A stretch of DNA of 60,746 nt from Gammaproteobacteria bacterium (GTDB lineage Bacteria > Pseudomonadota > Gammaproteobacteria > Pseudomonadales > Azotimanducaceae): contig JAPOTD010000044.1 of NCBI GenBank assembly GCA_026709365.1, forward strand, positions 1-60,746, written 5' to 3'. Both the position numbers and the translations under genes were made by a program. Numbering within the stretch: position 1 is the stretch's first letter; each line of letters starts with the position of its first letter. The notes under the pieces were generated by a model. It had not been told where the DNA came from, searched no databases, and saw nothing but the letters and a program-made list of their open reading frames with translations. Positions 1 through 60,746 of this stretch are shown here, in pieces.

Positions 1-1585
1 CAGTAACGAAAGTGGTGCGGCTACCGCCAGTGACGATGCAGAATCCTGTTCTTTCGGTATCGCCCACGTAGGTCTTGATCTGCTCGTAGGGCACGCCCAG
101 GGTCTCCGCCGCCATCAGGCCCATGGAGGCCCTAGAGCCGCCGATGTCGGGGCTGCCTTCCATGACGATCACGGTACCGTCCTCGTTGATGCGCACCTCC
201 GCGCTCGACTGCATGCCGATGTTGAACCAGAAGCCCGCAGCCACCCCGCGCCCGGCACCTTCCGGCACCGGCTTGGTGTAGTTGGGGTGTTTTTTGGCCG
301 CCTCGATGCAGGCCTTGAAGCCGATGGCCGGGAACTTCGGCCCATAAGGGGCTTGGGTGCCCTCATCGGCGGCATTGACCATGCGCAAATCCAAGGGATC
401 CATGCCGATCTGGCGGGCGATGTCATCCAAGGCCACCTCGAAGGCGTGCATGGCCTGGGGAGCGCCCGGCGCCCGGTAGGCCGCCACCTTGGGCTTGTTC
501 ACCAGCACGTCGTTGGCTTCAACCAGGAAGTTCTCGATCGCGTAGGGCGCAAAGATCGACATGGCGCCGGGCATGATGGGCCCGCCCGCAAAGGCCCCGG
601 CCTCATAGGCCAGCCATGCCTTGGCGGCGGTGATCCTGCCGTCCTTTTGCGCGCCCACCTTCACCCGGCAGACGCTGCCGGAGGTGGGGCCGGTGGCGCG
701 GAACACCTCCTCCCGGGACATGACCATCTTCACTGGCCGGCCTGCCTGCTTGGACAGCACCACGGCGACCGGCTCCAGGTAAACCACGGTCTTGCCGCCG
801 AAGCCGCCGCCGATTTCGGAGGCGATGAACTTCAGGTCGCCGATTTTCCAGTTAAGGATCTTCGAGGTCATGGCGCGGAACTCAAAATGGCCCTGGGTGC
901 AGCACCAGACGGTGGCCTTGCCCTCCTCGTTGACCGTCGCCGTGCAGGCGTGGGGCTCAATGTAGCCTTGATGAGCCATGGGGATGCGGTACTCGCCCTC
1001 CACCACAACGTCGGCCTGCTCGAAGCCCGCCTCCAAGTCGCCTCGAGTCAAGGCCATCACCGAAGCGATGTTGCTCGGCTTGTCTGGCTTTTCGGGCAGG
1101 TTCTTGGTGAAGCAGTTCTCATCGAGCAGGGTGGCATCCGGGGCCATGGCCTCCAGCACGTCGAGCACCGGCGGCAGCGGCTCGTACTCCACTTCGATGG
1201 CCTGCAGGGCCCGCTCCGCCACCTCCACGCTGGTGGCCGCGACTGCCGCCACCGCATGACCGTGGTACAGGGCCTTGTCACGGGCCATGACGTTGCGGGC
1301 GACATCGGCCACGTCGCCGCCGCCCTCGCCGCCGACCTCGCCGCTTGCCACCTTGGGGAAGTCGGCGCCGGACACTGCGGCATGGACGCCATCCATGGCC
1401 AAGGCCTTGGATACGTCAACGCTCGTGATGCGGGCGTGGGCGTGGGGGCTGCGCAGCACCCTGCCGTGCAGCATGTTGGGCAGGTTCTGGTCAGCGCCGA
1501 ACTGCGCCCTGCCGGTGACCTTATCCACCCCGTCCGGGCGCACCGGGCGGGTTCCCACATATCGATAATCTACGGCCTCAGCCAT
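1..1585 (-). CDS. Molybdenum hydroxylase large (Moco-binding) subunit, xanthine/CO dehydrogenase family, partial
   Basis: Large catalytic subunit of a molybdopterin hydroxylase; it would oxidise a carbonyl, heteroaromatic or CoA-type substrate at the Mo centre. About 528 residues are visible and the C-terminus runs off the window. The ATG at 1585 follows AGGAG and gives MAEAVDYRYVGTRPVRPDG, the usual family N-terminus. The glycine-rich Moco motif GGGFGGK lies near residue 260, and AYRAPGAPQ near residue 369 sits where true CO dehydrogenases carry AYRCSFR, so this is not a form I CO dehydrogenase. It is the last gene of a minus-strand operon after the FAD and 2Fe-2S subunits. The substrate is unknown; family assignment is firm. 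Confidence 0.93.
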   Translation of the reverse strand, partial: MAEAVDYRYVGTRPVRPDGVDKVTGRAQFGADQNLPNMLHGRVLRSPHAHARITSVDVSKALAMDGVHAAVSGADFPKVASGEVGGEGGGDVADVARNVMARDKALYHGHAVAAVAATSVEVAERALQAIEVEYEPLPPVLDVLEAMAPDATLLDENCFTKNLPEKPDKPSNIASVMALTRGDLEAGFEQADVVVEGEYRIPMAHQGYIEPHACTATVNEEGKATVWCCTQGHFEFRAMTSKILNWKIGDLKFIASEIGGGFGGKTVVYLEPVAVVLSKQAGRPVKMVMSREEVFRATGPTSGSVCRVKVGAQKDGRITAAKAWLAYEAGAFAGGPIMPGAMSIFAPYAIENFLVEANDVLVNKPKVAAYRAPGAPQAMHAFEVALDDIARQIGMDPLDLRMVNAADEGTQAPYGPKFPAIGFKACIEAAKKHPNYTKPVPEGAGRGVAAGFWFNIGMQSSAEVRINEDGTVIVMEGSPDIGGSRASMGLMAAETLGVPYEQIKTYVGDTERTGFCIVTGGSRTTFVT

Positions 1586-1622
1586 TTGCGATCTCCTGTT
1601 GGACGTATGAATTTCAGTTCAA

Positions 1623-1692
1623 TCATGCCTCGTGGGCGAGTTCTTGGGCGGCGTCCTGCACCGCTCTAACGATCTTGTCGTAGCCCGTGCAG
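1623..1692 (-). pseudogene. Orphan 3' fragment of a second 2Fe-2S subunit gene
   Basis: This 70-bp stretch repeats the last 22 codons and TGA stop of the 2Fe-2S subunit gene (1709-1778) with 64 of 70 bases identical. Read in the same frame it still spells CTGYDKIVRAVQDAAQELA and then HEA-stop. All six differences are synonymous: AGG/AGA, CAG/CAA, GAG/GAA, TTG/CTC (two bases) and GAA/GAG. It has no start of its own and lies between the functional 2Fe-2S gene and the large-subunit gene. The pattern fits the end of a diverged allele left behind by homologous recombination. Confidence 0.85.
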
Positions 1693-1708
1693 GCGCTGCA
1701 CTTCCTCA

Positions 1709-2188
1709 TCATGCTTCGTGGGCCAACTCCTGGGCGGCGTCCTGCACCGCCCTAACGATCTTGTCGTAGCCCGTGCAGCGGCACAGGTTGCCGGCGAGCC
1801 AATAGCGGATGGTGCGCTCGTCGGGGTTCGGGTTGCGGTCCAGCAGGGCCTTGGCAGCGACGATGAAGCCGGGGGTGCAAACGCCGCACTGCAGCGCCGC
1901 ATGCTCGAGAAACTTCTGCTGAATCGGGTGCAGGCCGTCGCCCTCGGCGATGCCTTCAATGGTGGTGATCTCGGCCCCTTCCGCCTCCGCAGCCAGCATC
2001 AGGCAGGAGCAGACCAAGCGGCCATCGACGATCACCGAGCAGGCACCGCAGTCGCCAGTGCCGCAGCCTTCCTTGGTGCCGAGCTTGCCGACCTCGTCGC
2101 GCAGCGCGTCGAGCAGGGACTGCTGCGGCGAGCCGAGAAAATCGACCTGATCGCCGTTGATGGTGGTGCGGATGTGCATTTTGCTCAT
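1709..2188 (-). CDS. Molybdenum hydroxylase small subunit, two [2Fe-2S] clusters
   Basis: Electron-transfer subunit passing electrons from the Mo centre to FAD. It has 159 residues, normal for the family. The N-terminal plant-ferredoxin-like motif CGTGDCGAC plus a later Cys (residues about 42-62) binds one cluster; the C-terminal QCGVCTPG and LCRCTGY motifs (about 100-140) bind the second. The ATG at 2188 starts 12 bases after the FAD subunit's stop, so the genes are an operon. A diverged copy of its 3' end follows the stop codon. Confidence 0.95.
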   Translation of the reverse strand: MSKMHIRTTINGDQVDFLGSPQQSLLDALRDEVGKLGTKEGCGTGDCGACSVIVDGRLVCSCLMLAAEAEGAEITTIEGIAEGDGLHPIQQKFLEHAALQCGVCTPGFIVAAKALLDRNPNPDERTIRYWLAGNLCRCTGYDKIVRAVQDAAQELAHEA

Positions 2189-2200
2189 GGGGTGGTTCTC

Positions 2201-3079
2201 CTAAGCGGCCAAGGCGCGGTCGCGGGCGATGGCCCCGGCGCGCCGGCAAAGGACGGCGACGACCTTGCGCCGGTACTCAACGGTGCCGCGCTTGTCGGTG
2301 ATGGGGGAGGCGGCTGCCGAACAGGCGGCGCCGGCAGCGGCCAGCGCCTCATCATCCACGGCGGTGCCGACCAGCGCGGCGGCGGCCTCGGGCACCAGCA
2401 GCGGCGTCGGGGCGACGGCGCCGATGCCCACTCGGGCCGCCGTGCAGGTGCCGCTGCCGTCGAGCGTGACGCTGACGCCGGCGCCGGCCACGGCGATGTC
2501 CATTTCCGTGCGGGGTATGAAGCGCAGGTAGGCATCACCCGTGTTGGCGGGCGGACGCGGGAACTTAAGGCCAAGCAGGAACTCATCGCCAGTCATGACG
2601 TTGGTGCCCACGCCGGTGCAGAACGCCTCCACCGGAACTTCCCGCTCACCGCCGCTGCCGACGATGACGCAAACGCCGCGGTCGGCAATCATGGCGGGAA
2701 TGGTGTCGGCGGCGGGCGACGAGTTGCAAAGGTTGCCGCCCAGGGAGGCACGGCCCTGAATCTGGGTGGAGCCGATGAGGTCAGCCGCCTCGATCAAGCC
2801 CGGCAGCAGGGATTTCAGTTCCTGGTTCTCGTTCAGGACGGCACTGGGAATGGCCGCGCCGATGTATATCCCGTCGCTGCCGATGTCCAGGCGGTTGGTC
2901 TCCGCAATCTTCTTCACGTCAACGATGGTGCGCGGCGCCTTGTCCAAGCCGCGCAGCTGGACCAGCAGATCGGTGCCGCCCGCCAGAACCTGGGCGCGAC
3001 GCCCGCTGTTGGCATGGTCATGCAGAACGCCGACGGCATCAGCGACGTTGCTCGGGGCCACGTAGGCAAATTCGCCCAT
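2201..3079 (-). CDS. Molybdenum hydroxylase medium subunit, FAD-binding
   Basis: FAD subunit (292 residues) of the same hydroxylase, moving electrons from the 2Fe-2S subunit to an external acceptor. The two family FAD motifs are present: AGGTDLLVQL (about residues 33-42) and SLGGNLCNSSP (about 113-123). The ATG at 3079 is preceded by GGGAGG. It is first of three minus-strand genes in the order medium-small-large. The promoter should lie between 3080 and 3200. Xanthine-type and CO-type medium subunits look alike here, so the substrate cannot be read from this gene. Confidence 0.94.
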   Translation of the reverse strand: MGEFAYVAPSNVADAVGVLHDHANSGRRAQVLAGGTDLLVQLRGLDKAPRTIVDVKKIAETNRLDIGSDGIYIGAAIPSAVLNENQELKSLLPGLIEAADLIGSTQIQGRASLGGNLCNSSPAADTIPAMIADRGVCVIVGSGGEREVPVEAFCTGVGTNVMTGDEFLLGLKFPRPPANTGDAYLRFIPRTEMDIAVAGAGVSVTLDGSGTCTAARVGIGAVAPTPLLVPEAAAALVGTAVDDEALAAAGAACSAAASPITDKRGTVEYRRKVVAVLCRRAGAIARDRALAA

Positions 3080-3336
3080 GAATCCTCCCTGTCAGATTTC
3101 AGATTTTGCCTTCCGGTGAGCGGCGTCGAGCGCTGCGGCTCTCCGGGGGGCGCAATGTATCACAGAATCAAAAGAGAAAAGGCGCGACCTCCCGGTCTCA
3201 GCGGACCTTCGGTCCGCGTTGGCGGGACATTGCGGATCGAGAACATCCTCGCGTGGCACTGAACCCAAGGGATTCGTCCTGAGCGGCGCGTCAACGGCGC
3301 TATACTTCGGTCTTCGCAAACGTCCCGGAGGCCCCT
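3080..3336. other. Divergent intergenic region with a GC hairpin
   Basis: No gene is seen in these 257 bases. They separate the divergently transcribed hydroxylase operon and ETF-QO gene and must hold both promoters. A perfect hairpin GCGGACC/GGTCCGC with a TTC loop lies at 3201-3217. It resembles the variable second hairpin of the dispersed element found elsewhere in the window, but the conserved first hairpin is absent. Confidence 0.6.
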
Positions 3337-4983
3337 ATGCAGCGTGAGTCCATGGAATTCGACGTGGTGATCGTCGGGGCTGGGCCGGCCGGGCTGTCGG
3401 CGGCCATCCGCCTGATGCAGCTTGGCGAAGAGGCTGGCGAGGAGGTCTCCGTCTGCCTCGTCGAAAAGGGCAGCGAGGTCGGCGCGCACATTCTCTCCGG
3501 GGCCATTCTGTCGCCCAAGTCCCTCAACGAGCTGCTGCCGGATTGGCCATCCACGGGCGCCCCGGTGACCACGCCGGTCACCAGCGACGAGTACTGCATG
3601 CTGACCAGCGCCAAGTCCCGCATCGCCCTGCCCCGCCTGATCATCCCGCGCCCCATTCACAACGACGGCAACTACGCCATATCGCTGGGCAACCTGTGCC
3701 GCTGGCTGGGGGAGCAGGCGGAGGAAATGGGCGTCAACGTCTTCCCCGGCTTTGCCGCGAGCGAAGTGCTCTACAACGACGACGGCAGCGTCAAGGGAGT
3801 CGCCACCGGCGACATGGGCATCGGCAAGGACGGCGCGCCCAAGGACACCCACGAACCGGGCTACGAACTGCACGCCAAGTACACCCTGCTCGCCGAAGGC
3901 TGCCGGGGCCACCTCGGCAAGCAGCTCATGGCCAAGTTCGGGCTGCGCGGCAGCAGCGGCACCCAGCACTACGCCATCGGCATCAAGGAACTGTGGGACA
4001 TCGACCCCGCCAAGCACCAGCCCGGGCGCATCCTGCACACCCTAGGCTGGCCGTTGGGCCGGCTGGCCGGCGCCACCGGGGGCGGCTTCCTCTACCACCT
4101 TGACGGCAACCAGGTCTCCCTCGGCCTAATCGTGGACCTGTGCTACGCCAACCCGCACTTAAGCCCCTTCGACGAGATGCAGCGCTGGAAGCACCATCCG
4201 CTGATCGCCGGCCAGCTCGAAGGCGGCACCCGCGTCTCCTACGGCGCACGGGCCATCGTCAAGGGCGGCCTGCAGGCGCTGCCCAAGCTGACCGTGCCGG
4301 GCGCTGCCCTGATCGGCGACGACGCCGGCTTCCTCAACGTGCTCAAGGTCAAGGGCAGCCACACGGCGATGAAGTCCGGCATGCTCGGCGCCGAAGCGGT
4401 GTTCGCCGCCCTGCAGCGCGGCGAGGCGGGCACGGAAGTCGATCTGCAGCAACGCTTCGAGGCGTCCTGGCTGCATGATGAGCTGCACTCGTCGCGCAAC
4501 GCCGGGCCGGCCTGGCACAAGCTCGGCATCTTCTTCGGCTCCGCCTACTCCTTCGCCGAGCAGCTCGTCGGCGGCAAGGCCCCGTGGACGCTGCAGGATC
4601 CGGTGCCCGACCACGCCACCCTCAAACCCGCCGACGAGGCGCCGAAAATCGACTACCCGAAGCCGGACGGCAAGCTGTCGTTCGACAAGCTCTCCAGCGT
4701 GTTCCTGTCCAACACCAACCACGAGGAGGACCAGCCCTGCCACCTGACGCTGGCCGACCCTGAGGCGCCGATCCGCGACAACCTGCCCAAGTTCGATGAA
4801 CCGGCGCAGCGCTACTGCCCGGCGGGCGTGTACGAGGTGGTGCGGGAGAATGGCGCGCCGCGCTTCCAGATCAACGCCCAGAACTGCGTCCACTGCAAGA
4901 CCTGCGACATCAAGGATCCGGCTCAGAACATCAATTGGGTGGCGCCGGAAGGGGCCGGCGGGCCGAACTACCCCAACATGTAG
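3337..4983 (+). CDS. Electron transfer flavoprotein-ubiquinone oxidoreductase (ETF-QO)
   Basis: Membrane-associated flavo-iron-sulfur enzyme that oxidises reduced ETF and reduces ubiquinone, linking acyl-CoA and amine dehydrogenases to respiration. The 548-residue length is standard. The N-terminal dinucleotide-binding motif GAGPAGLSAAIRL is at about residues 14-26, a second FAD motif LIGDDAGFLNVLKVKG is mid-protein, and the C-terminus has the [4Fe-4S] ligands CPAGVY and CVHCKTC followed by the ending GGPNYPNM. The ATG at 3337 has GGAGG at 3327-3331. It is transcribed alone and converges on the DUF1285 gene. Confidence 0.97.
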   Translation: MQRESMEFDVVIVGAGPAGLSAAIRLMQLGEEAGEEVSVCLVEKGSEVGAHILSGAILSPKSLNELLPDWPSTGAPVTTPVTSDEYCMLTSAKSRIALPRLIIPRPIHNDGNYAISLGNLCRWLGEQAEEMGVNVFPGFAASEVLYNDDGSVKGVATGDMGIGKDGAPKDTHEPGYELHAKYTLLAEGCRGHLGKQLMAKFGLRGSSGTQHYAIGIKELWDIDPAKHQPGRILHTLGWPLGRLAGATGGGFLYHLDGNQVSLGLIVDLCYANPHLSPFDEMQRWKHHPLIAGQLEGGTRVSYGARAIVKGGLQALPKLTVPGAALIGDDAGFLNVLKVKGSHTAMKSGMLGAEAVFAALQRGEAGTEVDLQQRFEASWLHDELHSSRNAGPAWHKLGIFFGSAYSFAEQLVGGKAPWTLQDPVPDHATLKPADEAPKIDYPKPDGKLSFDKLSSVFLSNTNHEEDQPCHLTLADPEAPIRDNLPKFDEPAQRYCPAGVYEVVRENGAPRFQINAQNCVHCKTCDIKDPAQNINWVAPEGAGGPNYPNM

Positions 4984-4984
4984 C

Positions 4985-5575
4985 TCATTCGCTCGCACCC
5001 AAATCGAAGCGGGCGCCAGCCGAACGCAGCCACAGGTGGCCATCCGCCTCCTCGGCAAGGTCGATCAACTGATAGTAGGGCGACCTGGCGACCAAGGCGT
5101 TCAGCCCGTCGCGCACGTGGATGTAAGGCCGGGGGCCCTGCGGACCCTCGCGCAGCCAGAACGGGTGTTCGGCATCAAGGCGCACCACGTCATCGGTCTG
5201 GGTGCGCAGCAGGATTTCCCGGCCATCGCCCTGCCCCGCGCATTCGCACTCAACGGCCAGCAACGGCACGTCCTCAACGATGATCCTCAGCTTCTCGTGG
5301 GGCGTCACCAGAAAGTGGCTGCCACCCTCATTGCGCAGAATGCCGGCGAACAAGCGCACCAGGGACGCCCGCTCGAAGTGCCTCCCCTCATGGTGCCATA
5401 CGCCTTCGCGGTCGATGCGGATGTCGATTTCGCCCTCGCGTTCGGGATGCCACTGCGCCACCGGCGGCAGGCGCCGATCAGCCTGCAACTGCAGCAGCTC
5501 GGCCAACGGCGGGAGCGTCTCGGCCGGGGCCGAACGCGCTGAAATCCCGCTGCCGCCTCGAACGCCGACGCTCAC
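4985..5575 (-). CDS. DUF1285 domain protein
   Basis: A 196-residue protein matching the DUF1285 pattern: LPPVAQWHPEREGEIDIRI, HFLVTPHEKLRI, VEDVPLL and DDVVRLDAEHPFW. Function is not established. The GTG start at 5575 overlaps the moaA stop codon as GTGA, so the two are probably translationally coupled. No signal peptide or membrane segment is seen. The stop lies one base from the ETF-QO stop, so the two genes converge with no room for a terminator between them. Confidence 0.85.
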   Translation of the reverse strand: MSVGVRGGSGISARSAPAETLPPLAELLQLQADRRLPPVAQWHPEREGEIDIRIDREGVWHHEGRHFERASLVRLFAGILRNEGGSHFLVTPHEKLRIIVEDVPLLAVECECAGQGDGREILLRTQTDDVVRLDAEHPFWLREGPQGPRPYIHVRDGLNALVARSPYYQLIDLAEEADGHLWLRSAGARFDLGASE

Positions 5576-6537
5576 CCGCCGATGAACTTCATCACCGTGA
5601 CCTCGCCGCGGAAGCTGACGCTCTGCTTGTCGCCCAAGGCTCGGGTCAGCAGCTGCCGCAGGCGGGCCAGGGCTTGCGGGCGCGGCAGCTCCAGCACCGG
5701 GCGCAGATCGTGGCGGCGGGCGTTGGAAAGGCAGCCGTACAGGTAGCCGTCGGAGGACAGGCGCAGGCGGGTGCAGGTGCTGCAGAACGGTTCGCTCTCG
5801 TTGGCGATGATGCCGAACACGCCCCGCCCCGGCACCTCAAAGCGGGCCGCAGTGGAGTCAAAAGGCGCATCGGTGCGCGTGAACTCGTGACGCTGCCCGA
5901 TGGCTTCCAGAATTTCGTCCATCCCGTAGAAGTCCTGGAGGTACTGATTGCCCGCCCGCAGGTGGCCCATCTTCATCAGCTCAATGAAGCGCAGCTCGAT
6001 GCCGCGCTCGAAACAGTAGTCGAGCATCGGCAGAATCTGGTTGGCGTTCTTGGTGCGCATCGGCACCATGTTGACCTTGACCCGAATGTCGGCCTTGAGC
6101 ATGCGCTCGATGCCTTGCAGCACCGTGGCGAGGTCGCCGCTGCGGGCGATGGCCCGAAAGCCGTTGGCGTCCAAGGTGTCCAAGCTGACGTTGATGCGGC
6201 GCACGCCCGCGTCGATGATCAAGCCCGCCTTGCGCGGCAGCAACTGGCCGTTGGTGGTGAGGGACACGTCCTGGAGCGGCAGCGCCATGACCAATGGCAG
6301 CAGCGCGTCGAACTTTGGCGAAAGCAGCGGCTCGCCGCCGGTGATGCGCAGCTTCTCAATGCCGCCTGCCTCAATAAGCAGTTCCACCGCTTGGCTCATC
6401 TCCGCCGCACTCAACTCGCGGACCGCGGCTTGCAGGCGCTTGCCGTCGGGCACGCAGTAGGTGCAGGCGTAATTACAGGCTGCGGTCAGGCTGATGCGCA
6501 GGTTGCGGAAGCGGCGGCCGTGGGCGTCAACGATCAC
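5572..6537 (-). CDS. moaA: GTP 3',8-cyclase MoaA
   Basis: Radical-SAM enzyme for the first step of molybdenum cofactor synthesis, turning GTP into 3',8-cyclo-7,8-dihydro-GTP for MoaC. It has 321 residues. The radical-SAM triad CNYACTYC is at residues 21-28, the C-terminal second cluster is CSTCTRLRLSSDG plus a later Cys, and the protein ends FIGG with the conserved Gly-Gly tail. I chose the GTG at 6537 because AAGGAG lies 7 bases upstream and the product then begins like other MoaA proteins; a longer open frame runs to 6657 but reads as low-complexity Arg/Gly/Pro. It may supply cofactor to the hydroxylase encoded nearby. Confidence 0.95.
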   Translation of the reverse strand: MIVDAHGRRFRNLRISLTAACNYACTYCVPDGKRLQAAVRELSAAEMSQAVELLIEAGGIEKLRITGGEPLLSPKFDALLPLVMALPLQDVSLTTNGQLLPRKAGLIIDAGVRRINVSLDTLDANGFRAIARSGDLATVLQGIERMLKADIRVKVNMVPMRTKNANQILPMLDYCFERGIELRFIELMKMGHLRAGNQYLQDFYGMDEILEAIGQRHEFTRTDAPFDSTAARFEVPGRGVFGIIANESEPFCSTCTRLRLSSDGYLYGCLSNARRHDLRPVLELPRPQALARLRQLLTRALGDKQSVSFRGEVTVMKFIGG

Positions 6538-6804
6538 TGGCAAGCTCCTTGGCCAACCCCCAGCGGGACGTCGCCGATCCGGCCTTCCTGCGGGGCCACT
6601 CCCTCCAGGCCGCCGGAATGCGCCCGCTTGAAGCGCGATGCCTCGGGCCAAGCGCATCCCGTCCGCGATTGGGCTGCCGGAAAGCGATTTGGATTAAGGA
6701 GTTTGGGAAGTTGTTCCATGGCGGGACGCAGCCGCGTTTCCGATTCGATCCATGCCTTAGTATGCCTGTTCCCGCACGTCAGGGGAAAACACGGCTTTTC
6801 CTGA
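6538..6804. other. Intergenic region, moaA promoter side
   Basis: These 267 bases lie between two minus-strand genes, murF upstream and moaA downstream. No credible gene is present: the open frames are opposite-strand shadows without a ribosome binding site. A molybdenum-cofactor riboswitch would be expected here in some relatives; I looked for one and could not convince myself of it by eye. Confidence 0.5.
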
Positions 6805-8166
6805 TCAAGCCCCAGCCTGCAGGGCGCAAGCCAGCCGATCGGCAAACCGGCTCACCCAGAACACCCGATTGGAGCCCTTGACCAACACCCGGTCCCCAGG
6901 CCGAATGCCGCCAACCAACTCCTCAAGCAACGCATCGTCAGCCCTCTCCCGCCAAACCCAACGCTGGGACTCAGCCAACTCGGCATAGAGCGCCCGCATG
7001 CCCGCCCCCACCGCCACGACTTGGTCAACATGGCCACAAGCCTCAGCAAGCCCGCTGTGGTAGGCATCGCTCTCATCCCCAAGCTCCAACATCTCCCCCA
7101 GCACGGCAATGGTTCGCCCCCGACCGTTGCGCAGCCCCACAAGCGCCGCCCGCATGCTGGCCGGATTGGCGTTGTAGCTGTCATCCACCACCACCGCCCG
7201 TCCGCAAGGCCGCTCGGTGCCGCGCCCGCCGGGGATCAGGCTGTCCGGCAAGTCAACAGCCGCATCAGGCCCCTGGCCAAGCGCCTTGAGCACGCATAAC
7301 ACCGCCGCCAACGACAGCGCCCGATGATGCCCGCCACCGGGCACGCGAGCCTCGATGCGCCGCCCGTCCACCTCATAGGCAGCATGGCCTTCCTCGCAGC
7401 CAAGCAGGCGGCAATCCGCGCCCTTGCCTTCGCCAAACGTGAGCGTGCGCAGCCCATCCGGCAGCCCAGCCTTGCCCAAGGACTGCTCGAGCACCAATAC
7501 GCCTCCATCCCTCAACCCTCTGCAAATGGAGAGTTTTTCCGTCCGAATGGCATTCAGGTCAGCAAAGAACTCCCGATGGGCGGGATGCACGTTGAGCACT
7601 AGGGCCACGGTGGGCGAAACCAGCCGGGAGAGCGTTTCAATCTCGCCGGGATGGTTGGTGCCAACCTCAAGCACGGCGCGCTCGGTCCCGGCTGGCGCGG
7701 ACGCCAAGGACAGCGGCACACCGAGATGGTTGTTCAAGCTGCCCGCCGTGGTGAAGGCATCCAGCGCCGCCCCCAACAGGGTCTTGACCGTCGTCTTGCC
7801 GCTGCTGCCCGTGACCGCGACCACGTCCCCGCCCAAGGCCCGCCGCCGGGCGCGGGCCAGCGCCCAAAGGCCGTCAAGGCTGTCGTCAACGCGCAGCAAG
7901 GGACCGTCGGCGCCAACGTCCCGGTGTACCAAGGCCGCGGCGGCACCCCGCTCAAAGGCGTCGGCCACGTAGTCGTGGCCATCCCGCTCGGAGCGGCTGG
8001 CGGCATGAAAGCGAGGTCCGGGATCGCCAGCGAGGGCGATGAACAGCTCGCCGGGCTGAATGCGGCGGGAGTCGATGCCCAGGCCGGTGACGTCGGGGCC
8101 GTCCTGCTGCGGCAGGCCGAGGGCTTGGCACAGTTCAGGCCAGCGCCAGAGGGGCTGCGTTTCCAA
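6805..8166 (-). CDS. murF: UDP-MurNAc-tripeptide-D-alanyl-D-alanine ligase MurF
   Basis: Cytoplasmic ATP-dependent ligase adding D-Ala-D-Ala to the UDP-MurNAc tripeptide, the last cytoplasmic peptide-building step of peptidoglycan. It has 453 residues, the usual size. Motifs: ATP-binding GSSGKTTVK (about 118), NNHLGVP, EVGTNHPGEI, PGGGHHRALS and DDSYNANPASM. The best start is TTG at 8166; no ATG is available nearby. In most gammaproteobacteria murF sits in the dcw cluster with murE and mraY, but here it stands alone between a tRNA gene and moaA, so it has been relocated or is a second copy. Confidence 0.94.
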   Translation of the reverse strand: METQPLWRWPELCQALGLPQQDGPDVTGLGIDSRRIQPGELFIALAGDPGPRFHAASRSERDGHDYVADAFERGAAAALVHRDVGADGPLLRVDDSLDGLWALARARRRALGGDVVAVTGSSGKTTVKTLLGAALDAFTTAGSLNNHLGVPLSLASAPAGTERAVLEVGTNHPGEIETLSRLVSPTVALVLNVHPAHREFFADLNAIRTEKLSICRGLRDGGVLVLEQSLGKAGLPDGLRTLTFGEGKGADCRLLGCEEGHAAYEVDGRRIEARVPGGGHHRALSLAAVLCVLKALGQGPDAAVDLPDSLIPGGRGTERPCGRAVVVDDSYNANPASMRAALVGLRNGRGRTIAVLGEMLELGDESDAYHSGLAEACGHVDQVVAVGAGMRALYAELAESQRWVWRERADDALLEELVGGIRPGDRVLVKGSNRVFWVSRFADRLACALQAGA

Positions 8167-8243
8167 TCTTCGGTATCCAACTGGCTCTAGGGATTGGGTC
8201 GAACGGGGATTATATGCGCGACCTCAGCGCGTCGCTTACGGGT

Positions 8244-8249
8244 TATACT
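8244..8249 (+). promoter_or_regulatory. Likely -10 element of the tRNA-Ser promoter
   Basis: TATACT lies 35 bases before the tRNA and is followed by a GC-rich CCCGACC stretch, the discriminator type seen at stable-RNA promoters under stringent control. No clear -35 box is visible. A hairpin CTGCCCGC/GCGGGCAG (8256-8274) lies between this box and the tRNA and would be in the 5' leader of the precursor. Confidence 0.4.
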
Positions 8250-8278
8250 CCCGACCTGCCCGCACGGCGGGCAGTCCC

Positions 8279-8371
<93 letters not shown>

Positions 8372-8398
8372 AATCATTGAAAATCAACAAGTTATACA

Positions 8399-8422
8399 AA
8401 TTTGTCCCTAATTTGTCCCTAA
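8399..8422 (+). repeat. Two adjacent 11-bp direct repeats beside the tRNA
   Basis: The sequence AATTTGTCCCT occurs twice head to tail, followed by AA, starting 30 bases after the tRNA CCA. Short direct repeats at this place are typical of arm-type binding sites for tRNA-targeting tyrosine recombinases. The role is inferred from position. Confidence 0.55.
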
Positions 8423-8547
8423 CTTTTCAGTGAAGAAAATTGGGGGGCAAGATGCTCGTCACTTCTCACCCACCTAAATGATGCCACAAAAGAAGCCGTG
8501 CCAGCGCCCCAGGGCACCTCAGCTAGCCCCTTTGGGGGTGTCACCGC

Positions 8548-9072
8548 CTACAGATATCGCCGGGCCTCGGTAGCGGCCAGTTGCTTGGTGTAGCGAATCA
8601 CCTGCGACTCCGTCCTCCACCGGCCTTGCCGCGCCACCGTCTGGGCGGGCGCTCCGTTGCGGGTCATGCGCATGGCCATGCCGACGCGGCCCGAATGCCC
8701 GGTGTAGCCCTCGCCAAGCCCCGCCGCCTTGGCCGTGGCGGCGATTCGGTTGCGGATGGTTTGGGGGGCGGGGGGCTGCTGGCCGCGCACGGCGAACATG
8801 GGCGCGTCATCCGTTGGCCATCCCGGCAGGCGGCGCAAACGCCCCGCGTCATCGCAAGCCGCCTGCGTAACGAACGTCAACGCGGCCTCGGAGCGCCGCA
8901 AGCCCGCATCCGCCATCACGGATGCCAGCGCCAAGTCGAACGCGGCCCAAGCGGTTCGGTAGGCTCGGCTTGTGTTGGGCGAAAGGGACGCCTTAAGTGC
9001 GCCGGCAAGCCGGTTCGTGACGGCTTGGGGCATTGCGGCTTGGGGTTGCGCGAGCGCGGCTTGAGGGTTCAT
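8548..9072 (-). pseudogene. Tyrosine recombinase (integrase), internally deleted
   Basis: The 174-residue reading frame keeps both ends of a phage-type integrase but lacks the middle. The N-terminal core-binding signature LSPNTSRAYRTAWAAF (about 31-46) runs directly into the catalytic half: ADAGLRRSEAAL with the first Arg, GYTGHSGRVGMAMRM with the His-x-x-Arg box, and RQGRW plus VIRYT with the nucleophile Tyr. Intact relatives have over 100 residues between these parts, so the gene has an in-frame deletion and is probably inactive. It points toward the tRNA-Ser gene, the normal arrangement for an element integrated at a tRNA end. Confidence 0.8.
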
Positions 9073-9392
9073 TCGGCGGCCTTCGAAAGCATGTTAACGG
9101 CAACTATCGCAAATTACTTTGGAGCGCAAATGCCGTGTTTTTGTCGGGTTCCCTTTGGACTCTCAGCGCCCCGACGGGGCTTGGGAACGGCTTGCCCGTG
9201 ACGCACTCAGGGATGCGGTAGGCCAGCCCCTGGAATCTCGGAGCGGTGGCGTTCGGCGGACGGGAAGGGTAGGCTTGGCGCAGGGCGGTGGGTTGCTGCC
9301 GTCGCCTAGCCACACGAACTCAGGCGCTCTGAGAGTGTGGCCCTCGGCAGGGAATCGGGGGATAGACCCGAAAGCCCTACCGGAGGCATGGC
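9073..9392. other. Non-coding remainder of the integrated element
   Basis: I see no convincing gene in these 320 bases. Open frames on both strands lack ribosome binding sites and read as low-complexity. A short CCCC/GGGG hairpin lies near 9169-9178. I searched for a second copy of the tRNA 3' end as the other attachment site and did not find it here. Confidence 0.5.
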
Positions 9393-9923
9393 ATGATGCT
9401 TTGCAACCACCAGCCCATTATGGGCAGTGCCATGCGCGAGCACAAGTCCAGTACCTGAGCGTGCTGGCCAGTGAGTTCGAGCGGCTGGATGTCGCTGACG
9501 GGCAGCGCGTTCGCGCGCACGGCCAAGAGTCAACGCCCGTGTACGAGGATCGCATGGGTCCGTCAAGGGTCCATTTCGGCGGCAGCAACAATGGCGGGGA
9601 GGAGCTTCGCACTTATTCGAGATGGGATGCGCGAGATGGCGGATGGGATTCGAGCGGCCGCGCAAGCCGATGTGCTGCGCACTGGCGAAATCATGGCGAA
9701 CCCCAACAACTATCCGGAGTTGTTCGAAGCCTATGAGGATGCGCGAACCATGGAGGTTTACCCGTCGGGCAGCGGCGAGGACGATCAAATGGCAATTGAG
9801 AGCGTTCGCAAAAGAACATCGGGGCCCGTCCTTGAGGTCAATGAAATGGCCATGGTTGATTTGGAGAATGTCCAAAACGACGCCAACGCGGTGCTCCGCC
9901 GACTGGGCCGCATCCTGCGGTGA
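9393..9923 (+). pseudogene. Degraded hypothetical gene of the integrated element
   Basis: Coding-like sequence is spread over three frames. One frame near 9428 reads MREHKSST and stops. The next frame carries VLASEFERLDVADGQRV onward. A third frame from about 9591 carries RDGMREMADGIRAAAQADV and MANPNNYPELFEAYEDA and ends at 9923. The pieces join into one plausible acidic protein if two frameshifts are allowed. No domain is recognised. A short intact gene at 9591-9923 is an alternative, but it has no clear ribosome binding site. Confidence 0.35.
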
Positions 9924-9944
9924 GACGCAAGCCAAGGAGGCGCA

Positions 9945-10493
9945 ATGAAGCACTTGGCACGCAATGAACTCGAGGCGGGCCTCGCCCACGTTCGGGCATC
10001 GCCAAGCGATGGCGGCCTCCTTGAGATGCTCGTGCGTCGGCCCCGCACCGACGAGCGGGAGGTTCTCGAAGTCGGCACGCTCGACGTGGAGGCGGGACTG
10101 GTGGGCGACAAGTGGCGCAACAGCGGCCGGGGCAAGGATTCAGCCGAGCACTTGGACATGCAGCTCACCCTGATGAACGCCAGGGTCGCTGCGTTGGTGG
10201 CCGGCAGCCGGGAGCGCTGGCCCTTGGCCGGCGACCAGCTTTACGTCGATCTTGATCTCAGCCACGATAACCTGCCGCCGGGCACGCGCCTGACCGTCGG
10301 CGAAGCCGTGGTCGAGGTGACCGCCCTCCCCCACACCGGCTGCCGGAAGTTCTCCGCCCGGTTCGGGGCGGACGCCATTCGGTTCGTCAACTCCAAGCAG
10401 GGGCGGCGGCTCAACCTGCGCGGCATCAACGCGAGGGTAGTCGAGTCAGGCATCATCCGCGTTGGCGACATCGCCCGGAAAAGCCAGCCATAG
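9945..10493 (+). CDS. MOSC domain protein
   Basis: A 182-residue stand-alone MOSC (molybdenum cofactor sulfurase C-terminal) protein. Proteins of this fold bind Moco or carry sulfur with a conserved Cys. The family pattern is clear: AGLVGDKWRNSG, GDQLYVDLDLS, ALPHTGCRKFSARFG with the likely active Cys, and RRLNLRGINARVVESG. The ATG at 9945 has AAGGAGG 4 bases upstream. It lies close to a Moco enzyme and moaA but in its own transcription unit. Its substrate is unknown; some relatives act in metal-sulfur transfer or drug N-reduction. Confidence 0.88.
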   Translation: MKHLARNELEAGLAHVRASPSDGGLLEMLVRRPRTDEREVLEVGTLDVEAGLVGDKWRNSGRGKDSAEHLDMQLTLMNARVAALVAGSRERWPLAGDQLYVDLDLSHDNLPPGTRLTVGEAVVEVTALPHTGCRKFSARFGADAIRFVNSKQGRRLNLRGINARVVESGIIRVGDIARKSQP

Positions 10494-10573
10494 ACCACCC
10501 GCTGTTGGGCAAGGCGGTCCGCGCAGCCCGTCAAGGATGCCCGCGAACGGATGCAGTTGGGCAAGTGGACCGG

Positions 10574-11050
10574 TCAGCGGGATTCATCAACGGCGCAGGC
10601 GCCGCACACTCCCTTGATTTCGACGACGGCGTCATCCGGCCGGAACCCGTGCTGGTCGGCAATCTGGGACAGCAGCGTCGCAAACCCCCTCGACTCGACC
10701 TCATCCACGTGGCCGCAGGCCGAGCACAGCAGGAACTGGCTTTCATGGGGATGGTCCGGATGGTCACAGGGCAGGTAGGTTTGGGCGGACTGCAGCCGAT
10801 GCACGAGGCCGTTGCGCATGAGGAAGTCCAAGTGCCGGTAAACGCTCAGCGGGGCGATCTTGCGCCCTTGGCGCCGTTCCAGCAACGCGATGAGTTCGTA
10901 GGCGGAAACCGGCCGACCGCAGGCCAGCATCTCCGCATAGGCCGCTGATCGGGCCGGCGTCAACCGCTCGCCCCTCTCCGCGCAACGCACTTCGGCAAGC
11001 CTCCGCCACTTCTGCGCAAGCGGTGCTGAAATTGCCGACTGTCTAGCCAA
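10574..11050 (-). CDS. zur: Fur-family regulator, probably zinc uptake regulator Zur
   Basis: DNA-binding repressor of the Fur superfamily. It has the N-terminal winged helix (RLTPARSAAYAEML, then LSVYRHLDFLMRNGLVHRL), then the metal region CDHPDHPHES, LCSACGHVDEVES and a C-terminal CGAC. The two Cys-x-x-Cys pairs for structural zinc and the spacing fit Zur. I prefer the TTG start at 11050 because GGGGGAG lies about 7 bases upstream and the DNA-binding region then begins at the usual distance; a TTG at 11098 overlapping the MerC stop is the alternative. It follows the MerC gene in an operon. Confidence 0.85.
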   Translation of the reverse strand: MARQSAISAPLAQKWRRLAEVRCAERGERLTPARSAAYAEMLACGRPVSAYELIALLERRQGRKIAPLSVYRHLDFLMRNGLVHRLQSAQTYLPCDHPDHPHESQFLLCSACGHVDEVESRGFATLLSQIADQHGFRPDDAVVEIKGVCGACAVDESR

Positions 11051-11094
11051 ATCCAGACTCCCCCGGGAACCGGCGACTACCCCGCTGGCAACGC

Positions 11095-11535
11095 TCAAGC
11101 TTCATCAGCTTCAACCAAGCGGACGTGAAGCCCAAGCCTACTCCGTTGCCGCATCCAGTGCCATAAGTGCGCAGAGCACAGCAGTGCGCCGCCGACAACC
11201 GTGATCCGCTCCTCATAGGCCGACACGGCCTCAACAAACGCTGCCAGCAACAGCAAACCGAGGCCGGTCAACGCCGCACCGACGAAGAGCAGGTTGCCCT
11301 CCTCGGACAGCGTCTTCCAAATCACCCGCAAGCTCAACGGAACGGCGGCAACGGCCAAGATGCGATGCGTCAGCTCGCTTTCGGCTGCCTGGACAGCCAG
11401 CGGCATCAGCGTGACCAGCAGAGGCAGGGCTAGGCAGTGCAGCAGGCACAGCATCGAGAGTCCCGCCGCGTAGAGATCAAGGCGGGCAGTCCTGTGCCCG
11501 TCAGGAGAGCACAGTGGAACGCTGGATGGATTCAT
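11095..11535 (-). CDS. MerC-domain inner membrane protein
   Basis: Small membrane protein of the MerC family (about 146 residues from the ATG at 11535). It carries the CLLHC motif in the first membrane segment (AGLSMLCLLHCLALPLL) and three further hydrophobic helices. MerC proteins move mercury or, in many genomes without a mer operon, are of unknown metal role. It sits directly upstream of the zur-like gene, so a zinc-linked function is plausible. The frame stays open to 11589, but the extra residues are unlike the family. Confidence 0.8.
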   Translation of the reverse strand: MNPSSVPLCSPDGHRTARLDLYAAGLSMLCLLHCLALPLLVTLMPLAVQAAESELTHRILAVAAVPLSLRVIWKTLSEEGNLLFVGAALTGLGLLLLAAFVEAVSAYEERITVVGGALLCSAHLWHWMRQRSRLGLHVRLVEADEA

Positions 11536-11611
11536 GGAATTCGAACGGTCCGGGAGAGCAGCCCTTGAGCCACGCCTTTTGGGCCGCATTCTCCCGCTGA
11601 AAGACGGATAC

Positions 11612-11619
11612 GTTATAAC
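11612..11619. promoter_or_regulatory. Candidate Zur operator core
   Basis: The palindrome GTTATAAC lies about 77 bases upstream of the MerC start in the gap shared with the FAD monooxygenase. Known gammaproteobacterial Zur boxes are built from GTTATA/TATAAC half-sites, so autoregulation of the MerC-zur operon is possible. The same 8-mer also occurs upstream of cysB (near 38250), which lowers its specificity. Confidence 0.3.
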
Positions 11620-11831
11620 TTACTCGGAGTCCGCCTGCAATCTGGCCGTTGCATCTCATCTGGCGGTTGCAAGGGTGCTGCCAGGATGTTCCCGGCAAAG
11701 GTGCCCGGTACGCTCCTAAGGCGGGGCACTTGGGCTGGCCTTCGCGCGGAGCGAGCGCGGCGACGCGGCGCGCCAGTCCCCACATATAATCCCGCTTCCT
11801 TTTGCGGACAAGGACGTTAGGAACGCTGGCC

Positions 11832-13427
11832 ATGATCAACGTGCCGGCATGCATTGTCGGATGCGGCCCCATCGGGCTTGCGGGCGCCCTGCTGCTCTCC
11901 AGATTCGGCATCGACACCCTGCTCATCGAGAGGCGCAGCGCGGTCAACACCCATCCCCGCTCCAGGTTCGTGGACACCAACACCATGGAACTCATGCGGT
12001 TTCTGGGCTTGGAGAAGGCGATCGAGGAAACCGGGCTGGGGCCGGACTGGACGGCTTGCAACCGCTGGTTGAACGCGCTGACGGGGGACCAGATCGCGGC
12101 GATTCCCTGCCCTACCTTCCATACGGTGCCGCGAAGCACCAGCCCCACAATGCCGGTCATGACCTGCCAAGACTACGTGGAGAACGTGCTGCTGGACGAA
12201 ATCCGCTGCGATGCCCGCATCGAACTGCGCTACCGAACCGAAGCCGTCGAAATCAACCAGGATGAGCAGGGCGTCACGGTGGAAATCCGGGATCTGGTCT
12301 CCGGCGAGCGGAGCACCGTCCGCGCCGACTACCTGCTGGGCACCGACGGCCCGCACAGCTTCGTGCGCAAGGCCATCGGCAGCGCGCTGGAGGCGGCGCC
12401 ACTGAACAACTACTCCCAGGACGTGATCTTCGACGCCGACCTGTCCGAGCACGTCAAAGGACGCAAGGCAGCCCTGCTGTACAACGCAACGCCCAGCGGC
12501 GTGCTGGTGTTTCAGCCGTTGAACGGCATCACCCGGTGGCGATGCCAGATTTTCAAGGCGGACGGGGAGCCATTGCCGGAAGCGGAGACTATTGGCCGCA
12601 TAAGGGAAGCGATAGGCGACAGCGAGGTGCCCTTGCGCATCACCAGCACCGGCATCTGGCGGCCGACGCCAGGCTGCGTGGACCGCCTCAGCAAGGGCCG
12701 GGTGTTTCTGGCCGGGGACGCAGCGCACGTTGCGGTGCCCACCGGCGGCATGGGCAACAACATCGGCTTTGCCGGAATCCGCAATCTCGCTTGGAAGATG
12801 GCCTATGTGCTGAAGGGCGTAGCCCCCGCTTGGGTTCTCGACACCTATCAAGCGGAACACCGGCCGCTCGCCTTGGAACGCATCGCCACCGGGGTCGAGA
12901 CGACGGCGTTCATGCGCAAGATCTTCACTGCCCACTATGCCGGAAAGGATCCATCGGAGGGGGTGCGCGAAACCCGGCAGTACGGCGACTACGACGGGGT
13001 GCTGCTCGGCTTCGAGCTGAAGTCGCCGCTGATCGCCAAGAACGCGGAACCGCCGCCGGCCGTGGAGAATCCCACCATGGACTTCGTTCCGGCGTTGCGG
13101 GCGGGCCGCCGGGCTCCACACGTGTGGATCGGCGAACGGCAAGGCCAATCCATTCTCGACTGGTTCGGCACGCAGTACGTTCTGGTCGGCGGCGCTGCCG
13201 TTGCGGCGCGACGTTGGCGCAACGCAGTCAGCCGGGTGGCGGACGGGGCTGGATTTCCGGTGCGCTGGGAGCGGCTGCCCGTGATGGAGGCGGCGCCCTA
13301 CCGTCCCGGAGGCTTGGCGCTGGTCCGCCCGGATGGGATCATTGCCGATTGCTGGAACGACGCGGACGTACGCGACGGCGACGTGGAGGCCCGCCTGCGC
13401 AGGCAGCTTCCGTTGCAGCCCGCCTGA
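11832..13427 (+). CDS. FAD-dependent aromatic monooxygenase (PHBH-fold)
   Basis: Flavoprotein hydroxylase of 531 residues, PheA/TfdB/MhpA-like, adding one oxygen atom to a phenolic ring with NAD(P)H. Motifs: FAD-binding CGPIGLAGALLLSRFGID near the N-terminus, DG-type motif LLGTDGPHSFVRKA mid-protein, and RVFLAGDAAHVAVPTGGMG with GNNIGFAGIRNLAWKMA. The ATG at 11832 has AGGA upstream; an earlier TTG adds only ten unlikely residues. It opens a plus-strand set with two amidohydrolases and a GST, suggesting the first step of an aromatic breakdown route. The substrate is not readable. Confidence 0.9.
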   Translation: MINVPACIVGCGPIGLAGALLLSRFGIDTLLIERRSAVNTHPRSRFVDTNTMELMRFLGLEKAIEETGLGPDWTACNRWLNALTGDQIAAIPCPTFHTVPRSTSPTMPVMTCQDYVENVLLDEIRCDARIELRYRTEAVEINQDEQGVTVEIRDLVSGERSTVRADYLLGTDGPHSFVRKAIGSALEAAPLNNYSQDVIFDADLSEHVKGRKAALLYNATPSGVLVFQPLNGITRWRCQIFKADGEPLPEAETIGRIREAIGDSEVPLRITSTGIWRPTPGCVDRLSKGRVFLAGDAAHVAVPTGGMGNNIGFAGIRNLAWKMAYVLKGVAPAWVLDTYQAEHRPLALERIATGVETTAFMRKIFTAHYAGKDPSEGVRETRQYGDYDGVLLGFELKSPLIAKNAEPPPAVENPTMDFVPALRAGRRAPHVWIGERQGQSILDWFGTQYVLVGGAAVAARRWRNAVSRVADGAGFPVRWERLPVMEAAPYRPGGLALVRPDGIIADCWNDADVRDGDVEARLRRQLPLQPA

Positions 13428-13489
13428 CCGGCGATCAGAGCCCGCCAGCCATTGATCCAATCCACCCACCTGCTCTTCGACCGCGATTG

Positions 13490-13586
13490 GGACCGTGCGG
13501 GTTCGGAAAGCATCGGAACCTGACCCACGCAACGGCAGCCCCGAGTTTCGCGCCAGCGAAACTCGACCATGCCGCCGCAGGCGGCA
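13490..13586 (+). repeat. Two-hairpin dispersed element, copy 1
   Basis: Hairpin A is CGAGTTTCGC/GCGAAACTCG with a 4-base loop (13542-13565); hairpin B is TGCCGCC/GGCGGCA (13570-13586). Upstream, 13490-13540 matches the conserved flank of the other copies in reverse orientation (GGTTCGGAAAGCATCGGAAC). It lies between two genes on the plus strand and ends 66 bases before the amidohydrolase start. Confidence 0.75.
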
Positions 13587-13652
13587 CGAGTGGCCCAATC
13601 CATCCGGCCCCGCTATGCTCACGCCCCGGACAACCGCTTGGAGGAGAACCGC

Positions 13653-14870
13653 GTGAGCCAAGACCCCTATCTGCTGATCACCGCCGACACCCACGCCGGG
13701 GGGAGCCACGCGCAGTACCGCGAGTATCTGGATCCCGGCTACCGGGGGCGGTTCGACGAGTGGCGCGGCGGCTACCGCAATCCCTCCCAGGAGCACTACG
13801 GCAGGAAGAAGATGCGCAACTGGGACTACGAGATCCGCACCCGCGACCAGAACAGCCAAGGCGTGGTCGGCGAGGTGGTGTTCCCGAACACCGTGCCGCC
13901 CTTCTACACCAAGAGCGTGGTCACCGCCCAGCCGCCCGCGCCGGACCGCTTTGAGCTGGCCCTAGCCGGCATCCGCGCCCACAACCGCTGGCTTAAGGAC
14001 TTCTGCGCGGAGGATCCCGACCGCCGCGCCGGCATCGGCCTGATCCTGCCGAACGACCTGGACGAAGCCGTCAAGGACATCGAGTTCATTGCCAAGGCGG
14101 GGCTGCGCGGCGGCGTGCTGCTGCCGCTCATCCCGCCCGACTGCACTTGGCTGAAGCCGCTCCACGACCCAGCCTGGGACAAGGTGCTGGCCGCCATTCA
14201 GGACCACGACCTGGTCATCAACCAGCACTCCGGCCAGGGTTCGCCGGACTACGGCGCCGGCCCCGTGCCGGAGGCGCTCTGGATTTCCGAAGTCACCTTC
14301 TACTGCCAAGCGGGATGGCGCCACCTGCTGATGAGCGGCGCCTACGAGAAGTTCCCCAAGCTCAAGTACATCCTCACCGAATCCGGCTGCGCCTGGGTGG
14401 GACCGGCGCTTGCGCAGCTCGACCGCATCCACATGGGCTTCAAGGCCGGCGCCATCGGCGAGATGGACTACGCCGGCATGGAATGGGTGCTGAAGGACCG
14501 CCCCAGCGAGTACGCGGCGCGCAATTGCCACTACGGCGCGAGCTTCCCCAGCAGCGCCGATCTGGAAGGCATCGATGCGGTCGGCGAGGACCGGGTGCTC
14601 TGGGGCAACGACTACCCCCACTTCGAGGGCACCTTCCCCTACAACCTGGAGTCGCTGCGCCTGACGTTCGGCGATCTGCCGGACGCGCGCCGCCGCAAGA
14701 TCCTCGGCCTGAACGCTGCCCGGCTCTACAACTTCGACGTGGACAAGCTTGCGCCCTTGGCCCAGGAATTCGGCCCGACGCCGGAGCAGGTGGAGACGCC
14801 GCTGCCCAAGGCGCAGATCCCCGCCGATTCGATGTGCTACCTGTTCACCAACGCGCTCTACGGAGCCTAG
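13653..14870 (+). CDS. Amidohydrolase-2 family protein (first of two)
   Basis: A 405-residue TIM-barrel metal-dependent hydrolase or decarboxylase of the ACMSD/amidohydrolase-2 type. Visible motifs are ITADTHAGG at the N-terminus, VINQHSGQGSPDYG mid-barrel with the metal His, and VLWGNDYPHFEGTFP with the metal Asp near the C-terminus. The GTG at 13653 has GGAGGAG upstream. Two bases separate its stop from the start of the next, related gene. Relatives act on ring-cleavage products or carboxylated aromatics, in line with the monooxygenase upstream; the exact reaction is unknown. Confidence 0.88.
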   Translation: MSQDPYLLITADTHAGGSHAQYREYLDPGYRGRFDEWRGGYRNPSQEHYGRKKMRNWDYEIRTRDQNSQGVVGEVVFPNTVPPFYTKSVVTAQPPAPDRFELALAGIRAHNRWLKDFCAEDPDRRAGIGLILPNDLDEAVKDIEFIAKAGLRGGVLLPLIPPDCTWLKPLHDPAWDKVLAAIQDHDLVINQHSGQGSPDYGAGPVPEALWISEVTFYCQAGWRHLLMSGAYEKFPKLKYILTESGCAWVGPALAQLDRIHMGFKAGAIGEMDYAGMEWVLKDRPSEYAARNCHYGASFPSSADLEGIDAVGEDRVLWGNDYPHFEGTFPYNLESLRLTFGDLPDARRRKILGLNAARLYNFDVDKLAPLAQEFGPTPEQVETPLPKAQIPADSMCYLFTNALYGA

Positions 14871-14872
14871 CC

Positions 14873-15730
14873 GTGGCCATGCCGAGCGGCATCGGCATCA
14901 TCGACACGATGATCGGGTTCCCGGCCGAGGACTTCAAGCAGTACGATTTCATCCGCGAGCAGTTGAAGGACGGCTCCAAGGACTTCGACTTCCCCGTGGA
15001 GTACATGTTCAAGCACGTCCCCAAGTCGCTGTACGGCGCTGCCGATCCCATCGCCGTCACGCTGCACGAGATGGACCGCTTCGGCGTTGAAGTCGGCGTG
15101 ATCGGCGTCGGCAACGAAGTGAGCCGCCAAGCCCTGAACGCCCATCCGGACCGCTTCGTCGGGCAGGGGTTCGTGGACCCGAATCGCGGCATGGACGGCA
15201 TTCGCGACATGGTGCGCGAGCACGAGGCGCTCGGGGTTGGTTCCTTCTCCGCCTTCAACGCAGGGTACAACCCGCAAGTCGGCATCGCCGACCCGCTGAT
15301 GTATCCCATCTACGCCAAGTGCGTGGAGCTCGCAGCACCCATCTTCGTCTGCGCCGGCGTGCCGGGGCCGCGCTTTCCCATGTGGCCGCAGGAGGTGCGC
15401 CTGATCGACCAAGTGATGTACGACTTTCCGGAACTGGTGTTGGTCACCCGCCACGGCTGCGAGCCCTGGGAGGACCTCGCGGTCAAGCTCATGCTCAAGT
15501 GGCCGAATCTCCACTACTCCACCACCGCGTTCGCCCCGAAGCACTATCCCCAAGCCATCATCGACTACGCCAACACCCGCGGCGCGGACAAGATCATCTA
15601 CGGCGGCTACTTCCCGATGGGCCTGTCCCTGGAGCGCATCATGGCCGACATGCCGAAACTGCCGCTCAAGGAAGACGTATGGCCAAAATTCCTGCGCGAG
15701 AACGCCAGAAAGGTCCTGAACCTCCGCTAG
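14873..15730 (+). CDS. Amidohydrolase-2 family protein (second), lacking the N-terminal HxH
   Basis: A 285-residue protein with the amidohydrolase-2 fold. It starts with IIDTMIGFPAEDF, where active relatives have an Asp-x-His-x-His metal site, and reads VLVTRHGCEPWEDL in the middle. The metal His pair of strand 1 is therefore missing. The GTG at 14873 has GGAG 7 bases upstream; ATG 14879 is a close alternative. Tight coupling to the larger amidohydrolase suggests the two products act together, perhaps as a mixed complex with one catalytic and one degenerate subunit. Confidence 0.82.
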   Translation: MAMPSGIGIIDTMIGFPAEDFKQYDFIREQLKDGSKDFDFPVEYMFKHVPKSLYGAADPIAVTLHEMDRFGVEVGVIGVGNEVSRQALNAHPDRFVGQGFVDPNRGMDGIRDMVREHEALGVGSFSAFNAGYNPQVGIADPLMYPIYAKCVELAAPIFVCAGVPGPRFPMWPQEVRLIDQVMYDFPELVLVTRHGCEPWEDLAVKLMLKWPNLHYSTTAFAPKHYPQAIIDYANTRGADKIIYGGYFPMGLSLERIMADMPKLPLKEDVWPKFLRENARKVLNLR

Positions 15731-15789
15731 CGGACAAGCTTTCCCGGATCACTCAACGCAAAACGCCAACCACGACAAGGAGCGCACCC

Positions 15790-16398
15790 ATGCTGACCCT
15801 GCACTTCGCCCCCAACTCCCGCGCCGGACGCATCGTCTGGCTGCTTGAGGAGCTGGGCCTCGACTACGAACTCAACCGCATGGACTTCCATCCCAAGGAC
15901 TTGAAGTCCAGCGAGCACCGCTCCCGGCATCCCCTGGGCCGCGTGCCGGTGCTGGATGACGGCGACGTGCGCATCTACGAGTCCGGCGCCATCGTCGAGT
16001 ACGTCGTCGCCCGGCACACGGACGGCGCCCTGAAGCCACCCGTCAATTCGCCGCTGTTCCCCGCCTACCTGCAGTGGTTCCACTACTGCGAGGGCATGGT
16101 GATGCCGCCGGTCAACACCATCGTGGTGCAGACCATCCTGCTGCCCCCGGAGCGCCGCAACGAGGAGGCCTTGGGGCAGGCCCAGCGTCTGCTGACCAAG
16201 GCGCTGGCGCCGGTCGATGAGCAGCTTGAGGGCAAGGACTACCTGATCGGCGGCTTCTCCGCCGCTGACGTCATGCTCGGCCACGCCTGCTTCATGAGCC
16301 GCCGCCTGGGCTGCGTCACCGACGAGATGGCCCACTTGCAGGCCTACATCGATCGCGTCGAGCAACGGCCAGCCTTTCAGAAGGCGATGGGTTCGTAG
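15790..16398 (+). CDS. Glutathione S-transferase family protein
   Basis: Cytosolic GST of 202 residues. The thioredoxin-like N-terminal domain reads LTLHFAPNSRAGRIVWLLEE, then RVPVLDDGDVRIYESGAIVEY with the conserved Pro and Glu-Ser that bind glutathione. The helical C-terminal domain includes YLIGGFSAADVMLGH. The ATG at 15790 has AAGGAG at the right distance. Last gene of the catabolic set; bacterial GSTs in such clusters often isomerise or dehalogenate ring-cleavage products. Confidence 0.92.
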   Translation: MLTLHFAPNSRAGRIVWLLEELGLDYELNRMDFHPKDLKSSEHRSRHPLGRVPVLDDGDVRIYESGAIVEYVVARHTDGALKPPVNSPLFPAYLQWFHYCEGMVMPPVNTIVVQTILLPPERRNEEALGQAQRLLTKALAPVDEQLEGKDYLIGGFSAADVMLGHACFMSRRLGCVTDEMAHLQAYIDRVEQRPAFQKAMGS

Positions 16399-16399
16399 C

Positions 16400-16795
16400 T
16401 CAGGGACTCAGCCGGTAGGTCACCCGCGCCGCCGCCACCTCCTCACCGTCGGCACTGCGCACGCAGACGTCGCCCACGCAGACGGAACCGCCGCGGCGGC
16501 GCACCTTGGCTTCGGCAATCAGGTCCGTTTCCGCCGCCAGCTTGAGGAAGTGGACCGTGAAGTCCACCGTGGCGCCCCAAGCGCCTTGGGTTAGCGCGGG
16601 ATGGGACCAGAAGGCCGCGGTGGCGGCGATGTCGATCAGGGCGCTGATGGCACCGCCGTGAATGCGGCCCACGCCCAGCGCTTCTCGGTACGGCAGTCGA
16701 ACGGTAGCCTGATCCTCGGCGCTGTGCGTCAATTCCACGCCCAGCAGGCCCGAGAAGCCGTCGTTGACGACGGCCTGCGCATGGTCGAAGGCCAA
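16400..16795 (-). CDS. PaaI-type hotdog thioesterase
   Basis: Single hotdog-fold thioesterase of about 131 residues hydrolysing acyl- or aryl-CoA. Motifs are GVGRIHGGAISALIDIAATAA, with the conserved His-Gly-Gly and catalytic Asp, and a VDFTVHFLK strand. I chose the TTG at 16795 because GGAG lies 8 bases upstream; a TTG at 16822 is also open. It slightly overlaps or abuts ppiB, so the two are probably co-transcribed. Confidence 0.88.
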   Translation of the reverse strand: MAFDHAQAVVNDGFSGLLGVELTHSAEDQATVRLPYREALGVGRIHGGAISALIDIAATAAFWSHPALTQGAWGATVDFTVHFLKLAAETDLIAEAKVRRRGGSVCVGDVCVRSADGEEVAAARVTYRLSP

Positions 16796-16797
16796 CG

Positions 16798-17301
16798 TCA
16801 GCGCTCCAAGGCCGCGTTCCAAGCCGCAACGCGATCCTCAAAGGCGTCGAGCAGCGGGGCGACTTCGCCCAAAACCTTGATGCCGCTGATCGAGTCGCCT
16901 TGCTGGATGCCGTCCACCACCGCCTGGTCCTCGCCGTCCAGCACCTCGCCGAAGATCGTGTGGGCGTCGTCCAGCCAAGCGGTCGGCACATGGGTGATGA
17001 AGAACTGCGAGCCGTTGGTGCCGGGCCCGGCATTGGCCATCGACAACCGTCCGGGGCGGTCATGGCGCAACTCATCGCTGAACTCGTCCTCGAACTGATA
17101 GCCGGGGCCGCCCCCGCCCGACCCCTTTGGACAGCCGCCTTGGATCATGAACCGTTCAATCACGCGATGGAAATTGAGCCCGTCGTAAAAGCCCCGGCGG
17201 CTGAGGTTGACGAAATTGGCGACCGTCACCGGCGCCTGTTCGGGAAACAGCCGCAGTCGGATGGCGCCCTTGCTGGTGGTGATGGTGGCTTGAATGGACA
17301 T
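16798..17301 (-). CDS. ppiB: Peptidyl-prolyl cis-trans isomerase, cyclophilin type
   Basis: Cytoplasmic cyclophilin of 167 residues that accelerates proline isomerisation. Signature motifs are [36 protein letters not shown] and [10 protein letters not shown]. No signal peptide, so PpiB rather than PpiA. The ATG at 17301 has GGGAGGAG upstream. The frame runs open through the repeat array to 17739, but that extension is repeat sequence, not protein. The gene lies downstream of three copies of the dispersed hairpin element. Confidence 0.95.
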
Positions 17302-17393
17302 AGGCGCTCCTCCCGGCTCGTCAGGTTGTGGGTATGAGGTGGGAAAGTGGAAAGGCGCCATCCTGCCTCTTTGGCTAGGAAATTGCGAGCAGA

Positions 17394-17727
17394 CGCACCC
17401 GCTGCGCGGGTGCGTTGGAGTTTCGCTGACGCGAAACTCCGCACTGGTTGCGTAGGCCAGGTTCCGAAATGTTTCTGAGCCTGCACAGCAGGCGCGACCT
17501 GACGGTCGCTGCGCGCCCGCTGCGCGGGTGCGTTGGAGTTTCGCTGACGCGAAACTCCGCACTGGTTGCGTAGGCCAGGTTCCGAAATGTTTCTGAGCCT
17601 GCACAGCAGGCGCGACCTGACGGTCGCTGCGCGCCCGCTGCGCGGGTGCGTTGGAGTTTCGCTGACGCGAAACTCCGCACTGGTTGCGTGGGCTAGTTTC
17701 CGATATGTTTCTGAGCCTGCACAGCAA
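17394..17727. repeat. 118-bp tandem repeat array of the two-hairpin element (2.8 units)
   Basis: Units begin at 17398, 17516 and 17634 with a period of 118 bases. The first two are identical and the third is truncated and diverged. Each holds a GC hairpin (CGCACCCGC/GCGGGTGCG, loop TGC, in the first unit), the invariant hairpin GGAGTTTCGC/GCGAAACTCC with loop TGAC, a conserved flank ending ATGTTTCTGAGCCTGCACA, and, in units 1 and 2, a further hairpin GCGACC/GGTCGC with loop TGAC. Read on the minus strand the order is flank, hairpin A, hairpin B, then ppiB. Confidence 0.92.
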
Positions 17728-17781
17728 CGCCTGAAACATTCACAATAGTGGCCAACTCGGCCCAAAGTGGAGCGCCTCGTC

Positions 17782-18963
17782 ATGAACTCTCTGCACAAAG
17801 CGATCACCGATCGCATCGATTCGCTGGCCGACACGCTGCTTGAGGTCTCCCACGCCATTCATGCCCGACCGGAACTCGCCTTTGAGGAGTTCCACGCCTG
17901 CGAATTGCTATCCCGCACGCTCAAGGACCACGATCTGCCGACGCAAACCGGAGTGTTCACGTTGGACACGGCCTTTGAAGCCGGGCTCAATGCGGAAAGC
18001 CTTGGGCCGACCGTGGCGCTGCTCGCCGAATACGATGCGCTGCCGGGCATCGGCCATGCCTGCGGCCACAACTTAATCGCCACGGCGGCGCTCGGCGCGA
18101 CCCTCGGGCTGCAAGCCGTGCAGGAGCAGTTGCCGGGACGGGTCCGCCTGATTGGAACCCCTGCTGAGGAAAAGGGCGGCGGCAAGGAACTGATGGCCCG
18201 CGCCGGCGCATTCGAGGCCGTCGATGCCGCAATGATGATCCATCCGGCGGGATTGAATCTGGCGACCATGCCCTGCATCTGCGTCGCCGAGGTCGAGGTG
18301 ATCTACCACGGCCGCTCCGCCCACGCCTCGGTTTCGCCGCACCGCGGCATCAACGCCTTGGACGGACTGCTGCTGGCCTACCAATCGATTTCCAACCTGC
18401 GCCAACACATTCGCGACGGGGAACGCATACACGGCATCATCACTGAGGGCGGACAGGCGCCCAACATCGTGCCGGAGCGCGCCGTCGGAGACTTCTATGT
18501 GCGGGCGGCCGACGAAACGGCGCTCGCCAACTTGAAGCCTCGGGTTCAGGCTTGCTTTGAAGCCGGCGCCAAGGGCAGCGGCTGCAAGGTCGAAATCAAC
18601 TGGGCCAAGGTGGATTACTTGGATCTCAACACCAATTGGCCGCTGGCGGATGTATTCCAAAAACACGGGGAATGCCTCGGACGGGAGTTCCTGGATTGGG
18701 AGGAGTTGGGCGGTGCGGGCAGCACCGACATGGGCAACGTAAGCCACCGCGTGCCCGCCATTCATCCGCTGCTGGCGGCGGCACCCCGCGACGTGGTCAT
18801 CCACAACCCGGAGTTCGCCAAGTGGGCCGGGTCGGCAATGGGCGATGCCGCGGCGCTGGACGGCGCCAAACTGCTGGCGATGACCGCTGCCGATTTCCTG
18901 ACGGACGGCGAACTGCGCAGGGCCAGTGCCGAGGCATTCCACATCGCCAAGGGTCTTGCCTAG
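17782..18963 (+). CDS. M20 family amidohydrolase/peptidase
   Basis: Zinc-dependent amidase of 393 residues, AbgB/aminoacylase-like, cleaving N-acyl or aminobenzoyl-type amide bonds. Motifs: EYDALPGIGHACGHNL at about residues 82-97 (metal His and Asp), GTPAEEKGGGKEL with the catalytic Glu pair, HGRSAHASVSPHRGINALD of the dimerisation domain, and a C-terminal GSTDMGNVSHRVP. The ATG at 17782 has GGAG about 9 bases upstream. First of seven genes on the plus strand. Cytoplasmic: no signal peptide. Confidence 0.9.
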   Translation: MNSLHKAITDRIDSLADTLLEVSHAIHARPELAFEEFHACELLSRTLKDHDLPTQTGVFTLDTAFEAGLNAESLGPTVALLAEYDALPGIGHACGHNLIATAALGATLGLQAVQEQLPGRVRLIGTPAEEKGGGKELMARAGAFEAVDAAMMIHPAGLNLATMPCICVAEVEVIYHGRSAHASVSPHRGINALDGLLLAYQSISNLRQHIRDGERIHGIITEGGQAPNIVPERAVGDFYVRAADETALANLKPRVQACFEAGAKGSGCKVEINWAKVDYLDLNTNWPLADVFQKHGECLGREFLDWEELGGAGSTDMGNVSHRVPAIHPLLAAAPRDVVIHNPEFAKWAGSAMGDAAALDGAKLLAMTAADFLTDGELRRASAEAFHIAKGLA

Positions 18964-19241
18964 GAGCCTGCGCCGCAGGAATTCACGGCTGCACGTCAGT
19001 TCCCCATCGCTGCTTTGTGCGTTCGGCTTCACCGAACGGGGCTGAATCTCCTCTCAAATCGTCGGTCCAAGGGGGCCGATAGGAACCGTCGGCAAAGGCC
19101 GTGACGCCAAGCGCACCGCTGAAAGCCACCAAAAAATGCACCTGTCAAACATCGGGGTGCTTTCGGCAAAAGACAGCGGGGCACGGCTGGCGCATTCTGG
19201 AATCGCCAATCCGCTGGAACAGTCATCAGGAGGGGGGAACC
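18964..19241. other. Intergenic region before the TonB receptor
   Basis: These 278 bases contain no convincing gene. A hairpin GTTCGG/CCGAAC (19021-19037) without a following T run lies in the first third. The receptor's promoter is probably in the second half. No Fur box was recognised. Confidence 0.5.
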
Positions 19242-21419
19242 ATGAAAACTGCCATCGGACCCTTTGGATCGATCCCGTTTGCCGTTGCCGCCCTGCTGCA
19301 CCCAACCCCACCCGCATTCGCGCAAGGAAGCCAACAAGTCGAGACCGACCGGGCGCGCGTCATCGAGGTCATCACGGTGACGGCCCGAAAAAAGGCGGAG
19401 AGCATCCAGGACACGCCGTTGGCCGTCAGCGCTCTGTCCGGAGAGCAGTTGCAGGACAGCGGCATCGATTCGTTTGATCGGGTGCTCGACATCGTGCCGA
19501 ACGCCGGTCAAGCGGGCGGCATAGCCGGCTCCATCCAAGGGCTGATCAGCATTCGGGGCATTTCGACCCTTGTGCGCTTCGTCGGCCTCGAAACCGGCGT
19601 CGGGTACTACATCGACGGCGTGTACGCGGGGCGCCCGGAAAACTTCAACCAAGACCTGATCGACATCGAGCGAATTGAGGTTCTGCGCGGCCCGCAAGGC
19701 ACCTTGTTCGGTAAAAACACCATCGCTGGCGCCGTCAACATCATCACTCGAAACCCAAGCGAGGAACTGCAGGGCGTCCTGGAGGCCCAATACGGAAACT
19801 ACGATCATCGACGGCTGCGAACCCACATATCCGGCCCCTTGTCAGACAAGCTGTCGGCGTCGCTTTCCGCCGGCTACACGGAGCGCGACGGATTCGTGAA
19901 GCACCTGTCCGGCGGGCAGGACCTTGAAAACGCCGACCTTGGGTCATTCCGCGGCAAATTGCGCTTTCAACCCACCGCTGGAACCGATTTCACTCTGGCG
20001 GCGGATGGCCTGATCGACCGGGGAGAGCCGGTGCTGTTCGAGGTATCGGATTTTGCTTTTTTTTCCGACCCTTCCACAGCCACCCACCACACGACCAACA
20101 ACGACCAGCCCAACTTCGTGCATCGGGACGTCTGGGGCGTTTCGTTGACCGGCGACATTGACACGGGGGCAGGCACGCTCACTTCCATCCTGTCCTACCG
20201 CAAGTCCTCCTTTGACGCCAGCCTGGACGATGACAAACACGCGGTGCGCGTGTTCGTAGATGTGTTCGGCCAAGACTCCGACGTGTTCTCCGCTGAGGCA
20301 CGGCACGCCGGCCGGTTCTCCGCCCGATCCGACTACATCGCGGGCCTCTACTACTACCACCAGGAGTCCCGCGGCTACGGAGACTTCGCGCTGGGGGACT
20401 TTCTGACCGGGGTGCCGGGTTTCGAGGTGCCCATCACGCTAAACAGCTCGGTTGACTCGGAAAGCGTCGCGCTGTTCTTCAACACGAATCATGCGCTGAC
20501 CGATCGTTTGCAACTGGAGGTCGGGGGACGGTGGGTTTCGGAGTCGAAGACCGGCGCCCACCTGCAAAACGACCAAACAGGCCTCTTCGGCGATACCGAC
20601 TACTCGCGTTCGCGAACCGATCGGGACTTTGCGCCTTCCGTTTCGCTGGCATACGACTTCAACAGCGCGGCCACCGGTTACCTGCGCTTCGCCCAAGGCT
20701 TCAAGAGCGCGGGCTTCAACGTTGACTTCGTCGGTCCCAACGCCCAGTTGGAAGTCGCCCCTGAGTTCGCAACCTCCTATGAGGCAGGGATCAAATCAAG
20801 CCTCCTTGACCAGCGGATCAGGTTGGATCTGGCGGCATTCCATACGAAGTACAAGGACTTGCAGCTCACTCAGATTGTAGGTGGCGGCGTGAGCCTGGCC
20901 AACGCCGCAGTGGCGAAGATCTGGGGTTTGGAAGCGGAGGCAACGGCATTGGTCGGTCAGTACGTCGATCTCCGGGCCAGCCTGGGCTACTTGGATGCGA
21001 CCTACGACGACTTTCCCGGATGCCAGGCGCCTGGGGCCAGCGCACCCGATCTCATCGTCGAAAACTGCGCTGGAAGACACTTGAACCTAGCGCCGGAGTG
21101 GACGGCAGCGCTCGCCATTCAATTCAGGTATCCCATCGACCGCGTCGGCGAACTCGTGCTGCAAGGCGATTGGAATCACCGCAGCCGCGTTTACTTTGAG
21201 CCGCAAAACGATCCGAGGCTCAGCGGCAAAGCAAGGGATCTAGTTAGCTTGCGGGCAGGGCTGGACATGGACGGTTGGGCGATTTACGTCTGGGCGCAAA
21301 ACCTGACCGATGAAGTCTATGTCAACTTTGCGGACGACCGCAGCGTGATCGGCGCCAACACAACCCAAGCGTTCGGGCATCCCAGAACCTACGGCGCGAC
21401 CCTGCGGCTGACGCTGTGA
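19242..21419 (+). CDS. TonB-dependent outer membrane receptor
   Basis: Outer membrane gated beta-barrel of 725 residues importing a scarce compound with energy from TonB. A signal peptide (about residues 1-27, ending PAFAQG) is followed by a TonB-box-like segment EVITVTARKKAESIQD, the plug domain (PLAVSALSGEQLQDSGI, then RIEVLRGPQGTLFGKN near residue 145), and a barrel ending in TYGATLRLTL with an outer-membrane insertion signature. The ATG at 19242 has AGGAGGGGGG upstream; the open frame extends 47 codons further, but that part is not receptor-like. The next genes are a hydrolase and an AraC regulator, a common receptor-processing-sensor set. Confidence 0.95.
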   Translation: MKTAIGPFGSIPFAVAALLHPTPPAFAQGSQQVETDRARVIEVITVTARKKAESIQDTPLAVSALSGEQLQDSGIDSFDRVLDIVPNAGQAGGIAGSIQGLISIRGISTLVRFVGLETGVGYYIDGVYAGRPENFNQDLIDIERIEVLRGPQGTLFGKNTIAGAVNIITRNPSEELQGVLEAQYGNYDHRRLRTHISGPLSDKLSASLSAGYTERDGFVKHLSGGQDLENADLGSFRGKLRFQPTAGTDFTLAADGLIDRGEPVLFEVSDFAFFSDPSTATHHTTNNDQPNFVHRDVWGVSLTGDIDTGAGTLTSILSYRKSSFDASLDDDKHAVRVFVDVFGQDSDVFSAEARHAGRFSARSDYIAGLYYYHQESRGYGDFALGDFLTGVPGFEVPITLNSSVDSESVALFFNTNHALTDRLQLEVGGRWVSESKTGAHLQNDQTGLFGDTDYSRSRTDRDFAPSVSLAYDFNSAATGYLRFAQGFKSAGFNVDFVGPNAQLEVAPEFATSYEAGIKSSLLDQRIRLDLAAFHTKYKDLQLTQIVGGGVSLANAAVAKIWGLEAEATALVGQYVDLRASLGYLDATYDDFPGCQAPGASAPDLIVENCAGRHLNLAPEWTAALAIQFRYPIDRVGELVLQGDWNHRSRVYFEPQNDPRLSGKARDLVSLRAGLDMDGWAIYVWAQNLTDEVYVNFADDRSVIGANTTQAFGHPRTYGATLRLTL

Positions 21420-21513
21420 GGCTGGGGTTGTCCGCATCGGTTTGGCGATGCGGGTTCCCCAGAACCATGCGCCCTAGCCTAACTGGCATCCCGGCAAACG
21501 GCGCGCCTTCCGG

Positions 21514-22359
21514 ATGGAACCGATTTTGACCGCCACCGCCTACATTCACACGCGCCTGGGCAGGACGGCCTACATGGCATCCGGGAGCATCGGCCCCCCG
21601 CTGCTCTTCGTCCACGGCAACTCCTGCTGCAAGGAGGCCTTTGCAAAGCAATTCGACAACTCGGCCCTGCGGCGTCACCGGCTGCTCGCCGTTGACCTGC
21701 CGGGCCACGGGAACTCGGACGACGTGAGCGATTGCCCAGCCGACGCAACCCTGGCGAATTTCGCGCGTTGGCTGCAGGAGCTCATTCAAGATCTCGGCCT
21801 CGGCAGGCCAGTGGTGGTTGGCTGGTCGCTGGGCGGACACATTGCCATTGAGGGGCTCGGACAGGGCATGGCGCTTGCCGGCTTGGTGCTTTGCGGCACA
21901 CCGCCAGCGGGGCCCGGCGCCGGAGAGATGGAAGAGGCCTTCATGCCCAGTCCAGAGATGGCAATGACCGGCAAGGCGGCATTCACCGAAGCCGAGGCCA
22001 TCCGGTACTGCGATAGCCTGTACGGAGGCGCGGACCTGCAAAACACGGGGCTGGCCAAAGCCGTGCGGCGAGCTCAGGGCGCCGTCCGGGAAAGCTTGCT
22101 GGAAAATTACCAACAACCCGGCGCCTGCCACTCTCAACGCGCCGTCGTGGCCGACAATGCCTGCCCAATCGCCGTAATCCAAGGCGGCGCGGACGCCTTC
22201 GTAAACAGAGCCTATTTTGAAACTCTCCAGTGGCGCAATCTATGGCGCGACCGGGTGCAGTTCATCGAAACAGCGGGCCATGCGCCTTTTTTCGAGCGGC
22301 CGGACGCCTTCAATGCAACGCTTCTGGAGTTTCTTGGAGACCTCGGCTACCGTGCTTGA
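21514..22359 (+). CDS. Alpha/beta hydrolase
   Basis: A 281-residue alpha/beta hydrolase. The oxyanion strand reads LLFVHGNSCCKE, the nucleophile elbow is GWSLGGH with Ser near residue 107, the acid is probably in IQGGADAFV, and the catalytic His is in TAGHAPFFERPDAF. No signal peptide, so it acts in the cytoplasm. It lies between the receptor and the AraC regulator and most likely hydrolyses an ester or lactone in the imported molecule. The ATG at 21514 lacks an obvious Shine-Dalgarno sequence. Confidence 0.88.
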   Translation: MEPILTATAYIHTRLGRTAYMASGSIGPPLLFVHGNSCCKEAFAKQFDNSALRRHRLLAVDLPGHGNSDDVSDCPADATLANFARWLQELIQDLGLGRPVVVGWSLGGHIAIEGLGQGMALAGLVLCGTPPAGPGAGEMEEAFMPSPEMAMTGKAAFTEAEAIRYCDSLYGGADLQNTGLAKAVRRAQGAVRESLLENYQQPGACHSQRAVVADNACPIAVIQGGADAFVNRAYFETLQWRNLWRDRVQFIETAGHAPFFERPDAFNATLLEFLGDLGYRA

Positions 22360-22361
22360 CC

Positions 22362-23405
22362 ATGCAAGCGCTCGACGAATCCAGCCGTGACTTCACTTGG
22401 GCGTCATTCGACGAGTTGTGCTCGGCCCTGGTTCCAAATTCCCATCCACAAGTGATTCGAATCGAGACCACCGGCGATGCGGTGTGTCACTCCATGTCGG
22501 ATGCCGAAGATCTCGCGGAAGGCTCCATCGACTATTACCAAGTCGGCAACGTGATGCGCATCGTTGTGATGGACTGCGCGTTCGAGCACAGCCGCACGGT
22601 GCATGTGTTCGATCCCGGCTGGATCCGCTTCAATTTCAGCTTGCATCTCAACATCGACATGCGCATCGACCAGGTCGGGCCGGTCTCGGCGGACAGCCCG
22701 TCCTGGCGAATCATCCACTTGCCTGCCGGCGTCAAGACGGTCGAGCGCTTCAGGGGCGGCGAGAAGCTGCGCTGGGCGACGGTCTGCGTCCGCCCGGAGC
22801 GCGTCGCTGAATTGTGCGGCGTCAACATGGACGATCTGCCCTGCCCCTTGGGATCGCTGTCCGGCGGGTCCGAAGACCTGCGAATCTACCGCTCGTTTGA
22901 GTTGACCAATAAGCTGGCGCGCTTGACGTCCGAAGTCCTGAACACTCGTTTCAAGGACGCGATTCGGGTCAACTTCGTGGTCAACAAGGCCACGGAACTG
23001 ATCCTGCTGGCGCTCAATCACGTGATTTACCTCTCCGACACCGAGTCATTTCCCTTGTCGCTTGGTCCAAAGGACATTCAAAAGGTCAAGCAGGCGCGCC
23101 ATTTGGTGATAGAGAATCTGGCGGACGTGCCGAGCGTCAGGGATGTGAGCCGTGCCGTTGGGCTCAACCGCAACAAGCTTTATTACGGGTTTCGGAACCA
23201 GTTCGGCATGACCATTTCCGAATTCGTGAAGGCGCAACGGCTGGCGGAGGGCTACCGGCTAATCACGGAAACCGAAATGCCCATAGCGCAAATCGCCTAC
23301 CGCGTCGGCTTTTTGCATCAATGCAACTTCTCCACCGCAGTCAAGGCCAGCTATGGGCTTGCGCCCACGCAATTGCGCAACCGTGCCACGACCGAATCAG
23401 CCTAG
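22362..23405 (+). CDS. AraC-family transcriptional regulator
   Basis: A 347-residue regulator. The C-terminal 95 residues hold two helix-turn-helix units: VPSVRDVSRAVGLNRNKLYY and MPIAQIAYRVGFLHQCNFS. The N-terminal 250 residues are a sensory domain without a recognised ligand signature, similar in layout to PchR-type regulators of TonB receptors. The ATG at 22362 starts two bases after the hydrolase stop. It probably controls the upstream receptor and hydrolase and perhaps the Rieske gene downstream. Confidence 0.9.
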   Translation: MQALDESSRDFTWASFDELCSALVPNSHPQVIRIETTGDAVCHSMSDAEDLAEGSIDYYQVGNVMRIVVMDCAFEHSRTVHVFDPGWIRFNFSLHLNIDMRIDQVGPVSADSPSWRIIHLPAGVKTVERFRGGEKLRWATVCVRPERVAELCGVNMDDLPCPLGSLSGGSEDLRIYRSFELTNKLARLTSEVLNTRFKDAIRVNFVVNKATELILLALNHVIYLSDTESFPLSLGPKDIQKVKQARHLVIENLADVPSVRDVSRAVGLNRNKLYYGFRNQFGMTISEFVKAQRLAEGYRLITETEMPIAQIAYRVGFLHQCNFSTAVKASYGLAPTQLRNRATTESA

Positions 23406-23420
23406 TCGCCCGAATGCGTG

Positions 23421-23468
23421 TGGAGCTTCGCGCAGCGAAACTCCATCCGCGCCCGCTCCGCGGGTGCG
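23421..23468 (+). repeat. Two-hairpin dispersed element, copy at 23.4 kb
   Basis: Hairpin A is TGGAGCTTCGC/GCGAAACTCCA with a single C-A mismatch and GCA loop (23421-23445). Hairpin B is CGCGCCCGC/GCGGGTGCG with loop TCC and one G-U pair (23448-23468). The conserved flank is not evident. It ends 74 bases before the Rieske gene, in the same orientation as that gene. Confidence 0.75.
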
Positions 23469-23542
23469 CAGGCTTCCTGCTGATCGACGCAATCTGCAAT
23501 AATCGCAGTTGGCATTGTCGGCGACGAGGAGAGGAGGACACC

Positions 23543-24742
23543 ATGAGCCGCGCCCAACTGATCGAGATGGCTGAGCACAACCTCAGGCACGCTAGGGCCG
23601 GAACCATTGAGCAGGCCAAAGCCATCCTCAAGGTGCCCGCCGACCACTACCACGACGAAGGCCGTTGGCGGCTGGAGATGGAACGGGTGTTCAAGCGGAT
23701 GCCGCTGATGCTTGCCGCCAGCGCCGAAATTCCCAACCCGGGCGACTACAAGGCCATGGATGCGGTGGATGTCCCGGTGCTCATCAGCCGCGGCGAGGAC
23801 GGTCGGGCGCGCGCCTTCATCAACATGTGCCGCCACCGGGGCTCGCAGATCATGCAGACCGGCACCGGCAACGCCAAGCGCTTCACCTGCCCCTACCACG
23901 CTTGGTCCTACGATCAGCGCGGCACCCTCATCGGGGTTTACTCGGAGCGGGACTTCGGCGAGGTGGACCGTTCCTGCAACAGCCTGGTCGAGCTTCCGGC
24001 GGCGGAGAGGGCGGGGCTGGTCTGGGTGATGATCAATCCCAACGCCAGTCTCGACATCGACGCCTTCCTGTCCGGCTACGACCAACTCCTCGACCACTTC
24101 GATTTCGCCGCTTGGCACTTCTTTGAGAGCCGCACCCTCAAGGGCCCCAACTGGAAGGTCGCCTACGACGGCTACCTCGACCTCTACCACCTGCCCATCC
24201 TGCACAAGGACACCTTCGGCGCCGACTACCCCAACCAAGCGCTCTACTACGCTTGGGGGCCGCACCAGCGGGTCAGCTCGCCGGACCCGTCGCTCGGCGA
24301 ATACGAGAGCCTGTCCGATGCCAGCGACGCCCATCTGATGTCCGGGGTCTGGACCATCTTCCCCCACGTCTCCATCGCCAGCTTCGATGGCGGCGGCCGG
24401 GGCGTGATGATTTCCCAACTGTTCCCCGGCGAGACGCCGCTTGCGTCCTACACCGTGCAGAACTACCTGATGGAGAAGCCGCCAGCGGACGAGGCGACGG
24501 CCCAAGCCGCCCGCGAGCAGTTCAAGTTCCTCGAACACGTGGTGCAGGAGGAGGACTACGCCACTGGCCTGCGCCAGCAGAAGGCGCTGTTGACCGGCGC
24601 CATGCCCCACGTTCAGTTCGGGCGCAACGAAGGCGGCGGGCAGCGTTTCCATGCTTGGGTGGATCGGCTGATCGAAACCGACGACCAAGCCCTGCCCGCG
24701 CTGTTCCAGAACGGCCGCGCGACCGACGGGGTGAGCTCATGA
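23543..24742 (+). CDS. Rieske non-heme iron oxygenase, alpha subunit
   Basis: Ring-hydroxylating or demethylating oxygenase of 399 residues. The Rieske [2Fe-2S] ligands are CRHRG and CPYHAWSY (about residues 96-122); the catalytic iron site is in DGYLDLYHLPILH (about 211-223), with a later Asp. The ATG at 23543 has GAGGAGAGGAGG upstream. No reductase or ferredoxin gene is nearby, so electrons come from elsewhere. Its stop overlaps the next start as ATGA. The ligand spacing is that of the family; the substrate is unknown. Confidence 0.93.
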   Translation: MSRAQLIEMAEHNLRHARAGTIEQAKAILKVPADHYHDEGRWRLEMERVFKRMPLMLAASAEIPNPGDYKAMDAVDVPVLISRGEDGRARAFINMCRHRGSQIMQTGTGNAKRFTCPYHAWSYDQRGTLIGVYSERDFGEVDRSCNSLVELPAAERAGLVWVMINPNASLDIDAFLSGYDQLLDHFDFAAWHFFESRTLKGPNWKVAYDGYLDLYHLPILHKDTFGADYPNQALYYAWGPHQRVSSPDPSLGEYESLSDASDAHLMSGVWTIFPHVSIASFDGGGRGVMISQLFPGETPLASYTVQNYLMEKPPADEATAQAAREQFKFLEHVVQEEDYATGLRQQKALLTGAMPHVQFGRNEGGGQRFHAWVDRLIETDDQALPALFQNGRATDGVSS

Positions 24743-26715
24743 ACGCACTGAAAGCCACCCTTGTGCTAGCCGCCGCCAGCGCTGTGGCGGCTTGCGGCCA
24801 GCCGCAGGAGCGGCCCGAAGCAGCGGCCGGACCCGCGGTGCCTGAGACAGCCGAAGCCTCGGCAGCGGCACCTGAGATCGAATCGAACCCCAACCGCAAT
24901 CCCTACTTCGGCGACCTGCACGTCCACACCGTTTACTCCTTCGATGCGTTCCTGTTCGGCACCCGGGCCACTCCGGACGACGCCTACGCCTTCGCCAGGG
25001 GCGGCGCGCTGAACCACGCAGCGGGCTTTGAAATGAAGATGAGGAAGCCACTGGACTTCCAAGCGGTGACTGATCACGCCACTTATTTGGGCATGCTGCC
25101 GGCCATGTTCGACGAGACCACCGAACTCAGCCAGCGGCCGATTGCCGCCGAACTGCGCGGCGCCCAAACGCCGGCGGAGCTCGGCGCCGCCTTCGCCAGC
25201 CTGCTGCCCCGCATCGGCGGCAACTTGGCGGAGCCCGACGACCTCCTGGACCTGGACGTGGTGGCCAGCGCTTGGAGCAAAATCGTTGAGTCTGCCGAGC
25301 GCCACAACGCGCCCGGCGAGTTCACCACCTTCATCGGCTACGAATACACCACTTCCGGCCCGGAATTCGAGAACCTGCACCGCAACGTCATTTTCCGCGG
25401 CAGCAAGGCGCCCGACATGCCGTTCAGCCGACTGGACTCCCTCAATCCCGAGGATCTCTGGGACTGGCTCGACAGCCAACGGGACCAAGGCTTTGAAGCC
25501 TTGGCCATTCCGCACAACTCCAACGGCTCCGACGGCTGGATGTTCGAGCTGGCCAACCAAGCCGGCGAACCCATCGATGCCGCTTACGCCGAGCAGCGCA
25601 TGCGCAACGAGCCACTGGTGGAGATCACCCAGGTCAAGGGCACCTCGGACACCCACCCCCTGCTTTCGCCCAACGACGAATGGGCCGACTTCGAGATCAT
25701 GCCGGTGCGGGTGGCCAGCCCCTTGCCGAGCCAACCGCAAGGCGGCTACGTGCGGGAGGCTTGGCTGAACGGCTTGGCGATGGAGGAGGCCGAGGGCTTG
25801 AACCCGTACCGCTTCGGCGTGATCGGCTCCTCCGACACCCACAATGCCGCCGGCTCCTTCGAGGAGGACAACTACTGGAGCAAGACCGGCCTGCTGGACG
25901 CCACGCCGCAAATGCGCGGCTCCGTGCCCTTGGACGAAGGGGCTACGGCGGACAGCGTCTTTGCCTTGGGCGGGGACGACAATGCCGTCGGGCCAGGCGA
26001 CGCCCCATTAGGGGAGCAGGCCGCGGGGAGCGGTCCGACCTACGCCAACGCCTTCGCCCAATACTGGGGCGCTTCCGGCTTGGCCGGGGTCTGGGCGGAG
26101 AGCAACACCCGAAAGGCCATCTACGATGCCTTCCGGCGCAAGGAGGCCTTCGCCACCAGCGGACCGCACATTCCCGTGCGCTTCTTCGCCGGCTACGGCA
26201 TCGACGAAGCCCTGCTGGAGGCCGAGGACGTCATCGCCGCCGCCTATGCCGCAGGCGTGCCCATGGGCGGCGACCTGATCGCCGATGGCGATGCCGCGCC
26301 CGGATTCTTTGTCTGGGCCATGCGCGACAGCGACGCGGCCCCCTTGCAGCGCCTGCAAGTGATCAAGGGCTGGGTGGCGGATGGCCAAGCCAACGAGCGG
26401 GTCTTCGACGTGGCCTGCTCCGACCGCGGCGCGGTTGATCCCGAAACCCACCGCTGCCCCGACAACGGCGCGGCGGTGGACCTGACCACCTGCGCCATCA
26501 GCGATGACAAGGGCGCAGCGGAACTCTCAGCGCTATGGCAGGATCCCACCTTCACCCCCGGCCAGCGCACCTTCTATTACGCGCGTGTGCTGGAAAACCC
26601 CAAGTGCCGCTGGTCCACTTGGGACGCCGTTCGGGCGGGCGTGGCGCCGCGTGAGGATCTGCACGCCACCATTCAGGACCGAGCCTGGTCATCGCCGATC
26701 TGGTACTTGCCGTGA
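24739..26715 (+). CDS. DUF3604 lipoprotein
   Basis: A 658-residue exported lipoprotein: MNALKATLVLAAASAVAACG gives lipidation at Cys19, then a Pro/Ala/Glu-rich linker. The DUF3604 domain shows metal-site-like motifs GDLHVHTVYSFDA (about residue 57), VTDHATYLG, FIGYEYT, AIPHNSNGSDG and GSSDTHNAAGSFEED, similar to PHP-type phosphoesterases. The function is not established. Its ATG overlaps the Rieske stop (ATGA), so the two are translationally coupled, an odd pairing of a cytoplasmic oxygenase with a periplasmic lipoprotein. Confidence 0.9.
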   Translation: MNALKATLVLAAASAVAACGQPQERPEAAAGPAVPETAEASAAAPEIESNPNRNPYFGDLHVHTVYSFDAFLFGTRATPDDAYAFARGGALNHAAGFEMKMRKPLDFQAVTDHATYLGMLPAMFDETTELSQRPIAAELRGAQTPAELGAAFASLLPRIGGNLAEPDDLLDLDVVASAWSKIVESAERHNAPGEFTTFIGYEYTTSGPEFENLHRNVIFRGSKAPDMPFSRLDSLNPEDLWDWLDSQRDQGFEALAIPHNSNGSDGWMFELANQAGEPIDAAYAEQRMRNEPLVEITQVKGTSDTHPLLSPNDEWADFEIMPVRVASPLPSQPQGGYVREAWLNGLAMEEAEGLNPYRFGVIGSSDTHNAAGSFEEDNYWSKTGLLDATPQMRGSVPLDEGATADSVFALGGDDNAVGPGDAPLGEQAAGSGPTYANAFAQYWGASGLAGVWAESNTRKAIYDAFRRKEAFATSGPHIPVRFFAGYGIDEALLEAEDVIAAAYAAGVPMGGDLIADGDAAPGFFVWAMRDSDAAPLQRLQVIKGWVADGQANERVFDVACSDRGAVDPETHRCPDNGAAVDLTTCAISDDKGAAELSALWQDPTFTPGQRTFYYARVLENPKCRWSTWDAVRAGVAPREDLHATIQDRAWSSPIWYLP

Positions 26716-26741
26716 CTTCGACGCAGGGCTGCCTCGGCTTT

Positions 26742-26799
26742 AGGGCGTCCCGCCCTCGCCAAGGGTCATGTGCTTCGGTGCGAGGGCGTCCCGCCCTCG
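26742..26799. repeat. Pair of GC palindromes sharing AGGGCGTCCCGCCCT
   Basis: The 15-mer AGGGCGTCCCGCCCT occurs at 26742-26756 and again inside a longer perfect hairpin CGAGGGCG/CGCCCTCG (26781-26799). Both form TCC-loop hairpins with no T tract. They fill the gap between the DUF3604 and acylase genes and belong to a different type from the A/B element. Confidence 0.7.
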
Positions 26800-26898
26800 A
26801 GCCGGGGAACCCGCCCGGATAGACAGGCGTTTTGCCAACCGGAAACGCCACCGCAAACCGCTTGCTTCGCACCCTCAACAACACATTGGAAGCATCCC

Positions 26899-29172
26899 AT
26901 GCGCTCAATCGCCATCATCACGACCACGCTGCTGCTGGCCGCCTGCCAACCCGGCCAGGAAGCGGAGAAGCCGCCGGAGTCCACCTACGACGTGGGGATT
27001 CGCTGGACCAGCTACGGCATCCCCCACGTCAAGGCGACCGACTGGGGTTCGCTGGGCTACGGCTTTGCCTACGCCACCGCCACCGACGCCATCTGCGTGA
27101 TCGCCCGCGACGTGCTCATGGTCAACGGCGAGCTGTCCAAGCACCATGGGCCTGAAGACGGGCACTTCAGCAGCGACGTCTTCCACAAGGGCATCCTCAC
27201 CCAGGACAAGGTGACGGCGTACAACCAAGCACAGAGCGCCCGCGACCAAGCCTTCGCTGACGGCTATGTGGCCGGCTACAACCGCTACCTGCGCGACCAC
27301 GCCAACGCGCTGCCGGCGAGCTGCGCAGGCGCGCCTTGGGTTGCTGAGATCGACGCCGACGACCTCACCCGCCTGACCCTTGGGGTGGGCATACGCTACG
27401 GCTTGGGCCGCTTCGGCGAGGAAATCAGCCAAGCAGCGCCCCCGGAGTCATCGGCAGACGAAGAGGCAGGCGCTGACGACCTCGCCAGCCGCCCCATTGC
27501 CTGGCGCCTGCCGGAGGGCATCGGCAGCAACGGGGTGGCGATCGGCTCGGAATTGAGCGCCTCGGGGCGCGGCATCCTGCTGGGCAATCCCCACTATCCG
27601 TGGCACGGCGCCTCCCGCTTCCACCTCATTCACACCACCATTCCGGGCGAAGTCGATGTGATGGGCGTCAGCCTGCTCAACACCAGTCGGGTGATCATCG
27701 GCTTCAACAAGGACATGGCTTGGACGCACACCGTCTCAACAGCCCTGCGCTTCACGCTCCACCAATTGGATCTCAACCCGGACAACCCGCTGCAGTATCG
27801 CTACGACGGGGCCTACCGCGACATTGAAGCGAGGGTCGTTGCAGTGGAAGTGGCAACCGGGGACGGCGTCGAGACCCAGGAGCAAACCATTTACCTCACC
27901 CACTACGGTCCCCTGCTGGAGAACGACCTGCTGCCTTGGTCCGCCAGCCACGCCTACGCCCTGCGCGATGCGGTGATCGACAACTACGTCACCGCCGAAA
28001 CCTACGACGCCATGAGCAAGGCGGCTTCGACTGCGGACTTGGAGGCGGCCATCAGCCGCCAAGGCGTGTTCTGGGTCAACACCATTGCCGCCGACCGGCA
28101 CGGCAACGCCTTCTACGCCGACATCAGCGGCACGCCCAACGTGGACGCCGACTTGCTGGACGCGTGCCGACTTTCCTTGGAAGGCGCACCGGAGCGGCTG
28201 GTCATTCTGGACGGCAGCCGCACCGAATGCGAGTGGCGCGAGGACGAGCGCAGCCGAGTGCCGGGCGCCCTGCCGCCCGAGGAGATGCCGCGCCTGACCC
28301 GCGCCGACTACGTCACCAATTCCAACGACAGTTATTGGCTGAGCAACCCGGATGGCCCGTTGGAAGGCTATTCGCCCGTAATCGGTCCGGAGCGAACCGC
28401 CCGGTCATTGCGCACCCGGGCCGGCCTGCACATGCTCGGCGAATTGATCGAGCGGGGCGGCGGCATCGCCCCGGACGACATCCAAGCCCTGCTCGACAAC
28501 AACCGCCACTACGGCGCTGAGCTGCTGCTCGACGACGTGCTCAGGGTGTGCGGTGACCAAGCCGACTTGGCCCCCGCCTGCGAGGCCCTCTCCGCTTGGA
28601 ACCGAACCATGAACGTCGATGCCCAAGGCGGCCACGTTTGGCGGGAGTTCTGGAACCTCGCCCGCCACATCGACGACCTCTGGGCCGTGCCGTTCGACGC
28701 CGAAGATCCGGTCGCCACGCCAAGGGGCATCAACCTCGAAAGCGCCGCCGTCCGCCAAGCGGTGGCCGACGCCCTGCGCGACGCCGCCAACACGCTGGCC
28801 GAGGTCAACATACCACTGAACGCCCGGCTCGGCGACATCCAGTACGCACCACGCAACGGCCGCAACATCCCGATCCCCGGCGGCGACGGCGCCGCCGGCA
28901 TGTTCAGCATGATCGTCACCAAGTTGAACGGCGAGAAGGGCTACACGCCCATCATCCACGGCAACAGCTACATCCAGGTCATCAGTTGGGACGCCGAAGG
29001 CAACCTCGACCCGCGGGCCATGCTCACCTACTCCCAATCACCGGAGCCGGACTCGCCCCACTACAGCGACCTGACGGAGATCCATGCCCAAGGCGGCTGG
29101 ATCCGCCTACCCTTCACTGATGCGGACATCGAGGCCGATCCGAACTTGCGCACCCTCAATCTGACGGAGTGA
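26899..29172 (+). CDS. Penicillin-acylase family lipoprotein (Ntn hydrolase)
   Basis: Exported N-terminal-nucleophile amidase of 757 residues, related to AHL acylases (PvdQ/QuiP) and aculeacin acylase; it cleaves an acyl-amide bond. The lipobox LLLAAC puts lipidation at Cys16. The precursor has an alpha part (about 17-209) and a beta part starting at the likely nucleophile Ser210 in EGIGSNGVAIGSE, followed by GILLGNPHYPWHGASRFH and GFNKDMAWTHTVS. The ATG at 26899 lacks a strong ribosome binding site. Together with the M20 amidase upstream it suggests use of N-acylated compounds. Confidence 0.9.
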   Translation: MRSIAIITTTLLLAACQPGQEAEKPPESTYDVGIRWTSYGIPHVKATDWGSLGYGFAYATATDAICVIARDVLMVNGELSKHHGPEDGHFSSDVFHKGILTQDKVTAYNQAQSARDQAFADGYVAGYNRYLRDHANALPASCAGAPWVAEIDADDLTRLTLGVGIRYGLGRFGEEISQAAPPESSADEEAGADDLASRPIAWRLPEGIGSNGVAIGSELSASGRGILLGNPHYPWHGASRFHLIHTTIPGEVDVMGVSLLNTSRVIIGFNKDMAWTHTVSTALRFTLHQLDLNPDNPLQYRYDGAYRDIEARVVAVEVATGDGVETQEQTIYLTHYGPLLENDLLPWSASHAYALRDAVIDNYVTAETYDAMSKAASTADLEAAISRQGVFWVNTIAADRHGNAFYADISGTPNVDADLLDACRLSLEGAPERLVILDGSRTECEWREDERSRVPGALPPEEMPRLTRADYVTNSNDSYWLSNPDGPLEGYSPVIGPERTARSLRTRAGLHMLGELIERGGGIAPDDIQALLDNNRHYGAELLLDDVLRVCGDQADLAPACEALSAWNRTMNVDAQGGHVWREFWNLARHIDDLWAVPFDAEDPVATPRGINLESAAVRQAVADALRDAANTLAEVNIPLNARLGDIQYAPRNGRNIPIPGGDGAAGMFSMIVTKLNGEKGYTPIIHGNSYIQVISWDAEGNLDPRAMLTYSQSPEPDSPHYSDLTEIHAQGGWIRLPFTDADIEADPNLRTLNLTE

Positions 29173-29185
29173 GATCAATGTGCGT

Positions 29186-30886
29186 TTAGTCAGCTTGGAA
29201 GGATATCTTCCAAACGTCCGTAGCCTGCCTCGCCATCCATTGCTGGTGAGCGCGGATTTTCTCGACGGTCCAAGCCTCGAACTCCTCCGCCACCCGACGG
29301 GTGACGGCAAATCCGCTGCGCCGGTAAACCTCGCGCTTGCCGCTGTAGGCGGTGTTGCCCAATTCCCGATTCAGTGCCGCCTCCAATAGCGTCTGGTTGC
29401 CCAGCCGGTGGGTTAATTCGTCGCGATGCCGTTCATCAAACTGCTCCCAGCCTGCGTCGGGGCGCTCGGGCAAAACATGCTCAATGTTGTAGGCATCGCT
29501 TTCAAAATCAAACTCGCGGCCCGACAGCTTTCGCTCCAGCCGGAGCAAAATGAAGCGGATCACCTTGCGGCTGCGGCGGACATTGAGCGTTTTTTCGGCG
29601 AACGCGGTTCGGAATGGACCGTCTTCCGGATAAACCGGCCGCAGGGCCTCAATCGCAGCAGATGGCTCGCTGATTTCCCCGTTCGCAATGCGGCGGGCGA
29701 TTCGGTTGTACACCGCTTCCTGCTCGTTGCTTTGGCGCTGGCAGATCAGGTTGTAGCGGAAGGAAACCACCGCGATGGCCTTCAGAAACCGTGCAAAGCC
29801 CGTTCGGTCGCTTTCCGCAAACCGATCAAACGCCGCCAGCAAGACCGCGAACGGCTGGCGCACCCCGAACAACCCAAGCTGCCAAAGACAGTCGCGTTCC
29901 GCCGATGCCCAGCCGCCTGGGTCGGGATTGCGCAATTGGGCGTACACTCGGGCCTGCCGGTCGAGATCCCGGACCAAGTCAAACGCTGCTGCCCTGCCAT
30001 TGACGGTGGCCCGTATGGTCTTGAACAGCTCGGCCTTGCGCACTAGGGGATTTCGACTGTTCCAAAAAGTGCGCAGGAACTCAGGGAAGCTCTCGCTGCC
30101 CAGCAGTCCGATAATGCCTTCCCAACGCTCCTCCAGAACTGTGATTTCGGTTTCATGGGCGCCATCCCGAGCAACCGCCGAAAACAGGAAGTTCTTCAGC
30201 AGGTCGGTGGACGACAAGCGCACTCCACGCGCATTGAGCGTCTCGAAGACGGTAAAGGCGTTCAACTCATCCGTGACCGTGATGACGGCGAACAGCAGCT
30301 TGTCCACAACGTCGTCCACGAATCGGGCAACTGCGGTGCCATCGCCGCCGACGTGGGATTGCAAGCGTTCACCAAACCAGAGGAACGCTCTGCGCAGCAA
30401 GCGCTCAGATGCGTTCAAGCCCTGCCGGGGCAACGGTTCGAGCGGCACGAGGTAGCTTTGATAGTAGCGGTCGTTGTGGCGATTGAGCGTCAACTTGGAG
30501 CGTGGCACCAAGGTGACCGGATCGAGATAGCCGATGTAGCTGCCGCGCAACTGCTCGGCGCGTCGGTTTTCGGGGTCTTGCTGGTTTTCTGAATCCGCCA
30601 AGCCCTTCAAGTGCGATATGGCCGCCAGCACCAAAAGGCTCAGGGTCGTCATGCGCTGTTGGCCGTCGATGATCTCGAAGTCCCTGTTGTCCGCCGATTG
30701 CAGCACCAAGTAACCCATGTAGTGGGCTGGCTGCGAGCCTTCGTCGGCCAACGCCACGATGTCCTGCCACAGGTCATCCCATTCGTCCGGCCCCCAGGAG
30801 TAGTCGCGCTGGAACGCGGGCACCCGGTAGCTCAGTCCGTTGCCCATGAGTTGCCGAAAAGTGCTGTTGGCCGTGTTGAAGTTCAT
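29186..30886 (-). CDS. DUF262/DUF1524 protein, GmrSD-like nuclease
   Basis: A 566-residue fusion in the style of the type IV restriction enzyme GmrSD. The N-terminal DUF262 (ParB/Srx fold) has VPAFQRDYSW (about 22-31) and DGQQRMTTL (about 74-82), where GmrS-type proteins bind and hydrolyse nucleotide. The C-terminal DUF1524 HNH-type nuclease has YNIEHVLPE and RLGNQTLLEAALN. GmrSD cuts DNA carrying glucosylated hydroxymethylcytosine; other fusions act in varied anti-phage defence. It is solitary, 16 bases downstream of the acyl-CoA synthetase and on the same strand, with no methylase or other defence gene beside it. Confidence 0.9.
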   Translation of the reverse strand: MNFNTANSTFRQLMGNGLSYRVPAFQRDYSWGPDEWDDLWQDIVALADEGSQPAHYMGYLVLQSADNRDFEIIDGQQRMTTLSLLVLAAISHLKGLADSENQQDPENRRAEQLRGSYIGYLDPVTLVPRSKLTLNRHNDRYYQSYLVPLEPLPRQGLNASERLLRRAFLWFGERLQSHVGGDGTAVARFVDDVVDKLLFAVITVTDELNAFTVFETLNARGVRLSSTDLLKNFLFSAVARDGAHETEITVLEERWEGIIGLLGSESFPEFLRTFWNSRNPLVRKAELFKTIRATVNGRAAAFDLVRDLDRQARVYAQLRNPDPGGWASAERDCLWQLGLFGVRQPFAVLLAAFDRFAESDRTGFARFLKAIAVVSFRYNLICQRQSNEQEAVYNRIARRIANGEISEPSAAIEALRPVYPEDGPFRTAFAEKTLNVRRSRKVIRFILLRLERKLSGREFDFESDAYNIEHVLPERPDAGWEQFDERHRDELTHRLGNQTLLEAALNRELGNTAYSGKREVYRRSGFAVTRRVAEEFEAWTVEKIRAHQQWMARQATDVWKISFQAD

Positions 30887-30902
30887 GTTGGCGATCCAGA
30901 GC

Positions 30903-32429
30903 TCAGCCCTGCCCTTCCCAGTACGGCGCCCGCAGCCTGCGCTTGTTGATCTTGCCCATGGTGTTGCGGCCCAAGGTGTCCACCCAATCGAAGGTGCGCG
31001 GGCACTTGTAGTGGGACAGGCGCTCGCGGCACCAAGCGATCACGGCCGCTCCGGAGGGTGCGGTTTCCGGGTCTTGGGGGATGGCCAGGGCTTTGAGCTC
31101 CTCGCCCATTTCCGGGTGGGGAATGCCGATGCAGGCCACGTCGAGGACGGCGTCGTGCTCGATCAGCACCTGCTCCGCCTCGGCGGGATAGATGTTGACG
31201 CCTCCGGACACCACCATGTCGCTGAAGCGGTCGGTGATATAGACGTAGCCGTCCTCGTCCATGTAGGCGATCTCGCCTAGGGTGAACACGCCCGGCGCGA
31301 TGTGGGCGGCGGCGGACTTCTCCGGGTCGTTATGGTAGATGACGCCGCGTCCGGTGGCGTCCTTGAAGAACAGGCGCCCCTCGGTGTTGGGCGGCAGCGG
31401 GTTGTCGTGGTCGTCCAGGATCATCGCCTCGAAGGGCGGCATCGCCCTGCCCACCGAACCGGGATGCGCCAGCCACTCCTCGGAGGTGATAGCGCAGGTG
31501 GTGCCCACCTCACTGGCGCCGTAGGCGTCCGTGAACACTGGCCCCCACCACTCGATCATCGCCCGCTTCACGTCCACCGGGCACTTGGCGCCGGTGTGCG
31601 CGACCCGAATCAGCGACGAAACGTCGTAGCGGGCCTTGACGTCATCCGGCAGGGCCAGCAGGCGCACGAAGTGGGTGGGCACCATCACTGTGTTGCCGAT
31701 CCTGTGGTCCTGAATCGCCTTGAGGGTCCGCTCCGCATCGAACCGCCCCAGAATGACACAGGGCACGCCGGCGGCCAGGGAACGGGCACCGGACAGCGGG
31801 CCGGTGTGGTACATGGGACCGACCACCAGATGGGTGCCGGCCTCAGCCACCGGCGCGGCGGCCAAGTTGGCAATGTGCTCCGTGACCGTGTCGCCGCCGG
31901 CGAACATGGTTGGAGGCAGCTCGGTGCCCTTGGGCCGCCCGGTGGTGCCGGAGGTGTAGAGCAGGTTCGGGCGCGGCGGTAAATGTCCCGGCGGCTCTTC
32001 GGCGGATTGGGCGGCGAGCCAGCCATCCCAGGACGTCACGCCCGGTTCATCGCACCAGCCGACAACGCTGATGACCTCGCTCGCCGCCGCGGCGGCAACG
32101 CCCCGTTCGGCGGTCTCCGGGCCGACGAACAGCAGGCGGGCGCCCGAGTCGTTGAGGATGTAGGCCACTTCATCGGCGGTGAGGTGGAAGTTGACCGGCA
32201 CCACCGAGGCGCCTCCGATCAGGCCGCCAAGATTGGCCAAGCCGGTTTCGACGGCGTTTTCGGCAAAGACGGCGATCCGGCGGCCGGGCCCCAGATCCAA
32301 GCTCTGCAAGCCGTTGGCCACCCGATTGAGGACATCGTCCAATTGCGTCCAGTCCAGAGCCTTGCGCCCGTCGCGAACCGCCACCTCGCCGGGTCGCCGC
32401 CCTCCCAATTGCCGCGCAAAAGTCGTCAC
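30903..32429 (-). CDS. AMP-forming acyl-CoA synthetase
   Basis: Adenylate-forming ligase of 508 residues activating a carboxylic acid to its CoA thioester. Motifs: phosphate loop LLYTSGTTGRPKG (about 150-165), DAYGASEVG, GEIAYMDEDGYVYITDR and the C-terminal catalytic Lys in NTMGKINKRRLR. The GTG at 32429 has GGGAGG just upstream; the frame continues to 32552 through repeat sequence that is not protein-like. It is divergent from the aco operon and may feed the same carbon route. Substrate unknown; the order of domains is that of fatty or aromatic acid ligases. Confidence 0.9.
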   Translation of the reverse strand: MTTFARQLGGRRPGEVAVRDGRKALDWTQLDDVLNRVANGLQSLDLGPGRRIAVFAENAVETGLANLGGLIGGASVVPVNFHLTADEVAYILNDSGARLLFVGPETAERGVAAAAASEVISVVGWCDEPGVTSWDGWLAAQSAEEPPGHLPPRPNLLYTSGTTGRPKGTELPPTMFAGGDTVTEHIANLAAAPVAEAGTHLVVGPMYHTGPLSGARSLAAGVPCVILGRFDAERTLKAIQDHRIGNTVMVPTHFVRLLALPDDVKARYDVSSLIRVAHTGAKCPVDVKRAMIEWWGPVFTDAYGASEVGTTCAITSEEWLAHPGSVGRAMPPFEAMILDDHDNPLPPNTEGRLFFKDATGRGVIYHNDPEKSAAAHIAPGVFTLGEIAYMDEDGYVYITDRFSDMVVSGGVNIYPAEAEQVLIEHDAVLDVACIGIPHPEMGEELKALAIPQDPETAPSGAAVIAWCRERLSHYKCPRTFDWVDTLGRNTMGKINKRRLRAPYWEGQG

Positions 32430-32744
32430 TTCTCCTCCCTTTGACCCGTTTCCGCCGATGCCGTCCGCACGTTCCTTCGGCGCATCCGGCGCAAGGATGC
32501 CATCGGGATGCTCCACCCCGAGCCTGCCGGGTTTCGCCCCAGCGAAACTCAAATCGGGCTTTGGCGCTCAAGGGCCAAAGCCCGCGTTGTAAAAGCTGCC
32601 GCAAATGAGAGAATACGCCGCTTGACGCGCTTCGGCCCTCGACTCGATTTCATCATACCAATCCGGAAGTCGAAGGTTCGACATTTTGGCTTGGCGTCTG
32701 GGGGCAAGGCCGCGCACCTTCACGAGCATTGACGGGAGAGAACC
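32430..32744. other. Divergent promoter region of the acyl-CoA synthetase and aco operon
   Basis: These 315 bases hold one two-hairpin element and no gene. The remainder, 32585-32744, is comparatively AT-rich around 32595-32690 and probably carries the aco promoter. No enhancer-type -24/-12 promoter (GG-N10-GC), common for acetoin operons, was recognised with confidence. Confidence 0.5.
32531..32584 (+). repeat. Two-hairpin dispersed element, copy at 32.5 kb
   Basis: Hairpin A is GTTTCGC/GCGAAAC with loop CCCA (32531-32548). Hairpin B is CGGGCTTTGGC/GCCAAAGCCCG, an 11-bp stem with an 8-base loop (32555-32584). This B stem shares no sequence with the B stems of the other copies but stands in the same place after A. 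Confidence 0.75.
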
Positions 32745-33716
32745 TTGAGCAGCGAAATCACCGACGACATCCTGCTGGACATCCACCGGCGCATGGTGCG
32801 CATCCGCACCTTCGAGGAGCGGGCCGGCAAAATGATGGAGGACGGCAAGATTCCCGGCGCCCTGCATCTCTACGTCGGCCAGGAGGCCGTCGCCAGCGGC
32901 GTGATGGTGCATCTCTCCGATCAGGACTACATCACCAGCACCCACCGGGGGCACGGCCACCTGATCGCCAAGGGCGGCGAGTTCACCTACATGTTCGCCG
33001 AGCTCTACGGCAAGGCCACCGGCTACTGCAAGGGCAAGGGCGGCAGCATGCACATCTCCAACCTCGACCTCGGCATGCTCGGCGCCAACGGCATCGTCGG
33101 CGGCGGCCCGCCCATCGCCATGGGAGCAGCCTTCTCCTGCAAGTTCCGCAAGACCAGCAACGTCTCCATCAGCTTCTTCGGCGACGGCGCCAGCAATGAG
33201 GGGGCGTTCCACGAAGCCGCCAACATGGCGGCGCTGTACAAGCTGCCTTGCGTGTTCGTCTGCGAGAACAACGGCTACGGCGAGTACACGCCCCAGGCCA
33301 ACCACCAAGCCATCGTCGATGTCGCCGACCGGGCGCCGGGCTACGGCATGCCGGGCGTGGTGGTGGATGGCATGGACCCCATCGCCGTCCATGAGGCGGC
33401 CGGCGAGGCCATCGCCCGGGCGCGGGAGGGCGGTGGACCGACCCTGCTGGAGTGCAAGACCTACCGCTACTACGACCATGTGGGCGTGCGCGGCATGGGC
33501 TTGAGCTACCGCACCGACGAGGAGGTGGAGCAGTGGCGGCTCAAGGACCCGATCGTCAACTTTGAGGCGCGGCTTGCCGAGCAGGGGGTGCTCACGCCGG
33601 AAGCGGCCGAAGCCGTCCATGAGGCGGCGCGCAAGGACGTGGACGCCGGCATCGAGTTCGCCGAGGCCAGCCCCAACCCCGACCCGGCCGCCGTCACCGA
33701 GGACGTTTACGCCTAA
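32745..33716 (+). CDS. acoA: 2-oxo acid/acetoin dehydrogenase E1 component, alpha subunit
   Basis: Thiamine-diphosphate-dependent E1 alpha subunit of 323 residues; with E1 beta it decarboxylates or cleaves a 2-oxo acid or acetoin and passes the acyl or acetyl group to lipoyl-E2. The ThDP motif GDGASNEGAFHEA begins near residue 146 and continues to CENNGYGEYTP; the SMHISNLDLGMLGANGIVGG region is typical of AcoA. The TTG at 32745 follows GGGAGAG. It opens a four-gene operon. Presence of acoX favours acetoin as substrate, but pyruvate-type E1 proteins are very similar. Confidence 0.88.
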   Translation: MSSEITDDILLDIHRRMVRIRTFEERAGKMMEDGKIPGALHLYVGQEAVASGVMVHLSDQDYITSTHRGHGHLIAKGGEFTYMFAELYGKATGYCKGKGGSMHISNLDLGMLGANGIVGGGPPIAMGAAFSCKFRKTSNVSISFFGDGASNEGAFHEAANMAALYKLPCVFVCENNGYGEYTPQANHQAIVDVADRAPGYGMPGVVVDGMDPIAVHEAAGEAIARAREGGGPTLLECKTYRYYDHVGVRGMGLSYRTDEEVEQWRLKDPIVNFEARLAEQGVLTPEAAEAVHEAARKDVDAGIEFAEASPNPDPAAVTEDVYA

Positions 33717-33732
33717 CCCAAGGAGCCCCGCA

Positions 33733-34731
33733 ATGGCCGAACCCCAACCCAAACCCAGGGAACTCGCCTACGTCGCCGCCATCGCCGAGGGCGTGCGCAC
33801 GGTGATGCAGGAGCAGCCGGACGCCTTCGTGGCCGGCGAGGACGTCGCCGAGGCCGGCGGCGTCTATGGTTACTACAACGGCATCCTGAAGGAATTCGGC
33901 CCGGAACGGGTGTTCGACACGCCGATTTCCGAAGAGGGCATCGTCGGCCTCGGGGTTGGGGCCGCCGCCACCGGCTGCCGCCCGATCATCGACGTGATGT
34001 TCATGGACTTCATGGGCGAGTGCATGGATGAGATCGCCAACCAGCTCGCCAAGATGCGCTACATGTTCGGCGGGCGGGCCACGCTGCCGGTCACCATTCT
34101 CAGCATGGCTGGCGCCGGCGCCAGCCTCGCCGCCCAGCACAGCCAGAGCCTCGAGGCTTGGATCTGCCACCTGCCCGGCCTGAAGGTGGTGATGGCCTGC
34201 ACCCCCTACGACGCCAAGGGGCTGATCATCAGCGCCGCGCGCGATGACAACCCGGTGATCGTGGTGCTCAACAAGATGTCGCTGGCCATGATGGGGCCGG
34301 TGCCGGAGGAGCCCTACACCGTGCCGATCGGCGAGGCCAACGTGGTGCGCGGCGGCTCGAACTACACGATCATCAGCTTCGGACGCATGGTGCATGAGGC
34401 GCTTGCCGCAGCGACGCAACTCGAAGAGCTCGGCATCGATGCCGAAGTGATCGACTTGCGCAGCCTCCAACCCTTGGACAGCGCTGCCGTCGTGGCCTCG
34501 GTGAGGAAGACCCATCGGGCGATGGTCGTGCATGAGGCGGTGCGCTTCGGCGGCTTCGGCGGTGAAATTGCCGCGCAGATCCAGGAGCAGGCGTTTGACT
34601 ACCTTGACGCGCCGGTGGCGCGGGTGGGCGCTCCGTTCAGCCCGGTGCCCTTCAGCCCGGTGCTGGAAGCCAACTACGTGCCCAACGCCGATCGCATTGT
34701 CGCCGAAGCCAAGCAACAGCTCGGGCTCTAG
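33733..34731 (+). CDS. acoB: 2-oxo acid/acetoin dehydrogenase E1 component, beta subunit
   Basis: E1 beta subunit of 332 residues completing the ThDP active site. Motifs: FVAGEDVAEAGGVYGYYNG, DTPISEEGIVGLGVGAAATG, the LPVTILSMAGAGASLAAQHSQ stretch and the C-terminal transketolase domain DLRSLQPLDSAAVVASVRKT. The ATG at 33733 has AAGGAG upstream, 16 bases after acoA. Confidence 0.9.
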   Translation: MAEPQPKPRELAYVAAIAEGVRTVMQEQPDAFVAGEDVAEAGGVYGYYNGILKEFGPERVFDTPISEEGIVGLGVGAAATGCRPIIDVMFMDFMGECMDEIANQLAKMRYMFGGRATLPVTILSMAGAGASLAAQHSQSLEAWICHLPGLKVVMACTPYDAKGLIISAARDDNPVIVVLNKMSLAMMGPVPEEPYTVPIGEANVVRGGSNYTIISFGRMVHEALAAATQLEELGIDAEVIDLRSLQPLDSAAVVASVRKTHRAMVVHEAVRFGGFGGEIAAQIQEQAFDYLDAPVARVGAPFSPVPFSPVLEANYVPNADRIVAEAKQQLGL

Positions 34732-34773
34732 CGGCGACCACCCACGCTGTCCGGGTTAAGCGCCCAGCAAGCC

Positions 34774-35811
34774 ATGAGCCTGTTCGGCGTGGTCGCCAAC
34801 CCGGCCTCGGGCAAGGACGTGCGCCGCCTGGTGGCCCGCGCCTCCGTCTTCGACAACCAGGAAAAGCAGGCCATCGTTGAGCGTGTGCTGATCGGTGCCG
34901 AAGCCGCCGGGGCCAGCGCCTTCGCCTATCTCAACGATCCCAACGGCATCGTCGCCAGCGCCGTTCGCGAAAACCGCCGTCTGTGCGCCAAGCCGCTGGA
35001 CGCCACCCAAACCAGAACGGCGCTGGACACCATCACCGCAGCCCGGGCGCTTAGGGACCTGGGTTGTTCGGTGGTCATCACGCTAGGGGGTGACGGCACC
35101 AATCGAGCCGTTGCGCTGGGCTGGCCCGATGCGCCGCTGATTCCGCTGTCCACTGGCACCAACAACGTCTTTCCGCGCATGACGGAGGCCACCTTGGCGG
35201 GAGCCGCTGCTGGACTGATCGCCTCCGGCCAAATCGAATTGCGCGAGGTCGCCGCCCAGCAAAAGGCCACTCATGTGGCGGTGGCCGATGAGCGCCCGGA
35301 CCTGGCCCTCATTGATGCGGTGCTGAGCCGGGAGCGCTTCGTCGGCGCCCGCGCCCTGTTGCATCCGGAGCAGCTCGACACCGCCCTGCTCACCCGCGCC
35401 GAGCCGGCTGCGGTGGGCATCGCCGCCATCGGCGGCCTGCTGCATCCCCTGTCCGAGGATGCCGACGAGGGGCTGCTGCTGCGCTTCGGTCCGGGCGGCG
35501 AGCGGGTGCGGGCGCCCATCGCGCCAGGGCTCTACAAGACCGTGGAGGTGGCGGAATGCCGGGCTGTCCAGACGGACGAGCGCGTTGCCGCCAAAGGCCC
35601 GGGTGTGCTGGCCTTCGACGGCGAACGGGACCGCTCGCTCAAGCCGGACCAGCCGATTGAGATGCGAGTGGCACGAACCGGGCCTTGGGTGGTGGACATC
35701 CGCCAGACCCTCGAATTGGCGGCCCGCAAAGGATTGTTTAGGATGGAGGCGCCCGGCGCGCGGCGCAAAACGGCAGGCCACGAAATGGCAGGCCACAACA
35801 GGAGAGCGTAA
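34774..35811 (+). CDS. acoX: AcoX-like protein, NAD/diacylglycerol kinase fold
   Basis: A 345-residue protein found in acetoin dehydrogenase operons. It has the NAD-kinase-type nucleotide motif GGDGTNRAV (about residues 108-116) and STGTNNVFP (about 129-137). The role in acetoin use is not settled; a kinase activity is inferred from the fold only. It lies between acoB and the E2 gene, ending two bases before the E2 start. The ending ARRKTAGHEMAGHNRRA is Arg/His-rich and may be a non-conserved tail. Confidence 0.82.
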   Translation: MSLFGVVANPASGKDVRRLVARASVFDNQEKQAIVERVLIGAEAAGASAFAYLNDPNGIVASAVRENRRLCAKPLDATQTRTALDTITAARALRDLGCSVVITLGGDGTNRAVALGWPDAPLIPLSTGTNNVFPRMTEATLAGAAAGLIASGQIELREVAAQQKATHVAVADERPDLALIDAVLSRERFVGARALLHPEQLDTALLTRAEPAAVGIAAIGGLLHPLSEDADEGLLLRFGPGGERVRAPIAPGLYKTVEVAECRAVQTDERVAAKGPGVLAFDGERDRSLKPDQPIEMRVARTGPWVVDIRQTLELAARKGLFRMEAPGARRKTAGHEMAGHNRRA

Positions 35812-35812
35812 G

Positions 35813-37180
35813 TTGCCCAAGGAAATCTATCTGGTGAAGGTCGGCATGAACATGACCGAGGGAGTGGTGGAGGAGTGGTACATCGCCGACGGCGCCACCG
35901 TGGACAAGGGTGAGCTGCTCTACCGCTTGGAAACCGAAAAGGTCAACCTCGACGTGGACGCCGAGACCGGCGGCATCGTCAAGCACGTGGCGGGCGAAGG
36001 GGTGACCATGAAGCCGGGTGACGTGGTCGGCTACATCTACGCCGCCGACGAGGCGATTCCCGACGCACTGCCGCAAGCACAAGCAACGATGGAATCGGTG
36101 GCCGAAAGCGTCTCCGCTGCCCCCTCGCCCGCACCGTCAGCTGCCTCAAGCACCATCGGCGGCCGCATTCTCTCCTCACCAGCCGCGCGCAGGCTGGCGG
36201 GCGAACTGAACGTCGATGTCGCCGCCTTGCACGGCAGCGGGCCGGGCGGGCGCATCGTCGAGGCCGATGTCCAGGCCGCCGCCGATGCCACCCAGCCCAC
36301 GGCGTCCTCGCCGTCCCTATCAACGGCGCCCTCGCCGTCCTCCCCGATGGCCCGCAAACTCGCCCGGGAGCTCGGCATCGATCTGGCCCGGCTGCGCGGC
36401 ACCGGGCCGGGTGGCCGAATCACCAAGCAGGACGTGGAACGAGCCGCCGCCGGAGATTCAGCGACCGCTTCGGCACCCGCCTTCGCCAGCGGCGAGGATC
36501 GCGTCGTGCCGGTGCGGGGCATGCGCAAGACCATCGCCGCTCGCATGTTCGAGAGCCTGCGCTCGTCCGCCCAGCTCACCATGGACATGGACGCCAACAT
36601 GGACGACGCGGTGAAGCTGCGCAACCAGTTGGTGGACGAGTGGCGGGACGAAGGGGTGCGCCCCACCTACACCGACCTGGTGATTCGCGCCGCTGCCAAG
36701 GCGCTGGAGCGGCATCCGCTGATGAACAGCGTCTTTGGCGAGACGGCAATGACCCTGCGCGGCGACATCAACGTCGGCATGGCCGTGGCCTTGGAGGAAG
36801 GTCTGATCGTGCCCGTGGTGCGCCACGCCAATCGGCTGAGCATGAAGGAACTGGCCGTTGAGAGCGGGCGGCTCGCCAAGGCCGCACGCGACGGGGCGCT
36901 GACCCCGGACGACCTCCAGGACGGCACCTTCACCGTCTCCGCCCTCGGCATGTTCGGCGTCGATGCCTTCACGCCGATCATCAACGCGCCCCAATCGGGC
37001 ATTCTGGGCGTCAACCGCCTGCGCGATGACCTGAAGTGGGTGGGTGAGGCGCCAACCAAGACCCAAGTGATGCGCCTCTCCCTGACCTGGGACCACCGCG
37101 CCTTGGACGGCGCCCCCGCCGCCGAGTTCCTGGCCGCAGTCCGCGACCTGCTTGAGGCGCCCTTCCGGCTACTGGTGTGA
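35813..37180 (+). CDS. acoC: Dihydrolipoamide acyltransferase E2, two subunit-binding domains
   Basis: E2 core enzyme of 455 residues. The N-terminal lipoyl domain carries Lys in RLETEKVNLDVD (about residue 43). Two peripheral subunit-binding domains follow: SPAARRLAGELNVDV...GPGGRI (about 121-155) and SPMARKLARELGIDL...GPGGRI (about 178-212), joined by Ala/Ser/Pro linkers. The catalytic domain has SLTWDHRALDGAPAAEF with the HxxxDG motif near residue 427. Start is TTG at 35813 with GGAGA upstream. No E3 (lipoamide dehydrogenase) gene is in the operon, so E3 must be shared. Two binding domains are unusual; most E2 proteins have one. Confidence 0.9.
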   Translation: MPKEIYLVKVGMNMTEGVVEEWYIADGATVDKGELLYRLETEKVNLDVDAETGGIVKHVAGEGVTMKPGDVVGYIYAADEAIPDALPQAQATMESVAESVSAAPSPAPSAASSTIGGRILSSPAARRLAGELNVDVAALHGSGPGGRIVEADVQAAADATQPTASSPSLSTAPSPSSPMARKLARELGIDLARLRGTGPGGRITKQDVERAAAGDSATASAPAFASGEDRVVPVRGMRKTIAARMFESLRSSAQLTMDMDANMDDAVKLRNQLVDEWRDEGVRPTYTDLVIRAAAKALERHPLMNSVFGETAMTLRGDINVGMAVALEEGLIVPVVRHANRLSMKELAVESGRLAKAARDGALTPDDLQDGTFTVSALGMFGVDAFTPIINAPQSGILGVNRLRDDLKWVGEAPTKTQVMRLSLTWDHRALDGAPAAEFLAAVRDLLEAPFRLLV

Positions 37181-37219
37181 ACGAGCGCCCTGCCCGCTAA
37201 GTCGCGTGGAGCGAGCGGT

Positions 37220-38203
37220 CTAGCGCACTGGCAAATCCATCTCCGCAAACAGCTTGGCGCGGGCGGCCCCCGTGGGCCTGGCAACCGCTTCCGCCACCGT
37301 GCGCTGGTCCAGGTGCGGAGCGAACCATGCCATGAACTCGTGCATGAAACGGCGCATGAAGGTCCCGCGCCGGAAGCCGATGTGGGTGACTGAGGGCGCA
37401 AACAGGTGCGAGCCATCCACCGTCACCAAGCCCCGGTCAACCGCCGGGTCGAAGGCCATTGACGCAATGATGCCGATGCCAAAGCCAAGGCGCACGTAGG
37501 TCTTTATGACGTCGGTATCGGTGGCGGTGAAGGCTACGTTCGGCTTGAGGCCCTGGGCCTGGAAGGCTTGGTCAAGCACCGAGCGGCCCGTGAAGCCAAA
37601 CACGTAAGTAGCCAAGGGCTCCGCCGCCACATCGGCCAAGGTCAGTTCACGCCGCGCGCCGATCCGCGCCAATCGGTGGCCCTCAGGCACGATGATGTCC
37701 CGGTACCAACGATAGCAGGGCAGCATGATGAGGTTCTTGAACAGTTCCAAGCCCTCGGTGGCAATGACGAAGTCCACCTCACCGGCCGCGGCCAGCTCGA
37801 CCAGTTGGGCGGGCGAGCCTTGGTGCATCCGCAGCGCCACCTCGGGGTAGGCTTCGCGGAACTTGCGCACCACGGGCGGCAGCGCGTAGCGGGCTTGGGT
37901 GTGGGTGGTGGCGATGGACAGCAGGCCGGTTCGCTCGTCCCGGTACTCATCAGCCACCCGCTTGATGCTATCGACTTGGCGAATCACCTCGCCGGCCCGC
38001 TCGAGAATGACCTTGCCGATGGGGGTGACATCGACGAGCTGCTTGCCTTGGCGGGCAAAGATCTCGACGCCCAGTTCGTCTTCCAGCAAACGAATCTGCT
38101 TGCTGATGCCGGGCTGGGCGGTGAACAGGCTTTCAGCCGTTAGGGATACGTTCAGGCCATGTTGGGCGACTTCCCAAACATAGCGCAGTTGCTGCAGTTT
38201 CAT
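37220..38203 (-). CDS. cysB: LysR-type regulator CysB
   Basis: Master activator of sulfate assimilation, a 327-residue LysR protein responding to N-acetylserine/O-acetylserine and sulfide. The N-terminus MKLQQLRYVWEVAQHGLNV is nearly diagnostic for CysB, followed by the winged helix (LTAESLFTAQPGISKQIRLLE). Ligand-domain motifs include TTHTQARYALPPVV and TATDTDVIKTYVRLGFGIG. The ATG at 38203 is chosen because the product then starts at the conserved MKLQQL; a longer frame reaches 38227. The likely target cysI lies 15 kb away. An AT-rich promoter at 38228-38270 includes GTTATAAC. Confidence 0.95.
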   Translation of the reverse strand: MKLQQLRYVWEVAQHGLNVSLTAESLFTAQPGISKQIRLLEDELGVEIFARQGKQLVDVTPIGKVILERAGEVIRQVDSIKRVADEYRDERTGLLSIATTHTQARYALPPVVRKFREAYPEVALRMHQGSPAQLVELAAAGEVDFVIATEGLELFKNLIMLPCYRWYRDIIVPEGHRLARIGARRELTLADVAAEPLATYVFGFTGRSVLDQAFQAQGLKPNVAFTATDTDVIKTYVRLGFGIGIIASMAFDPAVDRGLVTVDGSHLFAPSVTHIGFRRGTFMRRFMHEFMAWFAPHLDQRTVAEAVARPTGAARAKLFAEMDLPVR

Positions 38204-38271
38204 GGAACCGCAGTTTAAGCCCAACAATCAGATTTTGGAATAAAGGCAGCGTTCGTTATAACAAAAAGTCT

Positions 38272-39180
38272 TTACGGCGATGGGTTTTGCGGTGTGTTGG
38301 TGACCCCGCTCGGCACATGGCCTGCGGGAGTGTGGGGAGCGGCGGCTTCGCAATGCCGGGTTTGGTCATCAAAGAACACGTCCGCAGCAAATGCCTTGAG
38401 GAACTCCGACTTGGCCATGCCGCCAAGAAACAGCGACTCATCCAACCGGATGTTCCAAGCCCGCAGCGTGCGAATGACCCGTTCGTGGGCCGGCGCCTCC
38501 CGGGCGGTGACCAGCGCGGTGCGGATGGGGCAATCCTGGTCAAACTCCTGCTGCAAGTCGTGCAGCGCCTTGAGAAAAGACTTGAATGGACCGCCCGGCA
38601 GGGGCTTGCCCGCTTCCGCAGCTTCCGCCGCGCTGAAGGCCTCCAGCCCTTGGGCTTGGTAGATTTGCTCGGCCTCATCGGAGAAAAGCACCGCGTCGCC
38701 GTCGAAGGCCATGCGCAGCTCGCCCGCCTCGGACCGTTCGCGGCTGCTGCCGCCCAGCAGCAGATTGGCGGCCGCCACGCCCTGCTCCAAGGCTTGGCGA
38801 ACGTCCGCCCCGTGGGTGCTGAGAAACAGGTCGCAGCCGAAGGCCCGCACGTAGCGGTACGGACTGTCGCCGCCGCAGAACGCAGCCTTGGTGACATCGA
38901 GCTCGTGGTGCTCGATGGAATTGAAGATGCGCAGCCCGGTGTCCGCCGAATTGCGCGAGAGCAATATGATCTCAACTCTCTTTTTTTTCTTTAATTTGTT
39001 GAGTTTCAATAATTTCTTTACGAAATAGAAGCCTTCGCCCGGATCAAGCGGCTTGTCTTCGTTGTCGATTTGGAAGCGCCGGTAGGCTTCTAGGCCATCG
39101 GCTTCATACACCGCGTTGCTGTCCCGGAGATCGAACAGCGCCCGGGAGGATATGGCGACGGTCAGGGGGCGTGGGTTCAT
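38272..39180 (-). CDS. Cytosolic 5'-nucleotidase family protein
   Basis: A 302-residue protein resembling the 5'-nucleotidase family that includes eukaryotic NT5C1 and many bacterial members: VAISSRALFDLRDSNAVYE (Ser replacing the nucleophile Asp region), EIILLSRNSADTGLRIFNS, FLSTHGADVRQAL, FDGDAVLFSDEAE and LFLGGMAKSEFLKAF with VFFDDQ. It probably dephosphorylates nucleoside monophosphates. A Lys-rich stretch (LKLNKLKKKKRVE, about 59-71) is encoded by an AT-rich patch with an A8 run (38991-38998). The ATG at 39180 overlaps the YdcH-family stop as ATGA. Confidence 0.82.
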   Translation of the reverse strand: MNPRPLTVAISSRALFDLRDSNAVYEADGLEAYRRFQIDNEDKPLDPGEGFYFVKKLLKLNKLKKKKRVEIILLSRNSADTGLRIFNSIEHHELDVTKAAFCGGDSPYRYVRAFGCDLFLSTHGADVRQALEQGVAAANLLLGGSSRERSEAGELRMAFDGDAVLFSDEAEQIYQAQGLEAFSAAEAAEAGKPLPGGPFKSFLKALHDLQQEFDQDCPIRTALVTAREAPAHERVIRTLRAWNIRLDESLFLGGMAKSEFLKAFAADVFFDDQTRHCEAAAPHTPAGHVPSGVTNTPQNPSP

Positions 39181-39374
39181 GCGTCGAGATCGGGAATGAG
39201 TTGACTTTCCAGTTTGGCGATCACGTCCTTGAGCTTGAGCTTGCGCTTCTTCAACCGCTGCACCCGCATGGCGTCGTGGTGGCCGGTGGCGATGAGGTGG
39301 TGAATCACTTCATCAAGGTCGCGATGCTCAATGCGCAGCTCCTCCAGCCACTTGGTGAGTTCGGCGCTGTCCAT
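39177..39374 (-). CDS. YdcH/DUF465 family small protein
   Basis: A 65-residue alpha-helical protein of the YdcH (DUF465) family, with the Lys/Arg-rich helix MRVQRLKKRKLKLKDVIAK near the C-terminus. Function unknown. It is first in a two-gene minus-strand unit with the nucleotidase, overlapping by four bases. Its 80-base upstream gap is shared with the J-domain protein gene. Confidence 0.85.
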   Translation of the reverse strand: MDSAELTKWLEELRIEHRDLDEVIHHLIATGHHDAMRVQRLKKRKLKLKDVIAKLESQLIPDLDA

Positions 39375-39454
39375 GAACGGCTAAGCAGCCCTGCAATTGA
39401 TCGCTCGGCCACCATGATACCCTACAGACCCGAGGACAGCCCCTGTTTAGCCGC

Positions 39455-39931
39455 ATGATTCCCTTGATGCTTGGTTTGATCGCCGCCACTGCCTTGGTGG
39501 TGCTGCTTCGGCTGCTGTGGCTTTCGGCCCCGGTCAAGAAAAGCACCCTCGCCATCACCTTGGCCACATTGGCCTTGGTGGCCGCGCTGGCAGTGCTCGC
39601 CGCTACCGGGCGCCTGCACTGGCTGGCCGCCGCGGCTGCTGCCCTGCTGCCCTTCCTGCGCCGCAGCGCCGGCTTGATGGTGCGCTTCTTTCCGATCCTT
39701 GGGCGTCTGCTTGCGGCCTTCAGGCAACGGCGACCGGGCGCGGCGCAGCCCGCCGCCGGCGCCATGACCCGCCAGGAAGCCCTAAGCGTTCTGGGACTTA
39801 AGGCCAATGCGACCAAGCAGGAGGTCATCGAAGCGCACCGGCGGCTAATGGCCAGGAACCATCCGGACAAGGGCGGCTCGACATTCATCGCCCAGCAACT
39901 CAATGAAGCCAAGCGAGTGCTGATTGGCTAG
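39455..39931 (+). CDS. Membrane-anchored J-domain protein
   Basis: A 158-residue co-chaperone. Two hydrophobic N-terminal segments (about 1-22 and 31-68) anchor it, and a C-terminal J domain (about 105-158) has the HPD motif in ARNHPDKGGS near residue 136. It should recruit and activate DnaK at the inner membrane. The layout resembles TIM14-like and DjlA-type proteins but without other domains. Its last four bases overlap the end of the convergent TerB gene. Confidence 0.88.
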   Translation: MIPLMLGLIAATALVVLLRLLWLSAPVKKSTLAITLATLALVAALAVLAATGRLHWLAAAAAALLPFLRRSAGLMVRFFPILGRLLAAFRQRRPGAAQPAAGAMTRQEALSVLGLKANATKQEVIEAHRRLMARNHPDKGGSTFIAQQLNEAKRVLIG

Positions 39932-40323
39932 GGCACCATCAGGCCGCGAGCCTCCTCCTCCAAGCTCAGCAGCCGGCGCACCCAGTTGTCCAGCAGCCTG
40001 AACTGCTCATCCCCAACGCCAAACGCCCGGCTGACCTCCTTGAGCAGGCACTCCTCCTCCACTTCAAAGGCGCCATCGGCGTAACTGAGCCGAAGCAAGT
40101 TAAGCAGGACGATAATCCGCGACTTGCGGGTATTGAAGGTGGTGTCAATGCCTTCGAGCGCCAAGTACTCCGCCTCGAGCGCGGGGTTCAGCTCCATCTC
40201 GCGCTTGAACTCATCGAGCATGCCCTCCTCGTTGGGATCAAGCAGGCCGTCGGACACCACCACGTTGTGGGCAAGCCCGAAGAGGGCTTCGCGCTGCTCG
40301 ACCGATAGCGCCGACAACCACAT
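39928..40323 (-). CDS. TerB-family protein
   Basis: A 131-residue acidic, all-helical protein of the TerB (tellurite resistance) family, with repeats of the DG-type loop: VVVSDGLLDPNEEGML and LSYADGAFEVEEECLLKEV, the latter typical of metal-binding TerB domains. It starts nine bases after a tiny membrane protein gene and converges on a J-domain gene. DjlA joins a TerB domain and a J domain in one chain, so these neighbours may work as a split counterpart; this is inference. Confidence 0.82.
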   Translation of the reverse strand: MWLSALSVEQREALFGLAHNVVVSDGLLDPNEEGMLDEFKREMELNPALEAEYLALEGIDTTFNTRKSRIIVLLNLLRLSYADGAFEVEEECLLKEVSRAFGVGDEQFRLLDNWVRRLLSLEEEARGLMVP

Positions 40324-40332
40324 GGCGCACCC

Positions 40333-40464
40333 TCAACTGCCGGCGATGATCCGCAGATTGTCGAACAGGCTGGCAAACATGATGAGCACGCACAGCCAAC
40401 CCCAGCCGATGATGGCCTTCATGAACCAGCTTTGGTTGATGAAGTCCTCAATCAAATACCACAT
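40333..40464 (-). CDS. 43-residue membrane microprotein upstream of the TerB gene
   Basis: A short open frame MWYLIEDFINQSWFMKAIIG... with one hydrophobic helix (about residues 15-34, including GWGWLCVLIMFASLF). GGGAGG lies 7-8 bases before the ATG, and the stop is nine bases from the TerB start, so it is well placed as the first gene of that operon. No family is recognised. It may anchor the TerB protein to the membrane; that is inference from linkage. Confidence 0.65.
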   Translation of the reverse strand: MWYLIEDFINQSWFMKAIIGWGWLCVLIMFASLFDNLRIIAGS

Positions 40465-40567
40465 CGATCAGCCTCCCTGCATCGGTTCGCGGCGATTTGC
40501 GCAACGGCGTCCCCAAACGTCGGGGCCACGTTATTCTAGACGAATTTTCAGCCTGTAGAATGGTTCG

Positions 40568-42976
40568 ATGCCCATTCACTTCACGCGGCTTTCACCGGAA
40601 CTTGCGGCCGCAGCCCTCAGCGCGCCAGTCATCACGCCCAACGAGCGGCTGGCCCGGGAAGTCAACGCGGCCTGCAACCAGCGGCAGATTGATCTGGGTC
40701 GCAGGGCTTGGCCGAAGCCGCGTGCCATCAGCTTGCGGCGTTACCTGCGCACCGGCTTCGACGCCGCCGAGGCGGATGCGGAACTGCTGTCCGAAGAGGC
40801 GGAACTGCTGCTCTGGCGGGATGCGGCACCCGGCAAAACCGGCCACTTGGCCGAGTGGGCCGCCGAGGCTTGGGCGTTGGCGCTGGCCTACCGCATCGAC
40901 CGCAAAGCGCCTGAGTTCGGCCAGACGGCGAACAGCCGCCTTTTCCAACGCTGGGCGAAGCGCTTTGACGCGGAACTCAAGGCGAAGCGCTGGATCACTG
41001 GCGCGCAACTGGCCGATTTGATGCCAGCTCGAAGTGAGGCCGTGCATCTGCTGGCATTCGAGCGTATGGAGCCTCAAGCCGCGGACCATCTCGCACGGGT
41101 GGAGCTGGCAGGCGGCAGCGTTCGCAAGCACGCTCCCGCCCCAGTTCCAGCCGCTGACGAGCGCCGCGTTCGGCTGAACAGCCGGGCCGAGGAGATCAGC
41201 GCGGCTGCCCAGTGGGCGCGCCAGACGCTCATGGCAGACGGACAGGCGCGCATTGGGGTGGTCTTCCCCTACCTGACCGACGCCTATCACGCCATCGACC
41301 ACGCTTTCGGGACGGAATTTGCCGACGCACCGGACGCCTTCGACCTGTCCGGCGGCCTGCCCTTGTCCCAGCAGCCGGTCTGGCAGGCCGCCGACGCGCT
41401 GCTCGAGCATCTGGTCCAGCCTCCGGAGGAGGCGTTGGAGGCGCCGGCGCGCGCACCGTTTCTTGAACTTCCCGAAGACCTCGACGACCTGTTGCCAAGA
41501 TCACCGGGCTGGGCGAACGGGGAAAAGCCCTTCGCCCATTGGGTAGCGGCGTTCGGCGACATCCTCCAGCGCGCCCGCTGGGGTGCCGAGGCAGGCAGCC
41601 GACAGTTCCAAGCCTTAAGGAACCTCATGGACTGCCTTGATCGATACTGCGGATTCACCCAAAGTCCCGGCATCGACGCAACCCGAGGGCTGCAAACCTT
41701 GCGGGATCTGCTGGACACCCAAGTCTTTGCGCCGCAACGGCGACCGGCGCCGATTCAGGTGTTGGGCTATCTCGAAACCACCGGAATGTCGTTCACCCAC
41801 CTATGGGTGGCGGGCTTGTCGGATTCGGCGTGGCCGCAGGCCCCGTCGCCAAATCCGCTCATTCCCCTGCAGCTGCAGCGGGTGGCCGGCGTACCTCGCT
41901 TGGACCACGACAGCGAACGCGACTTCGCCGAACAGCGGCTGGCCCACTGGCGCACCGCCTGCGGGGCCTTCATCGCCAGTTGGTCCGAGGAGGATGCGGA
42001 TGGGCAGCAGGATTGCAGCCCTCTGATCAAGCCGCTGCCTGAAGCCGCCGTCGACGCTCTGCTGGCCCACCACCGCACGAGACGGCACCCCGACCTGGCT
42101 GAGTTGCCGCCCTTAGACCAATTGGAGCCTGCTTCCGAGGATCGGGCCTCCAACTGCGAAGGGGACATTCAAGCGGGCACCTCCCTGATTCAGGACCAAG
42201 CCCATTGCCCCTTTCGAGCTTGGGCGATTCATCGCCTCAAGCTGCGCACCAAGCGGGAGGAGGAGACCTTCGCCGACGCCCTCACCCGAGGAGAGCTGGT
42301 GCATGATGCCTTCTTTCGCCTGTACCGGAACAGCCAAGCGCCATTTTCGGCAGCGAATGTCCGCGCCGCCGTCGAAGGTGCCGTGGGAAAGTTCCTGGCC
42401 GGGATGCCTGCCCCGTTTCAAGCCTTGGAATGCGAGCGAATCACGGCAATCATCAGGGCATGGCTCGACCTTGAGGCCGGGCATCCGACGTTCACCGTCA
42501 TCGGCTTGGAGCAGGAAACCCAACTGACCCTGCCCGGCGCCCAATTCAGGATGCGCATTGATCGAGTCAACGAGGATCCAGACTCCGGCCACAAGGTCGT
42601 CATCGACTACAAGACCGGTGCCGTCTCCTCGGTCAACCAGATGGTCGGCGAGCGCCTGGTGGCGCCGCAACTGCCGATGTACGCGCTGACGGATGCGCGC
42701 ATCAAGGCAGTGCTGGTAGCGCAGGTCGGCGACGAGGAGGTGCGGCTGCAGGGCTGGAGCGACGGCAGCATCCCGCTCGGCAAGACCCCGCGCGAAGGTT
42801 GGGAGGCCCTGCGCGAACGCTGGCGCGAGCAGGTGCAGTTGTTGATCGATGAGTTCCGCAGCGGCGATGCGCGGGTTCATCCCCACAACCCAGGCAATGC
42901 GCAAAGCCCGACGGGCTGCCGACACTGCCACCTGCTCAGCCTGTGCCGCCGGGACGCCTTCGAGGCGGCGTCCTGA
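40568..42976 (+). CDS. AddB-like PD-(D/E)XK nuclease, DNA repair
   Basis: An 802-residue protein with a degenerate helicase-like N-terminal half and a RecB-type nuclease C-terminus, the partner of the helicase that follows. The nuclease motifs are RGELVHDAFFR, MRIDRVNE and VVIDYKTGAV. Cysteines in AHCPFRAW and CRHCHLLSLC near the end match the four-Cys iron-sulfur staple of AddB nucleases. In gammaproteobacteria without RecBCD this pair probably processes DNA ends for recombination. Its stop and the next ATG overlap (TGATG). Confidence 0.88.
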   Translation: MPIHFTRLSPELAAAALSAPVITPNERLAREVNAACNQRQIDLGRRAWPKPRAISLRRYLRTGFDAAEADAELLSEEAELLLWRDAAPGKTGHLAEWAAEAWALALAYRIDRKAPEFGQTANSRLFQRWAKRFDAELKAKRWITGAQLADLMPARSEAVHLLAFERMEPQAADHLARVELAGGSVRKHAPAPVPAADERRVRLNSRAEEISAAAQWARQTLMADGQARIGVVFPYLTDAYHAIDHAFGTEFADAPDAFDLSGGLPLSQQPVWQAADALLEHLVQPPEEALEAPARAPFLELPEDLDDLLPRSPGWANGEKPFAHWVAAFGDILQRARWGAEAGSRQFQALRNLMDCLDRYCGFTQSPGIDATRGLQTLRDLLDTQVFAPQRRPAPIQVLGYLETTGMSFTHLWVAGLSDSAWPQAPSPNPLIPLQLQRVAGVPRLDHDSERDFAEQRLAHWRTACGAFIASWSEEDADGQQDCSPLIKPLPEAAVDALLAHHRTRRHPDLAELPPLDQLEPASEDRASNCEGDIQAGTSLIQDQAHCPFRAWAIHRLKLRTKREEETFADALTRGELVHDAFFRLYRNSQAPFSAANVRAAVEGAVGKFLAGMPAPFQALECERITAIIRAWLDLEAGHPTFTVIGLEQETQLTLPGAQFRMRIDRVNEDPDSGHKVVIDYKTGAVSSVNQMVGERLVAPQLPMYALTDARIKAVLVAQVGDEEVRLQGWSDGSIPLGKTPREGWEALRERWREQVQLLIDEFRSGDARVHPHNPGNAQSPTGCRHCHLLSLCRRDAFEAAS

Positions 42977-45900
42977 TGTCGCCGCGAAAGGGAACGGCAC
43001 CGCTTGACCAAGGCGTACGCGAGGCAGCGATTCGTCCCGAGGACTCCTGCATCGTCCAAGCTCCGGCCGGTTCCGGCAAGACCGCGCTGCTGGTCACGCG
43101 GTTCGTGCGGCTGCTGGCCGGCGTCGAAGCGCCTGAGCAGCTGCTGGCCATCACCTTCACCCGCAAGGCCGCAGCGGAAATGCGCAGGCGGGTGATTGAG
43201 GCACTGGACGAGGAGCGGGGAGCCGATGAGCCGATCCGGGCGGCGCTGGGACGGTATCTGGAGGAAGTTCGCAAACGCAACCAATCGCTGGGTTGGGATC
43301 TCGCCAACAACCCGGCGCGCCTGCAGATCAAGACAATCGACAGCTTCGCCATGTCCCTGGCCGGTCGGCTGCCGCTGGCGTCGGGCCTCGGCCGCGGCAG
43401 CCAGCCCGTCGAGGAGGCGGCTGAACTGCACGACAAGGCCGCCCGCCGGCTGCTCAACCGCCTGTTCAACAATGATCCGCTCAGCAGCGACATCGCCCAC
43501 TTCCTGCAACTGAACGACAACGATGCCGGCAGTGCCCGCCGCCTGCTGGCGGAGATGCTCAGCCGCCGGGACCAATGGCTCGACTGCGTGCGGGCAGTCG
43601 CGGCAACGGCGCACCAAGCCGGACGCGAGGCCGCCCAAGCCGCGTTGACCCAAAGCATCCACAAGCTCGTTGAACGCATGGTCCGCGAAACCGCGTCAAG
43701 GGTGCCGGAAGCGCTGCGGGATGAACTCGAATGGATGGTCGCCTTCGCCCGGAACAATGGCTGCGAACCCGAACTGCCGCCCTCGCTGTGGCCCGCCGCC
43801 AGCAGCCTGTGCATGACCCGCGCAGGCGCGTTTCGCAAGTCGCTCACCAAGCGCGAGGGCTTCCCCGCCGACAGGAAGGGGGAAAAGGAGCGGGCGATGG
43901 CGGCCATCGAGGCGCTCAAGCCGCAGGTGTCGCAAGCGCAATTCGCCAGATTGTCGAAGCTGCCGGAACCGAGCCTGACCGAGGGCCAAACCGACGACCT
44001 GCTGGCCGTCTGTGCGGTATTGATCCGAGCGGTGACCGACCTCTCCGACATCATGCGCGAGGCCGGGCGAACTGACTTCACCGAACTCAACCTTGCCGCC
44101 CGCAAGGCGTTGCGGTCCAGCGACGGCGGGCCGACCGAACTAGCCTTGGCCTTGGACTACAGGATTCGCCACATACTGATCGACGAGTTCCAGGACACCT
44201 CCACCTCGCAGTTTGAGCTGTTTGAGCTGCTGGTGGAGGGCTGGAGCGGAGAGGACGGCAGCAGCAGCTTGTTTGCCGTTGGCGATCCCATGCAATCGAT
44301 CTACCGCTTCCGGGACGCCGACGTCACCCTGTTCGACCGCGCCCGAGGTCGAGGCATCAACCAAGTGCCCCTCAACGCGCTGGAGCTGGCGGCCAACTTC
44401 CGGTCCCAACCGGCGCTCGTGAACTGGGTGAACCGCAACTTTACCGACGTCATGGGCGCGCGCAATGACCCGCTCACCGGCCAAGTGCCGTTCAACGAAT
44501 CCCAAGCCCACCAAGACCCCCAAACCAATGCCGAACCCGGGCCGGCCATCCAGCTGTTCGACTACCGCAGCCAGGAGGCGGCGGCGCTGGTCGAGCGCAT
44601 CCGGCAAATCAAAAGCCAAGAACCCGAAGACTCCATCGCCATCCTAGTGCGCAGCCGCAGCCACCTGCCCGACATCCTCGCCGCCCTGCGGGCTGCGCGG
44701 ATCAAATGGCAGGCCACCGACATCGATCCCCTTGCGGCGACGCCGGCGGTCACCGATCTGCTGTCGCTGGCCAGCGCCATGGCGGATGCGGAGGATAAAT
44801 TGGCTTGGCTCAGCGTCCTGCGCGCCCCTTGGGTGGGACTGGACCTACCGGATCTGGAGGGCGCCGCCGAGCTTGGGGCCTTCACCCCGGACCGGCTGCG
44901 GGAGCTGGCCCGAAGCCGCCTGACCGCGACTGGCGCGCGTCGTCTGGAGCGGCTTTTGGACGCCCTTTCCGGTTGGCTCCCGCAACGTCACGAACGCCCG
45001 CCGCGATCCAGCCTGGAAGGCGTCTGGCTCGAATGCGGCGGCGCTGCCGCCTACGGAAGCGCGGCGGCCATCGACCACGCCGAACAGCTGTTCGAGCTGG
45101 TCGATCAACTCGGAGCCGACGGCTGGGATGCGGAACAGTTGCGCCGCCGGGCCGAGCGGCTATTCGCCGCCGACCATGACCCGGCGCAGCTGGAGGTGCT
45201 GACCATCCACAAGGCCAAGGGCTTGGAGTGGGATCACGTGCTGCTGCCTCGCCTGGACGGCACCACCCAAGGCGATGCATCCCCTCTGCTGCGTTGGCGG
45301 CTGCAACGCAACGATGAGTCAGGCGATGACCTGCTGATGGCGGTGAAGGGCTCGGGGCGACTCTACGACTGGCTCGGCGGGGAGGAGAAGCTGCGCGAGG
45401 CCAACGAGCGGCGACGTCTGCTGTACGTCGCCTGCACCCGCGCCAAGCGCAGCCTCACGCTCACGGCGGCCAAGTGGAGGTCGTCGTTGGAGCGCAGCAA
45501 CACAACGTCCTGGAAGCCGCCATCCGCCTCGCTGCTAGCGCTGCTCTGGGACGAGGCGCAGATCGAGGCTGCGAGCCTCCCCACTGGTCCAGAGCCGGAA
45601 GCATCCCTGGGGGGGGGCCCCGCCGGGAAGCCCGAACAGCCGAAACGGCTCCTTCGCCTCCCGGAGGGCTTCACCTGGCAGCCACCGCCCCGCGAACCGC
45701 TGCGTCTGCCCCAAGCCACCGCCGAGTCGCCAGAGCTTGACCCGGACAGCGCCGGCGGGCGGCGGGAGGTGATCTTCGGCGAGCTGATCCACGAGTGGCT
45801 GCGCCGCTTAAGCGAAGGGCCGCTGCCGAAGGACGTCGGTGCCTGGACGTCCCGGCAGCGCCCCCATTGGCAGCGGCAACTGCGGGCCGCTGGGCTGCCG

Positions 45901-46266
45901 GAAGCGGACTTGGAAGCCTGCATCGCCGAAGCCATGCGCGAGTTCAGCGCCGTTCTCGGTGATGACACCGGCCGTTGGCTGCTCGGCCCCCGACAGGAGG
46001 CAGCCTCCGAATACGGCATCACGGGCATCATCGACGGCGCCTTGGTGTCCGTGCGCCTGGACCGCACCTTTGAAGACGATGGCCGACGCTGGATCATCGA
46101 CTACAAGACCGGCCCAACCGCCGGCGACGAGGCATCCGTCAGCGCGCTCGCCGACCGCTACCGACCGCAGCTCGCCCGCTACCGGGCCTTGGGCGAAGGC
46201 CTGTTCGACAAGCCGATCCAGACGGCGCTGTACTTGACCGCCATTCCAAGGCTTGTTGGCGTTTAA
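42976..46266 (+). CDS. UvrD/RecB-type helicase-nuclease (AddA-like)
   Basis: A 1096-residue superfamily 1 helicase with a C-terminal RecB-type nuclease. Helicase motifs: Walker A QAPAGSGKTALL (about 28-39), AITFTRKAAAEMRRRV, LIDEFQDTSTSQFEL (Walker B), VGDPMQSIYRFRDAD, LTIHKAKGLEWDHVLLPR and LLYVACTRAKRSL. The nuclease domain (about 925-1080) has FGELIHEWLRRL, ITGIIDGALV and WIIDYKTG. Between them, near residue 879, a run of nine G bases (45609-45617) encodes GGG in a Pro/Gly linker. The gene is coupled to the AddB-like gene. Confidence 0.92.
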   Translation: MSPRKGTAPLDQGVREAAIRPEDSCIVQAPAGSGKTALLVTRFVRLLAGVEAPEQLLAITFTRKAAAEMRRRVIEALDEERGADEPIRAALGRYLEEVRKRNQSLGWDLANNPARLQIKTIDSFAMSLAGRLPLASGLGRGSQPVEEAAELHDKAARRLLNRLFNNDPLSSDIAHFLQLNDNDAGSARRLLAEMLSRRDQWLDCVRAVAATAHQAGREAAQAALTQSIHKLVERMVRETASRVPEALRDELEWMVAFARNNGCEPELPPSLWPAASSLCMTRAGAFRKSLTKREGFPADRKGEKERAMAAIEALKPQVSQAQFARLSKLPEPSLTEGQTDDLLAVCAVLIRAVTDLSDIMREAGRTDFTELNLAARKALRSSDGGPTELALALDYRIRHILIDEFQDTSTSQFELFELLVEGWSGEDGSSSLFAVGDPMQSIYRFRDADVTLFDRARGRGINQVPLNALELAANFRSQPALVNWVNRNFTDVMGARNDPLTGQVPFNESQAHQDPQTNAEPGPAIQLFDYRSQEAAALVERIRQIKSQEPEDSIAILVRSRSHLPDILAALRAARIKWQATDIDPLAATPAVTDLLSLASAMADAEDKLAWLSVLRAPWVGLDLPDLEGAAELGAFTPDRLRELARSRLTATGARRLERLLDALSGWLPQRHERPPRSSLEGVWLECGGAAAYGSAAAIDHAEQLFELVDQLGADGWDAEQLRRRAERLFAADHDPAQLEVLTIHKAKGLEWDHVLLPRLDGTTQGDASPLLRWRLQRNDESGDDLLMAVKGSGRLYDWLGGEEKLREANERRRLLYVACTRAKRSLTLTAAKWRSSLERSNTTSWKPPSASLLALLWDEAQIEAASLPTGPEPEASLGGGPAGKPEQPKRLLRLPEGFTWQPPPREPLRLPQATAESPELDPDSAGGRREVIFGELIHEWLRRLSEGPLPKDVGAWTSRQRPHWQRQLRAAGLPEADLEACIAEAMREFSAVLGDDTGRWLLGPRQEAASEYGITGIIDGALVSVRLDRTFEDDGRRWIIDYKTGPTAGDEASVSALADRYRPQLARYRALGEGLFDKPIQTALYLTAIPRLVGV

Positions 46267-46346
46267 CAGCCACTTCTGGCATCTTTCGCTGCTCTGAACC
46301 CCGCTTTTTCCTTGCTTTTTTTAAGTCATACTTTAGATTTACAAGG

Positions 46347-46941
46347 ATGATTCCCCGTCGAGCTCGCCTAAACGTGCAAACCGCATTGCGCCGCCAAGCC
46401 GCCGTGGCGCTGATTGGCGCCCGTCAGGTCGGCAAGACGACCTTGGCGCTCGATATCGCTGAACGCGCCCAAGGACTGTATCTTGACTTGGAATCCCGGG
46501 CCGACCGGCAGCGGCTGGCGGAACCCGCCTGTTTCTGGCCGAACATGAAGACCGGCTGGTCGTCCTTGATGAGATTCACCGTGCGCCCGGCTTGTTTCCG
46601 GAGTTGCGGGGCATCCGGTGGCGGGGGCCAGTTGGGAAGGCTTCGTGGTCGAAAACCTGCTGGCCACCGCGCCGCTCGGCACGGGAGCCAGTTTTTATCG
46701 AACCCAAGCGGGCGCGGAAGTCGATCTGCTGCTTGAATTGCCCGGCCAAGCCGCGCCTTGGGCGATTGAAATCAAGCTGGGCTTGGCACCCTCCCTAAGC
46801 CGCGGATTCCAAAACGCCAAGCGGGACATCCTTCCCGCAAAGTCCTTTGTCGTCTATTCCGGCACCGAGCGCTACCCGCTGGCCGCCGACGTTGAAGCCA
46901 TCGGCCTGCGGGAGTTGGCCGGGCTGTTAGCCGGTCACTAA
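46347..46941 (+). pseudogene. Broken AAA ATPase gene (AAA_14/DUF4143 type)
   Basis: The N-terminal P-loop part is intact in one frame (MIPRRARLNVQTAL, then ALIGARQVGKTTLALDIA) to about 46525. The next segment is in another frame and reads FLAEHEDRLVVLDEIHRAPG and FPELRGI, with the Walker B region. A third frame from about 46618 gives VAGASWEGFVVENLLA and the complete C-terminus, including VDLLLELPGQ and AIEIKLGLAP. The middle of a normal protein (roughly 200 residues) is missing at the last junction. So it has two frameshifts and a deletion. Such ATPases are often mobile accessory genes. Confidence 0.85.
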
Positions 46942-46994
46942 GCCGGGAAACAAGGTCGGAGAAGCCGGAAACAAGCCGGAAACAGTCCGAAATA
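46941..46994 (+). repeat. Phased 11-bp repeats upstream of the DAHP synthase promoter
   Basis: AGCCGGAAACA occurs at 46963-46973 and 46974-46984; AGCCGGGAAACA begins at 46941, exactly 22 bases before the first of these, and a weaker match GTCCGAAATAA follows at 46985. The 11-base spacing places the repeats on one face of the helix just ahead of the -35 region, as expected for an operator bound by a multimeric regulator. It does not resemble a TyrR box. Confidence 0.5.
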
Positions 46995-46999
46995 AGTTG

Positions 47000-47027
47000 T
47001 TGCCATCACTTCAAAACCCTGTACCAT
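47000..47027 (+). promoter_or_regulatory. Candidate sigma-70 promoter of the DAHP synthase leader
   Basis: TTGCCA (47000-47005) and TACCAT (47022-47027) are 16 bases apart. Transcription would start near 47034-47036, on or next to the A of the leader peptide ATG, giving a leaderless message. No Shine-Dalgarno sequence precedes that ATG, which agrees. Confidence 0.5.
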
Positions 47028-47035
47028 TCGCCGCC

Positions 47036-47095
47036 ATGCTGAAAGACAGAACATTTTTCTGGGTTCGCTACTTTGGTCGCTTCACCGTGGCCTAG
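47036..47095 (+). CDS. Aromatic-rich leader peptide of the DAHP synthase gene
   Basis: Nineteen codons: MLKDRTFFWVRYFGRFTVA. Six of 19 residues are aromatic (four Phe, one Trp, one Tyr), six of them within ten codons. It lies on the sense strand ahead of an intrinsic terminator and the gene for the first enzyme of aromatic amino acid synthesis. This is the layout of ribosome-mediated attenuation, as known for trp and phe leaders: stalling at Phe/Tyr/Trp codons when charged tRNA is scarce would prevent the terminator. The competing stem may be GGAAGG (47120-47125) with CCTTCC (47141-47146). Confidence 0.7.
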   Translation: MLKDRTFFWVRYFGRFTVA

Positions 47096-47154
47096 CCCCC
47101 TTTTGTCAATCGCATGAACGGAAGGTGGCCAAACCGGGCGCCTTCCCAGGAAGG

Positions 47155-47184
47155 CCCCGCCAAGGAATGAGCGGGGTTTTTTTT
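47155..47184 (+). terminator. Intrinsic terminator in the DAHP synthase leader
   Basis: CCCCGC (47155-47160) pairs with GCGGGG (47171-47176) across a 10-base loop, followed directly by eight T bases (47177-47184). It lies 59 bases after the leader peptide stop and 200 bases before the DAHP synthase start, so it acts on transcripts that would enter that gene. Confidence 0.85.
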
Positions 47185-47201
47185 GCCCGGAAGGATAGCT
47201 G

Positions 47202-47360
47202 GTGTCCTGTCCCGCAAATAAGTGTGATTATTCGTGGCCGTTTCGGCCCCCGGCTTCGTTGCTCCGCCTTGTGTGGGGCCTGCCACACGGCGTTGTCGCG
47301 CCTCGCCGGGAACCGAAACGGCCTAGCGCCTAAAACCCGCTTATTTGCGGGACAGGACAC
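47202..47360. mobile_element. 159-bp palindromic MITE-like element
   Basis: Perfect 21-bp terminal inverted repeats begin GTGTCCTGTCCCGC at 47202 and end with the complement at 47360. Inside, GGCCGTTTCGG (47236-47246) and CCGAAACGGCC (47313-47323) pair, and TGTGG/CCACA pair at the centre, so nearly the whole element folds into one long hairpin. No transposase frame is present. TAGC directly follows the right end and also occurs two bases before the left end, a possible short target duplication. It sits between terminator and DAHP synthase gene. Confidence 0.75.
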
Positions 47361-47383
47361 TAGCAGGCGAGGAGGCTTGAACC

Positions 47384-48451
47384 GTGACTGAATTGGAAAA
47401 CATCAACGTGGAGCGGCTGCAAGTGCTGATGACCCCGGAACGGCTCAAGCGCGCGTGGCCGCTCTCGAAGGCGGCGCTGGCCAGCGTGGCAAAGGCGCGC
47501 AGGGCAATCAACGGCGTGCTGAACCGAGATGATCCCCGGCTGCTCGTGGTGGTTGGCCCCTGCTCGATTCACGATGCGCGCGCCGCCAAGGACTACGGGG
47601 ATCGCTTGGCGGCGCTGAACCATGAAGTGGAGGACACCCTGCTGCTGGTGATGCGCGCCTACTTCGAGAAGCCGCGCACCACCGTCGGCTGGAAGGGCCT
47701 GATCAACGATCCCTACCTGGACGACTCCTTTCGGGTGGCTGACGGCCTGCAAATCGCCCGCCGCCTGCTGCTTGAACTCGCCGAACTCGGGCTGCCGCTG
47801 AGCACCGAAGCGCTGGATCCGATCACCCCGCAGTACCTTCAGGACCTGATCAGCTGGTCGGCCATCGGCGCGCGCACCTCGGAATCCCAAACCCATCGGG
47901 AAATGGCATCGGGCCTCAGTTCGGCGGTCGGCTTCAAGAACGGCACCGACGGCTCACTCGATGCCGCCATCAATGCCTTGGCCTCGGTGGCCGAGCCGCA
48001 CCGCTTCCTCGGCATCAATCCAGCCGGCCAAGTGGCCGTCATCGAGACCCGGGGCAACCCCAACGCCCACATGGTGCTGCGCGGCGGCGCCAACGGCCCC
48101 AACTACGACCGCAACAGCGTGTACGCCTGCGAAGCGGCGATGCGCGGCGCCGGGCTCCGGCCCACCATCATGGTGGATTGCAGCCACGCCAACTCCGGGA
48201 AGGACCCAGCCGCTCAACCCGCGGTCGCCCGCGCGGTGCTCGGCCAAGTTCGGGAAGGCAGCCGATCGATCGTCGGCATCATGCTGGAGAGCCACATCCA
48301 CAGCGGCAGCCAGCGCATTCCCGACAACTTGGACGAGTTGCGCTACGGCGTCTCGGTCACCGACGGCTGCATCGACTGGCCCACCACCGAGGCGCTGCTT
48401 CGGGAAGCCGCCGATGCCTTAAGGCCGGCCCTCAGCCGCCGGGTGGCCTAG
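47384..48451 (+). CDS. 3-deoxy-7-phosphoheptulonate (DAHP) synthase, class I
   Basis: First enzyme of the shikimate pathway, condensing PEP and erythrose 4-phosphate; 355 residues. AroF/G/H-type motifs: [99 protein letters not shown] and [12 protein letters not shown]. The GTG at 47384 has GAGGAGG with an 8-base spacer. Such enzymes are feedback-inhibited by Phe, Tyr or Trp; which one cannot be read here. The Phe-rich leader upstream suggests Phe supply matters most. Confidence 0.96.
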
Positions 48452-49029
48452 CGATAGTAGGCATTCTCCGTGACGCTGTGGTCGGTGACGTCGCGAATTG
48501 CGGAGAGGTCCGGAATCTGCGCCAAAAGGGTGCTCTCGACGCTCTGCTTGAGGGTGATATCCACTGCGGCGCAGCCTTGGCAGCCGCCGCCAAACTGCAG
48601 CACGGCGGTGTTGTCCTCCAGCAGCTCCACCAGGCTGACCATGCCGCCGTGGGCCGCCAGCCCCGGATTGATCTCGTTGTAGAGCACGTAGTTGATGCGG
48701 TCCTCCAAGGGCGAGTTCTCATCGACGCTGGGCACCCGGGCGTTGGGCGCCTTGATGGTGAGCTGGCCCCCCATGCGGTCTTCCTGAAAATCCACCACCG
48801 CATCCGCCAAGTAGCTTTCGCTGCGCGCCTCGATCCAAGCCCGAAAGCCGTCGTACTGGTAGGGCATGTCGTCGTCCTGGGCCTCGCCGGGGCGGCAGTA
48901 GGCGATGCAGGTCTCCGCATGGGGGGTGCCCGGCTGGGCGACGAACACCCGGATGCCCACGTCGTCATCGGCCTGCTTGGCCAGCAGTTCCTGCAAGTAC
49001 GCCTGCGCCTTTTCGGAGATGTCGATCAT
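48448..49029 (-). CDS. nfuA: Fe-S biogenesis protein NfuA
   Basis: Carrier delivering [4Fe-4S] clusters to target enzymes; 193 residues. The N-terminal degenerate A-type domain (about 1-95) lacks most cluster Cys; the C-terminal Nfu domain has [11 protein letters not shown] with the Cys-x-x-Cys that binds a cluster between two subunits (about 147-150), and [20 protein letters not shown] at the end. It converges on the DAHP synthase gene with four bases of overlap and diverges from metH. One two-hairpin element lies in its upstream region in the sense direction. Confidence 0.95.
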
Positions 49030-49365
49030 GTCAATTCCCTACCTGTGCAGCCAAGTATGGTAAACGCTGAGGCCCGCCGGGCCAAGGCGCGCCCGCGAAG
49101 CGGGCGCGTTGGAGTTTCGCTGGCGCGAAACTCCGCGCACTCGTCGCGCAGGTCGGATTCCGAGATGTTTCTTAAGCCCGCACAGGCGAGGCGAATCTCT
49201 GCCGGCAGGGAGAAGCCCGCAGCGCACACCCACTCCCACAACGTGAATCCCATTCAGGTTGGCAATTTGAAATCCGGCTCGCTCGATGACGGCATCCGCC
49301 TATACTTGCTTCGCAACTCGGCTTGCTGGCCGCAAGGCAAACTCACGACTCCGCCACCCTCAACC
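49030..49365. other. Divergent region between nfuA and metH
   Basis: A 336-base gap containing one two-hairpin element (49088-49186) and no gene. The rest, 49187-49365, should hold the metH promoter. I looked for a cobalamin or S-adenosylhomocysteine riboswitch ahead of metH and did not recognise one. Confidence 0.5.
49088..49186 (-). repeat. Two-hairpin dispersed element, copy at 49.1 kb
   Basis: Hairpin B is CGCGCCCGC/GCGGGCGCG with loop GAA (49088-49108), hairpin A is GGAGTTTCGC/GCGAAACTCC with loop TGGC (49111-49134), and the flank continues to a match of ATGTTTCTGAGCCTGCACA near 49165-49185. On the minus strand the order is flank, A, B, followed by nfuA 58 bases later. Confidence 0.85.
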
Positions 49366-53022
<3,657 letters not shown>

Positions 53023-53066
53023 TCGCCTTCGGCCTTCCAAAAAACCGGATCCGGATTCCAACAGGC

Positions 53067-53119
53067 GTTTCGCGCCGGCGAAACTCCCATGCGAACCTTT
53101 CCGTGCAAACCCTTGCACG
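53067..53119 (+). repeat. Two-hairpin dispersed element, copy at 53.1 kb
   Basis: Hairpin A is GTTTCGC/GCGAAAC with loop GCCG (53067-53084). Hairpin B is CGTGCAA/TTGCACG with loop ACCC (53102-53119), here 17 bases after A. It lies between metH and cysI, in the same direction as both, 109 bases before cysI. Confidence 0.7.
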
Positions 53120-53228
53120 CAAACCCGGGGATCGCACCGCCCCAGCGCTGTTTCGGTTCTATGCATAGGCGCAATCGCGCTTTCAGCCCGGCGGCCAGTG
53201 GTGATAGCGTTGCCGGTCGCTTGTCACC

Positions 53229-54896
53229 ATGCAGAAACCGATGTACCGCTACGACACCTTCGATCAGCAGTTCGTTGACGAACGGGTGGCCCACTTTCGC
53301 AGCCAAACCAAGCGCTACCTGGCGGGCGAACTCAGCGACGATGAGTTCCTGCAGCTGCGCCTGCGCAACGGCCTCTACATTCAGCGCTTGGCGCCCATGC
53401 TGCGGGTGGCGGTGCCCTACGGCACCCTGTCCAGCCGCCAGCTGCGCATGCTCGCCCACATCGCCCGGCACTACGATCGCGGCTACGGCCACCTCAGCAC
53501 CCGCCAGAACATGCAGTTCAACTGGCCGGAATTGGCTGAAGTGCCGGACATTCTGGCCGACCTCGCCACCGTGCAGATGCACGCCATACAGACCAGCGGC
53601 AACTGCATCCGCAACGTCACCACCGATGAGTTTGCCGGGGTAGCGGCGGATGAGGCGGTCGATCCCCGCCCCTATTGCGAGCTGATCCGCCAATGGTCCA
53701 CCTCGCACCCCGAATTCGACTGGCTGCCGCGCAAGTTCAAGATCGCCATGAGCGGCGCCGACGACGATCGGGCGGCGGTCAACGTCCACGACATCGGCTT
53801 GCTGGCGCGGCGGCGCGGCGGCGAAACCGTTTTCGACGTCCTGGCCGGCGGCGGCCTCGGCCGCACCCCGGTCATCGGCTCGCTGATCCGGGAGGCGCTG
53901 CCGGTCCGCCATCTGCTCACCTACCTCGAAGCGATCATGCGGGTGTACAACCGCTACGGCCGCCGCGACAACAAGTACAAGGCGCGCATCAAGATATTGG
54001 TTCGGGCCATGACCGCCGAGGGCTTCAAAGCCCGGGTCGATGAGGAGTGGTCGCACCTCAAGGGCTCCCCCAGCACCCTGACCGAAGATCAGGTGGCGGG
54101 CATGGAAGCCCACTTCGCACCGCCCGCCTATGTCGAACGGCCCGGCGCCGCTGCCGCCTTGGCAGCGGATCGGCTCAAGGATGCGGACTTCGCCCGCTGG
54201 GTGCGGCAGAACGTCTCGCCGCACAAGCAAGCCGGCTACGCGATCGCCACCCTCTCCACGAAGGAGACGGGCAGCCCGCCAGGCGACGTCTCCGACCGCC
54301 AAATGGAAGCGGTGGCCGATTGGGCGGACGCCTACGGCTGCGGCGAGATCCGCATCTCCCACCAGCAGAACTTCGTCCTGCCGGACATCGGCCAAGACCA
54401 GCTTTACACACTCTGGCAGGCGGCGCGAGCCGAGCGGCTCGCCGCGCCCAACCGGGGGCTCGCCACCGACATCATCTGCTGCCCCGGCGGCGACTACTGC
54501 TCCCTGGCCAACGCCAAGTCCATTCCGGTGGCGGAGGCCATTCAAGCCGAGCTGGAGGACTACGACTACCTGCATGACCTGGGCGAGCTCGACATCAACA
54601 TCTCCGGCTGCATGAATGCCTGCGGCCATCACCACGTCGGCCACATCGGCATTCTCGGCGTGGACAAGAAGGGCCGCGAGCACTACCAAATCGCCATCGG
54701 CGGCCATGCGGGCAACGACGCCTCGGTGGGCCAGATCATCGGGCCATCGTTCTTTCGCGACGACGTTCCCCGAGTGGTCCGCCGCATCCTCGACGTTTAC
54801 CTCGCCGAGCGGGTGGAAAACGAAAGCTTCCTGCACTGCGTTCGACGCATCGGCGTTGAGCCCTTCAAGGTAGAGGTCTATGCCAAAGCTGCTTAG
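53229..54896 (+). CDS. cysI: Assimilatory sulfite reductase hemoprotein (nitrite/sulfite reductase family)
   Basis: Siroheme and [4Fe-4S] enzyme reducing sulfite to sulfide; 555 residues, matching the single-subunit CysI seen in pseudomonads. Two ferredoxin-like half domains are present (LRNGLYIQRLAPMLRVAVPYG; HLSTRQNMQFNWPEL). The cluster/siroheme Cys motifs are CCPGGDYCSLANAKS (about 416) and NISGCMNACGHHHVGHIG (about 457-475). The 3' end overlaps the DUF934 gene by 17 bases. CysB, encoded at 37.2 kb, would be expected to activate it. Confidence 0.92.
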   Translation: MQKPMYRYDTFDQQFVDERVAHFRSQTKRYLAGELSDDEFLQLRLRNGLYIQRLAPMLRVAVPYGTLSSRQLRMLAHIARHYDRGYGHLSTRQNMQFNWPELAEVPDILADLATVQMHAIQTSGNCIRNVTTDEFAGVAADEAVDPRPYCELIRQWSTSHPEFDWLPRKFKIAMSGADDDRAAVNVHDIGLLARRRGGETVFDVLAGGGLGRTPVIGSLIREALPVRHLLTYLEAIMRVYNRYGRRDNKYKARIKILVRAMTAEGFKARVDEEWSHLKGSPSTLTEDQVAGMEAHFAPPAYVERPGAAAALAADRLKDADFARWVRQNVSPHKQAGYAIATLSTKETGSPPGDVSDRQMEAVADWADAYGCGEIRISHQQNFVLPDIGQDQLYTLWQAARAERLAAPNRGLATDIICCPGGDYCSLANAKSIPVAEAIQAELEDYDYLHDLGELDINISGCMNACGHHHVGHIGILGVDKKGREHYQIAIGGHAGNDASVGQIIGPSFFRDDVPRVVRRILDVYLAERVENESFLHCVRRIGVEPFKVEVYAKAA

Positions 54897-55338
54897 ATTG
54901 AATGACGACGCCAACGGCACCGGGAACGGAGCTGCCGCCGGCGCGGCGGCGCAACTTGAGCCGGCGGGCCAATGGACGCCGGAATCCGGCAAGGGCCTCA
55001 AGCTCAGCGTGGATCAGGAGATCGAGGAGCGGTTTCTGGCCGCGCCGCTGATCGGCATCGAGTTTCCAACCTTCAGTGACGGCCGGGGGCTCTCCCTAGC
55101 GTTCCTGCTGCGCAGCCGCCACGGCTACCAAGGCGACTTGGTCGCCACCGGCGCGGTGCAGGCCGACATCCTGCACTACATGCGCCGCTGCGGCTTCACG
55201 GCCGCGTTGCTGCCGGGCGGCGAGGCCCCCGACGCACAAACCCTTGCACCCCATTCGGATTACTATCAGGCTTGCGCCACCGAGCCTGAGCCTGGCCGCT
55301 TCCGAATAGGGGGAGGACCATCGAACATTCCGACATAG
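54880..55338 (+). CDS. DUF934 protein, sulfite reductase partner
   Basis: A 152-residue protein with the DUF934 core: SDGRGLSLAFLLRSRHGYQG and YMRRCGFTAALLPGG. DUF934 genes commonly follow cysI, and the protein is thought to act with that reductase, possibly in electron delivery; the mechanism is not settled. It overlaps cysI upstream, and its 3' end carries the ribosome binding site of the antiporter gene. The first 30 residues are a low-complexity Gly/Ala stretch. Confidence 0.85.
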   Translation: MPKLLRLNDDANGTGNGAAAGAAAQLEPAGQWTPESGKGLKLSVDQEIEERFLAAPLIGIEFPTFSDGRGLSLAFLLRSRHGYQGDLVATGAVQADILHYMRRCGFTAALLPGGEAPDAQTLAPHSDYYQACATEPEPGRFRIGGGPSNIPT

Positions 55339-56492
55339 CCGCGTCATTTTTCCTGATCTTCGCCGGGGCAGCGGTGCTGGCCACCGTCGCTCTCTACAGC
55401 CGGCAACCCCTGCTGGTCGCCTACATCGCCATCGGCTGCCTGCTCGGCCCGCACGGAATGTCGGTGGTGAGCGATGCCCAACTGCTTGCCGAGATCGCCG
55501 AGTTCGGCATCATATTCCTGCTCTTCCTGATCGGCTTGGACATGCAGCCGTCCACGCTCAGGACCATGCTGGGCAAGTCGCTGGCGACCGCGCTGGGCAC
55601 CTCGGCGGCGTTCTTCGCAATCGGCTTTGGGCTGACGCTGGCCTTTGGCTTCAGCATGGCCGAGGCGTTGGTCGCCGGCGTGGCGGTGACCTTTTCGAGC
55701 ACCATTCTGGGGGTCAAGCTGCTGCCCACCACGGCGCTGCACCACCGGCACATCGGCGAGGTGGTGGTCGGCCTGCTGCTGATACAGGATGTGCTGGCGA
55801 TCGTTGCCTTAGTGCTGGTGGCGGGCTACGGCGGAAGCCTGGAGGCGACCCTGACAAGCCTCGGCACCATCGTTGTCGCCCTGCCAGCGTTGGCCGGGGC
55901 CGCCTTCCTGGCGGTGCGCATGGTGCTGCTGCCGCTGATCGCCCGTTTCGACGCCTTCCACGAGTTCATCTTCCTGCTGGCGATCGGCTGGTGCTTCAGC
56001 ATCGCCTTCGCCGCCAGCACCGCCGGACTCTCGATGGAAATCGGCGCCTTCATCGCCGGAGTCACCTTGGCGATTCATCCCATCTCCCAATACATCGCCG
56101 AGAGCCTGCGCCCGATTCGAGACTTCTTCCTAGTGCTGTTCTTCTTCTCCGTGGGGGCGGCGCTGGACATCGGCGCGGCGCTGCAAATGGCCGTTCCCAT
56201 CGTCCTGCTGGCGGGCCTGCTGATTGCGTTGAAGCCCCCCACATTCGCCTATCTGCTGCGCTGGCAGGGAGAGTCCAAGGCCGATGCGTGGGAAACGGGC
56301 TTTCGGCTGGGGCAGGCGTCGGAATTCTCCCTGCTGCTGAGCTACGTCGCCGTCGGCGCCGGCCTGATCGGCGCCAATGCGGCCTACCTCATCCAGGGCA
56401 CGACCATCCTCACCCTGATCGCCTCAAGCTACCTGGTCGTCTTCCGCTTCCCCACTCCCATCGCCATGAGCGCCGAGCTGCGGCGCGACTAG
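55320..56492 (+). CDS. KefB-like cation:proton antiporter without RCK domain, apparent ATC start
   Basis: Inner membrane CPA2-family antiporter of about 390 residues with 11-13 hydrophobic segments; motifs include LLGPHGM, EFGIIFLLFLIGLDM, HHRHIGEVVVGLLLIQDVLA and SMEIGAFIAGVTLA. It ends after the membrane domain, without the regulatory TrkA-N domain of KefB/KefC. No ATG, GTG or TTG lies between the upstream in-frame stop (55287) and GTG 55374, which would cut off the first helix. ATC at 55320, behind GGGGGAGG (55309-55316), gives EHSDIAASFFLIFAGAAVL and matches family N-termini in length. GTG 55374 is the conservative alternative. Confidence 0.85.
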   Translation: MEHSDIAASFFLIFAGAAVLATVALYSRQPLLVAYIAIGCLLGPHGMSVVSDAQLLAEIAEFGIIFLLFLIGLDMQPSTLRTMLGKSLATALGTSAAFFAIGFGLTLAFGFSMAEALVAGVAVTFSSTILGVKLLPTTALHHRHIGEVVVGLLLIQDVLAIVALVLVAGYGGSLEATLTSLGTIVVALPALAGAAFLAVRMVLLPLIARFDAFHEFIFLLAIGWCFSIAFAASTAGLSMEIGAFIAGVTLAIHPISQYIAESLRPIRDFFLVLFFFSVGAALDIGAALQMAVPIVLLAGLLIALKPPTFAYLLRWQGESKADAWETGFRLGQASEFSLLLSYVAVGAGLIGANAAYLIQGTTILTLIASSYLVVFRFPTPIAMSAELRRD

Positions 56493-56522
56493 GGATTAGC
56501 CTTGACCCAATGCGCCTGGACG

Positions 56523-57722
56523 TCATCGCCAGCCCCCCTTGCCGGGAAGCCACTGGACGAGTTGCTTCAGGCCACCTTCGATCTCGCCAAGCACCCGCTC
56601 CAAGGGCTTCTTGTGCTCAACCCAGCGCACCTCAAAGACATCCGCCTCCCCGCAGCACCGCATCAGGTACTCATCGCTGGTGGCGATTTCATCGACTAGG
56701 TTCAACTCGATGGCCCGTCGTCCGTACCATGCCTCGCCGGTGGCCACCTTCTCCAACTCAACGCCGGGGCGCTGCTCGTTGACGAACTCCTGAAAGAGCA
56801 CGTGCAAGTCCTCCAACTCCTCGGTGAACTTACGGCGCCCCTCGTCGGTGTTCTCGCCGAGCATGGTCAGGGTGCGCTTGTAGCGTCCGGCGGTGATCAC
56901 CTCCACGTCCACATCATTCTTCTTCAGCAGGCGATGGACATTGGGAATCTCCGCCACCACGCCGATGGAGCCCACCACCGCGAAGGGCGCCGCGATGACC
57001 TTGTTCGCCACCGCCGCCATCAGGTAGCCGCCACTGGCCGCCACCTGGTCCACGGCCACCACCAGATTCAGGCCATGCTGGCGCACGCGCTGCAGCTGCG
57101 ATGCCGCCAGTCCGTAGCCATGCACCCGGCCACCGAAGCTCTTGACCCGCACCACCACCTCATCGCCGGCGCTGGCCTTGGTGAGCACGGCGTTGATCTC
57201 GTGGCGGAGGTGGGAAACCTTGGTGGCGTCCATGTCGCCCTCAAAGGTCAGCGCGTAAACGCGGCTCTTGCCCGCCACGCCCGCTTCACCGCCGCCAGCA
57301 TCGCTTTTGGCTGCCGTTTGGGGCGCGTCCAAGCTTTGCGGCACCGGTGCCTGGAGCCGCGATTCCGGGTCGGATTGTTCCTGGGCGGGCGCTGACTCCG
57401 GTTCCGGCGCGGCTTGATGGCCGCCACCATAGCCCTTGGCCGGCCGGTGCGCCTGCTTGGCCTCCTTCCGGACCTGGCGCCGCGCCTTTCTGGACTCCTG
57501 GCGCACCGCCTTGCGATACTGCTTGCGGCTGAGCATGGCCTGCTCAAGGCCGTGCCGAAGATCGTCAAGGTAGTCGTTGAGCCGAATCACCTCCAGAGCG
57601 CCCCTAGGCGCATGACGGCGGCGGGCGCTGAACGTCGCCATGGCGCTGAGCACCACCAGAACGGCGGCAACAACGGTGGCCGCCTGAGCCAGGAAAACCA
57701 AGTAGTCGTATAGATAGGTCAT
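56523..57722 (-). CDS. sohB: SohB-type S49 membrane protease
   Basis: Inner membrane serine protease of the signal peptide peptidase (S49) family; 399 residues. One N-terminal membrane helix (about 9-31), then a highly charged Lys/Arg segment (about 65-95) and a Pro/Ala/Gln-rich linker (to about 150), then the protease domain: FEGDMDATKVSHLRHEI, VDQVAASGGYLMA with nucleophile Ser near 227, and AGRYKRTLTMLGENTDEGR with the general-base Lys near 281. It degrades membrane-released peptides. It converges on the KefB-like gene and diverges from nhaB. Confidence 0.93.
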   Translation of the reverse strand: MTYLYDYLVFLAQAATVVAAVLVVLSAMATFSARRRHAPRGALEVIRLNDYLDDLRHGLEQAMLSRKQYRKAVRQESRKARRQVRKEAKQAHRPAKGYGGGHQAAPEPESAPAQEQSDPESRLQAPVPQSLDAPQTAAKSDAGGGEAGVAGKSRVYALTFEGDMDATKVSHLRHEINAVLTKASAGDEVVVRVKSFGGRVHGYGLAASQLQRVRQHGLNLVVAVDQVAASGGYLMAAVANKVIAAPFAVVGSIGVVAEIPNVHRLLKKNDVDVEVITAGRYKRTLTMLGENTDEGRRKFTEELEDLHVLFQEFVNEQRPGVELEKVATGEAWYGRRAIELNLVDEIATSDEYLMRCCGEADVFEVRWVEHKKPLERVLGEIEGGLKQLVQWLPGKGGWR

Positions 57723-58103
57723 GTGCGCTCAGCCGTGGAAAAGCGCCCTACTTTACTGGCAGAGCGCTCTCCAGGCCACCGAAAGGCGCGCGGGCTGTTG
57801 GCGCCGGGCTCAGAAGCTAATCGGAAACTGACTCATGCGACGGCAGCGGAGTTTCGCGCCAGCGAAACCACAACGCGAACCAAAGGTTCGCGCGGGTGTG
57901 CGGGCCCAGAAACATATCGGAAACTAGCCTGAGTTGTGAGCGCGGAGTTTCGCGCAGCGAAACTCCATCCGCGACCGTCAGGTCGCGCGGGTTGCCGACA
58001 ACCGACAACTCCACCAAACTACGCACGCCAAACGCCACGCCCCCCGGCTCGGACACACAGGCCGCAAGCCGCCTAGGGGACAAGGAAAATCAAGGGGAAA
58101 GCC
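57723..58103. other. Divergent region between sohB and nhaB
   Basis: These 381 bases carry two units of the two-hairpin element (57807-57987) and otherwise no gene. The last part, 57988-58103, ends in the purine-rich sequence AAGGGGA that precedes the nhaB start. Confidence 0.55.
57807..57987 (+). repeat. Two-hairpin dispersed element, two units in tandem
   Basis: Unit 1: flank from 57807, hairpin A GTTTCGC/GCGAAAC loop GCCA (57851-57868), hairpin B CGCGAACC/GGTTCGCG loop AAA (57874-57892). Unit 2: flank with CCCAGAAACATATCGGAAAC, hairpin A GGAGTTTCGC/GCGAAACTCC loop GCA (57944-57966), hairpin B CGCGACC/GGTCGCG loop GTCA (57970-57987). The two B stems differ at matching positions on both arms. 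Orientation is toward nhaB. Confidence 0.88.
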
Positions 58104-59602
58104 ATCAACACCGCAACCGCCTTCTGGCAAAACTTTCTCGGCCACACGCCGCGCTGGTACAAGCTGACCATGGTCACCTTTCTGGTCATCAACCCGATCC
58201 TCCTGCTCATCGCCGGGCCCTTCGTCACGGGCTGGGTTTTGGTGCTCGAGTTCATCTTCACCTTGGCCATGGCGCTCAGCTGCTATCCGCTGCAGCCCGG
58301 CGGCCTGCTCGCGATGCAGGCGCTGTTGCTGGGCATGACCTCGCCGGAAACCCTGCGCATGGAGGTGTTCAGCAACTTCCCGGTCATCCTGCTGTTGATG
58401 TTCATGGTGGCCGGCATTTTCTTCATGAAGGAGCTGCTGCTGTTCACCTTCACCAAGATACTGCTCGGCATCCGCTCCAAGACCCTGCTCGCCCTGCTGT
58501 TTTCGGCGGTGGCCGCGGTCCTGTCGGCGTTCCTCGATGCGCTGACCGTGACAGCGGTGATCATCAGCGTTGCCGTCGGCTTCTACGGCGTCTATCACAA
58601 GGTGGCGTCGGGCAAGGCGTTTCACGACGAGGACCACGAACACGGCGACGACCAAGAAGTTCATGACCATCATCGCGAGCACTTGGAGCAGTTCCGCGCC
58701 TTTCTGCGCACCCTGCTGATGCATGGGGCGGTTGGCACGGCGCTCGGCGGCGTCTGCACCACCGTCGGCGAACCGCAGAACCTGCTCATCGCCAACAAGC
58801 TCGGCTGGGAGTTCATTGAGTTCTTCATCAAAATGGCGCCGGTGACCATGCCGGTCCTAGCGGTCGGGCTGGTTAGCTGCGTCCTGCTCGAAAGACTCAA
58901 GCTGTTTGGCTACGGCATCGAAATGCCCGACAGCGTGCGGCACATATTGGAGAGCTACGACACCTCGGAATCCAAGAAGCGCACCGCCCGAGACAAGGCC
59001 CGGCTCATCATCCAAGCCATCGCCGGCCTGCTGCTGGTCTTCGCGCTGGCCTTCCACGTGGCGGAGGTGGGCTTCATCGGGCTGATGGTCATCGTCATTC
59101 AAACGGCCTTCAACGGCGTTGTTCGGGAGCATCAACTCGGCAAGGCATTCGAGGAGGCGCTGCCGTTCACGGCCCTGCTGGTCGTGTTCTTCGCCATCGT
59201 TGCGGTGATCCACGACCAGCACCTCTTCCAGCCGATCATCGAGTACGTGCTGAGCCTCGACCAATCGGTGCAGCCGGGCATGTTCTACATCGCCAACGGC
59301 GTGCTGTCGGCGATGAGCGACAACGTGTTCGTGGCCACGGTTTACATCAACGAAATCAGGGCGGCGTTCGACGCCGGCAACATCGACCGGGCGCACTTCG
59401 AACTGATGGCGGTGGCGATCAACACCGGCACCAACATTCCCAGCATCGCCACGCCCAACGGCCAAGCCGCGTTCCTGTTCCTGCTGACCTCCTCAGTGGC
59501 GCCGCTGATCCGGCTGTCCTACCTGCGCATGGTGCTGATGGCGCTGCCCTACACCGTGACGATGGGCTTGACCGGTTGGCTGGCCGTCCACTTCCTCCTC
59601 GC

Positions 59603-59606
<4 letters not shown>
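58104..59606 (+). CDS. nhaB: Na+/H+ antiporter NhaB, apparent ATC start
   Basis: Inner membrane sodium/proton antiporter of about 500 residues. NhaB-type motifs: [110 protein letters not shown] and [21 protein letters not shown] His/Asp/Glu-rich cytoplasmic loop lies near 175-190. The first ATG (58170) would remove the conserved [17 protein letters not shown] stretch. From the in-frame stop at 58074 there is no ATG, GTG or TTG before it; ATC at 58104 follows AAGGGGA by 5 bases and gives the expected length. Confidence 0.93.
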
Positions 59607-60586
<980 letters not shown>

Positions 60587-60612
60587 CCCACCGATCCCTT
60601 TGCGCCGCCGCC

Positions 60613-60746
60613 ATGAACGCTCCGGCCCTCAGAGGCACCTATGTCGAACTAAGCGACCTGCTCGCCCTGCGCCACCGCCGTCCCCCGACGGAGCGGCCAG
60701 CCAGCCTGCGCCGCGGCCACCAAGCCGGCTCGCGTCTGTCGAAGCT
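60613..60746 (+). CDS. DUF58 protein, 5' part only
   Basis: The first 44 codons of a gene that continues past the window: MNAPALRGTYVELSDLLALR and RRGHQAGSRLSK. The YVELSDLLALRHR start and the RRGHQAGSRLSK segment fit DUF58 proteins that usually follow moxR. The start is ATG at 60613, 26 bases after the moxR-type gene; a ribosome binding site is not obvious. Confidence 0.75.
   Translation, partial: MNAPALRGTYVELSDLLALRHRRPPTERPASLRRGHQAGSRLSK

Follow-up and report, generated by a model that had tools for sequence, protein, structure and literature searches.

Why does a pair of hairpins, one nearly constant and the other changing from copy to copy, recur at seven loci in the window (the whole 60,746-nt stretch of DNA that was analysed), and what kind of element do the copies represent? 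A preliminary description had counted about ten copies of hairpin A, each followed by a hairpin B, and all seven loci were recovered where it had placed them. The exact pattern GTTTCGC-N(3-6)-GCGAAAC occurs at nine places, compared with none in 100 shuffles of the window, and the 23.4-kb copy provides a tenth hairpin A with one arm mismatch (GAGCTTCGC). Hairpin B was read by eye after A at 7/7 loci. The flank said to be shared among copies is also present: ATGTTTCTGAGCCTGCACA is found three times exactly and once with 2 mismatches in the window and, read on the opposite strand, matches part of a conserved lead module of ~51 nt, designated U. A, being a palindrome, has no direction of its own, and that of the element is taken from U or B.

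The 13.5-kb copy, on the plus strand, contains U at 13494..13544 (similarity score 25.9; the left edge of conservation lies at about -51 from GTTTCGC), hairpin A at 13543..13564 (GAGTTTCGC GCCA GCGAAACTC, an exact pattern match) and hairpin B at 13570..13586 (TGCCGCC gca GGCGGCA, from reading the sequence). These are followed by a promoter-like GTGGCC-18-TATGCT at 13590..13619 (+), whose score of 5.8 is just below our 6-bit limit. At 17.4 kb, three tandem copies lie on the minus strand: copy 1 at 17394..17488 (U 17438-17488, A core 17420-17437, B 17394-17414), with no -35 near its B end, copy 2 at 17512..17606 (A core 17538-17555, B 17512-17532) and copy 3 at 17630..17724 (A core 17656-17673, B 17630-17650). 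The 23.4-kb copy (23423..23468, +) combines the mismatched A, GAGCTTCGC gca GCGAAACTC, with a B of CGCGCCCGC tcc GCGGGTGCG containing one G-T pair; U was not recognised there by eye. At 32.5 kb (32531..32584, +) an A core at 32531-32548 and a B at 32555-32584 (CGGGCTTTGGC/GCCAAAGCCCG), with no clear U, are followed by a -35-like TTGTAA at 32587-32592. The 49.1-kb copy (49088..49184, minus strand) consists of U, an A core at 49114-49131 and B at 49088-49108, with a promoter-like match on the same strand (-35 TTGGCC, 49080-49085; -10 TACCAT, 49057-49062). The 53.1-kb copy (53067..53119, +) is atypical: B (53102-53119, CGTGCAA/TTGCACG) is separated from the A core (53067-53084) by 17 nt, U is not clear, and no -35 was found at the B end. 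A tandem pair at 57.9 kb (+) comprises a first copy at 57800..57892 (U; A core 57851-57868; B 57874-57892, CGCGAACC aaa GGTTCGCG) and a second at 57896..57987 (U; A core 57947-57963; B 57970-57987, CGCGACC gtca GGTCGCG), with a promoter-like TTGCCG-17-CAAACT beyond it at 57992..58020 (+).

The full element is ~95 bp long and is built from U, the fixed hairpin A and hairpin B, the last usually starting 4–9 nt after the A core and drawing its stems from several subfamilies. U mostly precedes the A-B core in G000, the genome of this species, and the forms seen are U-A-B, U-B, U-U-B, U alone and tandem arrays. Absence of B from most copies of A, which would have spoken against a two-hairpin unit, was not observed: in 1.51 Mb of sampled sequence B follows A in 95/132 copies, compared with 5/528 in shuffled copies. 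The described invariance of A stands in part. When U was used for the search (145 hits, E up to 1, with an exact A sought within 60 nt), 104 hits had an exact A and several of the other 41 carried one-sided changes in an A arm; among copies that were found by A, its constancy is partly a matter of ascertainment. Just ahead of the A core the consensus reads GCGGA, three bases of which are usually paired across (exactly three in 72/133 copies). This consensus shows no unpaired GTAG or CGTC tag at the palindrome end, and no terminal inverted repeat was seen by eye (left end TGTGCGGG, right end GCGC). B was considered as a free-standing repeat and rejected as such, since most places of each subfamily have A within 60 nt (42/46 for CGC[AG]CCCGC, 17/20 for CGCCTCTCGCC and 18/20 for CGCGACC).

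Extending the search to the genome and its relatives, as had been proposed, yielded 260 A places in the 3.70-Mb genome, compared with 2 for a reversed control pattern. Eight congeners contain 86, 46, 42, 29, 1, 0, 0 and 0 copies of A, with G000 and G007 the two richest genomes, and 49 further genomes contain 0–3 copies each. The best reading is that the repeat is restricted to one gammaproteobacterial genus and abundant in one clade of it. A+B-like matches to Treponema and other unrelated genomes, among the matches listed, were treated as chance; the search covered two of the three spirochaete genomes and gave one copy in each, and ~8 chance matches were estimated for the pattern in that collection. 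Plasmid and phage collections, each queried with one copy, gave no match. In the literature searched, mostly outside subscription journals and including the available parts of PMC3733652, PMC2817692, PMC3049150 and PMC2649163, we found no description of this repeat.

The arms of B were said to change together, and they do. In 27 nine-pair stems with 3-nt loops (26 of 37 sampled plus one from L087, other subfamilies being excluded), 4 of 9 pairs are changed on both sides, with 19 cells compared with 4.3 in shuffled data (0/500). Arm permutation is biased because B was picked as the best hairpin, and the evidence on B therefore consists of the shuffled-copy comparison and pair covariation. In a repeat, paired arm changes can be caused by replacement of a whole hairpin as well as by compensatory point mutations, and exchange at orthologous sites is what tells a fold that is kept apart from a sequence that is inherited. 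At orthologous loci B differs as a whole hairpin. The case with both flanks syntenic is L163 3513, one of the matches listed from 27 own-congener pairs with both flanks, where G002 keeps A with one stem base changed and has a different hairpin as B. Covariation and replacement at orthologous sites both support the proposal that the fold of B is kept and not its sequence, within the few B subfamilies available.

With only 8/133 sampled copies overlapping gene calls, the 260 places mark a high-copy, short and mostly extragenic palindrome, and the claim that copies never lie inside genes does not hold strictly. The copy at L160 13415 contributes an extra ~60 nt to an open frame of 608 codons, and the counterpart frame in G002 lacks it. 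Of the 117 copies that fall outside gene calls and have a called gene on each side, 54 lie between divergent genes and 7 at convergent sites. The agreement of A-to-B direction with co-directional genes generalises beyond the window (48 with, 8 against; p = 4.7e-8). Divergent loci, previously set aside as uninformative, have a -35 within 12 nt on the B side in 13/14 promoter-like cases versus 3/12 on the left side.

These placements lead to the main new observation: in copies with a promoter-like match, the B end of the element abuts a resident promoter and points with the gene. Promoters here were predicted with an E. coli-type matrix and a 6-bit limit; by this measure 49/79 single copies have a promoter-like match after B and 30/79 have none of at least 6 bits. 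The -35 starts 2–12 nt past the B stem in 46/49 of these matches, compared with 20/85 matches at 0–12 nt in 395 shuffled sequences, and a close -35 was seen at 23/26 right ends versus 4/19 left ends (p = 7e-6). The rule has bounds. None of the 8 single G007 copies in which B is clear had a promoter-like match, and of 9 copies from five genomes that have a CAGG/AAGG lead-in, 1 had such a match. A second palindrome, GAGGGC/GCCCTC, gave 14 promoter-like matches among 64 copies from our own sample with the better side taken; these were spread over 3–58 nt with no clustering of the -35, so the promoter-edge rule is not shared by every palindrome here.

Presence or absence of the element differs between congeners, and their sequences help to locate its boundary. 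We aligned 21 own-congener pairs, of which 5 were too weakly aligned and were dropped; at congener sites without A, 8 of the 14 alignments counted (L271 and L274 overlap on one contig) become homologous no more than 6 nt from the B end, and in the other 6 homology sets in 21–50 nt inside the edge or 21 nt beyond it, or continues across it. Within the window, homology to G002 likewise starts near the B end at 13.5 kb, where the alignment with G002 starts one base ahead of the -35 and the sequence upstream of it is unrelated, and at 57.9 kb, where the promoter-like sequence is conserved and the upstream sequence differs. Upstream of the promoter, homology to G002 extends for at least 235 nt at 9/14 promoters where neither species has an exact A, versus 5/19 where A occurs only here. 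At 57.9 kb, 53.1 kb and L030 8175, the two species carry different sequence between matching flanks, which looks like replacement. Neither a target-site duplication nor a clean insertion end was established in the congener alignments among the matches listed.

We give about an even chance to the reading that the element is a composite, REP-like interspersed repeat, moved in trans by a putative enzyme and either targeted to, or kept at, the upstream edges of promoters. Copies would spread as single-stranded hairpins handled by that enzyme and would come to rest, or be retained, where the RNA polymerase footprint ends on its upstream side; insertion further in would presumably destroy the promoter, the edge being permissive or exposed. 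B may be renewed by exchange or by hairpin-templated copying between repeats, which would leave its arms matched, and a side effect could be that the promoter is set apart from upstream DNA. A more specific form, in which the repeat itself recognises promoters, is delivered in fixed orientation just before the -35 and has its terminal hairpin swapped in place as a cassette with fold and position kept, seems to us rather doubtful. If the repeat does join resident promoters with a nearly constant spacing and direction, it would be a natural case in which to test whether transposition can be targeted to promoters or hairpins can act as their boundaries.

That the sequence is instead selected cis-regulatory or insulator DNA is less probable. 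B beside the -35, acting as a cruciform, roadblock or supercoil sink, would insulate the promoter from transcription or silencing that originates upstream, with selection keeping fold and position. The tight -35 spacing, the common orientation and the retention of a fold despite replacement of B at the same site all favour this, as does the 57.9-kb locus of G002, where another two-hairpin arrangement (GAGTTGC/GCAACTC followed by TGCGTCGCC/GGCGACGCA) ends 7 nt before the same -35. However, the element is missing at many orthologous congener promoters, and from three congeners altogether, so it is not generally needed; some U-alone copies with neither A nor B also adjoin promoter-like sequence, as read by eye; and the -35 spacing has no obvious helical phase.

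It is improbable that these are ordinary REP/BIME sequences moved by a RAYT (Y1) transposase, even though short palindromes in high copy, mosaic clusters and a mostly intergenic location are what such an origin would lead one to expect. The RAYT gene that was to be looked for did not appear: Y1_Tnp had no match in the two richest genomes, G000 (of which ~4% is missing from the assembly) and G007. Single Y1 matches in G002, G006 and G008 lie amid GAGGGCG/CGCCCTC palindromes, with no exact A within 2–3 kb, and G003 has two Y1 matches yet no A. A search for a Y2 transposase (PF04986) gave no match in G000, G002, G007 and G008, with matches in G006 (115 bits), G003 and G004 and in 0/14 control genomes.

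An RNA element, whether 5′ leader, riboswitch, terminator or mRNA 3′-end stabiliser, is very improbable. Both hairpins are stable as single strands, as computed for DNA with four window copies, but in most scored copies the element stops short of the predicted -35, which disfavours the suggested 5′ leader of the downstream gene; in addition, the 54 copies between divergent genes fit poorly, no run of T was seen after B, and Rfam at gathering scores matched only tRNAs in the window and five loci. Least probable is an operator bound by a dimeric transcription factor. The almost perfect palindrome of A and its position beside promoters would suit one, but the loop that separates the half-sites measures 3 nt in 59 and 4 nt in 71 of the 133 copies, and B, a second hairpin whose sequence changes, adjoins it. 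Of the binding platform once proposed, a fixed dimer site is therefore disfavoured, and DNA binding in general may still occur.

The element can finally be set beside known palindromic repeats, most of which, in the available parts of the cited papers, are found close to the 3′ ends of genes or at convergent gene pairs, whereas ours lies on the promoter side. The earlier likening to REP/BIME sequences survives for form and not for linkage or location. Like REP, BIME and REPIN sequences, these are dispersed, short GC-rich palindromes in hundreds of copies, mostly intergenic, in tandem or mosaic arrays, variable between congeners and expanded in one lineage. Unlike them, the repeat has a conserved lead of ~51 nt and a second hairpin of changing sequence, and, judged against the available part of PMC3733652, it lacks a GTAG/CGTC tag and a linked RAYT was not found; it also sits at the -35 edge of promoters and not near the 3′ ends of ORFs, where that text places REPs. 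BOX elements of Streptococcus pneumoniae are similarly modular composites with optional and repeated modules; as far as the accessible text of PMC3049150 goes, their terminal inverted repeats resemble those of an insertion sequence and they are over-represented between convergent genes, whereas the modules here differ and convergent sites are few. Correia repeat enclosed elements of Neisseria resemble ours in size (~100–155 bp), in often lying upstream of genes and in being able to affect promoters. According to the portion of PMC2649163 available, they carry inverted repeats, are associated with target duplication and can build promoters; here, in contrast, the -35 is not part of the element, and at several loci congeners have this -35 where the element is missing.

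The ten copies of hairpin A (GTTTCGC/GCGAAAC) that the preliminary description placed at seven loci of the window were all recovered, nine as exact matches with loops of 3–4 nt and one with an arm mismatch; 0 exact copies were expected from 100 shuffles. Genome-wide, exact A occurs at 260 places versus 2 for a reversed control pattern, in an assembly of 144 contigs that is 95.7% complete. Eight congeners carry 86, 46, 42, 29, 1, 0, 0 and 0 exact copies, and 49 further genomes carry 0–3 each. A related hairpin, GAGTTGC/GCAACTC, was found 17 times in the own genome (e.g. C4:8243 and C65:15526), 9–31 times in each of four congeners and 0–1 times in the other 33 genomes searched.

We analyzed the anatomy of the element in 101 stretches of the own genome, window included (1,507,944 nt, some stretches having been picked for holding copies), which contain 133 exact A copies, 110 oriented from the lead module U upstream of A and 23 from the side of the second hairpin, B. 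Across 96 copies, conservation begins about 51 nt upstream of GTTTCGC, with the consensus TGTGCGGGCTCAGAAACATnTCGGAAyCTGACCCACGCaACGAGCGCGGAGTTTCGC-loop-GCGAAACTCC. Loops of A measure 4 nt (71 of the 133 copies), 3 nt (59) or 5 nt (3). As proposed earlier, B follows A, in 95/132 copies (score of at least 6.5, start no more than 10 nt past the A core); the same search found 5 in 528 shuffled sequences and 10 in 131 windows farther upstream. Few stem subfamilies account for B, namely CGCGCCCGC, CGCACCCGC, CGCCTCTCGCCC, CGCGACC-gtca, CGCGAAC-gtca, CGCGAACC and CGAACCTTGGCC, together with single examples, and both hairpins form when four window copies are folded as single-stranded DNA (z-scores −2.9 to −5.4). 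Decay of A is one-sided: exact A lies within 60 nt of 104/145 U matches (E up to 1), and several of the remainder have changes in a single arm. U alone, U-B, U-U-B and tandem U-A-B arrangements were also found; several of these mosaic forms adjoin promoter-like sequence, and some lie upstream of tRNA genes. In the window, a tRNA gene at 8279–8366 is the sole Rfam match. Most of the congener copies fetched are A-B without U (U scores of at least 15 in 1/20 copies in G007, 0/12 in G008, 0/5 in G006 and 5/18 in G002), and therefore joining to U and expansion look mainly lineage-specific.

The arms of B change together, as had been claimed. Pairing holds in 97.5% of cells across 27 distinct stems of nine pairs, falling to 23–61% in slid versions of the alignment, and both-side changes occur at 4 of the 9 pairs, in 19 cells versus a shuffled mean of 4.3; 0/500 shuffles reached this value, which is not a clean probability because the copies are related. 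Orthologous sites test the point more directly. Matches in the own sample were obtained for 18/55 copies from four congeners, and pooling both ortholog comparisons gave nine loci with at least part of the element in both species. At 3513 in stretch L163, flanks are 88–90% identical to G002 on both sides and A is kept with one stem base changed, while the own B, CGCCTCTCGCCC-tcc-GGGCGAGAGGCG, corresponds to CGCGACC-atca-GGTCGCG in G002. B likewise differs yet is still a hairpin at L025 15239, L158 6185, L161 1633, L143 5506 (stems imperfect and shifted) and the L146 site (one arm of the own A lost), making 6/9 loci. L025 ~16473 and the first hairpin of L159 are two cases in which both species have the same B, and at L043 the own copy has decayed. 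B is thus replaced as a whole hairpin and also changed pair by pair.

Position relative to genes was judged with a home-made gene finder. Among 125 copies outside gene calls, 54 sit between divergent genes, 48 between co-directional genes in the same direction, 8 between co-directional genes but opposite and 7 between convergent genes, with a neighbor missing for 8; the reported agreement between A-to-B direction and co-directional genes thus extends to 48 with versus 8 against (p = 4.7e-8). Convergent sites account for 7/117 copies, compared with 66/523 of the intergenic gaps (p = 0.052). Eight further copies overlap gene calls. A variant-type A-B copy at L160 13415 (own-genome contig C49, about 53.4 kb) lies inside a 608-codon open frame whose G002 counterpart has no copy.

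Single copies with a clear B number 79. A promoter-like match (sigma-70-like, at least 6 bits) lies in the 60 nt beyond B in 49 of these, and in 46 of the 49 the predicted −35 box starts 2–12 nt past the B stem; 395 shuffled control sequences gave 85 matches, 20 of them at 0–12 nt. Matches this near numbered 4/19 outward from the left end versus 23/26 on the right. By lead-in, the close −35 accounts for 42/45 matches at GCGGA-type and 4/4 at other own copies; the nine CAGG/AAGG-type copies from all five genomes include one promoter-like match. A −35 lies near B in 4/4 matches in G008, 1/2 in G006, 6/8 in G002 stretches and 15/18 at other loci listed from a public genome scan, which was restricted to A preceded by GCGGA and took in some unrelated genomes as well. 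Promoter-like matches are also present at U-bearing copies in records of Azophilus (NCBI taxonomy: Gammaproteobacteria, Pseudomonadales, Candidatus Azotimanducaceae). G007 has 8 single copies whose B is clear, all lacking such a match, and the clade's second palindrome, GAGGGC/GCCCTC, shows no −35 clustering.

Fourteen alignments, covering 10 own loci, were available in which the congener lacks A at the site. Homology starts no more than 6 nt from the B end in 8 of them, three representing one own locus. For the remaining six, it starts 21, 41, 41 or 50 nt inside, starts 21 nt outside, or runs through. At 13.5 and 57.9 kb in the window, congener homology starts at the −35 box. Upstream homology to G002 of at least 235 nt was found for 9/14 promoters with exact A within 300 nt in neither species and for 5/19 with A in the own species only; it was 0, 20, 61, 190 and 226 nt for the five with A in G002 only, and 136 and 300 nt for the two with A in both. 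The predicted −35 is, so these alignments and counts indicate, present without the element at several loci. At L161 2666, G008 matches both flanks without the hairpins, and TTGACT after B is common to both. At 57.9 kb G002 carries a different pair of hairpins ahead of the same −35, and at 53.1 kb it has a GAGGGC-type palindrome; at both sites and at L030 8175, flanks match around unlike sequence in the two species, which looks like replacement rather than clean insertion. Elsewhere in the window, GTGAATCCCATTCAGGTTGGCAATTTGAAATCCGGC at 49243–49279, upstream of a frame starting near 49367, is kept upstream of that gene in four congeners and in diverged form in two more, with differing sequence farther upstream; it is possibly an operator or leader.

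The reading we consider likeliest is that of a composite hairpin repeat that would be mobilized in trans and either retained at, or directed to, the upstream edges of promoters. The main rival is a selected insulator, which would act on transcription. As for a mobilizing gene, the search for a RAYT (Y1) transposase suggested earlier found none in the own genome: Y1_Tnp gave no match there or in G007, G001, G004 or G005, one each in G002, G006 and G008, and two in G003. The matches in G008, G002 and G006 (stretches L286, L287 and L288) sit among GAGGGCG/CGCCCTC palindromes, with which they are likely to form a RAYT/REP pair, and their fetched surroundings contain no exact A. The own-genome sample holds 64 GAGGGC/GCCCTC palindromes despite the lack of a Y1 match. 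Y2_Tnp (IS91/Helitron-type) matches were absent from G000, G001, G002, G005, G007 and G008, and G003, G004 and G006 have one each.

We did not file the element as REP/BIME, MITE or a known RNA family, since the features that define these classes either failed or could not be demonstrated. What stands of the REP/BIME-like reading in the preliminary description is the manner of operation: the element works like a REP-type repeat.
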